NCBI RefSeq assembly: GCF_022376445.1 | Contig: NW_025955092.1 | Location: 54,137-118,136 of the forward strand | Direction: 5' to 3' | DNA from: Fomitopsis serialis | Taxonomy: Eukaryota; Basidiomycota; Agaricomycetes; Polyporales; Fomitopsidaceae | DNA length: 64,000 bases | Shown here: piece after piece, positions 1-64,000 of the stretch | How the letters are laid out: each line of letters opens with the position of its first letter | How positions within the stretch are numbered: position 1 is the first letter of the stretch | Made by a program: the position numbers and the translations under genes | Notes under the pieces: model-generated | Database searches by the model: none | What the model was told of the DNA's origin: nothing | What the model saw: the letters and a program-made list of their open reading frames with translations, nothing else

Positions 1-3000
1 TGGATAGCACGAGCGCGGCACTGCGATCGTCTCCGCACAAGTACGGCGAACCGAACGAACCGCGATGTCTCTAGGATGTTCTCTGCGCGCAGTCGTCGTC
101 GGTCGAGCCCGCGACGCCGGCGGCGTCCGCGCCCCTGCGTGCTATACACGACTCTGGTGGCTGACGGCAGCTTCATCTCCTCCTGGGTGAATTGATCACT
201 TGATAAGCAAGGGCCTGTCGAGAACAATCTCTTTCATTTCGAGCTGCCGCGAGGTGCGCCCCTCCCCACGCTGTCCTCCGCTTCCCGCTCACTGCCTCTT
301 CATTCAAGATTGTCTGGAGCCTTTCATGCCCAGTTGCCTGCATGGCTGTGGAGAGCTTGTGCTTCAGCGGAAGGGAGAGCCCTTGGTGTCCGTGTTGCGT
401 TGCGCTCGGTCGCTTCGCGCGGGTGTCGCTATGGATGCGTTTGGGCAAGCTCTCTTCAGTGCTAATGGCAACACCGCACAGCAGGCTGCTGCAACAGCGC
501 GCAGTGCGCACATCAACACGGGTCCCGAGTCATCTTGCCTGATCTCGTCATTCTGTGGCCCACCCAGGCGTCTCCTCGGTCGAAACTACCCGCGATGCGA
601 CCCTACGTTCCATCCGCTTGTCCGCAAGGCCTCTCGCGTGCCCATATGCAACTCGACCCCCATAGCAGGCAATCCCAGAACTCATTACACACGCACAAAT
701 GACGGGTATGATGACCCCGCGCAACTAAGGAAGCCAGGGGACAGCACGAAGCGGTCGGAAGCGCGAGCCACGACCGCGCCACGGATCGTCGCTCTCGCAT
801 CTGTCACCCGTGCCCCCCAACCGTCGCCCCGCACGTCAACGTCAATCCTGCGTCCGCCACGACCCGTTTCATCTCGACCGGCCATGCCATCCGTGCCGCC
901 GGGATCCTCGGTCGCCATCGCCGCGACCAGCCGTGGGCGGCTTGTCTCATGGGTCCAGCGTCCTAATGATGCATGGTAAGTATGGGAGTCGCCCTCGGCC
1001 CTCGGCGACGGCAGTGGCGTACCTGCGATCCGTGACGACGGGGCCGATACTTACTGGCGCTTGCAGCTGCACTAGAACTGTCGCATCACAATAAAGTGGG
1101 GTCGTATGTCTCTCGCGTTATTGTAGGGGAAGTTGACAGAAGAGTACTCCGTTTCTGTGGCGGTTGTAGCCTCGCGGCTTGCGCAGCTATCATTGTGTGT
1201 CGCAACTCTACATAGTCGTCTCCTGCAATGTGCCCCTGCACTCAGAACCACTTTCCACCCTTACTAGTGCGGAATTTGATATCGATTTCCCCGCTCTGTG
1301 CGGAACGCCGTCGGTCCACCTTCAAATTACAGTACGCTCCCGTCTGCCACCGACCCCGCAGTGGTCGTGCATGAATGCACTCCTGATAAATGGCACCTGT
1401 CCTTATGCATACGTAGCAAGTGCGTGGTTCTCGGAGTGCGCGTGGTGGTTTATCGCGAGCAGACTCACCAAAGGCGCCGCTCTTCTTTTCTGCGGTGGTC
1501 CGAGTGGTCGTCGGTGGAACGCTGGAAGGGTGGGCTGGTGGAACACTCCGTGTGCATTCGTGGAAGGGTGGCCACCGAGGTGGGCCGGTGGCAGACTTCC
1601 CTCCAAATGCATGTGGTGGGCGAGCGTCCGAGATAGGCAAGGCCGACTGCCCGGGACGATCGTATGGGGTGAGAGCGCCGAGGAAGGTCGGAGGAGTGTG
1701 TTTTAATTTCAGCGTGTCTGGGAGAGAGAAGCCCGGCTGGCAGGCCAATATAGCCAAGTCGCCGCAGGCCTGACCGGTGACCCACCGTCCGACTCGGGCA
1801 GAGGCGCAGGCCGAGGTGGAACTGCACGCCCCGGCCAGAGATACGCCCATGTCGCGCTGCACATGGATCGTCGTACCGCAATGCAGCGCCCACCAGTGAC
1901 CGCGAGCTGCCCGATCTGTCCTCCCCCAGCCTATGTCGTCCGAGTCCACAAGGCTACGGAGCCCGCCCAGTATCGACGTTCAGAGCCCCACATGTCTGAA
2001 ACGTCGAGGCTTTATTGTGCGCACGGCCGCCCTGCCGGGTTGATCATTGCATTATCAGTGTTAGCGTCGCGCACGCGTCCCTACAAGTTCCTCGGTCCTC
2101 TTCCCTGATTGGGGCGCAGGCCTATCTGTGGCCTCCGATGCGCCGGGCGGCCTCCCCCGGTACGCTCGGGGTTCGTACACCATCCTCCCGTGCTTCCCGG
2201 GCTGGTGGACGTCCCGGAGAAGCCTTCTAGTGGGCCATACAGACCGGGCGACGAGTGCTGCATTTGGATGGGTGACCGGGCGGCCTCCTCCGTCAGTACA
2301 ATTGTGCATGCGGCCGCGCATGTTGTCCAGCGTTGTTGGCTGTTCCCAGGGCCGCCAAGCACTGCGAACTGGTCAAACGCGCGAGCCGGGGGGGATGACG
2401 CGTCGTCGATATCGCGGCTCGGCGCCCCTCCCGACGCGGGCGGTGGCTGCTGCACGCTGGCCCCTGGGCGGTCATCGAGGCAGCGACCGCGATCTCGATC
2501 CGCGTCCGGGCACGATGAGCCCGCCAGGCGCCGACGCCCCTTTCTGGCGCCCGTGACCTGAGATGCCGATCTCAGCTCGCACTCAGTGCTAGATGCCGGC
2601 GGGGGTTCCAGAAACGCGCCGCAGAAAATGGCAGAATGGAACTGGGGAACTGCGCCCTATCTACGCGACCAACGTGCTTGACGACGCGCCCTGGGCCTGC
2701 GGTGCGCGCGCGAGGCGAACGTCGGCCGTACTATGCGCGCGCGGTGCAAGCACCGCTCGAGCGTACATAGTTGCAGACTGGTCTGTGACGCGCGCCCGGG
2801 TTACCGAATACACCGCCGAGGTAGGGGCGGCGGGGGACAGGCGCCCGGCGGTCGCGTTTACAGAGGCGCCGAGGCCGCCGTTCTACCGCCAGTAGTGCGC
2901 AGGCACGGTGCATGCCCTTTTTCCATGGCGAGCTTCTACACGGTGGATGCGCTCCATTCCGCGCAGGCTGCGATATTTTTCCCACCACGACGGGAGGGCG

Positions 3001-3313
3001 GGAGTTGCGAGGCCCGTCTCTGCGGTGGCTTGAGGAGGCTGGCCGCGGAGGCCGGCGAGGCGGACGAGATGAGACCCGTCGAGGACGGGATGAGGCCGGG
3101 CGACCGGGGCGAACGGAGGGAGGTGCGGGGGCTAGCCGTATCGGGGGATCTGGGCGGAGAGAAAGGGAGCAGCCGACGAGCCACGCGATCGTGTCCGATC
3201 GGGCACGGAGCTTGGCCCGCGGATGGGGAAGGCGCGAAGGCGGGCGTGGGCTCGTGGCGACAAGTGACTTATCGCGACTCGGACACGCACCCGCTGCGCG
3301 CAACCGCACATGC
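1..3313. other. GC-rich stretch without recognisable gene
   Basis: Several open frames overlap here on both strands, the longest about 259 codons on the plus strand at 200-979. None shows a domain, a convincing intron pattern or a protein-like composition. They read as Arg/Pro/Ser/Ala-rich shadows of GC-rich DNA. I see no RNA gene or tandem repeat. It may be decayed transposon or intergenic sequence. Confidence 0.5.
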
Positions 3314-3320
3314 TATATAG
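3314..3320 (+). promoter_or_regulatory. Possible TATA box of the gene at 3474
   Basis: The sequence TATATAG lies about 150 bp upstream of the chosen start codon. It is followed by a long C/T-rich tract, as often seen around fungal transcription starts. No transcript evidence is available, so this is inference from position and composition. Confidence 0.35.
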
Positions 3321-3473
3321 CTACCCCCGCCCCGCCTCCCTTCATAGCGACCCCGTCGCCGTACCCTCCCCCTCCCCTCCCTCCTCTGCACAGCCCGCTG
3401 CTCATCTGCACCCCCGCCAGTGCCCACTCCTGCTGATTGCATGCTCCCTTTCCGCCCCCGTCCCATATCGACC

Positions 3474-4580
3474 ATGCAGCCCTACGTCCAGGAAAAGCGT
3501 CAGCACTCCCCCTCCATCTTCGTCCGCACCGCGTCCGGCGAAGGCTGGCAGCGCATGCCCAGTCCCTCCCCGGAATCGGTAAGTCTGCAGGTCGGCATCG
3601 TGTGGCCGTCTCACTGATCGTGTGTTCGCAGCCCTCGTCCCCCTGCAGTCGCCCTCTTCCTCGCGACCCGGTTCGCGCGACCGTCCCTCGAGCCCATCCG
3701 ACGTTCACACCGCAGTCTCGAAGCTTATCGCGCTCGTGAAGCAGCTGCAAGACGTCCTGCACTCGTGGGGCCTGCGCCACGCCAGGGAGGAGCAAGTCAG
3801 CGACGCGTTCGTGCTCGTCGGGCAGCAGTTCAACACGACCGTGAATGTGCTGTGGCGGCACAAGGTCGACATGAGGTGGGTGGTACTCCCGCTGTCTATT
3901 CCCGTCTCGGCTCGCTGCACGCCTCGTGCCACGGCGTCGTGTGCGCGGGGGAGGCGGCTGCGATTCGCTGCGCGCGTTACGTCAGGCGAAGGATGCTCGG
4001 TGGCTGTCGTGGGTGGCTGCGGCGAACGGCCCACTACCGACAGCGATGTTCATTAAGCCTGCCACCGCGCTGCGTATCTTCCCTGCGCGCCCGCACAGTC
4101 GTCCCAATCCGGGCACCTGCTCCCGCGCCGCGTCCGCGAAGCAGCTCTGTTGGGCAGACGCTGTCATGCCTGCCAGCCCACCCCGGGGCCGATACGCCCT
4201 GACGACGCGTGACTGGGTGCCTGCCTGTCATCGGCAATTTATTCCCTGTGCGGGTTGTGGCTTCTGCTTCGCCGTCGTGGGCGCAGCCTGTTCGGCCTCC
4301 GTCCCCCGTGTCGTACCCATGTAGACCACGTGAGCTGACACGGCTTCTTCCTCGTCTTAGTGACATGATCCACATCATCGTCGACCTCCGCGAGGTGCTC
4401 GAGAACTGCCTCGGCGAGGAGCCCTCCCCCCACGCGCTCGACCGGTACATGCCCCAGGTCCGCCGCGTCGTGTACGAGCTGCTCGTCGGGCTCCGCAGCA
4501 AGCAGGGCCCGTACTGGAACTCCGTGTACGCCGGGGGCCAGCGACGGCAGACCCCCGGGCTGGAGCGGCAGTCGGTGTGA
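3474..4580 (+). CDS. Conserved-looking small protein, 183 aa, function unknown
   Basis: Three exons: 3474-3578, 3649-3875 and 4361-4580. All phases agree and give 183 residues. I chose the ATG at 3474 for its ACC context; an in-frame ATG at 3441 is the alternative. Residues 1-60 are Ser/Pro-rich. The rest is a helical, charged region without membrane segments (runs such as LIALVKQLQDVLHSW and MIHIIVDLREVLENCL). I recognise no catalytic motif. Intron 2 is about 485 bp, several times longer than any other intron here. The intron 1 acceptor could also be at 3631, which would put the wrong frame into exon 2, so 3648 is preferred. Function cannot be stated. Confidence 0.7.
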
Positions 4581-7500
4581 ACCGCCGCGGCCCCGGTGCC
4601 ATTCCTCTTGGACGACCGCGGCGCATCCCGACGCGCCGCCTCGCGCGCCGGGCACGCCCGGCGGCGCATTCTTGCCCCGCCTTCTCGAACGTCGCGCGTG
4701 GCTCCCCGGACGTCACGGGAGCCCCGCTGCTCGCGTCCGCCGCGGGCCCTCGCTCATCCGCACCTCGCGTGCCACCGGCCCCCGCTGAGTCGCCGGCTGG
4801 CGTCGCCACACCCTGCTCAGCTCTGCATCGAAGAAGCTGCCTCCGTTTTTGGCATCTTGGTGTACATACTCTACTCCCGGCGCATGCGCGCCGACGCGGA
4901 CGGACGCTCTCCCGGGCGCGCCGGCGCCGACGCCGCCTCGTTTCCATATCATCGCCATCGGTTCCTCGAGGAAATCCGCTAGGGCGACTTAGTGCTCGCT
5001 TTTGATTCTCCTGTAGCAACAGCCCTCGCCTGGTCGCTCCCATCACTGCCATCTGATATACCTCTGTCGCTATCTGTGTCCGCCATCTTTCCTTGCCTTT
5101 TAGCTGCCCGATATCCCCGTGCATGTAGCTCCTCCTACCCTACGACGCTCGTTCTTAGTCTCTCTTCGATCTCCCGTTCCGTCGCCTCGGCATTTAGGTC
5201 CCCGTGCATTACCATCATCTTTTACAATACAGTTACAGTTACAGCATCGATGCGTCGCTTTACATTCTACGATCTGATATACTTTACCAGTCTTGTGCAA
5301 GTGCGTAAGTAGTAGCAGGGATAATCAATCAATTTCGTGCTGGACGGAGCCACCTGTGCGCGATCACGGTATCTATCAGTGGAAATCCGTACGAGGGCAC
5401 ATTGCGGTCTAAGAGCTGTCCGCTGCAGTCGCGGGGGGATGCTACTATGTTCGGATTGGGTCGACTCGGACGGCAACTCGACGGGCTGTGGGATCAGACA
5501 CATATGCGCGTTCGCCGAGATGACCATAAATTAACACAGGCGCGAGCAAGGCCTTACTCATCAGTACGCTAAGTTGAAGACCATCATATCATAGCACAGT
5601 TCTCCGGGCGACGTCGGTCTCTAGGCGGAGCAGCCCCTGCAGGCTAGTTTGCACTGGTGTTGTGCCGCACTCCAGACCAGGGAATTGCCATACGTGCTAC
5701 GGGATGAGCAGGACTAGTAACTCCCATCAGTAAGCGTTCGAACAGATCACACCATTCGACCGGTCTTGCAGCTTCAGACTGCGATCAAGACCAGTCTGGG
5801 ACGCCCCCTCGAATTGGTTCCGTGATACTTCAAAAGTACAAGGGGGCTGAGCAGGGGCTGAGTCAGAAGTGGGACGGGGAGCGTACTTAGCGAGTGAGTT
5901 AGGTAGCTCAGGCTCCTAACGGAAAGAGAGGAAGTCACGCAACATCCTGGTTCCACCTCGTCCATGTGCATGTTGTAGATATGTATCCCAGTTCAGAACA
6001 TTGTCCTCGCATACGACGCTCGCAGCGTTGATGATCGGCGCGAGCGCGACGACGGACGGCCGCATCCGCCGTCCGTCCGTCCGTCCGTCGGTGGCCTCTA
6101 TCCGGACTAGGACTGTCCACGTTCATCTCCTCCGAGTCTGAGGACGCGCGGTTGAGCTGGACAGACCGGGCGTACGCGTAAGCCCCGTGCTTGCCGCTTG
6201 CCGCTTGAATAATGCATGACGCTTGATCCAGAGCAAGCAAGTAGTGCGGATCCGCCCAAGGTCCGCCATGCCGCGACCTGTCAGTGCATACGTGTTCAAT
6301 GCATGCTACTGTAGCGTCAGCGGCAGTGTCAGTGTCGCTCGGACGTGATCTCCGCGCGGACTCGGACTCGGACATTGGGTGGGTGAGCGTGCCCGTAGCC
6401 CTACTGTGGATCAGCGGTAGGAGTGGCGTGCAGTACGGATGGTTGCTGGGATCGTCTGCGCGGTCGGAGGGCTACGAGGGAAGATAGGGCCAGGATGGGT
6501 GACATTCATTGGGGATTTGAAAGCGGATCGCTGACTCGGACTTGGAGAGGGCAATTCGAACGTTCGACGCGCGCCTGTTGCAGCGCGACGCGACGCGTCA
6601 CGGGCACGTGAGTATGTAGTCACACCAGCTGGCGGTGACCGAGAGTCGCTACAGACCAGACAGGTGCGCGTTACCGACGCACCATCACTCGCTCGCATTC
6701 TGCGTCCCCACTTCAGGCATACCCACCGCTCGCCCGTTAGCAGCGCGAGAGTGCTCCGAGAGACCCGTCCCAGGCGGACAGAGAGCAACGCAGCCCGACA
6801 GCGTGCTAGACGATGGGACATTGACTCAGATGAACTCACTGGCACCTTCAGATCGTTCAACCGCTGTTACCTGCCGCGGAGGACGCACCACAATCCCGCC
6901 CGAATGAAGACGACGGGCCCCAGCGACGAGGCTTCCGTCTCCGCGAGACGCAGTCTGACGGGGAGGGAGGGACCCCGGACGCGCAGTGAGCGACACTAGC
7001 TTCAGTTTGTTGATGAGACTGTCTGTCTACGGACTGATCCTCACCTCTAGGTGTCGGAATGCAGCTAGGCTGCCGCGTAGGCGCGAACTCTGGGTGAACG
7101 ACGGCGTTCGGGTTTCGATGCGCGCCCCGATGCTCGGGCGGCTCGGGATGCACCCGTCGGCCCACCTATTGATTCATGAATCATGAAGTGCGATGTGAAA
7201 CGAGGGCATGTATCAGTGAGTAAATTTTCACCAGAGTTATGGCGAAGCATTGACCTACAACTTCGGAACCGACAGCGTCTAGCGATGGCGTCGCGAGTTG
7301 CTACTCCGCGAGCTTGAACGAGTGAACCGTCAAGGCTAAACATGGCTCTGGAGCTAATCAAAGTGAAAACCCCCGTTACTCAAGAAGAATACAAATGCAG
7401 GTCTATATCAGCCTCCAGTGCTCTCCTAGCTGCCAGTGGTACTTTGCTGTCGACCTGTCGACGATCAGACTCAGCGCCCCGCTCTGCCACCAATCAATTC

Positions 7501-8286
7501 AAGAGGCGCACGCGTGCGACTCTGTGCAAGAGTACGTCGTGCGGTTGCGGCACGAAGTTCGACTGTGTGACACATTGCTTGTCAGCCTCCGCCGCCACAC
7601 TGGCGGTTGCGCCACATTTCGTCGTTAATGTGACCAACCGCTCTGTCAGCCGTCGTGCGGCTCGAGGTATTCGCTTCCCGGACTACCATTATGTGCGTTC
7701 TGCCCACTTTTCTCTCTGTGTTCGCCCATTTGAGGTCGAATTCCTTAGCAGTGATCCTCAGTCCGCGTACGGTCGGTCACCACCCCGAATCATGGCGTCC
7801 ACAGTAGTTCGGCTTACACAACGTCTACTCAAGTTGTAAGACACGGTCCGCAGAACTTGAGGGACCACAGCGATAGTCGCTTCAACTGACTTAGTCTGCT
7901 GGAACCAAGCATCATAGCCAGCAGCCGATCTTGTATTGAAGTTGCTAATGCCATGGATGCGGTGGCATTAAATACTTTTAGTCAAACTTGTTTGATTTTC
8001 TTAGTATGCATATGATATATTGTCACGAACGATCGTGAGTACATGTCGTAAGGTGTCGTCATGATCGCTCTGATGTTCAAGGCGCCGGGCCGCCGATCAG
8101 CGATAACATCACCTCCGCCCCCGGAGGACCACTGGCAGTGGCACGTATATACATACGTGTGTACACAATGATGGGGCTTCAAGTTCTGTCAGTAAGAGGA
8201 CGCTGCCGATCCGGTTCGCCGTGATTCGTTCCGAGGTGCTCGTGAACTATCTCCAACAGTTGGGACTGAAAGCAATCGCTGCCAAG
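4581..8286. other. 3.7-kb intergenic stretch with a short CCGT tandem repeat
   Basis: I find no gene I can support. Open frames on both strands are short and lack recognisable domains. At about 6069-6089 there is a CCGT tetranucleotide run. Just upstream, GACGGACGG (around 6051) forms an inverted repeat with it. Near 8142-8159 there is a 7-bp palindromic hairpin (CACGTAT / ATACGTG, 4-nt loop). The first few hundred bases probably contain the 3' end of the preceding transcript. Confidence 0.5.
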
Positions 8287-9463
8287 ATGCTACCTCGTGT
8301 GGTCCTATGTGGTGAGAGTGCATATAGCAAGTATCGGATAGCCAAGGAAGGCTCACCAGATTGGTTCTAGATCCTGTTGTGTACGAGGATGAGGGTAAAA
8401 TGGTGCTTGAAGGCGTCGCGGAAGTCTTAGTCAGTACAGTCTCGTCTACTTCTGGGCATCGTCACGGAACGACCGTTAATCTCCTCGTGATAGCAACTAG
8501 ATCCGTCTACAGACCGTGACGGTTTCATTCGCGCCCTTTCACCCGGAGGGAAACTGGAAGGCGCGATCGGGCTTTACGAGCGCAACCAGTCCAAAGGACG
8601 CCTAGGCAACTTCGACAGCGAACTCATCAGCAAGCTCCCTTCCACAGTGAAGTGGATTGCGCATACGGGTGTCGGCTACGACAAAGTCGACGTCCTCGCT
8701 TGCAAGGAGCGCGGCATTGGCGTCTCGAATACTCCTGGCGTGCTCGACGACACGACAGCGACCACCGCCCTCTACCTGCTGATATCTGCGCTTCGAGGAT
8801 TCTCCGCGGCCGAGCAGAGCTTGCGAGCAGGGAATTGGAAGAGATCCCACTCCGCCGCGACTGCACACGACCTCACGGGACGCACCGTCGCCATCCTGGG
8901 GTTGGGCGGTATCGGGCTACGGCTCGCCGAACTGGTCCATGCGTTCCCTATGCGCGTCGTGTATCACAACCGACGAAAAGTTGCGACCGCACCTGAGTGG
9001 TGCGAGTACTATGACGTGGATCATCTCGACGATATGCTCGCGCAGGCAGACGTACTCAGCGTCCATGTGCCGTTCACGGAGGGCACCCGGAATATCGTGG
9101 ACGAGCGGATGATCCGAAAGCTGAAGAAGGGCGCTGTGATTATTAACACGGCGCGTGGGCAAGTTATTGACGAGGAAGCCATGATGCAGGCTCTCAAGAA
9201 CAATCACGTAGGTGCCGTGCTGTTCTGATCTTGTTGATGATTCATCGTTCGCGTGTCAGCTGTCCGCAGTGGGTCTCGACGTCTTCCACAACGAGCCAAA
9301 TATAGACCCACGCTGGTATGATATTCCCAACGCCGTTCTGCTTCCCCATGTAGGCGGATCCACAGCCGACGCTGTCAAAGAGATGGAGTTGCGTGCTCTC
9401 GGGAATATACGCGACTTCATTCTTTCTGGCAAAGGAACTGATCTTGTGCCGGAGCTACAGTAG
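8287..9463 (+). CDS. D-isomer-specific 2-hydroxyacid dehydrogenase (glyoxylate/hydroxypyruvate reductase type)
   Basis: NAD(P)H-dependent reductase of 2-keto acids such as glyoxylate or hydroxypyruvate, probably cytosolic. Four exons, 8287-8311, 8371-8433, 8513-9207 and 9260-9463, give 328 residues, the usual family length. The NAD-binding motif GLGGIG is at residues 159-164. The catalytic triad is visible: Arg244 in INTARGQVID, Glu273 in DVFHNEP and His291 in LLPHVGG. The first two exons are tiny but required: they supply the N-terminal MLPRVVLC strand and keep phase. The intron 2 donor (GTACAG at 8434) is non-consensus, so that junction is the least certain part. The exact substrate cannot be told from sequence. 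Neighbours give no pathway clue. Confidence 0.9.
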
Positions 9464-10146
9464 ATTACATCGAGAGGTGCCATTGTCATGCATTCGCAGC
9501 CACAGATCTTTGTACATACCACATAGTCTCAGTAAGCATATTATTCCGAATTCGAGTTGATTAGGTTTGCGCAACCGCTGCCGGGCGACAGTACTGTATG
9601 TGAGGTAAGCATACACTTCGTCTAATGACAGACGCCTAGCGCGATGTTACTTACTTGATCCCCATAACCATAGCCTATAAGTTAGGCAGACTCTAAACAC
9701 GATCTTGCTCAGCGGAGGAGGGCGGTCGTGTATCGTGCGGATGCGCGCAGGGAATCCTAGGTGAGTGTGCTGCTGCGCTCTCCCACGTATGCTCAGGCTG
9801 AGTGGCAAATCGCGACAGGTAGAACAACGTACCGCAATGGTGCCTTCTGAGTTCCGACAAGCAGAAGCATGCCTCATAGTGGAGTCATGACTATGGCACC
9901 AGTCGCGACACAATCTGGCAGTTGATCAATAGGTGCTAGGACAGCATTCAACTATAGATGGCCGAATTCGAAGGTGTGGTGATTATCTGACTCGTCCTGT
10001 CAATGTTGCTAGTATCATTCAATGTTAGCGCAAGTACGAGACGGCAAGCGGAAAACACAAGCCGATCATTGATGAGCACACACAGCTAAGTTTGTCCGCA
10101 ATGCGCATAGTGAGTGAGTGATAGATTCTTGATCACTACACCTCAG
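9464..10146. other. Intergenic, 683 bp
   Basis: Moderately AT-richer than the flanking genes. It contains the presumed 3' untranslated region of the dehydrogenase and the promoter of whatever follows. I see no open frame with protein-like features, RNA gene or repeat. Confidence 0.5.
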
Positions 10147-10523
10147 ATGGCCAACAGATCACGTCAGCGCCTTTCAGTTGACCTGCTTCATCCGACTCAG
10201 GAGTCTCCATCTGAACTTGAAGTCCGCAGGTCTTTGGTGAGTCTGGTGCCCCTCCGATGTTGGTCCAATCACCTCTACTACCGAGCGCTCTTCATGATAT
10301 CACTCAGCATGCACAATCACTGCGCTATGATGCTCGTGGTATCAACGTGAAACCAGTGTTTTCTAGCCATGCAAGGCTCTGTATGACACCCCAGAGTGAT
10401 GGCGCAGGCCACCTTGGAATTGATACCCGTGCCACGACCTCTACTATATATACTGAGAGAGGAACCAGACCCACCAACCTTGAAGTCGACTTAGACGACA
10501 ACAATGCCCAATCGCCTGAATAA
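10147..10523 (+). CDS. Possible small two-exon gene, 101 aa
   Basis: ATG at 10147 opens a 30-codon exon ending at a GTGAGT donor (10237). A 71-bp intron ends in CACTCAG at 10307, and exon 2 (10308-10523) stays in phase to a stop, giving 101 residues. The protein is hydrophilic with an acidic end (DLDDNNAQSPE). I recognise no domain. It lies 124 bp upstream of the zinc-finger gene on the same strand, so it could also be part of that gene's 5' region. Support rests only on frame-consistent splice sites. Confidence 0.35.
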
Positions 10524-10646
10524 TTGGTGAGCTAAGCGGTCGCTACCGTGTATCAGTCGGCCGGTGCTCACATTACTATTATTCGCAGGGCGTACTGGCA
10601 AGTCTGCGATACCTTGCAACCCGCTCATACTAGCAGCCCATCCCAG

Positions 10647-11488
10647 ATGGCTCAAGGTAGTCTTGCGGGCGAAGACACCTTTGTAGCGCAATACGTGACC
10701 GCGGTGGACGCGGCGGACGTTGGCAACAACGGACAGCTTCTGGATGCTGCTGTCACTGAGACCGTGCCCCTTACTAGCGAGACGGGTTCGACGAACTGGG
10801 AGTACGACCTCGTCGTGGAAATTTTCCGCTCGCATGTCACCTCCTGCGCAGTCCTGCCCCGGGCAGCCTCGGAGATCATCACACTGATACGCAACTACAT
10901 CCTCGGTCCTCACGTAATGCTTGAGGCATCGCCCGACACCCCGCCTATCCTTCCTGCGACTAGCTCGATCCACCCGCAGCTGTATAGGTTGCTGACACCG
11001 GACACGGTAAGCCTGATCATCAAGTTGCTGAGCTCGCGATGGTACTGATTCCTTTTCAGCCCCAGCCCGCAGTCGTCACGGCTGAGCGACCCCACGGAGG
11101 GGACTTTGAAGTCCGATGCCAGTGGGACGGCTGCCACGGCTACCTCCCTGGTACTAGCATAGCCATACTCAATCGACACCTGCTCCAATACCACTTCGCA
11201 GACACAGAGGCCGAATGGAAGCTGTCCACTGACAGGATCCGATGTCAGTGGGAGGGGTGTGGCCGACAATTGTTCAAGCGCATGATCGCGAAACACGTCC
11301 GCATCACGCACCTGCAGTGCGGCAAGGTTCGGTGCCAGCATCCCGGATGTAACTTCGCGACGTTCAGCCGCAAGGATGCACTGACAAGGCATGTGCAGGC
11401 TATGCATGGCGCTGGCATTCGTGCGGATGATGGGTCCGCCGGCGGTGTTCACTACACTATGGGGGGAGTACCCACTGGCACGGTATGA
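10647..11488 (+). CDS. C2H2 zinc-finger protein, three fingers
   Basis: Probable nucleic-acid-binding protein of 262 residues in two exons, 10647-11006 and 11060-11488. The N-terminal 120 residues are acidic and without a recognised domain. Three C2H2 fingers follow: C140/C145...H160/H165, C182/C187...H199/H204 and C212/C217...H231/H236. Their CQWDGC / CQWEGC / CQHPGC knuckles are typical of basidiomycete-specific zinc-finger families. A consensus donor (GTATGA at 11483) overlaps the stop codon. A branch-like TTATGAC and an acceptor at 11532 would join a further frame ending near 11647, so the C-terminus may be alternative. The target is unknown. Confidence 0.75.
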
Positions 11489-11847
11489 ATCGTCTGTGGG
11501 TATGTGGGGAATCCAAGGATAACTTATGACAGTCTTACGTCCGGCCCTATCAATTGTACTTTGAAATGGCAGACATGAAATGTAACTTAAGGTGGGACAC
11601 GCTACTGCCTCTATGTATCCATAGCACGAGAAGTTTGTTATGTCAATGTATTTAATACGACATTGCCGATGCACTTGCTTGAGTAGTCGACTTGAACGAT
11701 TCAAATCGGGTTCTGCCCATCTGGCAACCTGCACTGTTGATGGGCCATTCAGTCCGACACTGTCCTCCCGGGGTCACTGCCAAAGCAATTGCATCGATTC
11801 CGGAAAATGCAATGCTGATATATCATGTACATTGACCACAGCTGACA

Positions 11848-12331
11848 TTAGAATTCATCGTGGAGTCTCCCCTCTGTCAGCAGACCCCGATCGGGCCCAC
11901 CATGCGCATCTCCTTGTTTACCAATGCCGCACTCCGCCACAAGCAAGCTCCGGAACTCCTCTGCCACCGCCTTCCACCGCTCCCTCTCAATCTCACACTG
12001 CTTCAAAGCATCGCGCCAATGCTGTTCGCCCCCGAGAGACGCCGACGCGCCGACGGGTCGAAAACGCTCGCTGAGCACCTTCTCGCGTTCGGCTTGGATG
12101 AGGAGCACGATGATTCCGAAGAAGAATCCCATAGAGGTGAAGAATATGACCCAGAAGCCCCAGTCGACGGGTCTCGCGTCGATGCGTTCGCGAGATCCTA
12201 CAGACGGGCCCGATGCTTTCTTATTGGAGCATGCTTGTCTGGTGCACGAAAGACGGGATCAGACAGCTGGGTGACTCGGACATGTTTGAACAGAGACTCA
12301 CTGTGACACTCCACCGTCTTCGTGAATCTCG
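11848..12331 (-). CDS. 3' exons of a membrane protein, 5' part unresolved
   Basis: Two exons on the minus strand read as one protein: 12302-12331 (phase-compatible, between a CTGCAG acceptor and a GTGAGT donor) and 11848-12197. The product includes the segment VDWGFWVIFFTSMGFFFGIIVLLI, a clear transmembrane helix when read across 12170-12100. A charged helical tail follows, rich in Glu, Arg and Trp (AEREKVLSERF, RDALKQCEIERERW). The upstream exons, expected between 12332 and about 12560, cannot be fixed: several short frames with acceptors exist but phases disagree. I recognise no family. Topology suggests a single-pass or two-pass small membrane protein. Confidence 0.4.
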
Positions 12332-13739
12332 CTGCAGGAGGGATGTCAAAATATAAGTCACGTCAAGTCAAAGCTTGTTCTGTCGCGCATCGAAGGGGCA
12401 ACACGCACGATGTCTTCCCATCTGTCGATTGCATAGCAGAACTTGGATGCGTGTCCGACATCGCAGCAATCCTTACTCGAAACACCGGTTACTCTGAAGC
12501 GATTCGTGCGTATGATATCGGTCGAATATACGGTACCGGTAGCCCTGTGACGACGTCTGGGATGGAGACTCTGTAAGGCGAGAGGTTGCTTAAAGTTATC
12601 GATAGGTTCGATCAAATATACATGCGGTAAACGATGCTGTGTTGTTCAGACGCCGGCACGAACAACTAGACAATCGAAGATTGGACGTGGTCTCCTGGTC
12701 CCCATGACTCGACGGAACAATGCGGCAATGGTGAGATCAGGCACCAGGCAGTGCATTGTGACTCTTGGCTGTATTCGGTCAGCCCACCTGTACACCAAGT
12801 ACACTCAGTGCTGAGAAGCTGCGCTCAAATCTCGCGGCTTTGCCTGCGCCGAGCCTTCAGAACGATGTTGAACGACGTTATCGGGTTGGCTCAGGTTTGT
12901 TTGCCATTTGATGGCACACGTAGGCTACAGATGGACATATGCGATGATACCTCTGTTTGACTTGCGTTCGATGGTTAACGTTGCAATGTTGAACGTTAAC
13001 CAGTGGCTCCTCGTGTACGGTCTTCCCCGGACCCCCGTCCAGGGGTGTCTCTTGCCCTACACGCAGTGCTGATCTGTCTAAGTGCCGCCGGACCCGGTAT
13101 CTAGATCCGAACACGGTAAGTAGGTGCACGAGTAGAGCTCCAGAGGAATGACAAGCCTGAAAGCATCAGCTCGGACCGTGACGGCCAAAGATGCGCTGTA
13201 AGTTGAAATGCAGTGGTGTTATCAACCTTGCTCATCTATTCTTTTCCTCGCGCACAAGCCTGGGATACCCGCGCCGTGACCGCTCTACCAAGCATCAAAG
13301 TCTGCACGTCCAACGTATGCTCAAAGATCGCTCACCGACGAGAAACGCCGTTGATTCCATGGAGCGTATGATACCTGCATTTCACTGCCCAATCCATACT
13401 CTGCATCGGGACATGGTACAGGTGGGCGAAAGGAAGGTAGCGAAGATCGCACCGGAGGCGACCTTGTACAGCTACCCAGAGGCTTGCACGATGCGTTCGC
13501 TAATTCTCTCTCGACGGGGCGCACGGGTATGGAATGCGTGGTGGACCCTCGCGCACTGAGCTGGACATGTCGGGTGGACTCAGGCTGACGGCGGCTGACA
13601 GCGTGTAACTTACCAGCCTCAGGCTAGGGAGCACCTCAAGCTCGGTCCATGCCCTGGGCACAGGCAAGCAGCACTAGCAACAACAGTGTTTTCTGGAATA
13701 TCGTTGACAAATATGAGAGGGTCGGAGGAGCTGAAGCTG
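12332..13739. other. Stretch without a supported gene
   Basis: The low-coordinate end probably holds 5' exons of the minus-strand membrane protein. The rest shows only short open frames without domains. A perfect 10-bp inverted repeat is annotated separately at 12973-13001. Confidence 0.45.
12973..13001. repeat. 10-bp perfect inverted repeat, 9-nt spacer
   Basis: GGTTAACGTT (12973-12982) is matched exactly by AACGTTAACC (12992-13001). Each arm is itself nearly palindromic (GTTAAC, AACGTT). It lies in non-coding DNA between two poorly defined regions. It could be a dimeric protein site, a terminator-like hairpin or chance. Confidence 0.5.
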
Positions 13740-14473
13740 GGTGACAGACGAGAGCCTGACACCGAGACCAGCATACGGCGGCCCGGCGGGAGCGGACTGG
13801 TGACGCGGTGGCATCAATGATCGAGATCCCGATTTGGTCACCGCCACTGTGGCTTTGCTGTGGCTGTGAGCAACTTCAACTCCGAGTCCCGAATGCTGGT
13901 CGCGAACTGAAGCCTTCTGTTCGAAGAGCAAGCTATTTCATGATAGGCCTGCTGCTAGTATGCTTCTATCGCGACCCCAATCGCCCGAGATCGGACCAGA
14001 ATATGAAAGCCGTGAGCTTGAAGGCATTTCGATTCCTTTGAAGTGAACGTCGTCGCGTCTGAAGATCATGGTGATATTCCACAAGTGGTCAGAGACAGTC
14101 GCACAGCTCTACTTCGCACATTCCACCAGACCGTCGCCGAATGACACGCCTTAATGCGCAATCCCCTTGACTCGACGTGTCACCCAAATATCCGTCTAGG
14201 GATGCTTTGTCCACCATCACGGTGGAAACGCTCTGACCTGCGCACTCTTCTTTACTCTTCTATCACTCCGTGCCCGTCGCGGAGTATACCAATCAGGCAT
14301 ATCGTGCGCATCAGCCATTATCATGCCCGTCATCCGCATGGCGCTGACCACAGCCTCGCCCTTTCCAGCGATTGCTTTGTCTTCGATGTGGACCCACAAA
14401 CACCCAAATCCGGAAACCGTCCTCGTATCGCGGTCCACGCTGCGGACCGGACTGGGCTCGTGGATGTGACACC

Positions 14474-14507
14474 CACGTGTCAGCGGCCTTTGTGCCAAAC
14501 GTATAAA
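14474..14507 (+). promoter_or_regulatory. Conserved E-box plus TATA box in copy A
   Basis: The palindrome CACGTG, a bHLH-type site, is followed after 22 bp by TATAAA. The same order recurs in copy B (18652-18657 and 18689-18694), in copy C (25055-25060, with the weaker AATAAA from about 25084) and in copy D on the minus strand (44832-44837 and 44795-44800). Conservation in four copies argues for a functional RNA polymerase II promoter. Confidence 0.6.
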
Positions 14508-15205
14508 TGGACTTCGATATGCGGCCCTCTTTCGCCCAACCGCGACTCCCCCTCCTCCTCTCTCCCCACCTCCAGGCTACCTCCCGCCCACGTCTCTTGC
14601 TCACTCGCTATATGGCTCTTTCCTCAAGTGGTCCACCTCGTCAGCCGCGCCAAGCCCTGTGTACCCGACCACCGTAGGGACGCCACTCGTCGACAAAGGG
14701 CGCGCGTCGCCGCGTACAAAGGTATGTCGACCATGCGTCCCCAACGGACGCCCTCGATCTGACCCGACGCGTAGAACTACGCTCACGTCGCGTTGAAGCT
14801 TCGCCGTCGGTCGCTGCCAGCCACACGCGACCTCGAGTGGCGTTCATCGACTGTCAGCCTGCGCCACCGACGCGTCGCGAGTTCGACCAGCCGCCCTGTC
14901 AGCCGCCGTGATACTTAAGGCGCCTGCCCTCTGGACTGTGTACGTTTCTTTTGTCTGTCTTGTCCCCGTCTGCGCCTGCTCCGCCTGTCCGACCTGCTGC
15001 GTCCGAGTAAAGTAAACTCGGCGGCAATATCCATTGGGAGATTGGTACGTCTGCTCGCTCGTCGTCTCGCACGTCCCCTACTCACCACCATTCGTACGTC
15101 AAGTGCCCAATGGATCGTAAGGGAACATGTGGTCACACACAGCAACAGAGTTGCGTCAACATGTGTGTGATTCGTCAAGCGCCGGAAGCTGTGGCTGCCT
15201 CAAGA

Positions 15206-15472
15206 GCCCGAGGTCGGGCGAAGGGTCAAGCGCCGCAAGGTAAAGGAGGCTGGCCTCAAGGGTGCTCGAACGAGCGAAGGGTCAAGCGCCGCAAGAAAGT
15301 CATGGGAGCTAGCCTCCAGAGCTCGGTTTTGAGTGAAGGGTCAAGCGCCGCAAGAAAGTCACAGGAGCTAGCATCCAGGGCTCTGACACGAGCGAAGGGT
15401 CAAGCGCCGCAAGAAAGTCATTGGAGCTAGCTTCCAGAGCTCTGGCATGAGCGAAGGGTCAAGCGCCGCAAG
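15206..15472 (+). repeat. Tandem hairpin array, copy A, 5 units
   Basis: The invariant core GAAGGGTCAAGCGCCGCAAG starts at 15220, 15276, 15335, 15394 and 15453 (spacing 56, 59, 59, 59). Each core is immediately preceded by a short inverted repeat: GCCCGA-GG-TCGGGC, GCTCG-AA-CGAGC, CTCGG-TT-TTGAG (with G.U pairs), and two with GCTC/GAGC stems. Spacings are not multiples of three. Confidence 0.85.
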
Positions 15473-15640
15473 GACATGGCTGCGTCAAGTCCTCCCGAGG
15501 GCGGGCGGGCATCGCGGGACGCGGTGTCTGTCCGGGCGCGGACCTTTACGTGGTCCTCGGGATAAGTACCCTCGCACTCGTGCGGGGGGAAACTAACTCG
15601 CGCCGAAGTCGATGATGAGTATTTTCTTTCGAGCTCTCGG

Positions 15641-16430
15641 CGTTTCGTGTTTTGTCATGTACGGTCGTCGTGTAGGAGGAGAATACACTTGTTGATGTAC
15701 AACACAGTTTGATTGATCGTTCCCGGCAGCGGTAACTCCGCTGTCCGTTACTGTTGCTCACTCAAGGTATAACGTCGCGCCCTCCAGCGTGGCGATCGAA
15801 CATTGGATTCATCGCGACTAATGATTCATGGGCCACATATCTCATTGTGCTGCCTCCCTTCCTTCAGAGTCGATTCGGCGAGCGGATCGCATGACGCTAC
15901 ACGCTCAACAACGTCACACCGCGCTGCCAGCAGGCCTTGATAGTCCTCTGTTCCCGCTGTTCATCGTCCCGCCTTCGCAGCGCAGCGCCCCATCGCCGCA
16001 CTCCAGTTATGCTCGCGCTCGACAGACAGCCTAGACGACGGTGATGTGTACGAGCCTAGGTCGCCTTGGACGAGCACGGTGCGTCGCTCTTGGGAGTCGG
16101 GCGCAACCCCCCTCGGGAGAGATGGATTAGAAGAGGGTCGAGAGGCAAGTTAGAGCTCACGATTTATGTAGCTCAGCGTCGGACACGGTATATGATCGCG
16201 AACCCCGACTTCAGTATGCGGACGATGCATTCGATTGGCGCTGAAGGGGTTTCGGCTTCGCGAAACAGTAGCCCATCGAATACACGAGCTCAAACCTGCG
16301 CATTCCCATTCCCATACGGACATGCGCGACCAAGAAGCAGTACACTTTGGCGGCCCAGTCATCGATCCGTACGCCTAGTCCAGCATAAATTAACATTGCA
16401 TTGTCGGCAGGGAGTCCAGCCATGCAAACC
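15641..16430. other. Intergenic, 790 bp
   Basis: This lies between repeat copy A and the 3' end of the short-chain dehydrogenase. Open frames are short. A 75-codon minus-strand frame at 16211-16438 could be an alternative last exon of the dehydrogenase but carries no family signature. Confidence 0.45.
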
Positions 16431-17427
16431 TCAGCCATCGAACCACCCGCTATCCCCAGTAGTCACCAACGCACGGCTGATCACCTCCATCGTATGCGCC
16501 CATACGCGCTCACGGACCTCCACTCCACCATAATAACCCACCATCCCGATGTCGTCGCCGCGCGGGCCCTTTCGCCTCACCCCTCCTCCGCCGTCGAGCA
16601 GCGCGTAGAGCATGTACTCGCCGCAGTCGTCGATCGACGTGCACAACACGTCCGCGAGGGGCCGTGCCCAGCCCGGGAGCAGTGGCGTGCTCACGAGCCC
16701 AGGGAAGATATGCGTGAAGGTCACGCCGGGAGCGAGGGCTGCTAGGCTCTGCGAGAGATTCAGCACGCCGCCAACTGCTGGGCCAAAGCTACCAAGCGGT
16801 ACGCACCTCGACCATCACGTCCGTGTATGTGATCACCGTTGGCCGCAGTGTCCTCACGCTCCACGGCTTTTGGAAGCCCAAGTCGCCCAAATCGACTGGC
16901 CCGCCGCGCCCAGCTGCGAGCACGTTCAGCAAAGCCGCGTCCTCCCCCGCCTCCCGCGCCGTTCGAAGAAGCGGCAGCAGGTCGAGCGCAAATTTCGCGC
17001 GTGCATAGTACGCTACCGCGAGCAGCGCGTCTGGGATCCCCTCTGCCGTTGGCGCACGCGCGCCCCGCAGGACCTGCCACGCGTTCGGGAGCGCGCCGCA
17101 CGTCAGCACGACGTAATTCACTTTCGTGAGCCGGGAGCGGAGGCTGGACGTCGTCGCGGCGACGTTCCGCATCAGGCTCGCGTCGCATTCCACGAACTCG
17201 TACTTCGCTGCGGGCGAGGCGGGCGGGGGGAAGGAGGCGAAGATCGCGTCGGCGGCGGCGCGGTTCCGCCCGACGAGGATGATGTGCGCGTTGCCGTTGG
17301 TATGTCCGGCGAAGGCTTGTGCGGTGCCCTGTCCGATGCCGGACGTCCCGCCGAGGAAGATCGCAACTGGGGGCGAGGCTGGCGAGAAGTTCGCGTTCGA
17401 CGCACGGACGGAGGCGAGCGGGGGCAT
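16431..17427 (-). CDS. Short-chain dehydrogenase/reductase (SDR)
   Basis: NAD(P)-dependent oxidoreductase of the classical SDR fold. Two exons, 16807-17427 and 16431-16748, with a 58-bp intron (GTGCGT donor, GCTGAAT branch, TCGCAG acceptor), give 312 residues. The cofactor motif GGTSGIG is at residues 26-32 and the catalytic pair of YxxxK is Tyr141/Lys145. After the splice the protein continues with SLAALAPGVTFTHIFPGLVSTP, the expected substrate-side strand. I chose the ATG at 17427; an in-frame ATG at 17493 would add 22 residues. A GTGCGT near the 3' end leaves a small chance of a further exon. The substrate is unknown; such proteins are common near fungal accessory regions. Confidence 0.85.
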
Positions 17428-17749
17428 GTCGGGGGAAGTTGTTCGCGTAAGTAGAGATTCACCAAATCGTGGTGGAGTTATACAGAGGGGCATGTCGTAA
17501 GGATAAACGCTGTGCAGGCGGTCAGTGTCAGGCCAACGTACTATCGCGCGTACCACGGCGCGCCCGTACAGTTTTTGTACAGCATGGTCCCTTGGACTCA
17601 GCAGTCAGCAGCGAAGCCGCTTGAGCTTTCCGCCATCAAGCGTATCGTATCAGGAGCATACTCCGCTCAAGGAATGCGTGCAGTGAGCAGACGAAACAGA
17701 CGAACCCATCAGCGAGTCGACCTGTGCGTCTGAGCGGGCCCGAGGCTCG

Positions 17750-19862
17750 GACGACGGACGCGTACAGAGCGGCATCTCGTGATCTCGTGACGTAGTGGCG
17801 TCAGTGATCGAGATTGCGATTTGCTCCCGCGGCCAGTCGGGCGACTCGGGCGACCGGTATGGCTTTACGGTGGCTGTCGACTTCATGCTGTCTGTTCGCG
17901 TCGCACGACCCATATCGCTCAGGGCTATGTAATTCAAAGGGACCCAACGCTTGCTGTAAGTGTTTTTATGCATTGGAAACTGTTGTCTTAACTTTTAGTT
18001 TGTGGCAATTGACGATGGCACATTGCGACTGGCACTTCCGAGTCGCCGCCGGCTCGGACTCGGATGCGCACTGGTACTTGCGTTGACCGAATACTGAAGT
18101 CTTCTACTCCACTAACAGATGTATCAGTGACAAATTGTATAAAACACTACTGGGTGCTGCTGGTGGAACTCTAGTTTCCCCCAGGTCAAACATGAACCAG
18201 GAGTCGAACATATTCTAGTAAAGGGACGCCTCTGAGTCATTCCATCGCCACAAGCCAAGAGCGGCGGTATTGATGCATCTCTACCTTCCCACATCCCTCG
18301 AAGTGGTCACTGGCCTATACGCCCTATCGCGGAATCCCTGACTCGACGTGTCACCCAAGTATCCGTCTAGGGATGCTTTGTCCTCCATCACGGTGGAAAC
18401 GCTCTGACCTCCGCACTCTTCTATCACTCCGTGCCCGTCGCGGAGTACATCAATCAGGCATATCGTGCGCATCAGCTATTATCATGCCCGTCGTCCGCAT
18501 GGCGCTGACCATAGCCTTGCCGTTCTCAGCGATCTTTTGTCTTCGATTGTGGACCCACAAACCTGAATGCCCAAATCCGGGAACCGCTCCAGAGTCCACG
18601 GCCTTGGCGGGCCTACGCTATGGACTAGGTGGGGTCTGCGATTGTGACACCCACGTGTTCGCGGCCTTTGTGCCACTCGGGCCAAACATATAAAGGGACC
18701 TCGACGGCCGCGCTTTTGCCGCCCAACGACTCTTCCTCTCCCCCCACCTCCAAGATGCCTCTCGTCCACGACACTTGGTCGCTCGCTATCTGGCTCTGCT
18801 CTCACTGGCAAGTGGTTCTCCTCGTCAGCCGCCCCGGATTCTGGATGCCGACGCCACATGGACGCCACTCGTGGACAAAGGGCGCGCATCGTCGCGCACA
18901 AAGGTACGTCTACCACCCCTTCTCAATGGGCGCCCTCGATCTGATTCGACACGTAGACCGACGCTCATGTCGCGTTGAAGCTTCGCCGTCGGTCTCTGCC
19001 AGCCACACGCGGCGTTCCTCGACTGTCAGCCTGCGCCACCGACGCGTCGCGTGTTCGACTAGCCACCCGGTCAGCCGCTACGCTACTTGAGGAGTCTGCT
19101 CTCTGAATCTGGACTGCGTGCGTATCGTCTTGTCTGTCTAGTCTCTGTCTGGGCCTGTTCCGCTTGTCCGACCTCCTGCGTTCGAGTCAAATGTCCTCGG
19201 TGGTGATCATATTCAGTGACATTGGCCAAGTGGTACGTCCTCACGACAGTCATCGTCCCCTTCTCCGACTCACTGTGAGTCGCATCTCAGGCCTCCGATG
19301 GATCGTAAGGCAAGATACGCGCCGCAACAGAGCGCGTCGACTGTGTGTGTGTCGGCCAAACGCCGGAAGCTGTGGCTGCCTTAAGAGCTCGACGTCGGGC
19401 GAAGGGTCAAGCGCCGCAAGGTAAAGGAGGCTGGCGTCAAGGGTGCTCGAACGAGCGAAGGGTCAAGCGCCACAAAAGAAAACGGGGCTAGCTTCAAGGG
19501 CTCTGGCAAGAGCGAAGGGTCAAGCGCCACAAGGACATGGCTGCGTCTAGTGCAAGAGCAGCAAGTTGGGCCACCCGAGGGCGGGCGGGCATCGCGGGGA
19601 CGCGGTGTCTGTCCGGGCGCGGACCTTTACGTGGTCCTCGGGATAAGTACTCTCGCACTCGTGCGAGGGGAAACTAACTCGCGCCGAATCCGAATCCGAG
19701 GTTGGAGGTATGTCGTTTGCGCAACCCGATGTATCTTAGTACCAGAATCTGCTCCTATCTGCCAATACAATTTCTTTCGTTGCGGACTGTCGATGCATAT
19801 GTGATCGTGAGGAAGCCCGCAAAACAGTGAGGCAAGAGTTCACCTTGGCAAACCGACTGATC
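17750..19862 (+). repeat. Repeat element copy B
   Basis: Same orientation as copy A. Weak similarity starts near 17790 and strong similarity near 18340. It has CACGTG 18652-18657, TATAAA 18689-18694, an intron-like segment 18904-18956 (GTACGT, CTGATTC, CGTAG), three array units (19387-19533) and a terminal hairpin 19650-19669 (CTCTCGCAC-TC-GTGCGAGGG, one wobble). The 3' tail continues past the hairpin to about 19862 and resembles copies C and E. It directly abuts the duplicated gene module that starts near 19880. Confidence 0.8.
19387..19533 (+). repeat. Tandem hairpin array, copy B, 3 units
   Basis: Cores start at 19401, 19457 and 19514. Preceding hairpins are GCTCGA-CG-TCGGGC (one G.U pair), GCTCG-AA-CGAGC and GCTCT-GGCA-AGAGC. 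The third hairpin pairs fully where copies A and C have the mismatch-bearing GCTCTGGCAYGAGC. Cores 2 and 3 have CCAC for CCGC. Confidence 0.8.
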
Positions 19863-20306
19863 CACGACTACCTTCGGCGTTCCCCTGCACAATACGCCGC
19901 TCGGTGCCGTCAACTGCGTATCAGACTTCACGTCTACTAAACCCTGACGGCTTGACCGAGTGCATGTAGATGTGATTACGCATGGACAAGGTTTTGGGGG
20001 ATACACGAAGCGTTGGGGTGGAGTTGAGAAGCCGAGTACCAGCTAAGCACGGGAAGACTACGACTATGAATGGTACCATATGAGCGTTACGACAGTAGTC
20101 GCTGTGCCGGGTCCCTTGGACCATTCCCTAGTGAACACATACCGCATGAGCTGAATGAAAGGCACCGGGTCCCACTCGGCATTCACACTAGGAGCGTGAA
20201 GGCCCGAGAACATATACTGTTGGGTCAAGCCGTTAACAGAGCCATGGTAACTGGATACGAAACATCGTACCTACCCTGAGATCGCACGAGAAACAAGAGT
20301 CGGTAC

Positions 20307-21704
20307 TCAAATACACGCGCAATATATCTCTATCCTCACGTTCCCTATATGTACCATTCCCCCACCACCCTCCATTGTGGTAGTACAAACGGATAGTTCG
20401 TCGCCGGGTGGGAGGCTATTCAACCACTCCTGTAGTTCTGCATCCGCGCAATCGTCATCTGTACGGAAACCGTCCCATTGCACCAGATAGATTGAACGCA
20501 GGCGAGCCGTTGCCGTATCATCGCATACGATCAGACGGCGCTGGTCCGGCTTGCTTTTGGCCTGAACCTCGAACCATATCTGTGACGGGGAGTCACTATT
20601 CAAGATAGACTCCGGTGACAACGGGACTAAGGAAATACGTGAACTCTCACATGATTGCCTCACAGTAATTGAGACACTCACCGATGTCGTGTGATTCGAT
20701 GGTGAATACGATTCTACGTACCGATCTGTGCACTTTCGCAGGCTCCGGAATCCGTGCACTGGCCCAGTAGGACATCGTTTTTGGCGAGTAGGCATTTGGC
20801 ACTGTAGCAGTTCCTCCGTTCCCTCCTTTGCCGACCGCCCGGACCCAATACTCCGCATAATCCAAGATATCGCATACAGTGGTATGCGGCAATCTCAAAT
20901 GGAGGGTGAGTAGCTTCTCGGTTTCAAGGACATCATTTGCATGTCTTGGAATATATCCATATCTTTTTCCATCGAAGTCAGAATTCCGTGAAGACAAGAC
21001 TTATTGGGAAAGACGTACGGTGATTGTGCCCGTAGTTCATTTACAATCTTTTGAAGCGGCTGATCCAAGATTTCCTCCTGGTCTCCCGAAAGCCTGCTTG
21101 CTCTCCCCTGACTTCGTCCGGCTCCAAACAGCCGTAAGAACCGCTTGCGTAAGCCTATCGGGGCAGACGGCCAGGTGAGACTAGCCATCGTATCGTGGAG
21201 ATAAAAGAGTGGGTGTACGATTGCTGCGGTATGCGAGTTGAAGTCTAGGAGGGGATCGGTGACCGGGAGATCTCGTGCAAGCTCTATGATCTCGTAGAGG
21301 CGTTCACCGTGCACTGAGGCATCGATCTTGTGACGGGGTGCGACTTGGAACAGAGTCATTAGCAGGGAGTATGCCGCGGCCTGAACCTCCATTCCATCTA
21401 TCCCAGGAGCATGGAACGAGTACGACTCGCCATGGACACATAGTCGCCCACTACGCCAAATTGTTCCCCAACACACCTCGTGGCCGTGCTGCGTCTCGAC
21501 AGTATGAAAACGCATGGCTGGGTTGCGATTTTTAGACATCGCTGTCGGCCCATCGCACCTGGTATTTATCTCGGTAGTTTCAGAGTCGCACGCTTTGAGT
21601 TTGATGTCAAAGCTCGTACCATATCTGAGCAGACGCGCGAAAGCGCCCCTATACCGCAACAACGCCTCGGAGACCCTCAAGTCTGGGTGTTCGACGCTAT
21701 TCAT
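20307..21704 (-). CDS. Three-exon protein of a locally triplicated family, intact copy
   Basis: Exons 21019-21704, 20682-20962 and 20307-20626 give 428 residues, with all phases agreeing. Landmarks: VEHPDLRV near the start; a central block with GESYSFHAPGIDGMEV and LPVTDPLLDFNSHTAAIVH; CDILDYAEYWVRAV in exon 2; and a C-terminal block with QIWFEVQAKSK, LVQWDGFRTDDDCADAEL and NSLPPGDELS. No catalytic motif or membrane segment is recognised. From memory, the DYAEYWV element followed by a beta-rich end resembles uncharacterised agaricomycete proteins; this is inference. It is divergent from the methyltransferase copy by only 44 bp. Introns 1 and 2 lie at the same places in the other two copies. 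Copy 3 has a longer N-terminus, so the 5' end here may be incomplete. Confidence 0.65.
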
Positions 21705-21748
21705 CTCCTCTAAGCCACGATACGATAGTCCAAAGGATTCTGAAGGCC

Positions 21749-22424
21749 ATGCCAGCCCAAACAGCATTCCACGTTACCCTCCTGGACACGGTGGCGTATA
21801 TGACCCATCGCTCGAGCTGGCGCCGACGCCGACGCCGAAGGACGACGAAGTGAGGAAGGATTTCAAGCCTACGGAGCTGATATTTGGCAAGGTTGCGAGG
21901 CGGATGGGAGACGCTGTCAAGGTGAGTGTAGCGACGCTCGTGTACACCGCATTTATGACGATGCTGACATTATGGTCGCTGCCAGTACATGACGCGGGCG
22001 AGTGCCGGGTGCAACACCGCCGTGCTCATCGCGCCGAGTTCAGCACGACCGTCCTCCGAAAGCTGATTCTCGTCTGAAGCGGTGCAGCTGCACAGATACA
22101 AACCACGTCCATCTTCCTCGCTGGAAGCGCGTTCACCGTCTTCGGTGCGGCGGTCCATGTCGCATGTTTCCGGACGCTGGACATGCTCTTCACGTTCGAG
22201 GTGACGGTGAAGGAAGGCCACCAGCTGCGCACGCGCGGACCGTACTCTGTTGTGCGTCACCCGAACTACACCGGGTGGTGCGTGCAGACCGTCGGCGAGG
22301 GACTCGGAAGCGGGGTGGTTGGACAAGCCGGCAGGTATGGTCGCAGCGCACGTCTTCGTGAGAGGTCAGGCGTACGCCGGGCTGAGTATGATCATGCGAT
22401 GCGGTCAGGAGGATACCTTGCCAG
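21749..22424 (+). pseudogene. Truncated isoprenylcysteine methyltransferase-like copy
   Basis: The reading starts MPAQTAFHVTLL and contains KDDEVRKDFKPTELIFGKVARRMGD, an intron donor (GTGAGT at about 21921), and later FTFEVTVKEGHQLRTRGPYSVVRHP plus NYTGW, the signature of the ICMT/phospholipid methyltransferase family. Compared with the copy at 46000-46788, one base is missing near 21818-21826, shifting the frame. The last exon is cut after the codons for GGYL: at about 22424 the sequence switches to the 3' flank of the next module. It therefore lacks the C-terminal substrate-binding end and is not expected to be active. Confidence 0.75.
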
Positions 22425-22719
22425 GGAGATGCAACTGCGCATGCACAAGGCCTTTGGGGACACACGAGGCGTTGGGATGGAATTTATTATCTGAGTACAC
22501 TGAGCGTTACGACGGTAGGCGCTGCGCTGGGACTATTCCCCAGTAAGGACATACCGCATGAGCCGAATGAAAGGTCCGGGGTTCCCACTCGATATCCACG
22601 CTATCAACGTGAAGGCCCGAGATCATATCCTGTTGGGTCAAGCCGTCAACAGAGCCACAATAGCTGAATACGCAGCATCGTACCTACCCTTGGATCGCAC
22701 GAGAAACACGAGTCGGTGA

Positions 22720-24110
22720 TTAAACACATGCGCAATATATCTCTATCCTCACATTCCCCATACTAGAAAAGATTCCCCCGCTAGCCTCCCTTGTAGTACA
22801 AATGGCTAGCTCGTCGCCGGGTCGGAGGCTATTCAACCACTCCTGTAGTTCCGCATCCGCGCAGTCGTCATCTGTACGGAAACCGTCCCATTGTACCAGA
22901 TGAATGGCGGGCCGGCGAGGCGTTTCCGTGAAATCGCGTACGATCAAACGGCGCTGGGTCGGCTTGCTTCTGGCCTGAACCTCGAGCCATATATGTGACG
23001 GGATGTCACTATTCGAGATGGACTCGGGCAACAACCATGAGTCTGTGAGTACGTACGTGAACTCTCACACGGATGTCTCGCAGTAACTGAGACACTCACC
23101 GATGTCGGATAATTCGATGGTGAATATGATTCTACGTACCGATCTGTGCACTTTCGCAGACTCCGGAATCCGTACACGGGCCCAGTAGAAGACCGCTTGT
23201 GGCGCATGGGAGGGATCTGGCACTGTAGCAGCGTCTACGTTCCCTGCTTTGTCGACCGCCCGGACCCAATACTCCGCATAGTCCAAGATATCGCACACGA
23301 TGGTATGCGGCAATTCCAAATGGAGGAGTAACTGCTCGGTTTCAAAGACATCATTTGCATGTCTTGGAACATACCCATATCTTGTGTTTTGCACCGAAGT
23401 CAGAATGCCGTGAAGACAAGACTATTGGGAGAGACGCACGGTGATTGCGCCCGCAATTCATCTACAATATTCTTAAGTGGCTTATCCAATATTCTTTCCT
23501 GCTCTCCCGACAGCCCGACTCCCTTTAGCCGTCGGAACCGCAAGCCCATGCTTACCGGGGTATACTGGACCATCAAATCGTGGAGATGAGAGATTAGGTG
23601 TACGATTGCTGCGGTATGCGAGTTGAACTGCAGGAGTGGGTCGGTGACGGGGAGATTGCGCGCAAGCTCTACGATTTCGTGGAGGTGTTTACCGGGCGCT
23701 GAGGCATTGACCATGTGGCGGGGTGCGATTGTGAACAGAGTCATCAACAAAGAGTTTGCCGTGGCCTCAACCTCCATTCCGTCTATCCCAGGTGAGTGGA
23801 ATGAGTACGACTCGCCATGGACGCGCAGTCGCCCGGTGCGCCATATCGTCCCCCAATGCACTCCCGATTCGTAGTCGCGCTGCATTGTTTGCATGGAAGC
23901 ACAACCTGAAGGCGAGTTTCAAGTTACGGTTACTATCCATTGTCATCGGCCCATCGCACCTTAGACTGGTGTCGACCTCGGTTCCAAAGTCAATCCCAAG
24001 TGGCGCACCTTGAGTTTGATCACAATGCTCGTGCCATATGTGGGCAGACGCGCGAGAGCTTCTCTATAACGCCGGCACCTCGGAGATCCTAAGTCTGGGT
24101 GTTCGACGAA
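22720..24110 (-). pseudogene. Second copy of the three-exon gene, 5' part decayed
   Basis: Exon 3 (22720-23042), exon 2 (23100-23380) and the 3' part of exon 1 (23440 to about 23870) are intact and match the copy at 20307-21704, including CDILDYAEYWVRAV and the LVQWDGFRTDDDCADAEL block. Upstream, homology to VEHPDL...KYGTSI continues to about 24110. It needs several frame changes, with a stop after RSTPV near 23961 and a region around 23870-23960 that fits only in a third frame. The gene could still be transcribed. Its 5' end abuts repeat copy C. Confidence 0.7.
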
Positions 24111-24164
24111 CGACTGGCCCTCCGAAGAGAGCGCGACAACTTGAACTTGAACTGAGTGGCCGCT

Positions 24165-26392
24165 GCAGAACCGTGACGACCGACGCGGCGGCACGGTGGC
24201 ACCACAGCCACCAGCGATCGAGATCTACGCCACGACCGCCATCAAGTCACTCAGCTGCGACAGGCGCCGACAGCCTCAGCCTCAGCCTCACTGGCCTGAG
24301 CTCAAATTGCTAGACTCCAGGCCTATACGACGTCTACCATCATGATATAAAGCGTTTTATTGCTTCCAGTTTGGTTTCGGGCAACCTAGAATTCATGGCA
24401 CCAAGTTGCCAATGGGCCGAGCCTCGTGAGGTTGTGAATTTCGAGTCTCAGGCTGAGTCGACTGCCAGTCACGTATGTACAGTATGTCGTTCTCCCCGAC
24501 GTTCACTGTCAACCCTATAGCTTACAGTGAAAAAAAGGATACTCGCTGGAACTTGCGCTGATGCAGACAAAGCGGGTCGAAGTCTCTACTTAAACACATC
24601 ATGTACTCACTTCACCAGACTAGCTTAATTCCCTAGGTCGACCCCGAGCGTAGCTGTCTGTCTGATCTTCTGTCGATGCTCCTATTTGCAGGTCTTGCGG
24701 TACGTCGCGGAATATTATCTACGTCACGCTACCGTCTCGCTCGCCCTGATGCGGAGTCCTCGACTCACCGTGTTACCAGGCTATCCACCCAGGGATGTTT
24801 TGTCCTGTGCCGCATTAGAATCACTCCCGCCTTCGCGCCCCGTTTCCTACTCGTGCCGGCCGCGGAGTACACCAATCAGGCATATCGTGCGCATCAGCCA
24901 TTATCATGCCCGTCGTCCGCATGGCGCTGACCATAGCCTCGCCGTTTTAAGCCATCGTTGTCTTCGAGGTGGACCCACAAACACCCAAATGCAGAAAACG
25001 CCCTCGTATCACGGTCCACGCTACGGACCGGACTGGGCTCGTGGATGTGACACCCACGTGTTCGTGCCCTTTGTGCCAACCGAATAAATGGACCTCGATA
25101 TGCGGCCCTCTTCCGTCCAACCGCGACTCCTCCTCCTCTCTCCCCACCTCCAGGCTACCTCCCGCCCATGCTTCTTGGTCGCTCACTATCTGGCTCTGCT
25201 CTCAAGTGGTTCTCGTCAGCCGCTCCGGGTTCTGGATGCCGACGCCACAACGACGCCACTCGTCGACAAAGGGCACGCGTCGTCGCGCACGGTACGTCTA
25301 CCATGCCCTCCCAAAGGACGCACTGAGTCTGATTCTGGCGCGTAGACCGACGCTCACGTCGCGTTCGAAGCTTCGCCGTCGGTCCCTGCCAGCCACACGC
25401 GACCTCGAGTGGCATTCATCGACTGTCAGCCTGCGCCACCGACGCGTCGCGAGTTCGACCAGCCGCCGGTCAGCCGCCGTGATACTTAAGGTGCCTGCCC
25501 TCTGGACTGCGTACGTTTCTCTTGTCTGTCTTGTCCTCGTCTGCGCCTGCTCCGCCTGTCCGACCTGTTGCGTCCGAGTAAACTCGGCGGCGATATCCAT
25601 TGGGAGATTGGTACGTCTGCTCGCTCGTCGTCTCACATGTCCCCTACTCACCACCATTCGTACGTCAAGTGCCCAATGAATCGTAAGGGAAAAGATGGTC
25701 ACACACAGCAACAGAGTTGCGTCAACATGTGTGTGACGCGTCAAACGCCGGAAGCGGGGGCTGCGTCAAGAGCCCGACGTCGGGCGAAGGGTCAAGCGCC
25801 GCAAGGTAAAGGAGGCTGGCCTCAAGGGAGCTCGAACGAGCGAAGGGTCAAGCGCCGACTGGCTTGCCTCAAGAGCTCAGTTTTGAGTGAAGGGTCAAGC
25901 GCCGCAAGAAAGTCACAAGAGCTAGCATCCAGGGCTCGGATTCGAGTGAAGGGTCAAGCGCCGCAAGAAAGTCATGGGAGCTAGCCTCCAGAGCTCGGTT
26001 TTGAGTGAAGGGTCAAGCGCCGCAAGAAAGTCATGGGAGCTAGCATCCAGGGCTCTGGCACGAGCGAAGGGTCAAGCGCCGCAAGGACATGGCTGCGTCA
26101 AGTCCTCCCGAGGGCGGGCGGGCATCGCGGGACGCGGTGTCTGTCCGGGCGCGGACCTTTACGTGGTCCTCGGGATAAGTACCCTCGCATTCGTGCGAGG
26201 GGAAACTAACTCGCGCCGAATTCAAACCCGAGGTGGGAGGTATGTTTGCGCAACTACACGTATCTTCGTACCAGATCGCGCTTCTGTTTGCACGTACTAT
26301 ATATATTTCTGTTCTTGTGGCCTGTCGACGCGTATGTGATCGTAAGGGACTTCGCCACGCGATGCAAGAGCTGAACTTGTCGAACCATCTTC
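24165..26392 (+). repeat. Repeat element copy C (longest)
   Basis: Fullest copy. The start is shared with copy D (GCCGCTGCAGAACCGTGACG near 24162 and, inverted, near 45715). It has CACGTG 25055-25060, a TATA-like AATAAA from about 25084, an intron-like segment 25292-25345 (GTACGT, CTGATTC, CGTAG), a hairpin 25699-25736, six array units (25772-26085) and a terminal hairpin 26182-26201 (CCCTCGCAT-TC-GTGCGAGGG, one wobble). Past the hairpin a tail ending near GCAAGAGCTGAACTTG (about 26376) matches copy E closely. Frames inside, such as 24969-25679, are not preserved in other copies. Confidence 0.8.
25772..26085 (+). repeat. Tandem hairpin array, copy C, 6 units
   Basis: Cores start at 25786, 25842, 25889, 25948, 26007 and 26066 (spacings 56, 47, 59, 59, 59). 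Stems before the cores are GCCCGA/TCGGGC, GCTCG/CGAGC, CTCA/TGAG, CTCGG/TCGAG, CTCGG/TTGAG and GCTC/GAGC. The CTCA/TGAG unit replaces the G.U pair seen elsewhere by A.U. Because 59 is not divisible by three, one open frame through the array reads the core as EGSSAAR, KGQAPQ and RRVKRR in turn. Confidence 0.85.
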
Positions 26393-26865
26393 GACTACGT
26401 GTCGGATTCTGCTATGGAAAAAGACGCGTCGTTGTTGTAATTGCGGTGACCTCGACGTTTCGAGATCGCGTGAAGGCAACGATGGCATGAAACCGACGCG
26501 CCTTGGAGCGCGTCGTGCACGTGAGCGCGGTGTGTTGAAACGCCGCTGGGGAGGCCGCGCGGTCTATTTCGGGCAGACGCGCTCGCGATGCCGCTATTCT
26601 CGCAACGAGCCCACTGCTTCTCGTCCCCGTCCTCTGCGCTCCCATCGACGTCCGCTGCGTGCTGGAGACCAGGCTGAACACCATCCAAGGCTTGTTCCTC
26701 GTTGCGTGGAGTCAAGTCATATAGAGCAAAGGTCAGCAGGCGGCGCATGGCGGCAAGTGCCTGTGAAGTCATCGACCTCATTCCCGCCTTCCTGATCCTC
26801 TCGCACGACCACTTAACACCGCAGCCCTTCTCTCTTCTCGGGGCCGAGCACCCATCCCTGCCGCT
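26393..26865. other. Upstream region of the anoctamin gene
   Basis: 473 bp between repeat copy C and the next start codon, with a C/T-rich tract just before the ATG. A 190-codon minus-strand frame across 26395-26967 overlaps the first coding exon and has no protein features, so I treat it as a shadow. Confidence 0.5.
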
Positions 26866-29335
26866 ATGCCACCCCAAGTCGACCTCATCTTCGTCTTTCG
26901 CTCCTCCCCAGCAAGAGTACTGTCTAGACGCGACGCGCGCGAGAATGCAAGGCAGGCAGAGCGCCAATACACAAAGCTCCTCGATGTCCTCAAGGCGGGC
27001 GGCTTGCGTGCTGTCGGGAAGCGCGGGGAGAACGACGGGCAGCTGCTAGTCCTTGTATCATGTCCGCAGAGCACGTTAGCACGGTTAGCACAGCGTGAAC
27101 GGTGAGTCGATATTATGCTGGTGTGGCGTGCGCACTCATGGCCCCGGAACAGACATTCAGATTTCATCTGCGGCCTCCCTACTACAAATCCTACTGCCGC
27201 TCTCGATCTAACCTCTCTATCATTATCTTCTGCCGACCGACTACGACTCATTCACGCATATGTAACATCAACCGTAACGGACGGTGGCCTGGGTGTGGCG
27301 CCAGGCTCGAGTAACTGGGACCGCGTCGAGTCGGTCATGATGCTTCATGACAACCAATTCAACGAAGAATGGATTCGCTCCTGGACCCGTAAGGAGCTGG
27401 GCTTCGTGACGCTGACGGAGATCCGTAAGCAGGTACGTTCTGACTTTCGCTAGACCAACGCTCGCACTTTGCTCACCAGCGGGACTGTAGTTTGGCGAGG
27501 CCATCGCGCTCTATTTCGCCTTCCTCTCGTACTACACAAAATCCCTCATCTTCATCTCCGTCGCCGGCGCGTACTTCTACTTCTTTCACGAGGCCTACTC
27601 AGTGGTCTACTCGTCCATCCTCCTCCTCTGGTCAACAACCTTTGTTGAGTCTTGGCGGATTCGACAAAGGATACTCTCCGTGCGGTGGAGGACGCGCGGT
27701 TCATTCCGCGTCGAGAAAAGGCGCGCCCAATACGTGCCCATCTCATGGTGGAAGAAAGACCTCCGGATGCTCGCTGGGCTGCCGGTCATCATGCTCTTCG
27801 CTGCTATCCTCGCCGCGCTACTGATGGTCGTGTTCGTATTCGAGGCGTTTATCACAATGCTCTACACAGGGCCTGGAAGCCGCTTCGTTGTATGTCTCTC
27901 TCCTCACTGAACTGCGTCCCTCTGACCCGCCTCACAGTCCTTCGCACCAACCATCATCGTCTCTGTCCTCGTCCCGCGCTTCCTCAGCATCTACCACCGG
28001 TATGCCGTCTCGTTCACGAACTGGGAAAACCACGGGCACCAGTCGAGCCACGACGCGTCGCTCACGCTCAAGTCGTTCACGCTCGCAGGCATCGTCGACT
28101 ACCTCGGTCTTGCGCTCTCCGCGTTCGTGTACGTGCCCTTCGGGGAGGAGACGATGGCGTTCATCCAGCGCACAATCGAGAAGGACTCCGTGGCAAACCG
28201 CAACCTGACGTCCACACTCTACTCCGCCACCGCCAAGTTTGCGTCTGCTTCCGCGAGTGCGGGTGCGGGTGCGGACGCAAGCGAGACGGCGGGCAAGGCA
28301 CGGAGCCTCTGGGAGATGGACGTTATGAGTGCGCGGAACAAGCTCAGCCCGACGCGCCTGCAGGACCAGATGTTCGCGATCACGGTCACGAACCAGGCCG
28401 TGAACGCGTTCCTTGAGATCGGCCTGCCGTACGTCCTCCGCGCTGTCGCCGTGCTCCGCCGCCGCGGACTCCGCCCTGGAGCATCCGCGAACGGGTCCGC
28501 GAACTCGGGCAAGAAGAAGCGCGTGTCGTTTGAGGACGAGGCAGATGGGAAGGGGACAGCGCCAGAGAGGGAAAGGGAGAAAGGGGAGGAGAGGGTGTTC
28601 ATGGAGGAGGTGTGGAGGCAGGTCGCACTGCCGCCGTATGAACTGTTCACAGACTACAACGAGATGGTCACCCAATTCGGGTACGTCGCGCTGTGGTCGA
28701 CGATCTGGCCGCTCGCTCCGCGTGAGTTCCTCGTCACACCCTACCCTTACTGAGATCGATCTGACGTGTGGGCAGTGATGGCCCTGACGAACAACTGGTT
28801 CGAGCTGCGTTCCGACGCGTTCAAGATCTCGAAGCACGTCCGCCGCCCGATCCCCGCGCGCACGGACACGGTCGGCCCCTGGCTCGACACGCTCCAGTTC
28901 CTCGCCTGGCTCGCGTTCCTCACCAACTCCGCGCTCGTCTACCTCTTCCGCCCGCTCGACCACTGCAAGGCGCTCGGCACGTCGCTCGACCGCCACCACA
29001 CCCACCTCGCAGGGCGCAATGCGGGCCCGCGCGAGATCCTCGGCGCGGCGCTGCTCGTTGCGCTGGGCGCGTCGCATGGATACATCCTCGTCAGAGTCGT
29101 CGTGCGCCATGTGCTCGAGAGACTGATGTGGCGCGGGACGAAGGAGGAGTGCGAGGTGGAGGCGGTTGAGACGGCGGTGAAAGAGGAGTACTTGAGGGGC
29201 TTGGGCGTCGCGGACGTGGCGAGCGCGGGCGCAGGCGAGATTGCAGAGGCGGATGCGAAGGACGGCGAGACAGATCCTTTTTGGACGTACGATGAGGGGC
29301 TGGACGAGCTCTCGAGGGAGACCAAGGAGTCATGA
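26866..29335 (+). CDS. IST2: Anoctamin/TMEM16-family membrane protein, IST2-like
   Basis: Fungal Ist2-type anoctamins sit in the ER membrane, tether it to the plasma membrane and relate to TMEM16 lipid scramblases and channels. Five exons (26866-27101, 27153-27432, 27491-27889, 27938-28721, 28776-29335) give 752 residues. Residues 1-172 form the cytosolic N-terminal domain. Hydrophobic helices start at about 176-205 and 267-296, and continue in exon 4 (APTIIVSVLVPRFL, LAGIVDYLGLALSAFVYVPF, the EETMAF region) and exon 5 (FLAWLAFLTNSALVYLF, ILGAALLVALGASHGYILV). A low-complexity Ala/Gly and basic/acidic loop follows exon 4's third helix. The C-terminus is acidic, not the polybasic tail of yeast Ist2, so plasma-membrane tethering is uncertain. 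The symbol is by family likeness. Confidence 0.88.
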
Positions 29336-29680
29336 GGCTGAGAGGCGTCTGCTAAGTAGAGTAGACGTGTTTTCTTCTGGCTTTACATGCTGTTCGCGTT
29401 TGTGCTTGTTTTCGGACCGCTGAGTGTATGCTACGACAACATAATGTATCGTGAACGAGAGCAGGACGCTGCATAATAGACGACGTCGTGCTTGCAGTCC
29501 AGGTACAAGTCCCGCGCGATTTTCATTCCACACTGGCTCGATCAGCAAACAACACGCACTCGGAGCAATTGCACAAGAATACGGCGATACATAAATAGTA
29601 CTACAGGACAGCATACTACATACACTTCGAAGTAAATCCAATTGTTCCATAACTATTCCCGAACAAGTTCAGCACCCTGC
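29336..29680. other. Convergent 3' regions
   Basis: 345 bp between the stop codons of the anoctamin gene (plus) and HSE1 (minus). AT-richer than the genes, with several AATAAT/ATAAAT-type stretches on both strands that could serve polyadenylation. No separate gene is seen. Confidence 0.5.
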
Positions 29681-32496
29681 TCAAGCAGGCGCGCCGACAC
29701 CCTGCGGGCCAGGATGTGGTGCCTGCGCGTTCTCGCCGGACACCTGCATCCCCGCGAGCTGGTTCGGCAAGCCCTGGTATTGCGCCTGCCACGCACCCTG
29801 CTGGGGTTCTCCATGCGCAGGCTGAGAGAGCACTGGAGCAGGCGAAGTGGAGTAACCTGCCGGTGTGATGCCATAGGGCGACGTACCGTACGCAGGTTGC
29901 TGATGGTACGTACTTGATGTCGGACTACCGGGTGCTTGCTGCTGCACACTAGGGACCTCCGAACCCGCGCGGGCCGCAGCGATTTCGCCAGCCGATTGTC
30001 CCGAAGGTGTCGATGCGCTCAAGTCCGTAGTTGACACCTGCGCCTGCTGGGCCACAACGGTCTGCGCAGTGTCCTGCGAACTGCTGCGTGAGACGGGTTG
30101 CTGCTGCTGAGCCTGCGCTGGATGGCCTTCCTTGACCCCAGGCACGGAGACGAAGTAGACAGAGCCGGTTGGGTCCGTTCCGCCTTGAGCATAGTACTGC
30201 GCCCAGGCCTGCACATTCGGGTCGGGATAGGTTGCATTGGGGTCATACACGAAGGGCGGGCCACTCTGCTGCCGCTCAGGCTCGGGCCGGGGCTCCGCTT
30301 GAGCTTGAGACTGAGGCTGCGGTTGGGCTTGTATCTGCACCTGCGGCTGCGGCTCCGGTTGTGCATGGACTTGGGGCGTCGGCGTGAGCTGGGTCGAAAC
30401 GGGAGCGCCAGCTTGTTGGAAAGGCGTAGCTTGCACCTGTGGGTGCGCTTGAAGCTGAGGCTGAGGCTGAGGCTGCGCTTGCTGAGCAGGCTGACCGGCA
30501 GGATAGATCTGGGACTCGGGCTGGCCGCCATAAGGCGTAGGGGTGCCGTAGACTTGCGGTTGACCGTACACAGTCTGTGGCCTCTGAGTATACGGGTTGG
30601 AGTCATATGCGGGCTGGGGGCGAGCGGCGGGAGAGTAGGCACGCTCAGGGCCTTGCGCGTAACCCGGCTGGGAAGCAGGATAGGCGTTGTAGCCTTGATC
30701 ATAGCCTGCTGGACCGTAACCGTAAGGCTGAGGACCTGGCGGCATGCCATATTCTTGACGAGTACGGGAATCGGGGCGGGCGATGTACGATGATTGAGTC
30801 TGAGCGTACGAGGGACGTGCATCATACACTGCAGCGAGGTAAACGGCCTAGCCTCTCATTTCAGAAAGGAAGGGAGACGTACTGGCACTGTTTCGCGCGA
30901 GGCTTTCCTCCATCATTCGGTCGAATATGGTCCTCGCCTTCACAAACGTCTCATTCATTGAAACGAGGTCAGCTATAATCAAGTTAGCATGCAGATGATA
31001 TGTGTGCGCAGACGTATTACGGACCTCGTTTCTGACTATACTTGTCAATCAGCTTGACGATTTTGGGACGCAGAGTCATGCAGTTCCTGTACACTTCCTA
31101 CGACGGCCATGAGCAAACCATTGGCTGACGTATACATATATTGACCAACCTGGATCTCCTCATTATCCGCGAGATTGTCCTTTGCGGGATCCATACCACG
31201 GAGCAACGTCAGCAGACGATCCACATTCGCAGCTTGCGAGAACACAGCAGCCTCCTGCTCCGCTTCTCGGGCGAGTTCAGCCGCTGTAAGCTCCGGCAAA
31301 GGCTCCACATAGTTCACAGGGAAGATACCCGTCCTGCCCTTCAACTGGCCACGCCACCAATCCTTGTATCCTCGGTCAACGACCTTGATGATGTCGCCCT
31401 TCTCGAAAGCCAGTTCTCCGGCCTCAGTGGGCTCGAAGGTGTGTAGCGCCCGGACCCTGGTGACTATGGAGACACTGTCGTGGCCCGATGCACCAGGCGT
31501 TGAGGAAGGCGTAATAGAGCTCACAGTGGTCGCTGTGGATGGTGAAGAAGTGTTGGCGGCAGAAATCGCCGGGCTGGCTGAGGGCACGTAACCGCCATAA
31601 CTTGTTTGCTGCTGGCGGGGCGGCTGCGCGGTGTTGGTTGCCGGTAGATTTATGTTCGAGCCGGATCCGCCTGCACCGCTTGACGATGCAAGCGAGTAAT
31701 TGGCCCATTGAGGTCGTCCACCCTTGTCGTGCATGGACATCTCCAGGACGCGTTGTAGCTCCTCCTCTTCCCGGCGACGAACTTCGTCATCCACATCTGG
31801 CGGCGGAGGCTCATCTGGCGTCTCGAACTTGTATCCTTGGGTGGCGCATGCTCAGCATGTCCTACTCTAGTTGTAAAATGATGCGACATACCCTTGCTCT
31901 TTAGAGACTCGAAGCATTCCTCCATAATCCCGAGCGTGGGGTCCTTCTCGAACTCCGATGTCCACTGAGCAATCAATGATAGGGCTCGCCGCCGAACTTT
32001 GTCGTGTGTGGTCTAACATCGACAGCACATGTGAGCTATGACACAGACGGGAGGTAGGTTACGAATCGTACCCGATCGGTAACCAGCTTCTCCAGTCCCT
32101 GGGTGAACGCGCGCGATGCGATCTCCCTATGCACCTCAATTCCGCAGTTCTTCGTCAACGACTCCGCAAGAGTCAACGTATATAGTTGTACGTTAGGATT
32201 GCGATGCGCCAGACGTTTGAGGACGGCGGCGACGATATTGCGCGCGCTGAAATGGTACCCGGATGCATGAGTTACATGGTTACACGCCCTCAGCCTCACG
32301 CACCCTGGTTCACCCTCATCGAGGACCTTGTCGCATAGATTCAGGATCAACTCCCAATTCTCATTCGTCAGGTTTTCATCAGTCGTTTTAGCTGAAGACG
32401 ACCCATCAGCCGAAGCACCTCGGAGCCCGTAGAGGCGCAATGATCTCACTCACCAACGATCTCGTCGTAACTGTTGGTCTGACCGCTCCTGAACAT
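29681..32496 (-). CDS. HSE1: ESCRT-0 subunit HSE1 (VHS, UIM, SH3)
   Basis: Partner of VPS27 in ESCRT-0, which gathers ubiquitinated membrane proteins on endosomes for vacuolar sorting. Eight exons (32454-32496, 32304-32391, 32072-32246, 31892-32012, 31150-31835, 31025-31097, 30883-30972, 29681-30828) give 807 residues. The VHS domain covers about 1-142 (DENLTNENWELILNLCDKV, RNIVAAVLKRLAHRNPNVQLYTL). A ubiquitin-interacting motif is at about 157-178 (DDEVRRREEEELQRVLEMS) and the SH3 domain at 267-322 (ALHTFEPTEAGELAF...WWRGQLKGRTGIFP). A helical GAT-like region follows (about 323-425, ending in ADLVSMNETFVKARTIFD). The tail, 426-807, is rich in Gln, Pro, Tyr and Ala, longer than in yeast and probably disordered. 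Confidence 0.93.
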
Positions 32497-32889
32497 GATT
32501 GTCGGTCGGTGGTGTTGAGAGTATCAGGGCAAGGGCTGCGTGCGCGACTACGCGTCGTCGGGAATAAATAGCAGTCTGGCACTGGGGACGACTGCGCTAA
32601 CCGTTGGCGCAGCGAGCTCGGTGATGCAGCGCCCCAGCAACCAGGCGCGGGTGGTCTCCGGACCGCGGGACTTCCGCAAGAGGAAGCGTCTGGACCTCGG
32701 CATATCCGTCGGCCACATCCTGGAGATGCTATTGGCTAGCTGGCCGTGCCGGAGGTACCTCTCCGGCAAGCTTCCCAAAATGACATGCCCGAGGTTAGAC
32801 CGAACGCACTCGATTAGGAAGTATACGCCAGACACACTCGCGCTCATCCCATCTACCTTTGTCTCTTCATCCTTTTGATATCCATCGCT
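32497..32889. promoter_or_regulatory. Shared divergent promoter of HSE1 and MMS2
   Basis: 393 bp separate the two start codons, transcribed outward. No strong TATA box is visible on either side, which fits housekeeping genes. A 112-codon plus-strand frame at 32540-32878 has no protein features and is treated as chance. Confidence 0.55.
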
Positions 32890-33483
32890 ATGGCCAAGGG
32901 TGTGTCCTAGAATAGTGGACTGCATGGTCGGCTCTCTGATACACCTTTAGTTCCGCGGAACTTCCGCCTTTTGGAAGAGCTCGAGAAGGGCGAGAAGGGC
33001 ATCGGAGACGGGTCGTGCTCGTATGGTCTCGAGGATGGCGACGATATCATGATGAGCCATTGGAATGGCACGATCATTGGTCCAGGACATGTGAGTGCTA
33101 TCGGTGTTTTGCACGGCTCATGGGTCTTGGAGGGTGGCTCGCTGAAGTGATTGACAGACCGTGCACGAGAACCGCATCTACAGCCTCAAGATCACTTGTG
33201 GCGATCACTACCCTGAGGAACCGCCTAACATCCAATTTATCTCTCGGGTCAACCTGCCATTTGTTAGTCAATTCGATGGGAAGGTCGACACGTCGAAGCT
33301 GCCCGTACTTGCCCATTGGAACAGGAACAGCAGTATTGAGACAGTCCTAGTAGAGATCCGAAGGTGTGTCACACACTTCACCCTTTACCCTCTCTCCATC
33401 CTCATGTCAACTTACGATACAGGGAGATGGCATCCTTTAACAACAGGAAATTGCCCCAGCCTCCCGAGGGCAGTACCTTCTAA
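32890..33483 (+). CDS. MMS2: Ubiquitin-conjugating enzyme variant MMS2
   Basis: Catalytically inactive E2 variant that pairs with UBC13 to build K63-linked ubiquitin chains for error-free DNA damage tolerance and sorting signals. Four exons (32890-32899, 32951-33090, 33158-33363, 33423-33483) give 138 residues, the usual length. The 10-base first exon gives MAK, then V is completed across the splice: [20 protein letters not shown]. The UBC fold is clear ([36 protein letters not shown]). The position of the active cysteine and HPN motif in true E2s is replaced, as expected for a UEV. The C-terminus [10 protein letters not shown] is typical. Confidence 0.95.
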
Positions 33484-34711
33484 CCACATCGAGAGCTCCG
33501 TCACGAATCCTGGACACGTTTAAGGCCCAATGTACTAAAGATACTTGAGAGTTTGTAGCATGGATCCATCGTCATCGTGTGTTAACCATATCTGCGTAGC
33601 TATCACTGGACCGAATCATTTCCGCGCACATCGGTTGGGACCATGATCGAGTGCCATCTTCGCTCACGTTGGATGCGCAACTTGCGCTAAGTCTCGTCAC
33701 CCATCATCAATGTCCCCACCCTCGGCGAGTTATTCTGCAAGGTTGTGCTGCACCACGCGTTTGAGTACATCGATTATCGCCACGCCCTCTACTACGTTCA
33801 CGGTACGCCACTACGGTTGTTTGTGCAACCCAACGATGTCGAACAAATCGGCCCACGCCCGAGCCAGCACGACATCAGTCTGAGGGAATTCGAAGGTGTG
33901 CGGGTAAGGAGTCATTTCAGCCGTGGCATATAACTAGACAGCCACAGTGCGGTCTAAGTAACGAGGCTCGACTGCGGTGGATATGGTATGTACTTGCAAT
34001 CCATGACCTACATTATCAGCGGATTAGTTGACCCATCCCGCGCCGTTCGCATTGCTTGAGGTGCTGCCCCTCTGTAATCGGAACTGGCACATGGTCTCCT
34101 CCTCCCGCGAAGGTTACTACTGGCAGTACAGTATGAATCGAGACCATGCCGCAAGAACCACCGTGAGCCCACGTCAACTCAAGGACAGTAGACTGATGGT
34201 TCTAGAATAGTTGACTGATTGGACTCCGTGACGATCGAGGACCGTCTATCACCGCATGACATTTGCACAACGAAGCAGTATGAATGCCGAATGTGTACAC
34301 CCGTCGACGTCGAAAGTGAAACTCTCAGGTAGCTCAGGTCCGCCAACTGCATGGTCTACAGAGAGTAGCAGAGTCTGCAGACTTCACAGTTTCAACGTGA
34401 AGCAGGGGCGCTGTCAGGCGCGAATAGGACGGAATCCTTCGTAATACATACGCGTAGGGGATGCACACGAGTACGAATACAAACGAGCGATTAGGGTATA
34501 GTAATACGACAGTGCCCTTCCGGCATAAAGAAGATCATAAATCAGGGGAACGAATGTGTCGACGGTCTAAGAGAAAACGAAGTGATCCGCCTCCAATAGC
34601 CTGTACGTGGGGTGAATAGTGGTGCAGTGTGAAGCAAGTTAGGGCGTTGGAAAATCCTCCTGCTACGTAGATGCCAAGTGTCCGTCGCAATGCGTAATTT
34701 ATCTTTCACGA
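33484..34711. other. Intergenic, 1.2 kb
   Basis: Contains the MMS2 3' region and the 3' region of the oxidoreductase on the other strand. Open frames are at most about 90 codons and none has protein features. I see no repeat or RNA gene. Confidence 0.5.
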
Positions 34712-36046
34712 CTATGGGTCGGTCGGTGAGAGGCCTCGGTCTTTTCTTGTCGCGTGAACGAGCAGATCCTTGCCCTTGATCCACCGCACGAACCAGTCGC
34801 CAAGGGTGACGCCCCAAAGCATGTCGAAGTACGCGGCACCTTTACTCTGCACGCCGCCGGATCGTCAGCAATCGTGTCATGCATCCCCGAACAGCTACGA
34901 CTCACCCTGCCGATAGGAATGAGAATAATTTCCGTACTCCCCTTGTATGCCCTCGTCTGTGGCCGTCCTTCGAGGAAGCTCACGACGTTTGGGGCGCAGA
35001 TGTCCGCATGTACTGGGTACTTCATCCCCTGCTTCTGCTCGTTCCAATCCGTGATGTCGCCCACTGCGAACACACCCGGATGCCCCACGACTTCGAAGGT
35101 CGGCTTGACCTTCACCAGCCGCCGCTCGTCCAGTGCGTCCAGCCCGAGCGACGCGATCCACGCAGTGTTCGGCCGAGGGCCAAATGTCGGGACAATCAGG
35201 TCGGCGGTGGGAATCGACATGCCGGAACGTGTGGTGAGGCCGACGGTGCCGTATTCAGGAATATAGTCGGTGAGTTCGGAAAAGACCATCTCGATTCGGC
35301 GTGCCTTGCAGCGACGCTCCATCTCTTTCCGGTACTTCGCCGGATAAGTAGCGTTGAGAAGCATGTCGTCTGCTTGTACCAGGGTGATCTTCTTGTTCTG
35401 AGTGACAGAACGAGACGGCGATCTGAGAAACAATGTGGCGGATCAACTCCAGAGTGAACACTTACAGGGTAGATGTCTCTGAGTTCTCCAGCAGTCTCTG
35501 TAGCCCAACGTCAGAGCTTCCAGATGTTGAATGGGGCAACAGAGACGCACCAATACCGACAGCGCCACCACCAATGAGTACTACGTGATCTGCCTGTTCG
35601 TATCGCTTCCGCCAGTGGATGATGTGTTCGTGCATGTCCTCGCGTGTGTACGGGAAGTCGAGCGGACCGGACCACAGAAAGCCGCACGCGAGAATGAGCG
35701 CAGCGTACTGAATCCTTCCCCCGCTCTCCAGGACGATCTCTCCACCCTCTCCCCGCACCTTCTCGTCGATCGCTGTCACCCTGTCGACGACCAACCGGCC
35801 GTTGCCATTGATGAACAGTTTATCGTAGCTCATGAGGGCGAAGTGCTCGTATTCGCCCTCCTCGCTGATCGTCATGCGTGCGCCGGCGAGGAGGTGCACG
35901 GCGAATGGCCGTTCGTTGACGAGGATCAGATTATACTTCCGCGGGTCGAGCGTGCCTGAGAGGTTCCGCGCGACGAGCGCGCCGGCATGTCCGCCACCGA
36001 CTACGATGACGTTCTGCTTGCCGTTCCAGTTCTCCTTCCAATGCAT
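34712..36046 (-). CDS. AIF/AMID-like FAD-dependent pyridine nucleotide oxidoreductase
   Basis: Two-dinucleotide-binding flavoprotein of the AIF-like (AMID/FSP1, type II NADH dehydrogenase-like) group, which transfers electrons from NAD(P)H to quinone-type acceptors. Four exons (35551-36046, 35466-35497, 34906-35397, 34712-34846) give 384 residues. The FAD-binding motif GGGHAG is at 17-22, the NAD(P)-binding motif GGGAVGIE at 159-166, and the second FAD motif GVFAVGD at 284-290. The 32-base exon 2 (ETAGELRDIYP) completes the NAD-binding helix. The C-terminus (YFDMLWGVTLGDWFVRWIKGKDL) may be a membrane-associating amphipathic end. No mitochondrial presequence is evident. Which quinone or cellular membrane it serves is unknown. 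Confidence 0.9.
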
Positions 36047-39000
36047 GTGGGGCAACAAGTCCAGCTGGCGGGTGTTGGGGACGGGAGGCGGAGAGAGGGG
36101 GGAGAACAGGAATCAAGTCAGAGACCTGATCCAGGCGAGAAGGCGATATACAAGCTGCGGGCACGACAGGCACGCTGATGCGGTGGACACACCATCTTAT
36201 ACGAGCGCTGGAGGAACGTCTCGCCCGTTAAGGGACGCGGGAGATCGCATGTGCAAGATGTGATCGAGAGGCGCCCACGTGGACGCTCGGTAGCAACTTA
36301 CACCATACTTGCCTAGACTTGTCTTCGGTTCGACAGTGACGACGCAGTAGCAAGCGGTGGGCTTCGGCGAGTCACCTATGACCAACGATGCCATACTTGC
36401 GAACTGTCTGCGTGCACGGAGATGAAAGTAATTCTGAGCGCCATATCCGCGAGCTTGAAACGGTTGATATGGGTTAGTGGGAGATCCATGTATCAGCCAG
36501 GCCCGTCCTGTAGACGCGTGTCTGTTGCGCGTGAAAACTCACCCAGAAGTGGTATCTAGGAAGATTCCTCAACCAGTCCGTTGCGATAGATATGTAAGTG
36601 ACCACGGGACCGAACCTGGAAAGATCGCACCGAGCCCGTGAGCCCGCCTTTCAGCATGATTGGAATGACAATCTGACCTTGGCGAATTCTCTCAACAACG
36701 ACCGGCTCCACTCGGCGCCGACTGTGCTGTGGCAAAACGTCTCACTTGACGTTGAAACGACACTGAAACCTGCATGTCTGTTCAGCAAACTCTTGCCCAC
36801 TATGCACCGCGTTGGGCTGTGAGTCTAAACGCGCACACCTGAGCGAAACTAAACGAAATACCTACAGCCCGGTCGGCGGATCACAGAGCCCGTCTGGGAG
36901 GCGCGCGCAGTACATAACACCTGCTACGAATTGATCGAATTGCGTAGAATGGTGCATCGCTTCACAGTCGCCATTTTCCAATGTGCGACCCTGTACGACC
37001 TCGGATCAGGACGGCCACAAGAGAGAGATAATGGAGCGGCGAGGCCCCTAAGATGCTCGCATATTGATGATCAGCGAATCGAACGCTAAAGGTCGGTGTG
37101 CATCCGATATGCGTCATCCAACGCATCGTACTAGGAGGGCATCACATCACGTCTGAAGATCTAACAGATTAATTTTGGCTCGATGATCAGGGATGCTTGA
37201 CACGAACAGCGAGGGAGCTCAAAGAGAACGGCGACAGCGGGCCGGCCAGTGGAACTAGTGGAAGCAATTGGTCAGGCTTTGGATCAAGAACATCATACTC
37301 GAGCATCAAACCGGAGGTGTTCAGCGAGCAGCGTAACTTGATAGACAGCAGAGCATCGGTGAACGGACATGCACAGAGGTGGTCCTGGTGTCACGCACCT
37401 ATTCGCAGAGGTTGCGGTCTGAATCAGAAGGAAAGTACTAGTACTTGCGAAGTACTCACGACGATACGATCGAAGTGCGGGGAGCGGCCGATGGCATCTG
37501 CAGATTCTCGTACCGCGGCAGCGACTGGCAGCGATATGTGCGCCGCGCTCGCGTGCCTTGAGTCCTTCCCCTCTAACGCAGTGTCCGCGCCGATCTGAAA
37601 CAGAGGTCGTCCTTGCTGACTCAGAACTCGTCTCATCGCTGGCGCCAGCTGAGACATCCAAGTCGTTTGACAGGTCCGAGTCCCCTTACGCCCACACATC
37701 GACATCGAACACTTCCACCGAACGCCTTCATCTGTCGTCGATTCTATGTGGCACCGAAACCACAGCGCCAAGGGCTTCACGGCAGCGACCTGGCCCACAT
37801 ATCTGTTAAGCATACATGACAGTTTCGGCCGTCAGTCAGTGAGCAGCACATCCTTGAATATTTGAATTCTGTCATCGTACCAAACGCTGACCAAATCATT
37901 CGGCGACATTGTCGACAGCAGCCATTGGGCATGCCGAGGTCTTTCTTTGCTCGATGCGAAGCCGTCGGAGGGAGAGTTCTGAATGTCGGACGTGAAACAG
38001 GCTAATACGTTGGTCTCTGGCAAGCGGCAGTGGTGGCCAGGTGGCGGCGGCAGTGGCGTTCCAGCGTCGGCGCCCAAAGTACACTATTGCCGCTTCGGGC
38101 AATCCCACCTCTAGCATGGCCATTCACCGCCGCGTCTGCAAGTATCAGGTTTGTATGTCGATATGACGCTGTGCCGTGGCGGGTCAGGGCGAGTCGCGCG
38201 ACCGGGTGCAATATGTAACGCCCTTTCAGGTCTGCAGGCTTCCATGCCACTGCTTGCGCCATTTCAGACGGGATGAGGCTGATGGACAGACTGTCGCCCG
38301 CTCAATGTGTCGATGCGCTGCTAGTGCCCGTGGACTGGACGTCTCCGAATAGAAGGCTTATATTATGGTGCGTGATGAAATTTGCCGCCATCTGTCGCTG
38401 AGGTACGCATAGGGGAGCAGCGGTTGGCCGTGCCAGCGAGGCTTAATCTTGCCGGGCACAGTGATGCTGAGCATTCTTCGACACCGTAAGGTTATTGCTA
38501 CACTGTCGAATCGTCGAATCGAACGCATTAATCCCTGGTGAGTACTCTGACATCATATGACTCAAAACAGTGTACACTACGGTGCATCCAATGAGTGCCA
38601 GTGTGTATGCACAGAACCACACGTTTCCGGAGGTTGTTTATCATAAGGCGCGAGCAACAACTTGAAGCATCTTCCTCGTCGTAAGTGTGACCAACATTGT
38701 TCCAGACCGTGCTTCTCGTAACCTCGTTTCAACCACCTAGGACCCACTAGAGACCACAATCATGTTACGCTTGGAACTCGCCATCGCTCCCTCGAGCAGT
38801 CTCGGGTCACTGGTCCCCAACTCCCATCATATGCTGAACCACGTACGCGTCCTGCCAAAGTGACGAACACACCGCTGACAGCTTATTAAGGGTGTCCCAG
38901 AAAATTCCCCCCTTACTGTCCCTCCGCTGACACGACCAAGCGATATCGATGAAGGGTGGTACATCAGTGGTCGTTCAGTCAGCTGCGCAAGTGGGTTGTC

Positions 39001-40003
39001 GTTCTCATCATCTTCACGCCCATCCCCCGACAGATGCAAACTCAAATTCTGAGCGCTGATATCATGATATCCGATCCGTCAACGCGCGAGCAAAATCCCC
39101 GCATCCGCTCCGCCAAAAGACCTAGCCGTAGCTGAGGGTCTCCTCAGCTCATCCACGTAGACCGACTTACCCACGGTCAGACACACGCAGACGTCAACGT
39201 TTCAACAACAGCCGTTGACCGTCGGTCCGGATTCTGACGCACATACCGGGCCCATGGGGTATTCCCCGCAGCTGCGAACATCGATATCCAAGAGCCATGA
39301 ATAGAACATGACGGTGAGAGCGACCGCACACTTGCGGGATCCTATTACAGTGATCCTCCACGCACGTCAGCCCTACCCGTGTCCAACGCTGCGCGAAAGC
39401 CAGTCAGCAACCACGCACGTCCACTCCGGTCCGGCACCCACCCAGCATATCTCAACTGAAGAGAGGGAACAGCAGATACTATCAAGTAGTTGAGGGTGTA
39501 AGGTACAGGAGGGACCCGTCTAGACACGGCCGCTCGGGCGTACTAGGTGGTGAGTAGTAGGTAGTACGCACTATGCTAAGTATGCAGAGGCCACCACGGC
39601 TGTTGCGTGGATGCATGTAAGAAAACTGAGGAAAGGAAAGGAAGTGAACCGCGTCGCGGGAAAGTGCAGCTGTCCTGGTAGGTATCAGTGTGGCAGTACT
39701 AGTGTTGGGGAAGAGCGGAAGGTAGGCAAGCAACAACTTCTCTGTGGTAGGATGGGGAGTGCGGGGTGTTATGCATGCGGAGTTCGATGAGGGGTAATGA
39801 GGTGTGCAGCGTGTAGTGGAGCAATGCAAGTGATGGTAAATGAAGAGTCCACAAGGTAATGACGCATGTGAAGGGAGGGTAAAGGGGAGGACGAAGAGCC
39901 GAGGGCGGGGAGGGAGGGAGCATCGCTATGTACATTTTGGCCGCCCTTCACGGCCGCAGACGCGCCCAATACAAGGTTGAGCGCACGGACCCGAGTAGAT
40001 GGG
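36047..40003. other. 4-kb stretch without a supported gene
   Basis: Many short open frames on both strands (up to about 133 codons, for example 37197-37598) but no domain, no consistent exon chain and no tandem repeat. The proximal 200 bp upstream of 36046 are the oxidoreductase promoter, and the last few hundred bases before 40004 are the 3' region of the proline-rich gene. It could contain decayed mobile DNA that I cannot identify. Confidence 0.45.
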
Positions 40004-41977
40004 TCATCTCGTCCGCTCCCCCTTCCCCTCCTCCTCGCCCACCCCCTCCACAACGGTAAGCCCCTCAATCTCCGCTTCCAGCGCCCAGGCATCCCCGTCA
40101 TCCATGTCTGGTGGGACAATCACGCTCGTCTTCTCCAAGGCAACTGCATTCCTCTCCGCAACAGTCACCACCTCCCTCAACTCCCTCGGCACGAAAGGCG
40201 ACCCCCCAACGCCGGGGCTCGGCGGGTAAAGCGAGAACGGGCTCGGCGGGGCGAGCGCAGGGCTCGGGAGCGCCGCGAGCTTCATCTTCTTCAGCGCCAT
40301 GCTCGCCGGCGCCTGCATCTGCATCCGCATCCCCAGCGGCAGCCTGCTCAGTCCCAGATTCATCCCCAACCCCGCACCGACGCGCGCTGCCGCCTCAGGC
40401 TCTTCCGGGGCGCCATAATGGCCGACGTCCACCTCAGGGTAGATCGAGCTCAGCGGCGGCGTCTGCCCCGCGGACGACGACGTCAGCCGCGCCGCGAAGT
40501 ACTCGTACTCCGCCAGCGCCGGGCGCGCGTGGCCCCCAAATGCATGGCTGCGTCCGCGTGCACCGGCTTCGTCGCCGTCCTGGTCCTGGTCCGTGTCCCC
40601 GTCGTGCTCGTCCGTGTCGCTCTCGGACGCGGAGCTCAGCGCGGGCGTGGAAAGGTCCGTCGGCGATAGTGCGCGCGCCGGGAGGTCGTTATAACCGTCC
40701 GATTCGTCTGTCTCTCCGTCTGGCGAGACGTCCAACGGGCTGTCTGAGCCTGAAGCGGCGGATGTCACTGACAGAGCTGACGCGGGGGTTGGCGGGGACG
40801 GTGACGGCTCTGGGATGGGAGCGAGGGTCGGTGTTGGTGCGAGCTCAGACTCGGGCTCCATAGCGCCCTCTGTCTCGGACGCAGGCTCTGGACGCGGCTC
40901 TGGAAGCGAGGGCGGGAGTGCGGATGGTGGTGAGGGCGGGGCGACGAGCGGGAGGAAGGTCATGTTCATTCGCTGCTGAGATGCTGTCAGCCGTACCGGT
41001 TCTGTAGGAGGTGGCGGCGGGGAGGCGGGCTGGACGGGTAGAAGCGGGATGAACGAGAAGGAGGGTAGGCGGCGGCGGACAGGTGGCGGAGATGTGGCGG
41101 TCGGTGTCGATGGGGATGATATGGGAGAAGGCGAGATGGAGTGTGACGGCGACAAAGGGAAGGGTAGCGAGGGAGGAGGCGAACTCGAAGGAGGTGCAGG
41201 CGGCGTCTGCACGGGAGAAGGTTGTGGCGGAGGTGATAGAGTTGGTTGCGGTGATGGTGAGTCGACCCTGGCGATGGGTTCGGACTCTGCGAGCAGCTCT
41301 GGACTCGAAGGTTCGGGCTCGGGCGGGGTGTCGAGCAGCGGTAGCAGCCGGATGGGGACGGCGTCGAGGTAGGGGAGGATGTCCGGGTCGAGATCCGCGC
41401 ACGGCGTCGGGGTGGTGCCGCGGTTCTTCCACTTTGATGGCGTGTGGCTGGGCTGGGCTGCGAAGCGGGAGACCGGGAAGGGTCTGGACGAGGACGCGGC
41501 GGCGGTGTAGGCGGTGGGGAGGGAGGTCGTGAACGGCTGGCGGTAGGTGGGGGGCGGGGCAGGGCGGGGGAGGGAGAGGCGGAGCTGTTTGAGTTCGAGG
41601 ACGTCTCTGCGGGCGGGGCGTGAGCAGCTGCTTTGAGGGTGCAGAGTCGCAGAGGTGCCTGTCCGGCTGCGCGCCCGGCCAGCTGCATGATGCGGGCCAT
41701 GACGTCGCTCCGCACGCTGCGAGCCGGATTAGGCAGGCACGGACACCGGGCGTGCATGACTCGGATCGCGCAAGGGAACAGACACTCACTCGTAGGATAG
41801 CTTCGGGGTCACCGGCGCGGGCGAACGGTCCCACTCGTCCACCTCGAAGACCTCTTCCAGGTCGTCGTCCGCGCAGAACGACACTGTCTTCTGCAGCTGT
41901 GGCCGCTCGCCCGGCGAGGGTGGCGCAGACGCGTACGGCGAGTACGGCGGACTCGGGCTCTTCAGGCAGCTCTTCAT
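40004..41977 (-). CDS. Proline/serine-rich protein with a KTVSF PP1-docking-like motif
   Basis: Two exons, 41790-41977 and 40004-41606 (183-bp intron), give 596 residues. The N-terminus MKSCLKSPSPPYSPY leads to KTVSFCADDDLEEVFEVDEWDRSP at about residues 30-53, where KTVSF fits the RVxF consensus that binds protein phosphatase 1 (inference). WKNRGTTPTPCADLDPDILPYLDAVPIRLLPLL follows early in exon 2 and looks like a conserved segment. Most of the rest is low-complexity Pro, Ser, Ala and Glu with a strongly acidic stretch (SESDTDEHDGDTDQDQDGDE). Further ordered-looking blocks are RLTASQQRMNMTFLPL and PFVPRELREVVTVAERNAV. It could be a phosphatase regulator. No enzymatic domain is recognised. Confidence 0.75.
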
Positions 41978-43681
41978 CGCGTGCGTCGTCCGCGTGTGGA
42001 GGATAGGTAGGGATGCAGGGTCTAGATGCGCTAGCGGGAGTGCGGATCGTCTAGAGTGGAAAATTGAACTCGGAGCACTGCGGGTCTAGGAGTGTGTCGT
42101 GTGCGCGTCGCGGGTCGTCGCGATGGCCGTCTAGAATGCTGGCGGGTGTGCGGGGGCGTCGAGTGAGCGGTGCGGGGTGGGCGAGGGAGATATAGGGCGG
42201 CGGCCGGGTGAGCGGGAGGGAAAAGGTCGCCCCTCTGCCCGCCACGTGAGCGCCAAAGAGGGCGATCCCGGAACGCCCGCGTTTGTCGCGACGGAGCCTT
42301 GACGGAGCCCGCCCCGCCTCCTCGCGCTTGTCGGCGCCCAGTCCCCTTGACGTCGCCGGCCATGTCTTCTCCCTCCCCTTCGTCCCCCGCTGCCTCGTCC
42401 CGCTGCCTCTTTCTCCCTCTCTATCCCTCTATGCAGTCGCTCGCCGGTGCGTTCCTCAGGCACATACACGAATATCAGCTCCGTGCGCCATATTTGCTTC
42501 CGCCCTCCTGCTTCCGGAAGCTCACTTGCGCTGCCAAAACGCGTCGAACCGCGCTCATGCGTGTCGCCCCTCGTGTTTCCCTTGGACGTAAACAGCTGAG
42601 GCGCGATAGGCACGAGGGGGCGCTGGACGGTCAGGCGGGGCGGATCTAAGCGTTTCGTGTACCAGTGCGTGCGGTATATGATGCTATCTATGTAGCTCTT
42701 TCATTTCGCGGAATTGACGCTGTTGGCCACTGGCGCAGGTGTCGCGCACTGCGCGTAAGGTGTGTCACATCGCGTTGCTGTTCGTTCGAGCCGCAGGCAC
42801 GCCGTCGCGTGGGCCAAACCTCTGCCGTCAGACAGCTTGTAAATATTGTCATCGCGACTTTTACTCCGTACTGCGTTCGAGGTACTTGTCCGGGCTCAGG
42901 ATGTTCCAGTCCGCGCCTCCAACGCGCTTTGGACAATCGATGGACCGCTCATGCTTGAGTTCTTTCGGCCCTCTGTGGGCTCCATGTCGCAAGCATGAGA
43001 ATCTGGATGGCTCCCGGACACCGTCGTGTCTTCCACCACTCGCAGATTACATCCACCAGGCCGAATCGCTTAGTTAGGCTGTCGCGGGATCCAGCTGCAC
43101 GGAGACCCCATTTTCCTCCGCCACATAGGTCAGGAGCATGGGACGCTCGAGAAGTCCGTGCGGCGAACAGGCGCAAGTGACGCACCGCAAATACCAGGTA
43201 AGTTTACCCTTCTGCGACCTACGCGTCATACGCTGAATGGCCTGCCGCGCAGGACTTGCGGGAGACGCGCGGGGTGTTTCTGAGTAGCGGGTGTATCCGC
43301 CACGCCGAGTCGAGAATGGGCATGTACAAAGGGATGCGGCAGGATGAGATATGGACGTCATGATTCGTTAGAGACGAGGAATCTCACTCGTTGACAAGTA
43401 TTTAATGTATGATCCGGTGTGTACGTTACGCAGAAGGCGATAGTCATCCCTATTTCTTTCAACATCGTAATAGGCAGGAGGTAACAGACGGCGGAGTGAT
43501 GACCGCCAGGGTTGGTCTCAATCTGAGTGAACAAGTTCGTGCAATGGGCTCTAGACGGGATCAGACAGTCAGGGATCCAGCCATGAACAAACGGCGCGAA
43601 CCAAGACATTCATTCTGCTACGAACGGCCATATACGACAAATTACGAGATGCTCGATCTCGGGAACGACGACGGAACAGAA
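41978..43681. other. Intergenic, 1.7 kb
   Basis: Upstream of the proline-rich gene (minus) and ending at repeat copy D. Plus-strand frames around 42283-42649 are Ser/Pro/Arg-rich and overlap the presumed promoter, so I do not call them. A TATA-like box for the minus-strand gene is annotated separately. Confidence 0.45.
42189..42194 (-). promoter_or_regulatory. Possible TATA box of the proline-rich gene
   Basis: Read on the minus strand, TATATC in the context CCCTATATCTCC lies about 210 bp upstream of the start codon at 41977. It is followed by C/T-rich sequence. Position and composition only. Confidence 0.3.
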
Positions 43682-45720
43682 ATTACTCATCATCGACTTC
43701 GGCGCGAGTTGGTTTCCCCCCGCACGAGTGCGAGGGTACTTATCCCGAGGACCACGTAAAGGTCCGCGCCCGGATGAGCACCGCGTCCCCGCGGTGCCCG
43801 CCCGCCCTCGGGTGGCCCAACTTGCTGCTCTTGCACTAGACGCAGCCATGTCCTTGTGGCGCTTGACCCTTCGCTCTTGCCAGACCCCTTGAAGCCAGCC
43901 CAGTGAGTTTCTTACGGCGCTTGACCCTTCGCTCTTGCCAGACCCCTTGAAGCTAGCTCCCATGACTTTCTTGCGGCGCTTGACCCTTCACTCAAAACCG
44001 AGCTCTTGAGGCTAGCCAATCGGCGCTTGACCCTTCGCTCGTTCGAGCTCCCTTGAGGCCAGCCTCCTTTACCTTGCGGCGCTTGACCCTTCGCCCGACG
44101 TCGGGCTCTTGACGCAGCCCCCACTTCCGGCGTTTGACGAATCACACACATGTTGCTGTGTGTGATCATATCTTCTCTTACGATCCATTGGGCACTTGAC
44201 GTACGTATGGTAGTGAGTAGGGGACGTGCGAGACGACGAGCGTGCAGACGTACCATTCTCCCAACGGATATCGCCGCCGAGTTTACTTTACTCGGACGCA
44301 ACAGGTCGAATAGGCGGAGCAGGCGCAGACGAGGACATGACAGACAAGAGAAACGCACGCAGTCAGGAGGGCAAGCGCCTTAAGTATCCCGGTGGCTGAC
44401 AGGGCGGCTGGTCGAACTTGCGACGCGTCGGTGGCGTAGGCTGACAGTCGATGAACGCCACCCGATGTCGCGTGTGGCTGGCAGGGACCGACGGCCAAGC
44501 TTCAACGCGACGTGGGCGTCGGTCTACGCGTCGGGTTAGATCGAGGGTGTTCGTTGGGAAGCCTGGGGCATGATAGACGTACATTTGTGAGCGACGACGC
44601 GCGCCCTCAGCTTTGTCCATGACTGGCGTCGTTGCGGCGTCGGCATCCAGAACCCGGAGCGGCTGACGAGGAGAACCACTTGAGAGCGGAGCCAGATAGT
44701 GAGCGACCAAGAAGCGCGGGCGGGAGGCATCCTGGAGAGGGGGGGAGGAAGAGTCGTCGCGGTTGAGTGGCAAAAGAGCGAGCATCGACGTCCCTTTATA
44801 CGTTTGGCCCGAGTGGCACAAAGGGCACGAACACGTGGGTGTCGCATCCGCGAGGCCAGTCCGGTCCGCAGCGTGGTCCGTGATACGAGGGCGTTTTCCG
44901 CATTTGGGTGTTTGTGGGTCCACCTCGAAGAGAAAGCAATCGCTGGAAAGGGCGAGACTATGGTCAGCGCCATGCGGACGACGGGCATGATCACAGCTGA
45001 TGCGCACGATATGCCTGATTGGTGTACTCCGCGGCGGACACGAGTAGGAAACGGGGCGAGAAGGCGAAAGCGATTCTAGTGCGGCACAGGACAAAGCATC
45101 CCTGGGTGGATAGCCTGGTAACACGGTGAGTCAAGGACTCCGCATCAGGGCGAGCGAGACGGCAGCGCGACGTAGATGATGTTCCGCGACGTACTGCAAG
45201 AACTGGGAATAGAAATAGCAACAAACTTTCAGACAGACAGCGACGCTCGGACTCAAGGACTTTAGCTATTACTAGTCTGGTGAAGTGAGTACATGCGTTC
45301 AAGCAGAGACTTCGGTCCACTGCGTATCCATCAGCGCAAGTTCCAGCGAGCACATTGATGTTTTGTTGCTCTGTAAGCTATAGGGTTGATAACGAGAGTC
45401 GAGGATAACGACATACAATGAGCCTTACACCAGTGGCAGTCGCCGAGACTCGAAATTCATAGCGTCACGTTGTCGGCGGTCGCCCACTGGCAAGGTGCCA
45501 TGAGATTCTAAGCTATACAAAGGGGAAACAGCAGACAAGCAAGCGGTTTCTGTGATGATGGCAGACGTCCCGTAAGCCTGAAGTCCAGTAAGTTGAGTTC
45601 AGGCTGAGGCTGACTCGGAGGCTAGGTGCCACTGCCGCGATGGTGGTGGCGTGGATCTCGATCACTGGTGGCTGTCGCGCCCCCGGTGCCACCGCGTCGA
45701 TCGTCACGGTTCTGCAGCGG
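43682..45720 (-). repeat. Repeat element copy D (inverted)
   Basis: Read on the minus strand it has the same order as copies A-C. The shared start is near 45715, CACGTG is at 44837-44832, TATAAA at 44800-44795 and the intron-like segment at 44582-44524 (GTACGT, CTAACC branch, CGTAG). Next come a shortened hairpin (TCACACACA / TGTGTGTGA, about 44165-44142), five array units (44106-43853) and a terminal hairpin 43736-43717. Its 3' tail matches copy A. The extended 5' part (44990-45720) matches copy C, including the stretch ending TTCACCAGACTAG. Confidence 0.8.
43853..44106 (-). repeat. Tandem hairpin array, copy D, 5 units
   Basis: Five cores on the minus strand. Hairpins in transcript order are GCCCGA-CG-TCGGGC, GCTCG-AA-CGAGC, CTCGG-TT-TTGAG and two of the TCT-GGCA-AGA type (GTCTGGCAAGAGC). 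One core has CCAC for CCGC, as in copy B, and one reads GCCGATTGG, deleting the CAAG end, as in unit 2 of copy C. Confidence 0.8.
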
Positions 45721-45999
45721 CAAATTGAATTACTGCTCTCTTCTTCGGATGCACGTCGCACGATGCAAGCAAAACGCCTGGCAAGGCACATCCCTGAATC
45801 TCACTGGCATCATTATACACACGAGCTATCACATTCAAAGCACACTGCAGAACCTCTTTATGAGAAACACCAGTAAATTCGACCGAGCTGTCAGAGCTTC
45901 CCAGTTCGGGCTCCTCAGACAACGTCACTCTCCCTGAATCGAAGTGTCATCTGGCACAGATCCCCTGTTCTTTTCACGCGAATGCAACAAGTTGTCAGT

Positions 46000-46788
46000 C
46001 TAGTAAATGAAAGGTACGAGCCGGTACGGAACTCTTCTCGCCCACTCATCCCAGCTCTCCCCAAACTGCTCCTTCATCAAGGTATCCTCCTGACTGCACC
46101 GCATGATCGTACTTACTCAGCCCAGCGGACGCCCGGACCCCCACGAAGACGCACGCTGCGACCACACCTGCCGGCCTGTCCAGCCACCCCACCTCCTTCG
46201 GCCACGACCCTGCACAGCAGTGTCACAGCGCGACGCCGACGGTCTGCACGCACCACCCGGTGTAGCTCGGGTGACGCACGACAGAGTACGGCCCACGCGT
46301 GCACAGCTGGTGGCCTCCTTTCACCGTCACCTGGAACGTGAAGAACCTATCCAGCGTCCGGAAACATGCGACATGGGCCGCCGCGCCGAAGACGGTGAAC
46401 GCGCATCCAGCGAGGAAGATGGACGTGGGTCGTATCCGTGCAGCTGCACCGCTTCCGTCGAGAATCAGCTTTCGAATCGGAGGACGGTCGTGCTGAACTC
46501 GCGCGCGATGAGCACGGCGGTGGTGCACCCGGCACTCGCCCATGTCATGTACTGCCAGCGTTCATCACAATGTCAGCATCGTCACAGATACGGTGTACCC
46601 GAGCGTCGCTACACCTTGACAGTGTCTCCCATCCGTCTCGCAACCCTGTTAAGTATCAGCTCCCTTGGCTTGACATCGTTTCTCACTTCGTCGTCCTTCG
46701 GCGTCGGCGTCGGTGGCGTACTCGAGCGATGGGTCATATACGCAACCACGCCCAGAAGGGTAACGTGGAATGCTGTTCGGGCTGGCAT
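46000..46788 (-). CDS. Isoprenylcysteine O-methyltransferase-like protein, reading frame uncertain
   Basis: ICMT-family enzymes methylate the C-terminal prenylcysteine of CaaX proteins in the ER membrane. On the minus strand the start MPARTAFHVTLLGVVAYMTHRS is followed by KDDEVRNDVKPRELILNRVARRMGD and a donor at about 46613. YMTWASAGCTTAVLIAREFSTTV comes next, then TSIFLAGCAFTVFGAAAHVACF and FTFQVTVKGGHQLCTRGPYSVVRHP plus SYTGW (catalytic RHPxYxG region). The last exon ends EQFGESWDEWARRVPYRLVPFIY with the stop at 46000. Between STTV and TSIF, and after the RHP exon, I could not find splice sites that keep the frame, so the gene may be damaged. It is divergent from the three-exon gene copy 3. 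Confidence 0.6.
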
Positions 46789-47035
46789 TGCCTTAAGAAC
46801 CCTTTGAACTATCGTACCGCGGCATGAAGGAGATGAATAGCGTCGACTTGGTACGAAACCTGGCGGTCTGACGACCACAAGGCTTCATACAGAAAACAGT
46901 CCGCGCGTTTTCCATCGCCTAGTCGTCGGGATCGGATAGCTGAGACCTCCAGCTCTGCCTAAGGTGCGGCACGTCGCATGATTTTCTGACACTGACCTAT
47001 GTTTCCTGACCAGGATTCCGGAACCTCTTGGGCGG

Positions 47036-48742
47036 TTGAAGTCATCCTCGGTCCTGACTCTGTGCAACAGCGCTGAGGATCCTAAACTGCTGTGGCGTCT
47101 GATTGAGTTGCTGGGTGCGGAAGGTAAGGATTCTATACCTTTCGAGCTCACTTTCTCATTCGGTGAATTGTTGCAGTCAGTAAGTCTGGTGAGTCGGGAG
47201 AAAAGACATCCGACTTATCGAAAACACATCGGTAGATGTCATGGATCGCTGAGGGGCCGGCCCGCTAGTGGTCTGGATGGTGATGCATTCTACTCATGGT
47301 TCATTGAACATGGAGTTTATATGGGATGGCCCAGTGGTTCTGAGTACTTACTCGTGGAACACCCAGACTTGAGCTTGAGGGTCTCCGAAGTGTTGTGGCG
47401 GTATAGAGGCGCTCTCGCGCGTCTGCTCAAATATGGCACGAGCATTGACATCAAACTCAAACCGTGCGACTCTGGAACCACCGAGGTCGATCCCAGGTGC
47501 GATGGGCCGGCGATGGATAGTATTCGCAACCCAGCCATGCCTTTCCATACTGTCGAGATGCAGCACAACCACGAGGTGTGTTGGGGAACGATTTGGCATA
47601 GTGGGCGACTACGTATCCATGGCGAGTCGTACTCGTTCCACGCTCCTGGGATAGACGGAATGGAGGTCGAAGCGGTGGCAAGATCTTTGTTGACGACTCT
47701 GTTCCTTGTCGCGCCCTATGACAAGATCAATACCTCAGTGCACGGTAAACGCCTCTACGAGATCATGAAGCTTGCGCAACATCTCCCAGTCACGGATCCA
47801 CTCCTAGAGTTCAACTCACATACCGCAGCAATCGTACATCCACTCCTTCATCTCCACGACGCGGTGCTCGCATGTGCACGGCCAGTTGCCCCGATAGGTC
47901 TACGCAAGCGGCTCCTGCGGCTGTTTGGAGTCGGACGAAATGGGGGGATGCCAAGCTGGCTTTCGGTAGAGCAGGAAGAAATCTTGGATCAGCCACTTGC
48001 AAGGATTGTAAATGTATTGCAGGCACAATCACCGTGCGTCTCTCCCAATGATCTTGTCTTTGCGGTATTCTGACTTAGGTGGATAAAGATATGGATACGT
48101 TCCAAGACATGCCAATGATGTCCTTGAAACGGAGAGGCTACTCACCCTCCTTTTGAGATTGTCGCATACCGTTGATATGCGATATCTTGGATTATGCGGA
48201 GTATTGGGTCCGGGCGGTCGGCAAAGCAGGGAACGTACAACACACCTCAGTGCCACATCCCGATCACAGCCCACACGCGGTCTGCTACTACGCCAGTGCA
48301 CGGATTCCGGAGTTTGCGAAAGCGCACAGACCGGTACGTAGAATCGTAATCACTCTCGAGTCGCGCACAATCGGTGAGTGTTTCAATTACTGCGAGACAT
48401 CCGTGTGAGAGTTCACGTATTTCCTCAGTCCCGTCGTCACCCGAGTCCATGGATGGCGACTCCCCGTCACAGATATGGTTCGAGGTTCAAGCCGAAAGCA
48501 AGCCGAGCCAGCGCCGTTTGATCGTACGCGATGATATAGCAACTGCTCGCATATCCGCAATTCATCTGGTGCAATGGGACGGTTTCCGTACAGATGACGA
48601 TTGCGCGGATGCGGAACTACAGGAGTGGTTGAATAGCCTTCCACCCGGCGACGAGCTGTCCATTTGTACCACAATGGAAGGTGGTGGAGGAATGGTTTCT
48701 GTGGGGAACGTGAGGATAGAGATATATTGTGCGTGTGTCTGA
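47036..48742 (+). pseudogene. Third copy of the three-exon gene, frameshifted in exon 2
   Basis: Exon 1 ends at 48033 and has the longest N-terminal frame of the three copies, open from about 47036 without a clear ATG until 47321, so upstream exons are likely. Exon 2 is 48089-48373 and exon 3 is 48429-48742. Donors and acceptors match the other copies (GTGCGT...AAAG and GTGAGT...CTCAG). Around 48165-48175 copy 3 has one extra base compared with copies 1 and 2 (between the codons for SHT and CDI). This moves CDILDYAEYWVRAV into another frame and would truncate the protein. The C-terminal exon is intact. Sequencing error cannot be excluded. Confidence 0.65.
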
Positions 48743-49564
48743 GCACCGACTCGTGTCTCGAGTCGTGCGATCCAAGGGTAGGTACGATGTGTCGTATCCG
48801 GCTGCCGCGGCTCTGTTGACAGCTTGACCCAACAGGATATGTTCTCGGGCCTTCACGCTCCTAGCACGGATATCGAGTGGGAACCCCAGACCTTTCATTC
48901 GGCTCATGCGGTATGTCTTCACTGGGGAATGGACCAAAGGCTCTAGCGCAGCGCCTACTGTCGTAGCGCTCAGTGTATTCGGATAATAAACTCAATCACA
49001 ACGCTTCGTGTGTCCCCAAAGGCCTTGTATATGCGTAATCGCATCTCCATGCACTTGGTCAGGGCTGACTAGTGGACATGAAGTCTGATACGCAGTTGAC
49101 GGCACCGAACCAAGGATCACACCCGAGACGTGTCGCACTGCGCGCAGATTTCCACCCTGCTGGGAGCAGCATGGTTGTATCTCTGCTTCACAATTTACCA
49201 GTAAAAAGTTCGAATCCTCGCCGGTCCCGCGCAGTATCCGTATTGTAGACGACTCAAGCACTGAACTTGCTGCTCTCATGTCGTTTCATACAATACTACA
49301 CCACAGTGTACATCTAGTATCAGCGACCGATTCGGACTTCCCGACAGAACGCACAGATAATCCATCTGTCTCGTACGTCTCAGCGCAGTTGCTTACAGCC
49401 GACGACGAGTAATTGGAACACAGTATAGACGTCGTTCAACGAGTGCGTGATATCGAGTGACATCCGTTGCCGTTAGGCGTATGCAGACCAATGCGCCGAC
49501 GTTGAAACGATACTAATTGAAGAAAATGATCCATCATATTGCACAGAAGAACAGCGCGGGTAAC
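48743..49564. other. 3' flank of gene module 3 and unrelated intergenic DNA
   Basis: 48743-49110 is the inverted counterpart of flanking DNA at 19890-20280 and 22440-22700. 49110-49564 shows no gene, tandem repeat or RNA gene that I can support. Confidence 0.5.
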
Positions 49565-50446
49565 CGTGGATGGTTCAGTTCGCCCAAGTTCAGCTCTTGC
49601 CCGATCGCCTTGCGGGCTTCCTCACGATCACATATGCATCGACAGTCCGCACGAAAGAGAATTATATTGGCAGATAGGAGCAGATTCTGGTACTAAGATC
49701 CATGGGGTTGCAGAGACGACATACCTCTTACCTCAAATTTGGATTCGGCGCGAGTGAGTTTCCCCTCGCACGAATGCGAGGGTACTTATCCCGAGGATCA
49801 CGTAAAGGTCCGCGCCCGGACGAGCACCGCGTCCGCGCGCCCGCTCTTGGGTGGCCCAACTTGCTGCTCTTCGCAGCCATGTCCTTGCGACGCTTCACCC
49901 TTCGCTCGTGTCAGAGGCCTGGAAGCTAGCCCCCCTGAGTCCTTGCGGCGCTTGACCCTTCGCTCGTTCGAGCACCCTTGAGGCTAGCCTCCTTTACCTT
50001 GCGGCGCTGGACCCTTCGCCCGACATCGGGCTCTTGACGCAGCCCCCGCTTCCGGCGTTTGACTAATCACACACATGTTGACGCAACTCCGTTGCTGTGT
50101 GTGATATCTTCCTTTACGACCCATTGGGCACTTGAAGTACGGATGGTCGTGAGTTAGGGACGTGCGAACGACGAGCGAGCAGACGTACCATTCTCCCAAT
50201 GGATATCGCCGCCGAGTTTACTTTACTCGGACGCAACAGGTCGGACAGGCGGAGCAGGCGCAGACAGAGACAAGACAAACAAGAGAAACGCACGCAGTCT
50301 AGAGAATAGGCGCCTTAAGTATCGTGGCTGGTCGAACTCGCCGCGACGCGTCGGTGGCGCAGGCTGACAGTCAACGAACGTCACTCGACGTCGTGCGTGG
50401 CTGGCAAGGACCGACGACGAAGCTTCAACGCGACGTGGGCGTCGGT
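49565..50446 (-). repeat. Repeat element copy E (truncated, inverted)
   Basis: Contains only the 3' half of the element: exon 2 from its first base (50446), the full TCACACACA/TGTGTGTGA hairpin (about 50065-50105), three array units (50031-49884), a terminal hairpin (49782-49763) and the long 3' tail shared with B and C down to about 49565. The promoter, exon 1 and the intron are absent. Upstream DNA (50447-50586) is unrelated to the other copies. Confidence 0.78.
49884..50031 (-). repeat. Tandem hairpin array, copy E, 3 units
   Basis: Cores on the minus strand carry substitutions (one TCCAGC, one GTGAAGCGTCGC). The hairpins remain: GCCCGA-TG-TCGGGC, GCTCG-AA-CGAGC and CTC-TGACAC-GAG. The loop of the first differs from copies A (GG) and C (CG) while the stem is unchanged. 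Confidence 0.75.
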
Positions 50447-50586
50447 CGACTGGGAAGCGACCACGTGAATGCTATGCGCTGTCAAACAGGGCTGCAAAAG
50501 TCCGCGGCTTACATACATACTACCCGTTGAAACATTGACTCCTCAATTCCACCCCTTCGCCGTGACTCTACTAGTACAGCCTTAGC

Positions 50587-52881
50587 ATGTTCATTCACTC
50601 GCTTGCAAGATCTTCAGAGGCGGCCATTGCACCTGCCAGGCCCCCCACGGGACCCTCGGACGGTAAGAATCTGGAATCAATTGCTCAAATTTGCTACAAG
50701 TTTACTAGGGCTGACTCTGCAGACATCGGCGCCACCACTAGCAAGAAGCGGACGCGGCCGACTGACTCAGTGCTGGGTGACGAGGCGGCCGGGGGTGAGC
50801 GGGCGAAGAAGCGGAAGCCTCCCCATGCGACGACAGTCATGAAGAGGGAGCAGAGGTCGAGGAAAGGCAACTGGGCGGAGCTCAAGTCGAAGGCTGACTC
50901 CGGGGGGTTTCGCGGCCGCCAGGCAGAGGCGGCGCAGGCGAGCGGGGCCGCGGATCACACAGAGGCTGGACCCTCAACAGCGCCCAACCGAGAGGAAGAG
51001 GCGGTGCGGGCCGACGTCAGCGGGCGTACGGCGCCTGTGACAGCGCAAACCACTGCTTACGAGTTGGCCGAATCGAAGGCGAGGGTTGGGGACGAAATCC
51101 AACCGGTGAGTTGTGTCGCACTCAGTCCACCAGTGGACCCTAACGAGTTAGCCCGTGGAATGTGACCGCTGCCTCCACTTGGGCAAACCGTGTGTCTACG
51201 TCATCGGGGCGCACAAGAAGAAGCCGACACAAAAGGTCGTGATGGCCCGCTGCACGGGCTGCCAGACGGCTAAGTCGGCCTGTTCGCTCGTCCCGCGATT
51301 CATGCATGACGGGCGCGTCTTTAAAAACAGCATCGCAGGGACCGCTGCCGCCGAATGGCGAATTTGGGTCGCCGGCCGGAAGGCCGAGCGCCTACCATAC
51401 CCGGACCTGCCGATTTGGAACGGGATACAGGGGAAACCCGGTTCGTGGGTCGTTGACCTAGATACCTGGGACAACACGGATAAACGGGTAGGTGACAGGT
51501 TGAAGGACTGGGTTGCCTTGCGTCAGCTCGCTTTATCACACGGCCAACTTGTAGAGCCTCCCAAACTGGACAAGAAAGGCAACATGGAGAGTGAGCCGGA
51601 GAGTGACGAGGAGGGCCACAAGGCCACACAAAATCCGAAGAAGCGTCGTGCCCGGAAGAAAGCGAAGCTAGTCGGCCCAGGCATTTTGCCCGACAAGCCG
51701 TTTGATCTCGATGAGGAGGCTGATGTGAGCAATTGTATTGAAACACCCGGGGACGAAACGGGTGACGACTGTACCGAGCCTGCTCTCGAGGTGGTGAGTT
51801 TGCCCCAACCTCTTTTTGAACTGATGCTCATGCCTCTCTGTAGCCGCAACACCCCTCATCCCGCGCTGCTGGGAAGAGACCGGTGTCTCCTCCAAAGGCA
51901 GCTCAGGCGCATCCGAGTCAGGAGGATGATGTCATCTCGAACCCAGACAGCGAGGTGCAGACCGACGCATTTGCTGGGCTGATCAGAACGTCGCCCGTGC
52001 CATCGTCTCCAATCCCAGCCCACGCGGGCCCCTCCCTGTCTGCGCCCCAGACGTTGGCGACGCCGTCGGTTCCCGCACCATTGAGCTCAAAGGCAGCGCA
52101 GGAGGCGGAGGCTCACATCGGTTTCCCGGCGAAGCAGGTGGGAGATACAATGGGGGCCTCAGATGGCTTCAGCCACACGTGGTCAACCGTCTTCCTCCAA
52201 TTAAGTAAGCAGGAGAGTGAGAAGGATGCAGCGTTCGCTGCGCTCCAGGCGAGGGTCGAAGAAATGGCCAACCGCCCAGCGCCGAGCATTGGTCCCACTT
52301 GGTCGGAGGTGGAGAAGATACGCGAAGAGCTGGCTCTCACAACGGGCCGACTGCAGGATATGGAGCAGCAAGTCAGCCAGCTTCGCGAGAAGAATGCGCG
52401 GCTGGAGGGCTTCATTGCCGACATTTCAGCTGACGTTGCGACGACGAGCAGTGGAGTCGAGCAGGCGTGCAATCTGAAAACCGACATACACCTTTTTAAG
52501 GAGGGGATATTCCAAGCGATGGATGGGACTCTGGATCGTGTTCGAGACATCGAGACCAACTTGCGCGCCGACATTGATCGCCTCCGCAGAGCGCCACCCT
52601 CGCCTCCGCAGAGCCCTCCGACTCCAGTGCGCCTCCCAACCTCATCACCACCGCGCTCGGCCACTCTCCCATACCCGATGCCCCGTCCAGCTGACGAGAA
52701 GACCACCCACGACACGCCCTCCCCTCTCGCGCCGGGCTCGCCACTTCCGCCGGTGCCAGCAATTGACGAACTAGTCGAAGACACCGCTCCTACGACGGGT
52801 CCGCGCACGGGCAGGAAGTTCGGCGTACTGGTCTCAAGGCGTCGCGACTCCGGGCCTGGCCTAGTACGAAGCACAGCTTAA
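50587..52881 (+). CDS. Zn2Cys6-like, coiled-coil protein of unknown role
   Basis: Exons 50587-51105, 51152-51793 and 51844-52881 give 732 residues. A second in-frame intron is likely at 50663-50722 (GTAAGA...GACTCTGCAG, 60 bp), which would shorten the protein by 20. Residues 177-217 hold two CX2CX6C halves (Cys177/180/187 and Cys207/210/217), resembling a Zn2Cys6 cluster with an unusually long 19-residue linker. A WRIWVAGRKAERLPYPDLPIW block follows, then a KKRRARKKAK nuclear-localisation-like stretch. A long coiled coil covers about residues 490-600 (KIREELALTTGRLQDMEQQV onward), and the end is Pro-rich. It could be a DNA-binding regulator or an expanded accessory family. It sits next to repeat copy E, with no known partner. 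Confidence 0.65.
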
Positions 52882-53336
52882 CTTCCCGGAGTCTGGCAGA
52901 CCCATGATGCAGACTGCAGAAACCTGGATGCGAATTCTGCGCGTGCGTCCAGTAGCGTGCCCAAGGACGAATCGATGACAGCTATGTGCTACATAATGGT
53001 TTATGTGTTAACTTTTTGAGGCCGGTTCCGAGTCTGCCACTGAACGTCATTCAGGTTCAACAACCATGAGACAGGATGAATAAACTATATAGTGGGGCAG
53101 TACTGCCGCACGACAACAACAACGACGACGACGATAATATATGCGTCGGGTATAGAATGGAAAGTCATTGGATACACAAGATTCAGGGGATCGTAGATTA
53201 ACCTAGCTAACTTAGCAGCACGACGCAAACGAGTGGCGCTCCTGCGTGCGAGGAGCATTGACATTTTACCAGCATCAACGAACACCGTTCAGGGCGCAAC
53301 ATCCGCATGTTCTCGCCCCTTCCCAAAGCATGAGCT
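52882..53336. other. Convergent 3' regions with a short ACG repeat
   Basis: 455 bp between two convergent stop codons. A short (AAC/ACG)n microsatellite lies at about 53110-53135. No gene is recognised. Confidence 0.5.
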
Positions 53337-56246
53337 TCAGAGTCCAAAGTTCGACATATGCATGCTATCCGAGAGCAAGCCTGTCTCACCAATGTGCAGG
53401 GTCCCGCCTGCACGCGCACTGCGCTCCAGTAACGCCTCCCACTTGTCCTGCTTCTCCTGCTCCGTCCATGCCTGCCGTGACGACTCGAGTTCTCGGAACA
53501 GTGGCGGCGAGCGTAGCGAGGAACTCGAGGATGGCGAGGTCGACGACGACACAGGGGACGAGGAAACAGACGGCGCCGACCGCTTGATGGAGTCGGACGC
53601 GTTCACCGTAATCGTCGACTCTCGCCCAGAAGCGAATCTGCCCAACGAGGTCTTCACCAGCGGCCTAGGAGTCCGCGGGGTGCTCGGTAACCGTGCAGAT
53701 TGCGGCGCATTTGCGAAAGCAGCAAGGGACGGCACTTCGATGCTCGCCGGTTTTCTGCGCGAGCTGCGCGCCGGTCGGGGTGGCGGCCCAAACTCGGGCA
53801 GCGGGAGAGTACTCGGGGAGATGGGAGCGGGAGAGAAGTTATTTACACAACCCTCTGTGCTGAAAGACGGTAGGGTGGGGGAAGCGGAGCGTTCCTGTGA
53901 TGATGTGTCGCGTAGAGGTGTGCCCGACCGCCGTGGTGGTGGCCGCAGGGACTGCGGCTTCTCGTCCCCAGAGCTCGCGTACGGCTCGGTTTCAACCTTT
54001 GGTTCAGACGCTGACCGGACAGGCTTGCGCTTCGACGACACCTTCGACGCAACCCGACTGGTGTCAAGCCGCCCTAACTCGCTAGGCGCCACGATATGTT
54101 GCCCAACGGTCGACGCCTGAGTGACAGGTAAAGGAGGAACGTGTTCGCCATATGACGAGGTCGATGACCGTGTCGAGTGCGTCTTCGGGAAGAAGCCTGA
54201 AGAGGCGGGTTCAGAGGAGATGGGGGAAGACGAGCGCGTAGCCGTGCCCGGCCTCTGTACTGATGGAGACGACGAATGTTTGCTGGCTGACGAAGGCCTC
54301 GAAGCTATCGTATGCCGGGACGACCGCTTCTGGCTTGACGCAGTACTCGGACGACCACTGCCCGAAGACCGCGCCTGCACGGAGATCGGCTTCGGAAATG
54401 GGAGATCGTCTGTCACGCCTTCCTTAGGTGAAGGGCCGATATCGAAGGTTGAACGGTACTCCGCGAGCTTCTGCATGTCCAACGGCAAGGGAGGCACAGG
54501 CGGCGGGGTCGATGTTCGCGGACGTTCACGGTACTTGTCCCGCAGCCCGCCAGTACTGATACGCTTGACGAGCTTCCACCATTTGCCCTCGTCGGCGCCT
54601 TCGTCTTCCCGCTCACTCTGCATGCCCTTGTTATGGCCGAGTCTGCTAGGTCCGGCCCGCACCGCACCCGTGTCCAAGGATTTGTCGTGCCCTGTTGGCC
54701 ACTCCTTGTCCTGAAGACTTCGAGGGCTATGCGAACTGGGAGGGCTATTTCGTGCGGTGCGTATCGACGGATGTGTCGGAGAGTTTGGAGACGACCCGTG
54801 TCCGTCCAAGATAGAGGGTGGCCTCGGTGACCTCGGCGGCTTTGCGCCATACGGACGCCAGCTATCCTCCCGGGAATGACCAAGGTGCTCACGGTCACCT
54901 TTTACGATATCGGCAACCTTCTTGAAACTCCCGCTCATTTTCCTCGACAGCGTGCGTTTCGACTTCTTGACATGCTCGCCACCAGCTTTGTCCACTGGGA
55001 CACGCGCCGGGGAATCGAGGTCACCCACGAACGCGCTTCTCGCAGCGACGACTTGTCCGGTACCACTGCCGAAAACCGTATAGTACGGTCCGGTCGTCTC
55101 CTCTTCCTCCGCAACCTCCAGAGACACCCCTCGCCGGACTTCCCGTCGTTCCATGTTGGCGCTCGACGATGCCTCACCCAGTTCTGGTCCAACGTCGTCA
55201 TTGTATCCCGACATCTGCTCCAACGCGGAGCGCCGTAGCTCCTGCTGTTTATACGCAAGGGCGACCTGACTGGCTGGGGTGAGGGCGGAGGAAGAGGACG
55301 GCATGTTCTTCCGCGAGGTGCCAGGTTGCACTGCGCTTGTTTCAGTAGCCAGTGATCGGAGGCCGTCAATGGAGCGCATTTTCCGTCTGGGGTGAAATGT
55401 GCGGGATGTGGTATTCAGCGTGTCCACAGTTGAGGGTCGCCGCCTGAGGACGTTGGGCTTCCTCGGGGGTTCCTTGACTTGAGGTGGCGACATGGCCTGT
55501 GAGGTCCGTGAGCTAGACCGGGGTGGTTCACGCGAGGGCGAATTGTTGGGCGATACCGAATTCCGGGACTGTGGCCTGAAGGCTAGTCGGTCCTGCTGGC
55601 CGGGATGTAGGCCAAACGATAACGCTGTAGCCTGTGCAAACTGGCGAGACGACGTGGACAGCTCGGAGTCAGAGAAAAGGGAGATGATCGACGAGCCCGA
55701 CGTAGTGTGGACGGCTGGCTTGCTCATGAGTCGCTTGAAGTCAAGGTGCGCGCCCGCATCACTGAGGTTGCCATCGGTGCTTGCGCCAGACACCTTACGA
55801 AACTGGTGAGGCGAGCGCCCTGGGCCTAGCCGCGCTGGAAGAGTCATACCCGGCACGTGTGAGTGCGATCTGCTTGATAGAAGCGACATGGAGCCCGAAC
55901 TCCCACTGTGGCTGACGCTGGGGAAATGCGTATCGGAGACGGTCGATAGCGGCGAGTCCGATGGCTGAGAGGCGCTGTATACCGTGGACGGGCCTGCGGC
56001 AGCGGGAGATGGACATTCACGTACGTCGCGCGCGCCTTCAGTTTGCGATTTGTTCGCATTCGACGCCGATCTGACTGTCGATGAAGTGCTGAGTGATGAT
56101 GTGTCAATGGTGTGGTGCCTGGTGGGCTTGTCAGGTGCTTTGCGGGGCCCAAGCGGCGTTCCACGCGCTGAGCCATTGAGGCGGGGCGTTGAGTTGAGAG
56201 AGCGTTGCATTGCTGCTCCAGGCTTGTCAGAGGTAGAGAAGACCAT
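53337..56246 (-). CDS. Large serine/proline-rich protein, 969 aa, single exon
   Basis: An uninterrupted frame from the ATG at 56246 to 53337. The frame is open seven codons further upstream, but without an ATG. The product is mostly low-complexity Ser, Pro, Arg and Thr with three ordered-looking islands. These are a basic helix around residues 430-450 (TLSRKMSGSFKKVADIVKGD), a second around 552-572 (KWWKLVKRISTGGLRDKYRE) and a C-terminal helix around 920-945 (WTEQEKQDKWEALLERSARA). Such islands in a disordered protein suggest short binding or membrane-associating elements (inference). I know no named family. The lack of introns over 2.9 kb is unusual here. Confidence 0.75.
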   Translation of the reverse strand: MVFSTSDKPGAAMQRSLNSTPRLNGSARGTPLGPRKAPDKPTRHHTIDTSSLSTSSTVRSASNANKSQTEGARDVRECPSPAAAGPSTVYSASQPSDSPLSTVSDTHFPSVSHSGSSGSMSLLSSRSHSHVPGMTLPARLGPGRSPHQFRKVSGASTDGNLSDAGAHLDFKRLMSKPAVHTTSGSSIISLFSDSELSTSSRQFAQATALSFGLHPGQQDRLAFRPQSRNSVSPNNSPSREPPRSSSRTSQAMSPPQVKEPPRKPNVLRRRPSTVDTLNTTSRTFHPRRKMRSIDGLRSLATETSAVQPGTSRKNMPSSSSALTPASQVALAYKQQELRRSALEQMSGYNDDVGPELGEASSSANMERREVRRGVSLEVAEEEETTGPYYTVFGSGTGQVVAARSAFVGDLDSPARVPVDKAGGEHVKKSKRTLSRKMSGSFKKVADIVKGDREHLGHSREDSWRPYGAKPPRSPRPPSILDGHGSSPNSPTHPSIRTARNSPPSSHSPRSLQDKEWPTGHDKSLDTGAVRAGPSRLGHNKGMQSEREDEGADEGKWWKLVKRISTGGLRDKYRERPRTSTPPPVPPLPLDMQKLAEYRSTFDIGPSPKEGVTDDLPFPKPISVQARSSGSGRPSTASSQKRSSRHTIASRPSSASKHSSSPSVQRPGTATRSSSPISSEPASSGFFPKTHSTRSSTSSYGEHVPPLPVTQASTVGQHIVAPSELGRLDTSRVASKVSSKRKPVRSASEPKVETEPYASSGDEKPQSLRPPPRRSGTPLRDTSSQERSASPTLPSFSTEGCVNNFSPAPISPSTLPLPEFGPPPRPARSSRRKPASIEVPSLAAFANAPQSARLPSTPRTPRPLVKTSLGRFASGRESTITVNASDSIKRSAPSVSSSPVSSSTSPSSSSSLRSPPLFRELESSRQAWTEQEKQDKWEALLERSARAGGTLHIGETGLLSDSMHMSNFGL

Positions 56247-58924
56247 TATGTTTCCACTTGTGTGCAAGGTCCATCATACGACTCGACCGCTCAGGCTGAC
56301 GGACACTCACAATACACAATTATCAAAGAGGTCGTGCGGAGCCGTAAGCAGCAAACATATAGGACTGCACGAAGCACTAGCAAAGCCTATATGACGAGAG
56401 GTCGTGAGTCGGAAGACGGGTCGACGAGGAGTGGTTGAGGAAGGGCTTACATTCCAGCGATCAAAGAGTGTGGTCGGACAAAATGAACGTTGGCCGCCAC
56501 AGATCTTGTAAAATGAAACGCGGGCCGTATGTCGTCAGAAATCAACACGTGTGGATATGGAGGGGACTGGAGGCCGTAGGTATGGAGACTGGGGGCGCCG
56601 GGTGGCCTAGGCAGGATAATCAAAGAGACGCGTCGACGGTCGCTGGTCGGGTGAAGACGGGGCTGCGCAGGAAGTTGGAGAGGCGACGAGGACGGGTCAG
56701 GACAGACAGAAACGACAGTGGGGATGCAACGAGCGGCGGGTCGGCGTGCTGGCGGGAGACAAGTGCTGGACTCTGGCGAATGGGATGCGCTCGGAAAATG
56801 AGCCAGCACGTGCCCCTCATTATAGACCTCTCCGGCCGTGCCGCGGCTGCGAGCAGTCCGCGAGCAGTTCCGGCTCGAGCACGCCGATCAGATTCGTGCA
56901 CGATCTGCGGGGCGTTGGCCAATTGCAGCACTGTGGCACTGGGCCCGTGCGGTTCAGAGGCCTCTCGCCACAGTCGTCTGTTCATAACTGGGTCCCTCAG
57001 CACTTGGCCCCGACATTGTAGTGTCAGCTCACCTCGCAGCGGCTGCGTCTTGCACGTATGCCCAGCTCGGGCTGCAGATCGCCGCAGAGCACACGTAGTA
57101 GGGTTCACAACCGCCATCGCGGCGGCAGCCTGCCACAACGGCGCCGACGAGCAGAAACCACCACAGGGGAGAAGTCTTTGAGCAGGTAAAGGGGAGGCCT
57201 TGAGAACAGGCGACCTGATCCCCGTGGGGGAGCACGGCGTCAGCAGAGGGAATTATAGCAGCCCGCCACTGTTGAGTCTGAGATTGGAGCGATCCTGTTT
57301 GATTCAGAGACTTCGTGGTGTAGCGAACGCAGCGTTGTAAGACTCAGGCGTGTCAGCTCACCTAGCGAGGTACCGCGGGGAGGACGCGGGAAAGGAGGAT
57401 GCCAATGATAATCATTGAAAATTTTGCAGAAGGCGACTCGCACTAGTCCCGAGTCCGATGACAGAGTTCAACTTCTGCAGCCTGATTCCGATGGCGAAAG
57501 TGACAGAGCATCCGACAAGTGCACGACGAAGGGAGAGGCAAGCTTGGCTGGGGTGCAGGCGATAGCCTCTTCATGAGGGAAAGGTGGAAGAGGGCGAGCC
57601 TATATGCAGACGAATTCATTCTTGACAGGCGTTGAACGACGGTCTTGACAGCGTGCTACGCGTCCATATTGGCGCAGAGGTCCTGCTTGTGTCACCGACG
57701 GCACAATTATCTCACATGGGATACAATGTCTATATCGAGCGTTATTTTGCCAAGGGACATATCGATGATATTCCTAGAATTGCGCGCCGAGCCCACTCTG
57801 AAGTACATGGTCCGTTCATTGACTACTATAGTACGAGGCGTATAAACTCGTCCTGCGACAGCGGGTCCCTGTCGACTCTCGCTGACGAGGCGTAGCCCGG
57901 GGAGGGCGCATCTAGGTCTCTTCGCCCGGGGGCGTCGATGTTCCCGTGAGAGCGACGCGTATTCCAGGGTGCGGGCCATGACACGAGGCGAGCAAGCCAC
58001 AGCGCTAAGCTGGTGCGGCGGGGGATGCACCCGGTCCTGTGCGACCGCCGTCGCGGTGACACGAGGATGCTCCTGGACGAATCGCGGCCTATCTCCAGGT
58101 GCCATGCGCCCCCGCCCCATGGGCTATTCCCTGCTGCTCGTCCCCTTCCCCGAGATCGTCTGATTTGAGTCCGGTGGTTGATAGAGGTATAGCCGACGGT
58201 CTCGGTCCACTGGATTCAGGGACTGGAAAGCGGGGGCCTCGGCGGACGTGAGCCTGCTATCGGTCAACTGAGACATGGATAAATCACTTGCCCGTGGACG
58301 TGAGTATGGACCATGAGGCGACATCGGCGGGTGACTGCACTGGGAGCGTCCCAGTGGGCAGAGGACCTGCTCATCCCGTAGTTCTGGGTCTTCACAGAGT
58401 TAGCCGGTATCGGCACGGTTCACCGAAGGCCTGTTCCTCGGAACGGAGTGATGTACCTCGAGTCACGGAAATGCCGCCGCGGCCGGGGGTCTGAAGCGAC
58501 GTCCACGTCTGTACCCAATTTGGATTTCCTACGAGCCGCCGCGGGAATTCTGCCTTGACCGAGTACATCGCCAAGCGGGGGCCCCCGCCGCGCCGTGCTT
58601 TCCCGACCTCACATCTGACTTTGCCATCGGGGCCAGTCGCGAGCCATCAAAGCGATGGCCTTTTCCCTGCTCGCGTAGCCGCATACGCCTGCAATATTGC
58701 ATTAATTCGAGTGACCACGTACGGCGGTGTCTGAACACGCGAAGCGAGCTACGCCCAAAGAGATATAAGGCGGGGAGACGGGGCGGCCTCGGCTTCCAGC
58801 CACGGCTCTTCGAACGCCCCCCTCTCACTAGCCCATCCTAGGCGATAACAACCCCAATGTAAGTTTCGCTCGTTGGTTCTTCAGAGACATAAGACCGACC
58901 TTGCCCTTCTAGCTTCATCGCCTC
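56247..58924. other. 2.7-kb stretch without a supported gene
   Basis: The first few hundred bases are the promoter of the 969-residue protein. Frames such as 56435-57181 (plus) and 56620-57138 (minus) are mutually overlapping, Arg- or Ser-rich and without domains. TATAAGG at 58763-58769 on the plus strand may be a TATA box for the gene at 58925. Confidence 0.45.
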
Positions 58925-59385
58925 ATGCCTCAACGCGTTTACCTCTGCCACTACGCCGCCAACGGCAACGCCCTCACCGAGCCAGTCCCCGCCCCCCTCG
59001 GCACTGGGAGATCGCCGTTCGGTTGAAGAAGCCACCCAAGTCCTTATCCAAAGGGGAGGCATTCCATATCGTGGGCGCCGTAGGATGCCAGTGGGGCTTC
59101 GAACGGAAGAAGAACGTTGAGTACGCGAAGAGTGAGGCCTATGCAGGCTGTCACTTTCTCGGCACGATCGAGGAGTCGCAGCTTGACGAACTTGAACGGT
59201 TGCTGCGCACCATCCCTCTGCGCCACGGCCACCCGACCTGGAGCTGCCAGAGCTGGATCTGGGAGGCGTTGCTCCTGATGCGCCAGGAGAAATACAACGT
59301 CACGCTCCCGCCTACCTTCAGGGCGATGTTCCTAACGATGGAGACCGTGAGGGCTAATTGGGACAAAATGATTGACTCCGACTAG
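58925..59385 (+). pseudogene. Member of a small fungal protein family, frameshifted near its start
   Basis: The ATG at 58925 gives MPQRVYLCHYAANGNALTEP, an N-terminus I associate with a basidiomycete family of about 150-170 residues. After the C runs at 58986-58999, conserved-looking sequence continues only in another frame: HWEIAVRLKK, GCHFLGTIEESQLDELERLLRTIPLR and CQSWIWEALLLMRQEKYNV, ending at 59385. The sequence needs one extra base (or two fewer) between 58985 and 59010 to join the halves. No GT-AG intron fits. It may be a recent pseudogene or a homopolymer error. A divergent relative lies at 60194-60769. Function unknown. Confidence 0.6.
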
Positions 59386-60193
59386 GCTGTCGGTTTCCCT
59401 CCCATGCTACGTCGGGTTGTCGAGTTGTCCATGTTATCACCGTTTTCACCGCTCGTCGTACGCACATCCCTGTCCTCGTAGTACTGTCGCCGCCAAAAGT
59501 CCGCCCGTCGTGTTGTGTCCCGAAGTAGATAGTTATATCCTGTAGTCTTGAGGTCTGTAACGCGCCCGTGTGTCCGTCTGTTTGTAATGCCATTTCACTA
59601 TGCCCTGCGTCTTTGCGCGTGAACGACAACGGCTTACCTCGTAGCGCAGAACCTCCACAACCGAGGTCGTAGGCATCGAAACGCCCAACGACTCCCGGAC
59701 GCGAGATACGGCGGGCCCGTTGCAGCAGAGACGACGGACCACCGTCCTCCTTGTCCGCTGCTAGGCCTTACGAGTGGCGACGCTGCCCAGACATCGACCT
59801 CTTATGTAGGCGGGAGCCTACGGCGTGGCGCCTGGGCGGTGGCCAACTAGCTTCGTCGCCTCATTTTGAGGCCACACATCGCCACGGGAACGGGAGTGGC
59901 CCGGGACCTTATTGTTTAGACAAAGCTCGGGGCGACGCTTTGTGGCAATTATCAAAGCAAGCGGGCTCCAACGGTAATGAGTGGCTAGACCGGCCGCCGC
60001 TCACAGGCCACGAGGCTTTTGTTTGGGCGGAAAGTGGCTCTCCCCTGGGCTATAAAGAGGCTGCGTCCTGGCAGCGTTCCAACAGCCTGTCCCCGGACCA
60101 GACGCACAAAAATCAGCAAAATTGTAGGTAACAAACAAGTCTACATGGGCTAGCGTGAAACTCACCGTCGTTTGTTCTCAGAAAAGTCTCGAG
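59386..60193. other. Intergenic, 808 bp
   Basis: No supported gene. TATAAAG at 60051-60057 lies about 140 bp upstream of the next start codon and is a plausible TATA box. Confidence 0.5.
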
Positions 60194-60769
60194 ATGGAAT
60201 CTTCAACGTCCCTCCCCTCGCCCATTGAGTCCAACAGCTCGGAAGGCACGCTCGATTCTGGCCTCTCCAACGCGGAGTCATCGACTTTATTTGGAGACGA
60301 CCATTCCGAGCCGCCTCCCTCACCAACCGACTCTGACTACCAGGACACGTATACCGTCTTCGTTGTACAACATGGTGGCGCGTCGGAGCCTTCGATGAAC
60401 TGGGAACTGGCGATACGCACCTGCATGACGTCCGAGTTCGGGCGCAGGGAAGCATTCGGCAACGTCTACCGCCTTGATGGTAGCACGGGCGAGTACTGCT
60501 ACGAGAAAAAGGAAGGCGTCCGCTACGAACTGTCTGCAACCTTTTCCGAAAGCACGGAGGTCTCCAAGTTCAGCTCCGAGATCCTCGGACGCGTGGAGGA
60601 AATCATACAGGGTGTCGACATCAGGAATGACGATCCAGACTACGACACCAGGACGTGGGTGTTCGACGTCGTCCACGCTTTACGAGCAGAGGGAATCTAC
60701 GAAGAGGATAATCAGGACCTTCAACGATCTGGAGAAGAGATCAATGATCCCTCGGACGAGGAGGACTGA
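60194..60769 (+). CDS. Acidic protein of the same small fungal family, 191 aa
   Basis: A single exon from the ATG at 60194. The first 55 residues are Ser/Pro/Asp-rich. The rest has YTVFVVQHGGASEPSMNWELAIRTCM, which parallels the HWEIAV segment of the neighbour at 58925-59385, then EVSKFSSEILGRVEEIIQGVDI and TRTWVFDVVHALRAEGIY, parallel to its CQSWIWEALLLMR. The end is acidic (NDPSDEED). I infer a diverged paralogue. The function of the family is unknown to me. It converges on the BUD20 homologue. Confidence 0.65.
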   Translation: MESSTSLPSPIESNSSEGTLDSGLSNAESSTLFGDDHSEPPPSPTDSDYQDTYTVFVVQHGGASEPSMNWELAIRTCMTSEFGRREAFGNVYRLDGSTGEYCYEKKEGVRYELSATFSESTEVSKFSSEILGRVEEIIQGVDIRNDDPDYDTRTWVFDVVHALRAEGIYEEDNQDLQRSGEEINDPSDEED

Positions 60770-60820
60770 TACTCACGTAGTTGCCGGTCTCGAAAATGCT
60801 TCACTCTAGTCGTATGGATT

Positions 60821-61568
60821 TCATGTAGTGCGTTGTAATACCGATTCCCGAGTTTCATCGATTTCTTCCAGCGTACCGTACGTGTTGGGCTCAGCATCAA
60901 CCATACCCGGCGGGTGCGGCCAGAACGACACTCGTGATTCAGGCAGCAAAAAAGGGAGACATAGGATAGAAACCAAACCAAACGTACGGTACAGGCACGC
61001 ACTGATACCACAACTCCGTCATGTATCTTGCTGTATAGGATAACCATCGGCGCCACTGTCGTAGAAGTCCGCTTCTCTTCTCTCCCGAGACCTGCAGCAC
61101 GTTCTGACTCCTCGATGGTATAAGCTGGCTCCTTTAGCTCTTTACACCGCCGCTTGTGCACCTTGCTCTTCCAATGGGAGTGCAATGCTGCATCGGTCTC
61201 GAAGTATCTGAGGAAGGAAAGAGCAGTGTAATAAGTACCATGGGTTGCAAATGATGCTCTGGAACTCACTTTGCGCATTCTACACAATAGTGCTGCGCGA
61301 GACCTGGTTTTTCTAAGTCCAGAGGTTGTGCCTCGAGTTTTGCTCGGTTCTTGGGGATGCATGAGAAGTGTTAACATAGTCGCATACAGCAGCTCACCTT
61401 CGGGTCCAAATCAATCAACTGGATCTGATCAATGTCTCTTGTACGAGCCTGAAGACTCAAATTTCAGTACGATCGTGATTCAGAAAACGTGCGACGCACC
61501 CTTGTCCTTGCTGCACGATGGACATCCCTTTGGGCGTGATGCGTCCTTGAGCGACGAAGACGGCCCAT
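60821..61568 (-). CDS. BUD20: C2H2 protein BUD20/ZNF593 homologue, ribosome export
   Basis: BUD20 is a nuclear shuttling factor needed for 60S pre-ribosome export. Exons 61500-61568, 61398-61448, 61270-61331 and one ending downstream of 61207 read MGRLRRSRTHHAQRDVHRAA, then TRARTRDIDQIQLIDLDPK, then QPLDLEKPGLAQHYCVECAK and YFETDAALHSHWKSKVHKRR. The zinc finger CVECAKYFETDAALHSHWKSKVH and the following CKELKEPAYTIEESERAAGLG are diagnostic. The 3' end is unresolved. Exon 4 stays open to 60721, but a better C-terminus (FWPHPPGMVDAEPNTYGTLE, stop at 60821) lies in another frame and needs one more intron; I used that end. Head to head with the AP endonuclease gene. Confidence 0.85.
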
Positions 61569-61919
61569 ATTGTGATGAAGGCTGGTGTGGAGGATGCAAG
61601 TTCGCAAAACGAGGTCGGGAGCCGGGGCGATGTTACTGAGCAGTGAGCACGACCTCTGGGGATGCTGACATAAGCAAAATAGGATCTTCGATCCTCGATC
61701 GGGATGAACCGCTCCTCCTGAGTACGAGCGCTTAGACAGCGCGTCGCCTACATAGTAACACTAGCAGCTACCACTCACTAGCATTGCGTCGTTGTCTCCC
61801 CTACTGCAGTGACAGCGACACAGCACCTCTCTCACTGGTTTATCACACTCCTTGGAAGAGGTAATATATCGCCCCTTGCCCCGGTTGAGCGCAGACTCGG
61901 AGCTAAGCGACCTCGAACG
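61569..61919. promoter_or_regulatory. Shared divergent promoter of BUD20 and APN2 homologues
   Basis: 351 bp between two outward-facing start codons. No strong TATA box on either strand. Only short frames are present. Confidence 0.5.
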
Positions 61920-63998
61920 ATGCGCATTATTTCGTGGAATATAGTAAGTCATCTCCAACATGCTATCATCTATACTTCACTGATCAAAACAACAGAATGG
62001 TATACGGACCCTGCCAAAGTATCATCCGTGAGTATCTCTGGGCGTTCGTACGCGTACCAATGTTGACCAGTTGCGACAGATGGAATACATTTAAAACCTG
62101 CGAAGAGATCCTCGACGCGTTAAATGCGGATATCATCTGCTTTCAGGGTGTGTCATCTCGTTCTAAACGTGCTCAGTACGTGTCTGAACGTGAGGGGGCA
62201 GAGATGAAGTCCTCGCGTGCAACATTGCAACGAGACGCCGCCCTACCAGGTCAATATCACTCCTTCTTCTCCTTCCCGATCAACAAGGGCGGATATAGCG
62301 GCGTCGCTGTATACACCAACTCGAGGAGAGTGACGCCTCTCAGAGCAGAAGAAGGTCTCTCGGGTATGCTTCAGCCTAAGCCACCGCTGTCTGAGGAAGA
62401 GCGCGTCTCACCTTCGTATCCCCAACCGCACCACATTGATTTTTACTCGGACGAACAGTCCGATGTTCCGTCTAGTCTCGATGAGCTTGACAGCGAAGGT
62501 CGTGCTCTAGTTCTGGACTTCGGCTTGTTTGTTCTGATCAACGTCTACTGCCCGGCTGAGACGACCGAGACGCGGTTGCCATTCAAGATGAACTTTCATC
62601 TCATGCTTCAGGAGCGCGTGCGGAAACTCGTCGAGGAAGAACATCGCGAAGTCATGGTTCTTGGGGACATCAACGTCTCTGCAACCCCTTTGGATCACGC
62701 TGATGGAAATCTTCCGAGCAACGCTGCGAGTTGGTACGACATCCTGCCCGAGAGTGGATGCGAAAGTGGTTGGAACCCGACGGACCTATGGTCGATGCTA
62801 TACGACCATTCTGGCCTGACAGGAAGGGCATGTTCACGTGTGAGACGAGCCCTTGTCGTACGACTGGCCACTGATCAAGCGTAGGTTGGAACACGAGGCT
62901 CCAGGCCCGGGAGACGAATTATGGCGCTCGCATAGACTACGTTCTCGTCACGCGGCCTGCTTCCCTGGGTCAAGCATGGGGACATTCAGGCTTCGCTTAA
63001 AGGTTCCGACCACTGCCCCATCTACGTTGACCTACACGACGAGCTCGCGCTTGATTCCGGAGAAACAGTCAAGCTCTCAGACATGATGAAGCAGACGGAA
63101 GGTATGCAGCCTCCTAGAATAGCTGCAAAGTACTGGGAGGAGCTAGCCGGGAAACAGACGATGCTTTCCAGCTTCTTCGGCAAACGTAGCGCTCAGTCGC
63201 CTGCCGCAGAGACCTCACCTCCTTCCGACGCTGTGATGGTTCCTACACCTTCCTTGCCGCCGTCACAATCTTCGTCGACAATGTCAACATCAGCACTTCC
63301 TGCCGAAAACAATGTGACAGCTGCTGCGTCTTCACAAGGACAATCGAAGGCGGCTTCAAAAGCGACTGCCGCACGCCAGGTCCCTTCTGTGTCCACAAAG
63401 AGGAAGCCCGTGGACAAGTCCGGTAACTCCAGCAAAAAGCGAAAACAGGATCCATCGCAATCGAACATCTCGTCGTTCTTCGGCAAACCATCCGCCAGCA
63501 CTTCCAAGTCACCGTCCAAAGAGGTCATCGTCGTGGATGACGATGAACCTCGCAACCCCGGGTCATCGGACGTTGTGAGCGCGGAGGCTACTGCGGACGA
63601 TCAACTCGACTCAGACTATCGTTTGGCTCACGAGTTATCACTGTCGGAGGCATCTGCGGTGGAGACTGAACCATCCGCTTCCCAGAACAAGACCGCGTGG
63701 GCCGGCCTCTTTGCGCCGCTCAAACCACCAAACTGCAGCGTCCACAGCGAGCCGGCGAAGCTATGGACGGTGAACAAGCCAGGACCCAATAAAGGCAAGA
63801 AATTCTATCTGTGCTCACGGTACGTCTTTCTGTCTTGTTCATCTTGATGGTGTTAACGAGTGGTGCATCAGACCCGTAGGTCCTGGATATGACAAAGGCA
63901 AAGGCGAACGCCTTCGCGAGGAAGTGAACCACGAGTACCGGTGCAACTTTTTCAAGTGGGCAAGTGAAGTCAAGAAGGAAGCTTTCGCTCGACAATAG
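61920..63998 (+). CDS. APN2: Class II AP endonuclease APN2 with GRF zinc finger, two apparent frameshifts
   Basis: Cuts DNA at abasic sites in base excision repair, in the nucleus. Exons 61920-61943, 61996-62027, 62080-62147, 62202-62839, 62885-63819 and 63872-63998. MRIISWNI + NGIRTLPKYHP + WNTFKTCEEILDALNADIICFQ + EMKSSRATLQ form the ExoIII-type N-terminus with the metal-binding Glu. VLGDINVSATPLDHADG and GSDHCPIYVDLHDE are catalytic motifs. The linker has two SSFFGK stretches (63160-63190 and 63470-63490), PIP-box-like. The last two exons form a GRF zinc finger (CSVHSEPAKLWTVNKPGPNKGKKFYLC...YRCNFFKW). The frame breaks at about 62740 (one base missing before HPAREWMRKWLEPDGP) and about 62952 (before GLLPWVKHGDIQ). 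Assembly error or recent inactivation. Confidence 0.85.
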
Positions 63999-64000
63999 TG

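Follow-up and report, generated by a model that had tools for sequence, protein, structure and literature searches.

The repeats dispersed through a 64,000-nt stretch of the Fomitopsis serialis (Polyporales) genome (GCF_022376445.1, NW_025955092.1 positions 54,137–118,136, forward strand; hereafter the window) raise the question of whether they are genes, mobile elements or DNA repeats maintained by duplication. The initial annotation had left the choice between a multicopy structured RNA gene and a non-autonomous element. Our analysis, extended to the 66-Mb two-haplotype assembly of this species, suggests that the intact copies are spliced noncoding RNA genes in which a fungal-type HDV-like ribozyme, predicted to terminate the transcript, would free an array RNA. 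We give this reading a probability of about two in three.

Family extent, promoter and intron signals

Searching the window for the core GAAGGGTCAAGCGCCGCAAG with up to three mismatches gave 22 matches, whereas 100 shuffles averaged 0.01. All 22 fall inside the five copies (A–E) that had been claimed, on the claimed strands. Self-BLAST placed these copies at about 14147–15627, 18319–19894 and 24159–26386 on the plus strand and 43678–45721 and 49537–50450 on the minus strand. The claimed start of copy A at 13740 was not retained as a family boundary; so far upstream, likeness is limited to A and a single neighbour, with the alleles of both. The family extends outside the window, with 21 copies having a ribozyme domain and one truncated copy (C167) in the assembly, five of the family being in the window. 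Among the matches listed, 89 of 89 exact GTCAAGCGCYGCAAG matches are within family genes, two of them in the truncated C167 copy.

Promoter-bearing copies are built alike: upstream and TATA-like boxes come with intron signals, a 15-nt-core array and a 3′ domain. The order box, TATA, intron signals, array, ribozyme is unchanged in the C146 and C223 members. The signals are as follows, with introns predicted from sequence.

14390–14400, plus strand: copy A, upstream box GGACCCACAAA, also upstream in three C146 members and a C223 member
14474–14479, plus strand: copy A, E-box CACGTG
14502–14507, plus strand: copy A, TATA box
14722–14774, plus strand: copy A, predicted intron 1, 53 nt, GTATGT..CTGAC..CGTAG
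15029–15115, plus strand: copy A, hairpin arms ATCCATTGGG (15029–15038) and CCCAATGGAT (15106–15115), either side of predicted intron 2
15045–15103, plus strand: copy A, predicted intron 2, GTACGT..CTCAC..CAAG
18652–18694, plus strand: copy B, E-box (18652–18657) and TATA box (18689–18694)
18904–18956, plus strand: copy B, predicted intron 1
25055–25088, plus strand: copy C, E-box (25055–25060) and TATA-like box AATAAA (25083–25088)
25292–25345, plus strand: copy C, predicted intron 1
44832–44837 and 44795–44800, minus strand: copy D, E-box and TATA box
44524–44582, minus strand: copy D, predicted intron 1

The CACGTG box and the short intron that had been claimed are thus present, the latter as first-intron signals, in copies A–D. 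A TATA box had been claimed for all five copies; TATAAA is found in A, B and D, but C has AATAAA, and E has no family promoter because its homology starts only past intron 1. In all eight promoter-bearing copies that were aligned, out of 12 at the window locus, intron 1 retains both splice signals. The 3′ splice site of predicted intron 2 is weak, reading AAG in most copies and CTCAG in B, and this intron is missing from copies 7 and 8.

Match of the 3′ domain to the fungal HDV-ribozyme variant

The 3′ domain has HDV topology, with P1, a J1/2 hairpin, a P2 pseudoknot, P3, L3, P4 and a C-N-A-A J4/2. The 9-bp terminal hairpin of the initial annotation exists and is P4, but it is only part of this pseudoknotted domain of about 111 nt.

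15494–15604, plus strand: copy A, HDV-like ribozyme, predicted cut between 15493 and 15494
15494–15500/15555–15561, plus strand: copy A, P1; J1/2 hairpin at 15503–15533
15535–15540/15599–15604, plus strand: copy A, P2; P3 at 15542–15544/15552–15554, L3 at 15545–15551
15565, plus strand: copy A, start of loop-E strand and P4; predicted catalytic C at 15593
19574–19685, plus strand: copy B, HDV-like ribozyme
26107–26217, plus strand: copy C, HDV-like ribozyme
43701–43812, minus strand: copy D, HDV-like ribozyme
49747–49851, minus strand: copy E, decayed ribozyme (P1 5/7 pairs, P3 2/3, CUCA for CNAA), without a descriptor match

In aligned columns, P1 (7/7), P2 (6/6), P3 (3/3) and P4 (8/8) are all paired in 18 of the 21 copies. 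The remaining three are both alleles of the decayed copy E and C146_b, in which a gap is misplaced by the aligner. L3 is UUUACGU and a single extra G stands between P2 and P3 in all 21. AGUA/GAA, which we take to be the loop E motif of the fungal variant, is found in 20/21, copy 7 (C778) being without the last A. C-N-A-A, the J4/2 motif with the predicted catalytic C of HDV-like ribozymes, at a fixed distance from P2, is kept in 19/21, and both alleles of E have CUCA. The first P1 pair, at the cleavage site, is C-G in 21/21 copies instead of the R-Y of the general HDV consensus, so the domain was classed under the fungal variant only.

The published hallmarks of that variant are a C-G at the cleavage site, loop E and an extra nucleotide between P2 and P3; 230 examples with widely variable gene associations are given, and cleavage was shown for two members (PMC5640933, BMC Genomics 2017 18:785). 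The 3′ domain matches this variant in the C-G pair, in loop E replacing part of P4, in the extra nucleotide and in the nested pseudoknot, and its cleavage is predicted. Compared with PMC5640933, the family differs in that its extra nucleotide is G where C is most common, in its J1/2 hairpin, and in that the ribozyme terminates a multicopy repeat-array RNA gene; the family may overlap with the 230 published examples.

An HDV-fold descriptor holding no family sequence, composed after the family had been seen, matched exactly copies A, B, C and D on both window strands; shuffled strands gave 2 matches per 10 and 21 per 200. Of the cells in the nested P1/P2/P3/P4 pairing, 98.6% were paired, against at most 55.0% when slid. 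Covariation within the gene family is thin, as two pairs are changed on both sides and 189 of 500 shuffles reach the same. Rfam gave no HDV family at gathering scores in the window, nor for copies A and C223 when E values as high as 10 were allowed. Its weak matches NEAT1_2, TMV_UPD-PK3 and H19_2 (E 0.99 to 5.6) are far under gathering scores. The initial annotation had not recognised the family; its 3′ domain can now be matched to the published variant, although Rfam is without a match.

A loose sequence pattern search returned 18 family copies and three chance places. In the model search, the strand opposite ribozyme D scored 24 bits (E 0.0015), which was taken as an effect of its self-complementary helices. 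A 21-base core stretch had no exact match in the prokaryote genome collection and two patterns had none in viral contigs, exact patterns being liable to overlook diverged relatives. The exact 17-nt P3 hairpin in viral contig L050 was put down to chance, since it is inside a longer hairpin with other flanks and scores 9.5 bits, and of eight viral contigs matching a loose J1/4-P4-J4/2 pattern, none was among the 24 model matches listed.

It is unlikely that the domain is a protective or binding HDV fold that does not cleave, in an RNA that is polyadenylated downstream or ends there. P1.1, between L3 and the strand after P1, is not evident, only weak UUA/UAA pairing being possible (a U-G variant in two copies); cleavage is a prediction from sequence; and tails of about 20–170 nt past the ribozyme are common to some copies. 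However, the only copies without C-N-A-A are the alleles of E, which are also broken in P1 and P3, and a nearly identical core starts the mobile-element-like sequences described below, where cleavage would set the 5′ end.

Conservation, repeat array and coding potential

Mean identities among six window-family copies are highest in the ribozyme (0.960), followed by the array (0.905) and exon 2 (0.894), and fall to 0.608 right past the last ribozyme base and to 0.426 further downstream. The leader with exon 1 (0.824) is no higher than the introns (0.800, 0.832). The upstream region (0.855–0.868) is as conserved as most of the transcribed part, which would fit a DNA repeat maintained by duplication and recombination alone, without a functional transcript. 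An inversion of about 17–19 kb between haplotypes, with breakpoints in or near the arrays of copies C and D, and the varying copy number point the same way. We consider this reading improbable, since conservation peaks in the ribozyme and drops right after it, the C146 and C223 members keep their order of elements, and P2 has compensatory changes between ribozyme classes (see below). The choice of a multicopy structured RNA gene is supported by this peak and drop, by the retained intron signals and by the lack of a kept frame.

The array consists of tandem GUCAAGCGCYGCAAG units, with periods mostly of 47–59 nt in window copies.

15174–15472, plus strand: copy A, six core-like units
19355–19533, plus strand: copy B, four core-like units
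25740–26085, plus strand: copy C, seven core-like units in one scan and six in the other
43853–44138, minus strand: copy D, six core-like units in one scan and five in the other
49884–50017, minus strand: copy E, three core matches

The claimed three to six units agree with the core matches per window copy and become four to seven if degenerate units are included. The array had been described as one of hairpins. The tandem array itself stands, but its hairpins are weakly supported because the whole array folds no better overall than shuffles (z −1.40 for copy A, +2.87 for C146_c). In 26 distinct units fitting our pattern, the core Y-R positions covary (C-G 16, U-A 6, U-G 3, U-C 1; Fisher p 1.8e-4), a signal which stems from the C146/C223 kind only and may reflect two inherited unit types. 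By eye, the pairing breaks (C-A) in the GGAGCTAGC units of window copies.

That no frame is conserved, as the initial annotation stated, was confirmed. In six copies, between 21 and 160 of 200 shuffles had open frames that equalled or exceeded the real ones in length, and the frames of different copies mostly do not share a phase. The arrays might still be genes for cysteine-rich repeat proteins (VKRCKxxCVN-like) in the course of frame loss, as V-K-R-C/R-K..C-V-N can be read, in varying frames, from many C146 and C223 units and the three C146 copies have frames of 145–170 aa, open to a UAA inside the ribozyme. Most aligned bases, however, are out of phase in two of the three C146 pairs (92/467 and 133/411 in phase; 265/417 for C146_b and C146_c), and in-phase changes among the three do not favour third positions. 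The unit periods also argue against such remnants, no predicted protein gave a match, and of 35 allelic indels, 9 have a length divisible by three. A protein-coding repeat was rejected on frame lengths, phase, indels and the lack of protein matches, and we regard protein remnants as very improbable. The C223/C558 and C146_c/C167 pairs were dropped as proof of allelic frameshifts; upstream of the ribozyme the partners differ by 1–2-nt indels alone, with 0 substitutions, and so look like redundant contigs.

A second ribozyme class and the proposed gene model

Ten HDV-like ribozymes elsewhere in the genome form a second class, whose single-stranded core is nearly that of the gene family. P1 differs in a compensatory way, with CCCGAGG/CCUCGGG in one class against CCCCCGG/CCGGGGG in the other, the latter pairing being perfect in 2/5. 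Across a set of 14 of the 21 gene copies and 5 of the 10 second-class copies, two P2 pairs are changed on both sides between classes and P2/P3 cells are 100% paired, against at most 59.4% when slid; this compensation amounts to one evolutionary contrast. No two upstream flanks are alike among five second-class copies read, and three of the five are alike downstream. In the one copy traced over a longer distance, an endonuclease domain lies about 5.6 kb downstream. This class appears, from these flanks, to sit at the 5′ ends of mobile elements.

Such elements suggest that the window copies too could be non-autonomous retroelements processing their own RNA by an HDV-like ribozyme, like R2, L1Tc and SIDER; HDV-like ribozymes are known in retroelements (PMC3774820, PMC4035085). 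The 5′-ribozyme layout of the R2/L1Tc kind was not found in the window family; there the ribozyme closes an intron-bearing gene at its 3′ end and is followed by the drop in identity. The intron 1 signals argue that these are not intronless retroposed copies, and self-BLAST placed the copies in segmental duplications that take in neighbouring protein genes. The kept intron signals and the duplications disfavour both a retroelement origin and the non-autonomous element of the initial annotation, and we hold such an origin of the window copies to be improbable. A link to mating type was rejected as well, since 0 of 53 STE3 matches are on C38, C778 or C146 and those on C223 are about 473 kb distant.

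As spliced noncoding RNA genes, the copies would be transcribed by Pol II from the TATA box. The introns would be spliced out, the loss of intron 2 bringing both arms of the 10-bp hairpin together. The 3′ domain would fold as the polymerase passes, with P1 and P2 drawn together by the J1/2 hairpin, and the J4/2 C (15593 in copy A) would help to cleave the phosphate between 15493 and 15494, just before P1. The product would be a capped, non-polyadenylated RNA of about 4–17 array units with a 2′,3′-cyclic phosphate end, the ribozyme and tail being thrown away. The array most likely would bind a protein in many copies, the RNA serving as decoy or scaffold. A retrotransposon is the probable source of the ribozyme, because a core almost identical to its own is present in this genome at apparent 5′ ends of such elements. 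We propose tentatively, with some doubt, that the ribozyme became a 3′-end-forming module of Pol II, spliced array-RNA genes, replacing cleavage and polyadenylation in about ten or more genes per haplotype.

Where the role of an HDV-like ribozyme is known, it is mostly the processing of viral or retrotransposon RNA, host functions being few. Hovlinc and CPEB3 are self-cleaving ribozymes inside host transcripts, a trait proposed here for the family too; to our knowledge they are single loci and not the 3′-terminal module of a gene family. The meiRNA of fission yeast is noncoding, has repeated motifs and sequesters a protein. We infer an analogy with it in the array of short motifs in a noncoding RNA, while motif, structure and 3′-end formation differ.

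PMC4908430 (Sci Rep 2016 6:28179) and PMC4035085 name viral, retrotransposon, human or CPEB3 cases of HDV-like ribozymes. Large ones such as Agam-2-1 share a peripheral P1-P2 helix (J1/2) with the family and differ from it in genomic setting (PMC4908430). The HDV fold is common to the family and the 5′ ribozymes of R2 and L1Tc (PMC3774820, PMC4035085), and the second class is apparently in their setting.

The kind of ribozyme is already known, and our literature search found no report of a gene architecture with an array ending in an HDV-like ribozyme. A conserved multi-locus host gene family ending in a ribozyme makes a host role, gene 3′-end formation, directly testable. If the model is true, surveys selecting polyadenylated RNA would overlook such array RNAs. 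Since one genome holds both an apparent mobile-element form and a gene form, the route from mobile element to host gene is traceable.

A putative ribozyme domain at the 3′ end of the repeat family

The repeat family, which the initial annotation did not recognise, can now be placed by its 3′ domain. By sequence, this domain is an HDV-like ribozyme, present in the five window copies A to E as listed here.

HDV-like 3′ domains assigned from the window sequence
15494–15604, plus strand: copy A
19574–19685, plus strand: copy B
26107–26217, plus strand: copy C
43701–43812, minus strand: copy D
49747–49851, minus strand: copy E (decayed)

The domain begins with P1 (7 bp), a J1/2 hairpin, the 5′ strand of P2 and one extra G, continues with P3 (3 bp), L3 (UUUACGU), P3′ and P1′, and ends with AUAAGUA, P4, GAAAC(U/C)AAC and P2′. 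This layout is the nested-pseudoknot order of HDV, with a C-N-A-A stretch in J4/2. According to PMC5640933, fungal HDV variants depart from the general consensus at three points: the pair at the cleavage site is C-G, P4 contains a loop E, and an additional nucleotide separates P2 from P3. Two members described there cleave in vitro. All three of these departures were found in 20 of the 21 family copies here, and copy 7 (contig C778) has one loop E base missing. The putative ribozyme is of an already published kind. No HDV family was listed by Rfam, whether for the whole window at gathering scores or for copy A and the C223 member at E up to 10; this absence fits the statement in the same paper that two of the three departures break the criteria of earlier searches.

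Our HDV-fold descriptor, which contained no family sequence and was run on both window strands, matched only copies A, B, C and D, and copy E failed it. On shuffled strands the descriptor, composed with the family already known and with settings that were not blind, gave 2 matches in 10 and, in a separate run, 21 in 200. Among 14 distinct family rows, 98.6% of paired cells held standard pairs, against at most 55.0% with the 3′ strand slid, and the covariation score was equalled by 1 of 500 shuffles. Covariation inside the gene family is nevertheless weak, because the two pairs changed on both sides were equalled by 189 of 500 shuffles and P2 is invariant in these rows.

Family size, promoter, introns and array

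The host is a polypore (Polyporales) with a brown-rot lifestyle. Family members were located by whole-genome DNA and pattern searches of its assembly (66 Mb, 806 contigs), of which the window covers 64 kb of contig C38. The longest frame in the window has 100% identity to an F. serialis protein. The window locus has six copies on C38 and eight on C778, which bears the other haplotype. Elsewhere, C146 has three members (C146_a to C146_c), C191, C223 and C558 one each, and C167 one whole copy and one shortened by inserted sequence. Across the assembly, 21 copies carry the 3′ domain and one lacks it. Near 16070 in L052 (C167:13500-19500), the allele of the C146_b array breaks off a few units in, where unrelated sequence has been inserted, and lacks a ribozyme core. 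C167 and C146_c, and likewise C558 and C223, showed 0 substitutions upstream of the ribozyme and are therefore probably redundant contigs.

The core repeat proposed initially was confirmed: when up to 3 mismatches are allowed, it occurs 22 times in the window, and shuffled sequence gave 0.01 matches on average. The family extends beyond the window. All 89 exact GTCAAGCGCYGCAAG matches listed for the assembly fall in family genes, 87 upstream of a ribozyme and 2 in the truncated C167 copy, while the reversed control of the pattern gave 1 match.

The CACGTG, TATA and intron architecture described earlier was found in copies A to D, which carry a GGACCCACAAA box, CACGTG and a TATA-like box, but its CACGTG is absent upstream in all three members on C146 and in the one on C223. 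These four have the GGACCCACAAA box and a TATA box (TATATA in C146_c), GTATGT or GTAAGT 3′ of a CCAC(T/A)C(G/A)TCAA stretch, and more intron-like stretches, then the array and 3′ domain. The predicted intron 1 of copies A to D is 53–59 nt long, with GT-AG signals and a CTGA/CTAA branch-like motif; both signals were kept in 8 of 8 aligned promoter-bearing copies (12 such copies at the locus). A second intron-like stretch in copies A to D reads GTACGT..CTCAC..CAAG, or CTCAG, and its excision in copy A would bring together two 10-nt hairpin arms. In copy A the first predicted intron lies at 14722-14774 and the second at 15045-15103. It is absent from copies 7 and 8. The long hairpin is also missing in both of these copies (L021, C778:349500-354500; L022, C778:406500-411500).

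Counting degenerate ones, there are 4–7 core-like units per array in the window-locus copies, 15–17 in the C146, C167 and C191 members, and 9 in C223 and C558. The array had been read as one of hairpins, a reading with weak support here: the array itself is predicted not to be strongly folded, with z values against shuffles of −1.40 (copy A) and +2.87 (C146_c). The array core showed Y-R covariation in 26 distinct units, with C-G in 16, U-A in 6, U-G in 3 and U-C in 1 (p 1.8e-4), a count of C146/C223-kind units that fit the pattern. The window GGAGCTAGC units have, by eye, C-A at this position. Since the units share descent, non-fitting ones are uncounted and the GGAGCTAGC units are C-A, a possible 3-bp stem GCY..RGC has weak support.

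Conservation, coding potential and proposed mechanism

Mean identities among six window-family copies are listed here by segment.

Mean identity by segment (six copies)
Upstream: 0.868
Promoter boxes: 0.855
Leader and exon 1: 0.824
Intron 1: 0.800
Exon 2: 0.894
Intron 2: 0.832
Pre-array: 0.852
Array: 0.905
Ribozyme: 0.960
Next 56 nt: 0.608
Further downstream: 0.426

The clear signals of conservation are the high identity of the ribozyme and the fall just downstream of it. Exon 1 is kept no better than the introns, as its identity compares with 0.800 and 0.832.

Our results agree with the earlier claim that no frame is conserved. The C146 copies have open frames of 145–170 aa. For the longest open frame of each of six copies, between 21 and 160 of 200 shuffles contained one at least as long. 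Most aligned bases were out of phase in two of three C146 pairs. Of 35 indels, 9 were multiples of three in five window-locus allele sets and C146_a/C191, introns counted and the two redundant-contig pairs (12 indels, 0 multiples of three) omitted. Two frames spanning array and ribozyme (C558, C223) matched no predicted protein at E up to 1.

While anatomy, conservation and compensation were observed directly, we infer the steps from transcription to protein binding. The family gene would be transcribed and its transcript spliced, the RNA would be cleaved just 5′ of P1, in copy A between 15493 and 15494, the product would be non-polyadenylated with a cyclic-phosphate end, and the array would bind protein, perhaps as a decoy or scaffold. 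In a literature search that covered few subscription papers, we came across no account of multicopy RNA genes with a repeat array and an HDV-like ribozyme at the end; this does not prove absence.

A second class of HDV-like cores and neighbouring features

A looser core pattern hit 31 places in the assembly (reversed control, 0). Ten lie beyond the gene family, with UUU(C/U)CGU and CCGGGGG.

Second-class cores, fungal-type HDV-like
Contigs C4, C11, C109, C120, C179, C235, C375, C418, C490 and C793

Five of the ten places were compared (L069-L073; L074-L075 lie downstream of one). Their single-stranded core is nearly that of the gene family, with one L3 base different; P1 is CCCCCGG/CCGGGGG, perfect in 2 of 5, and P2 is GUGCA/UGCAC. 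When these five were aligned with 14 of the 21 gene copies, P2/P3 cells were 100% paired, against at most 59.4% when slid, and two P2 pairs were changed on both sides between the classes, a compensation that amounts to one contrast rather than a series of independent events. Upstream (143–152 nt), none of the five flanks resembled another at E 0.01, and three of five were alike downstream, a pattern that looks like the 5′ end of a mobile element. At C179, the only element followed downstream (about 6 kb), an endonuclease/exonuclease domain lies about 5.6 kb past the core, as non-LTR retrotransposons have an endonuclease. This mobile-element-like setting suggests that the gene family took its ribozyme from a mobile element, a direction that we infer.

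At the window locus, the haplotypes differ by an inversion of about 17–19 kb (window 25980-44848 versus C778:523544-542183). Copies C and D, which face in opposite directions, have the breakpoints in their arrays or close by, and the inversion probably arose by recombination between these copies. A duplicated stretch lies between RNA copies at 19901-21696, 22422-24109 and 47353-49108; the frame in one copy had as sole database matches B0H18DRAFT_646915 (97%) and B0H18DRAFT_983894 (58%), both of F. serialis. At 61907-63844, an exonuclease-endonuclease-phosphatase frame precedes one for a GRF zinc finger; the two may form a single AP-endonuclease-2-like gene.
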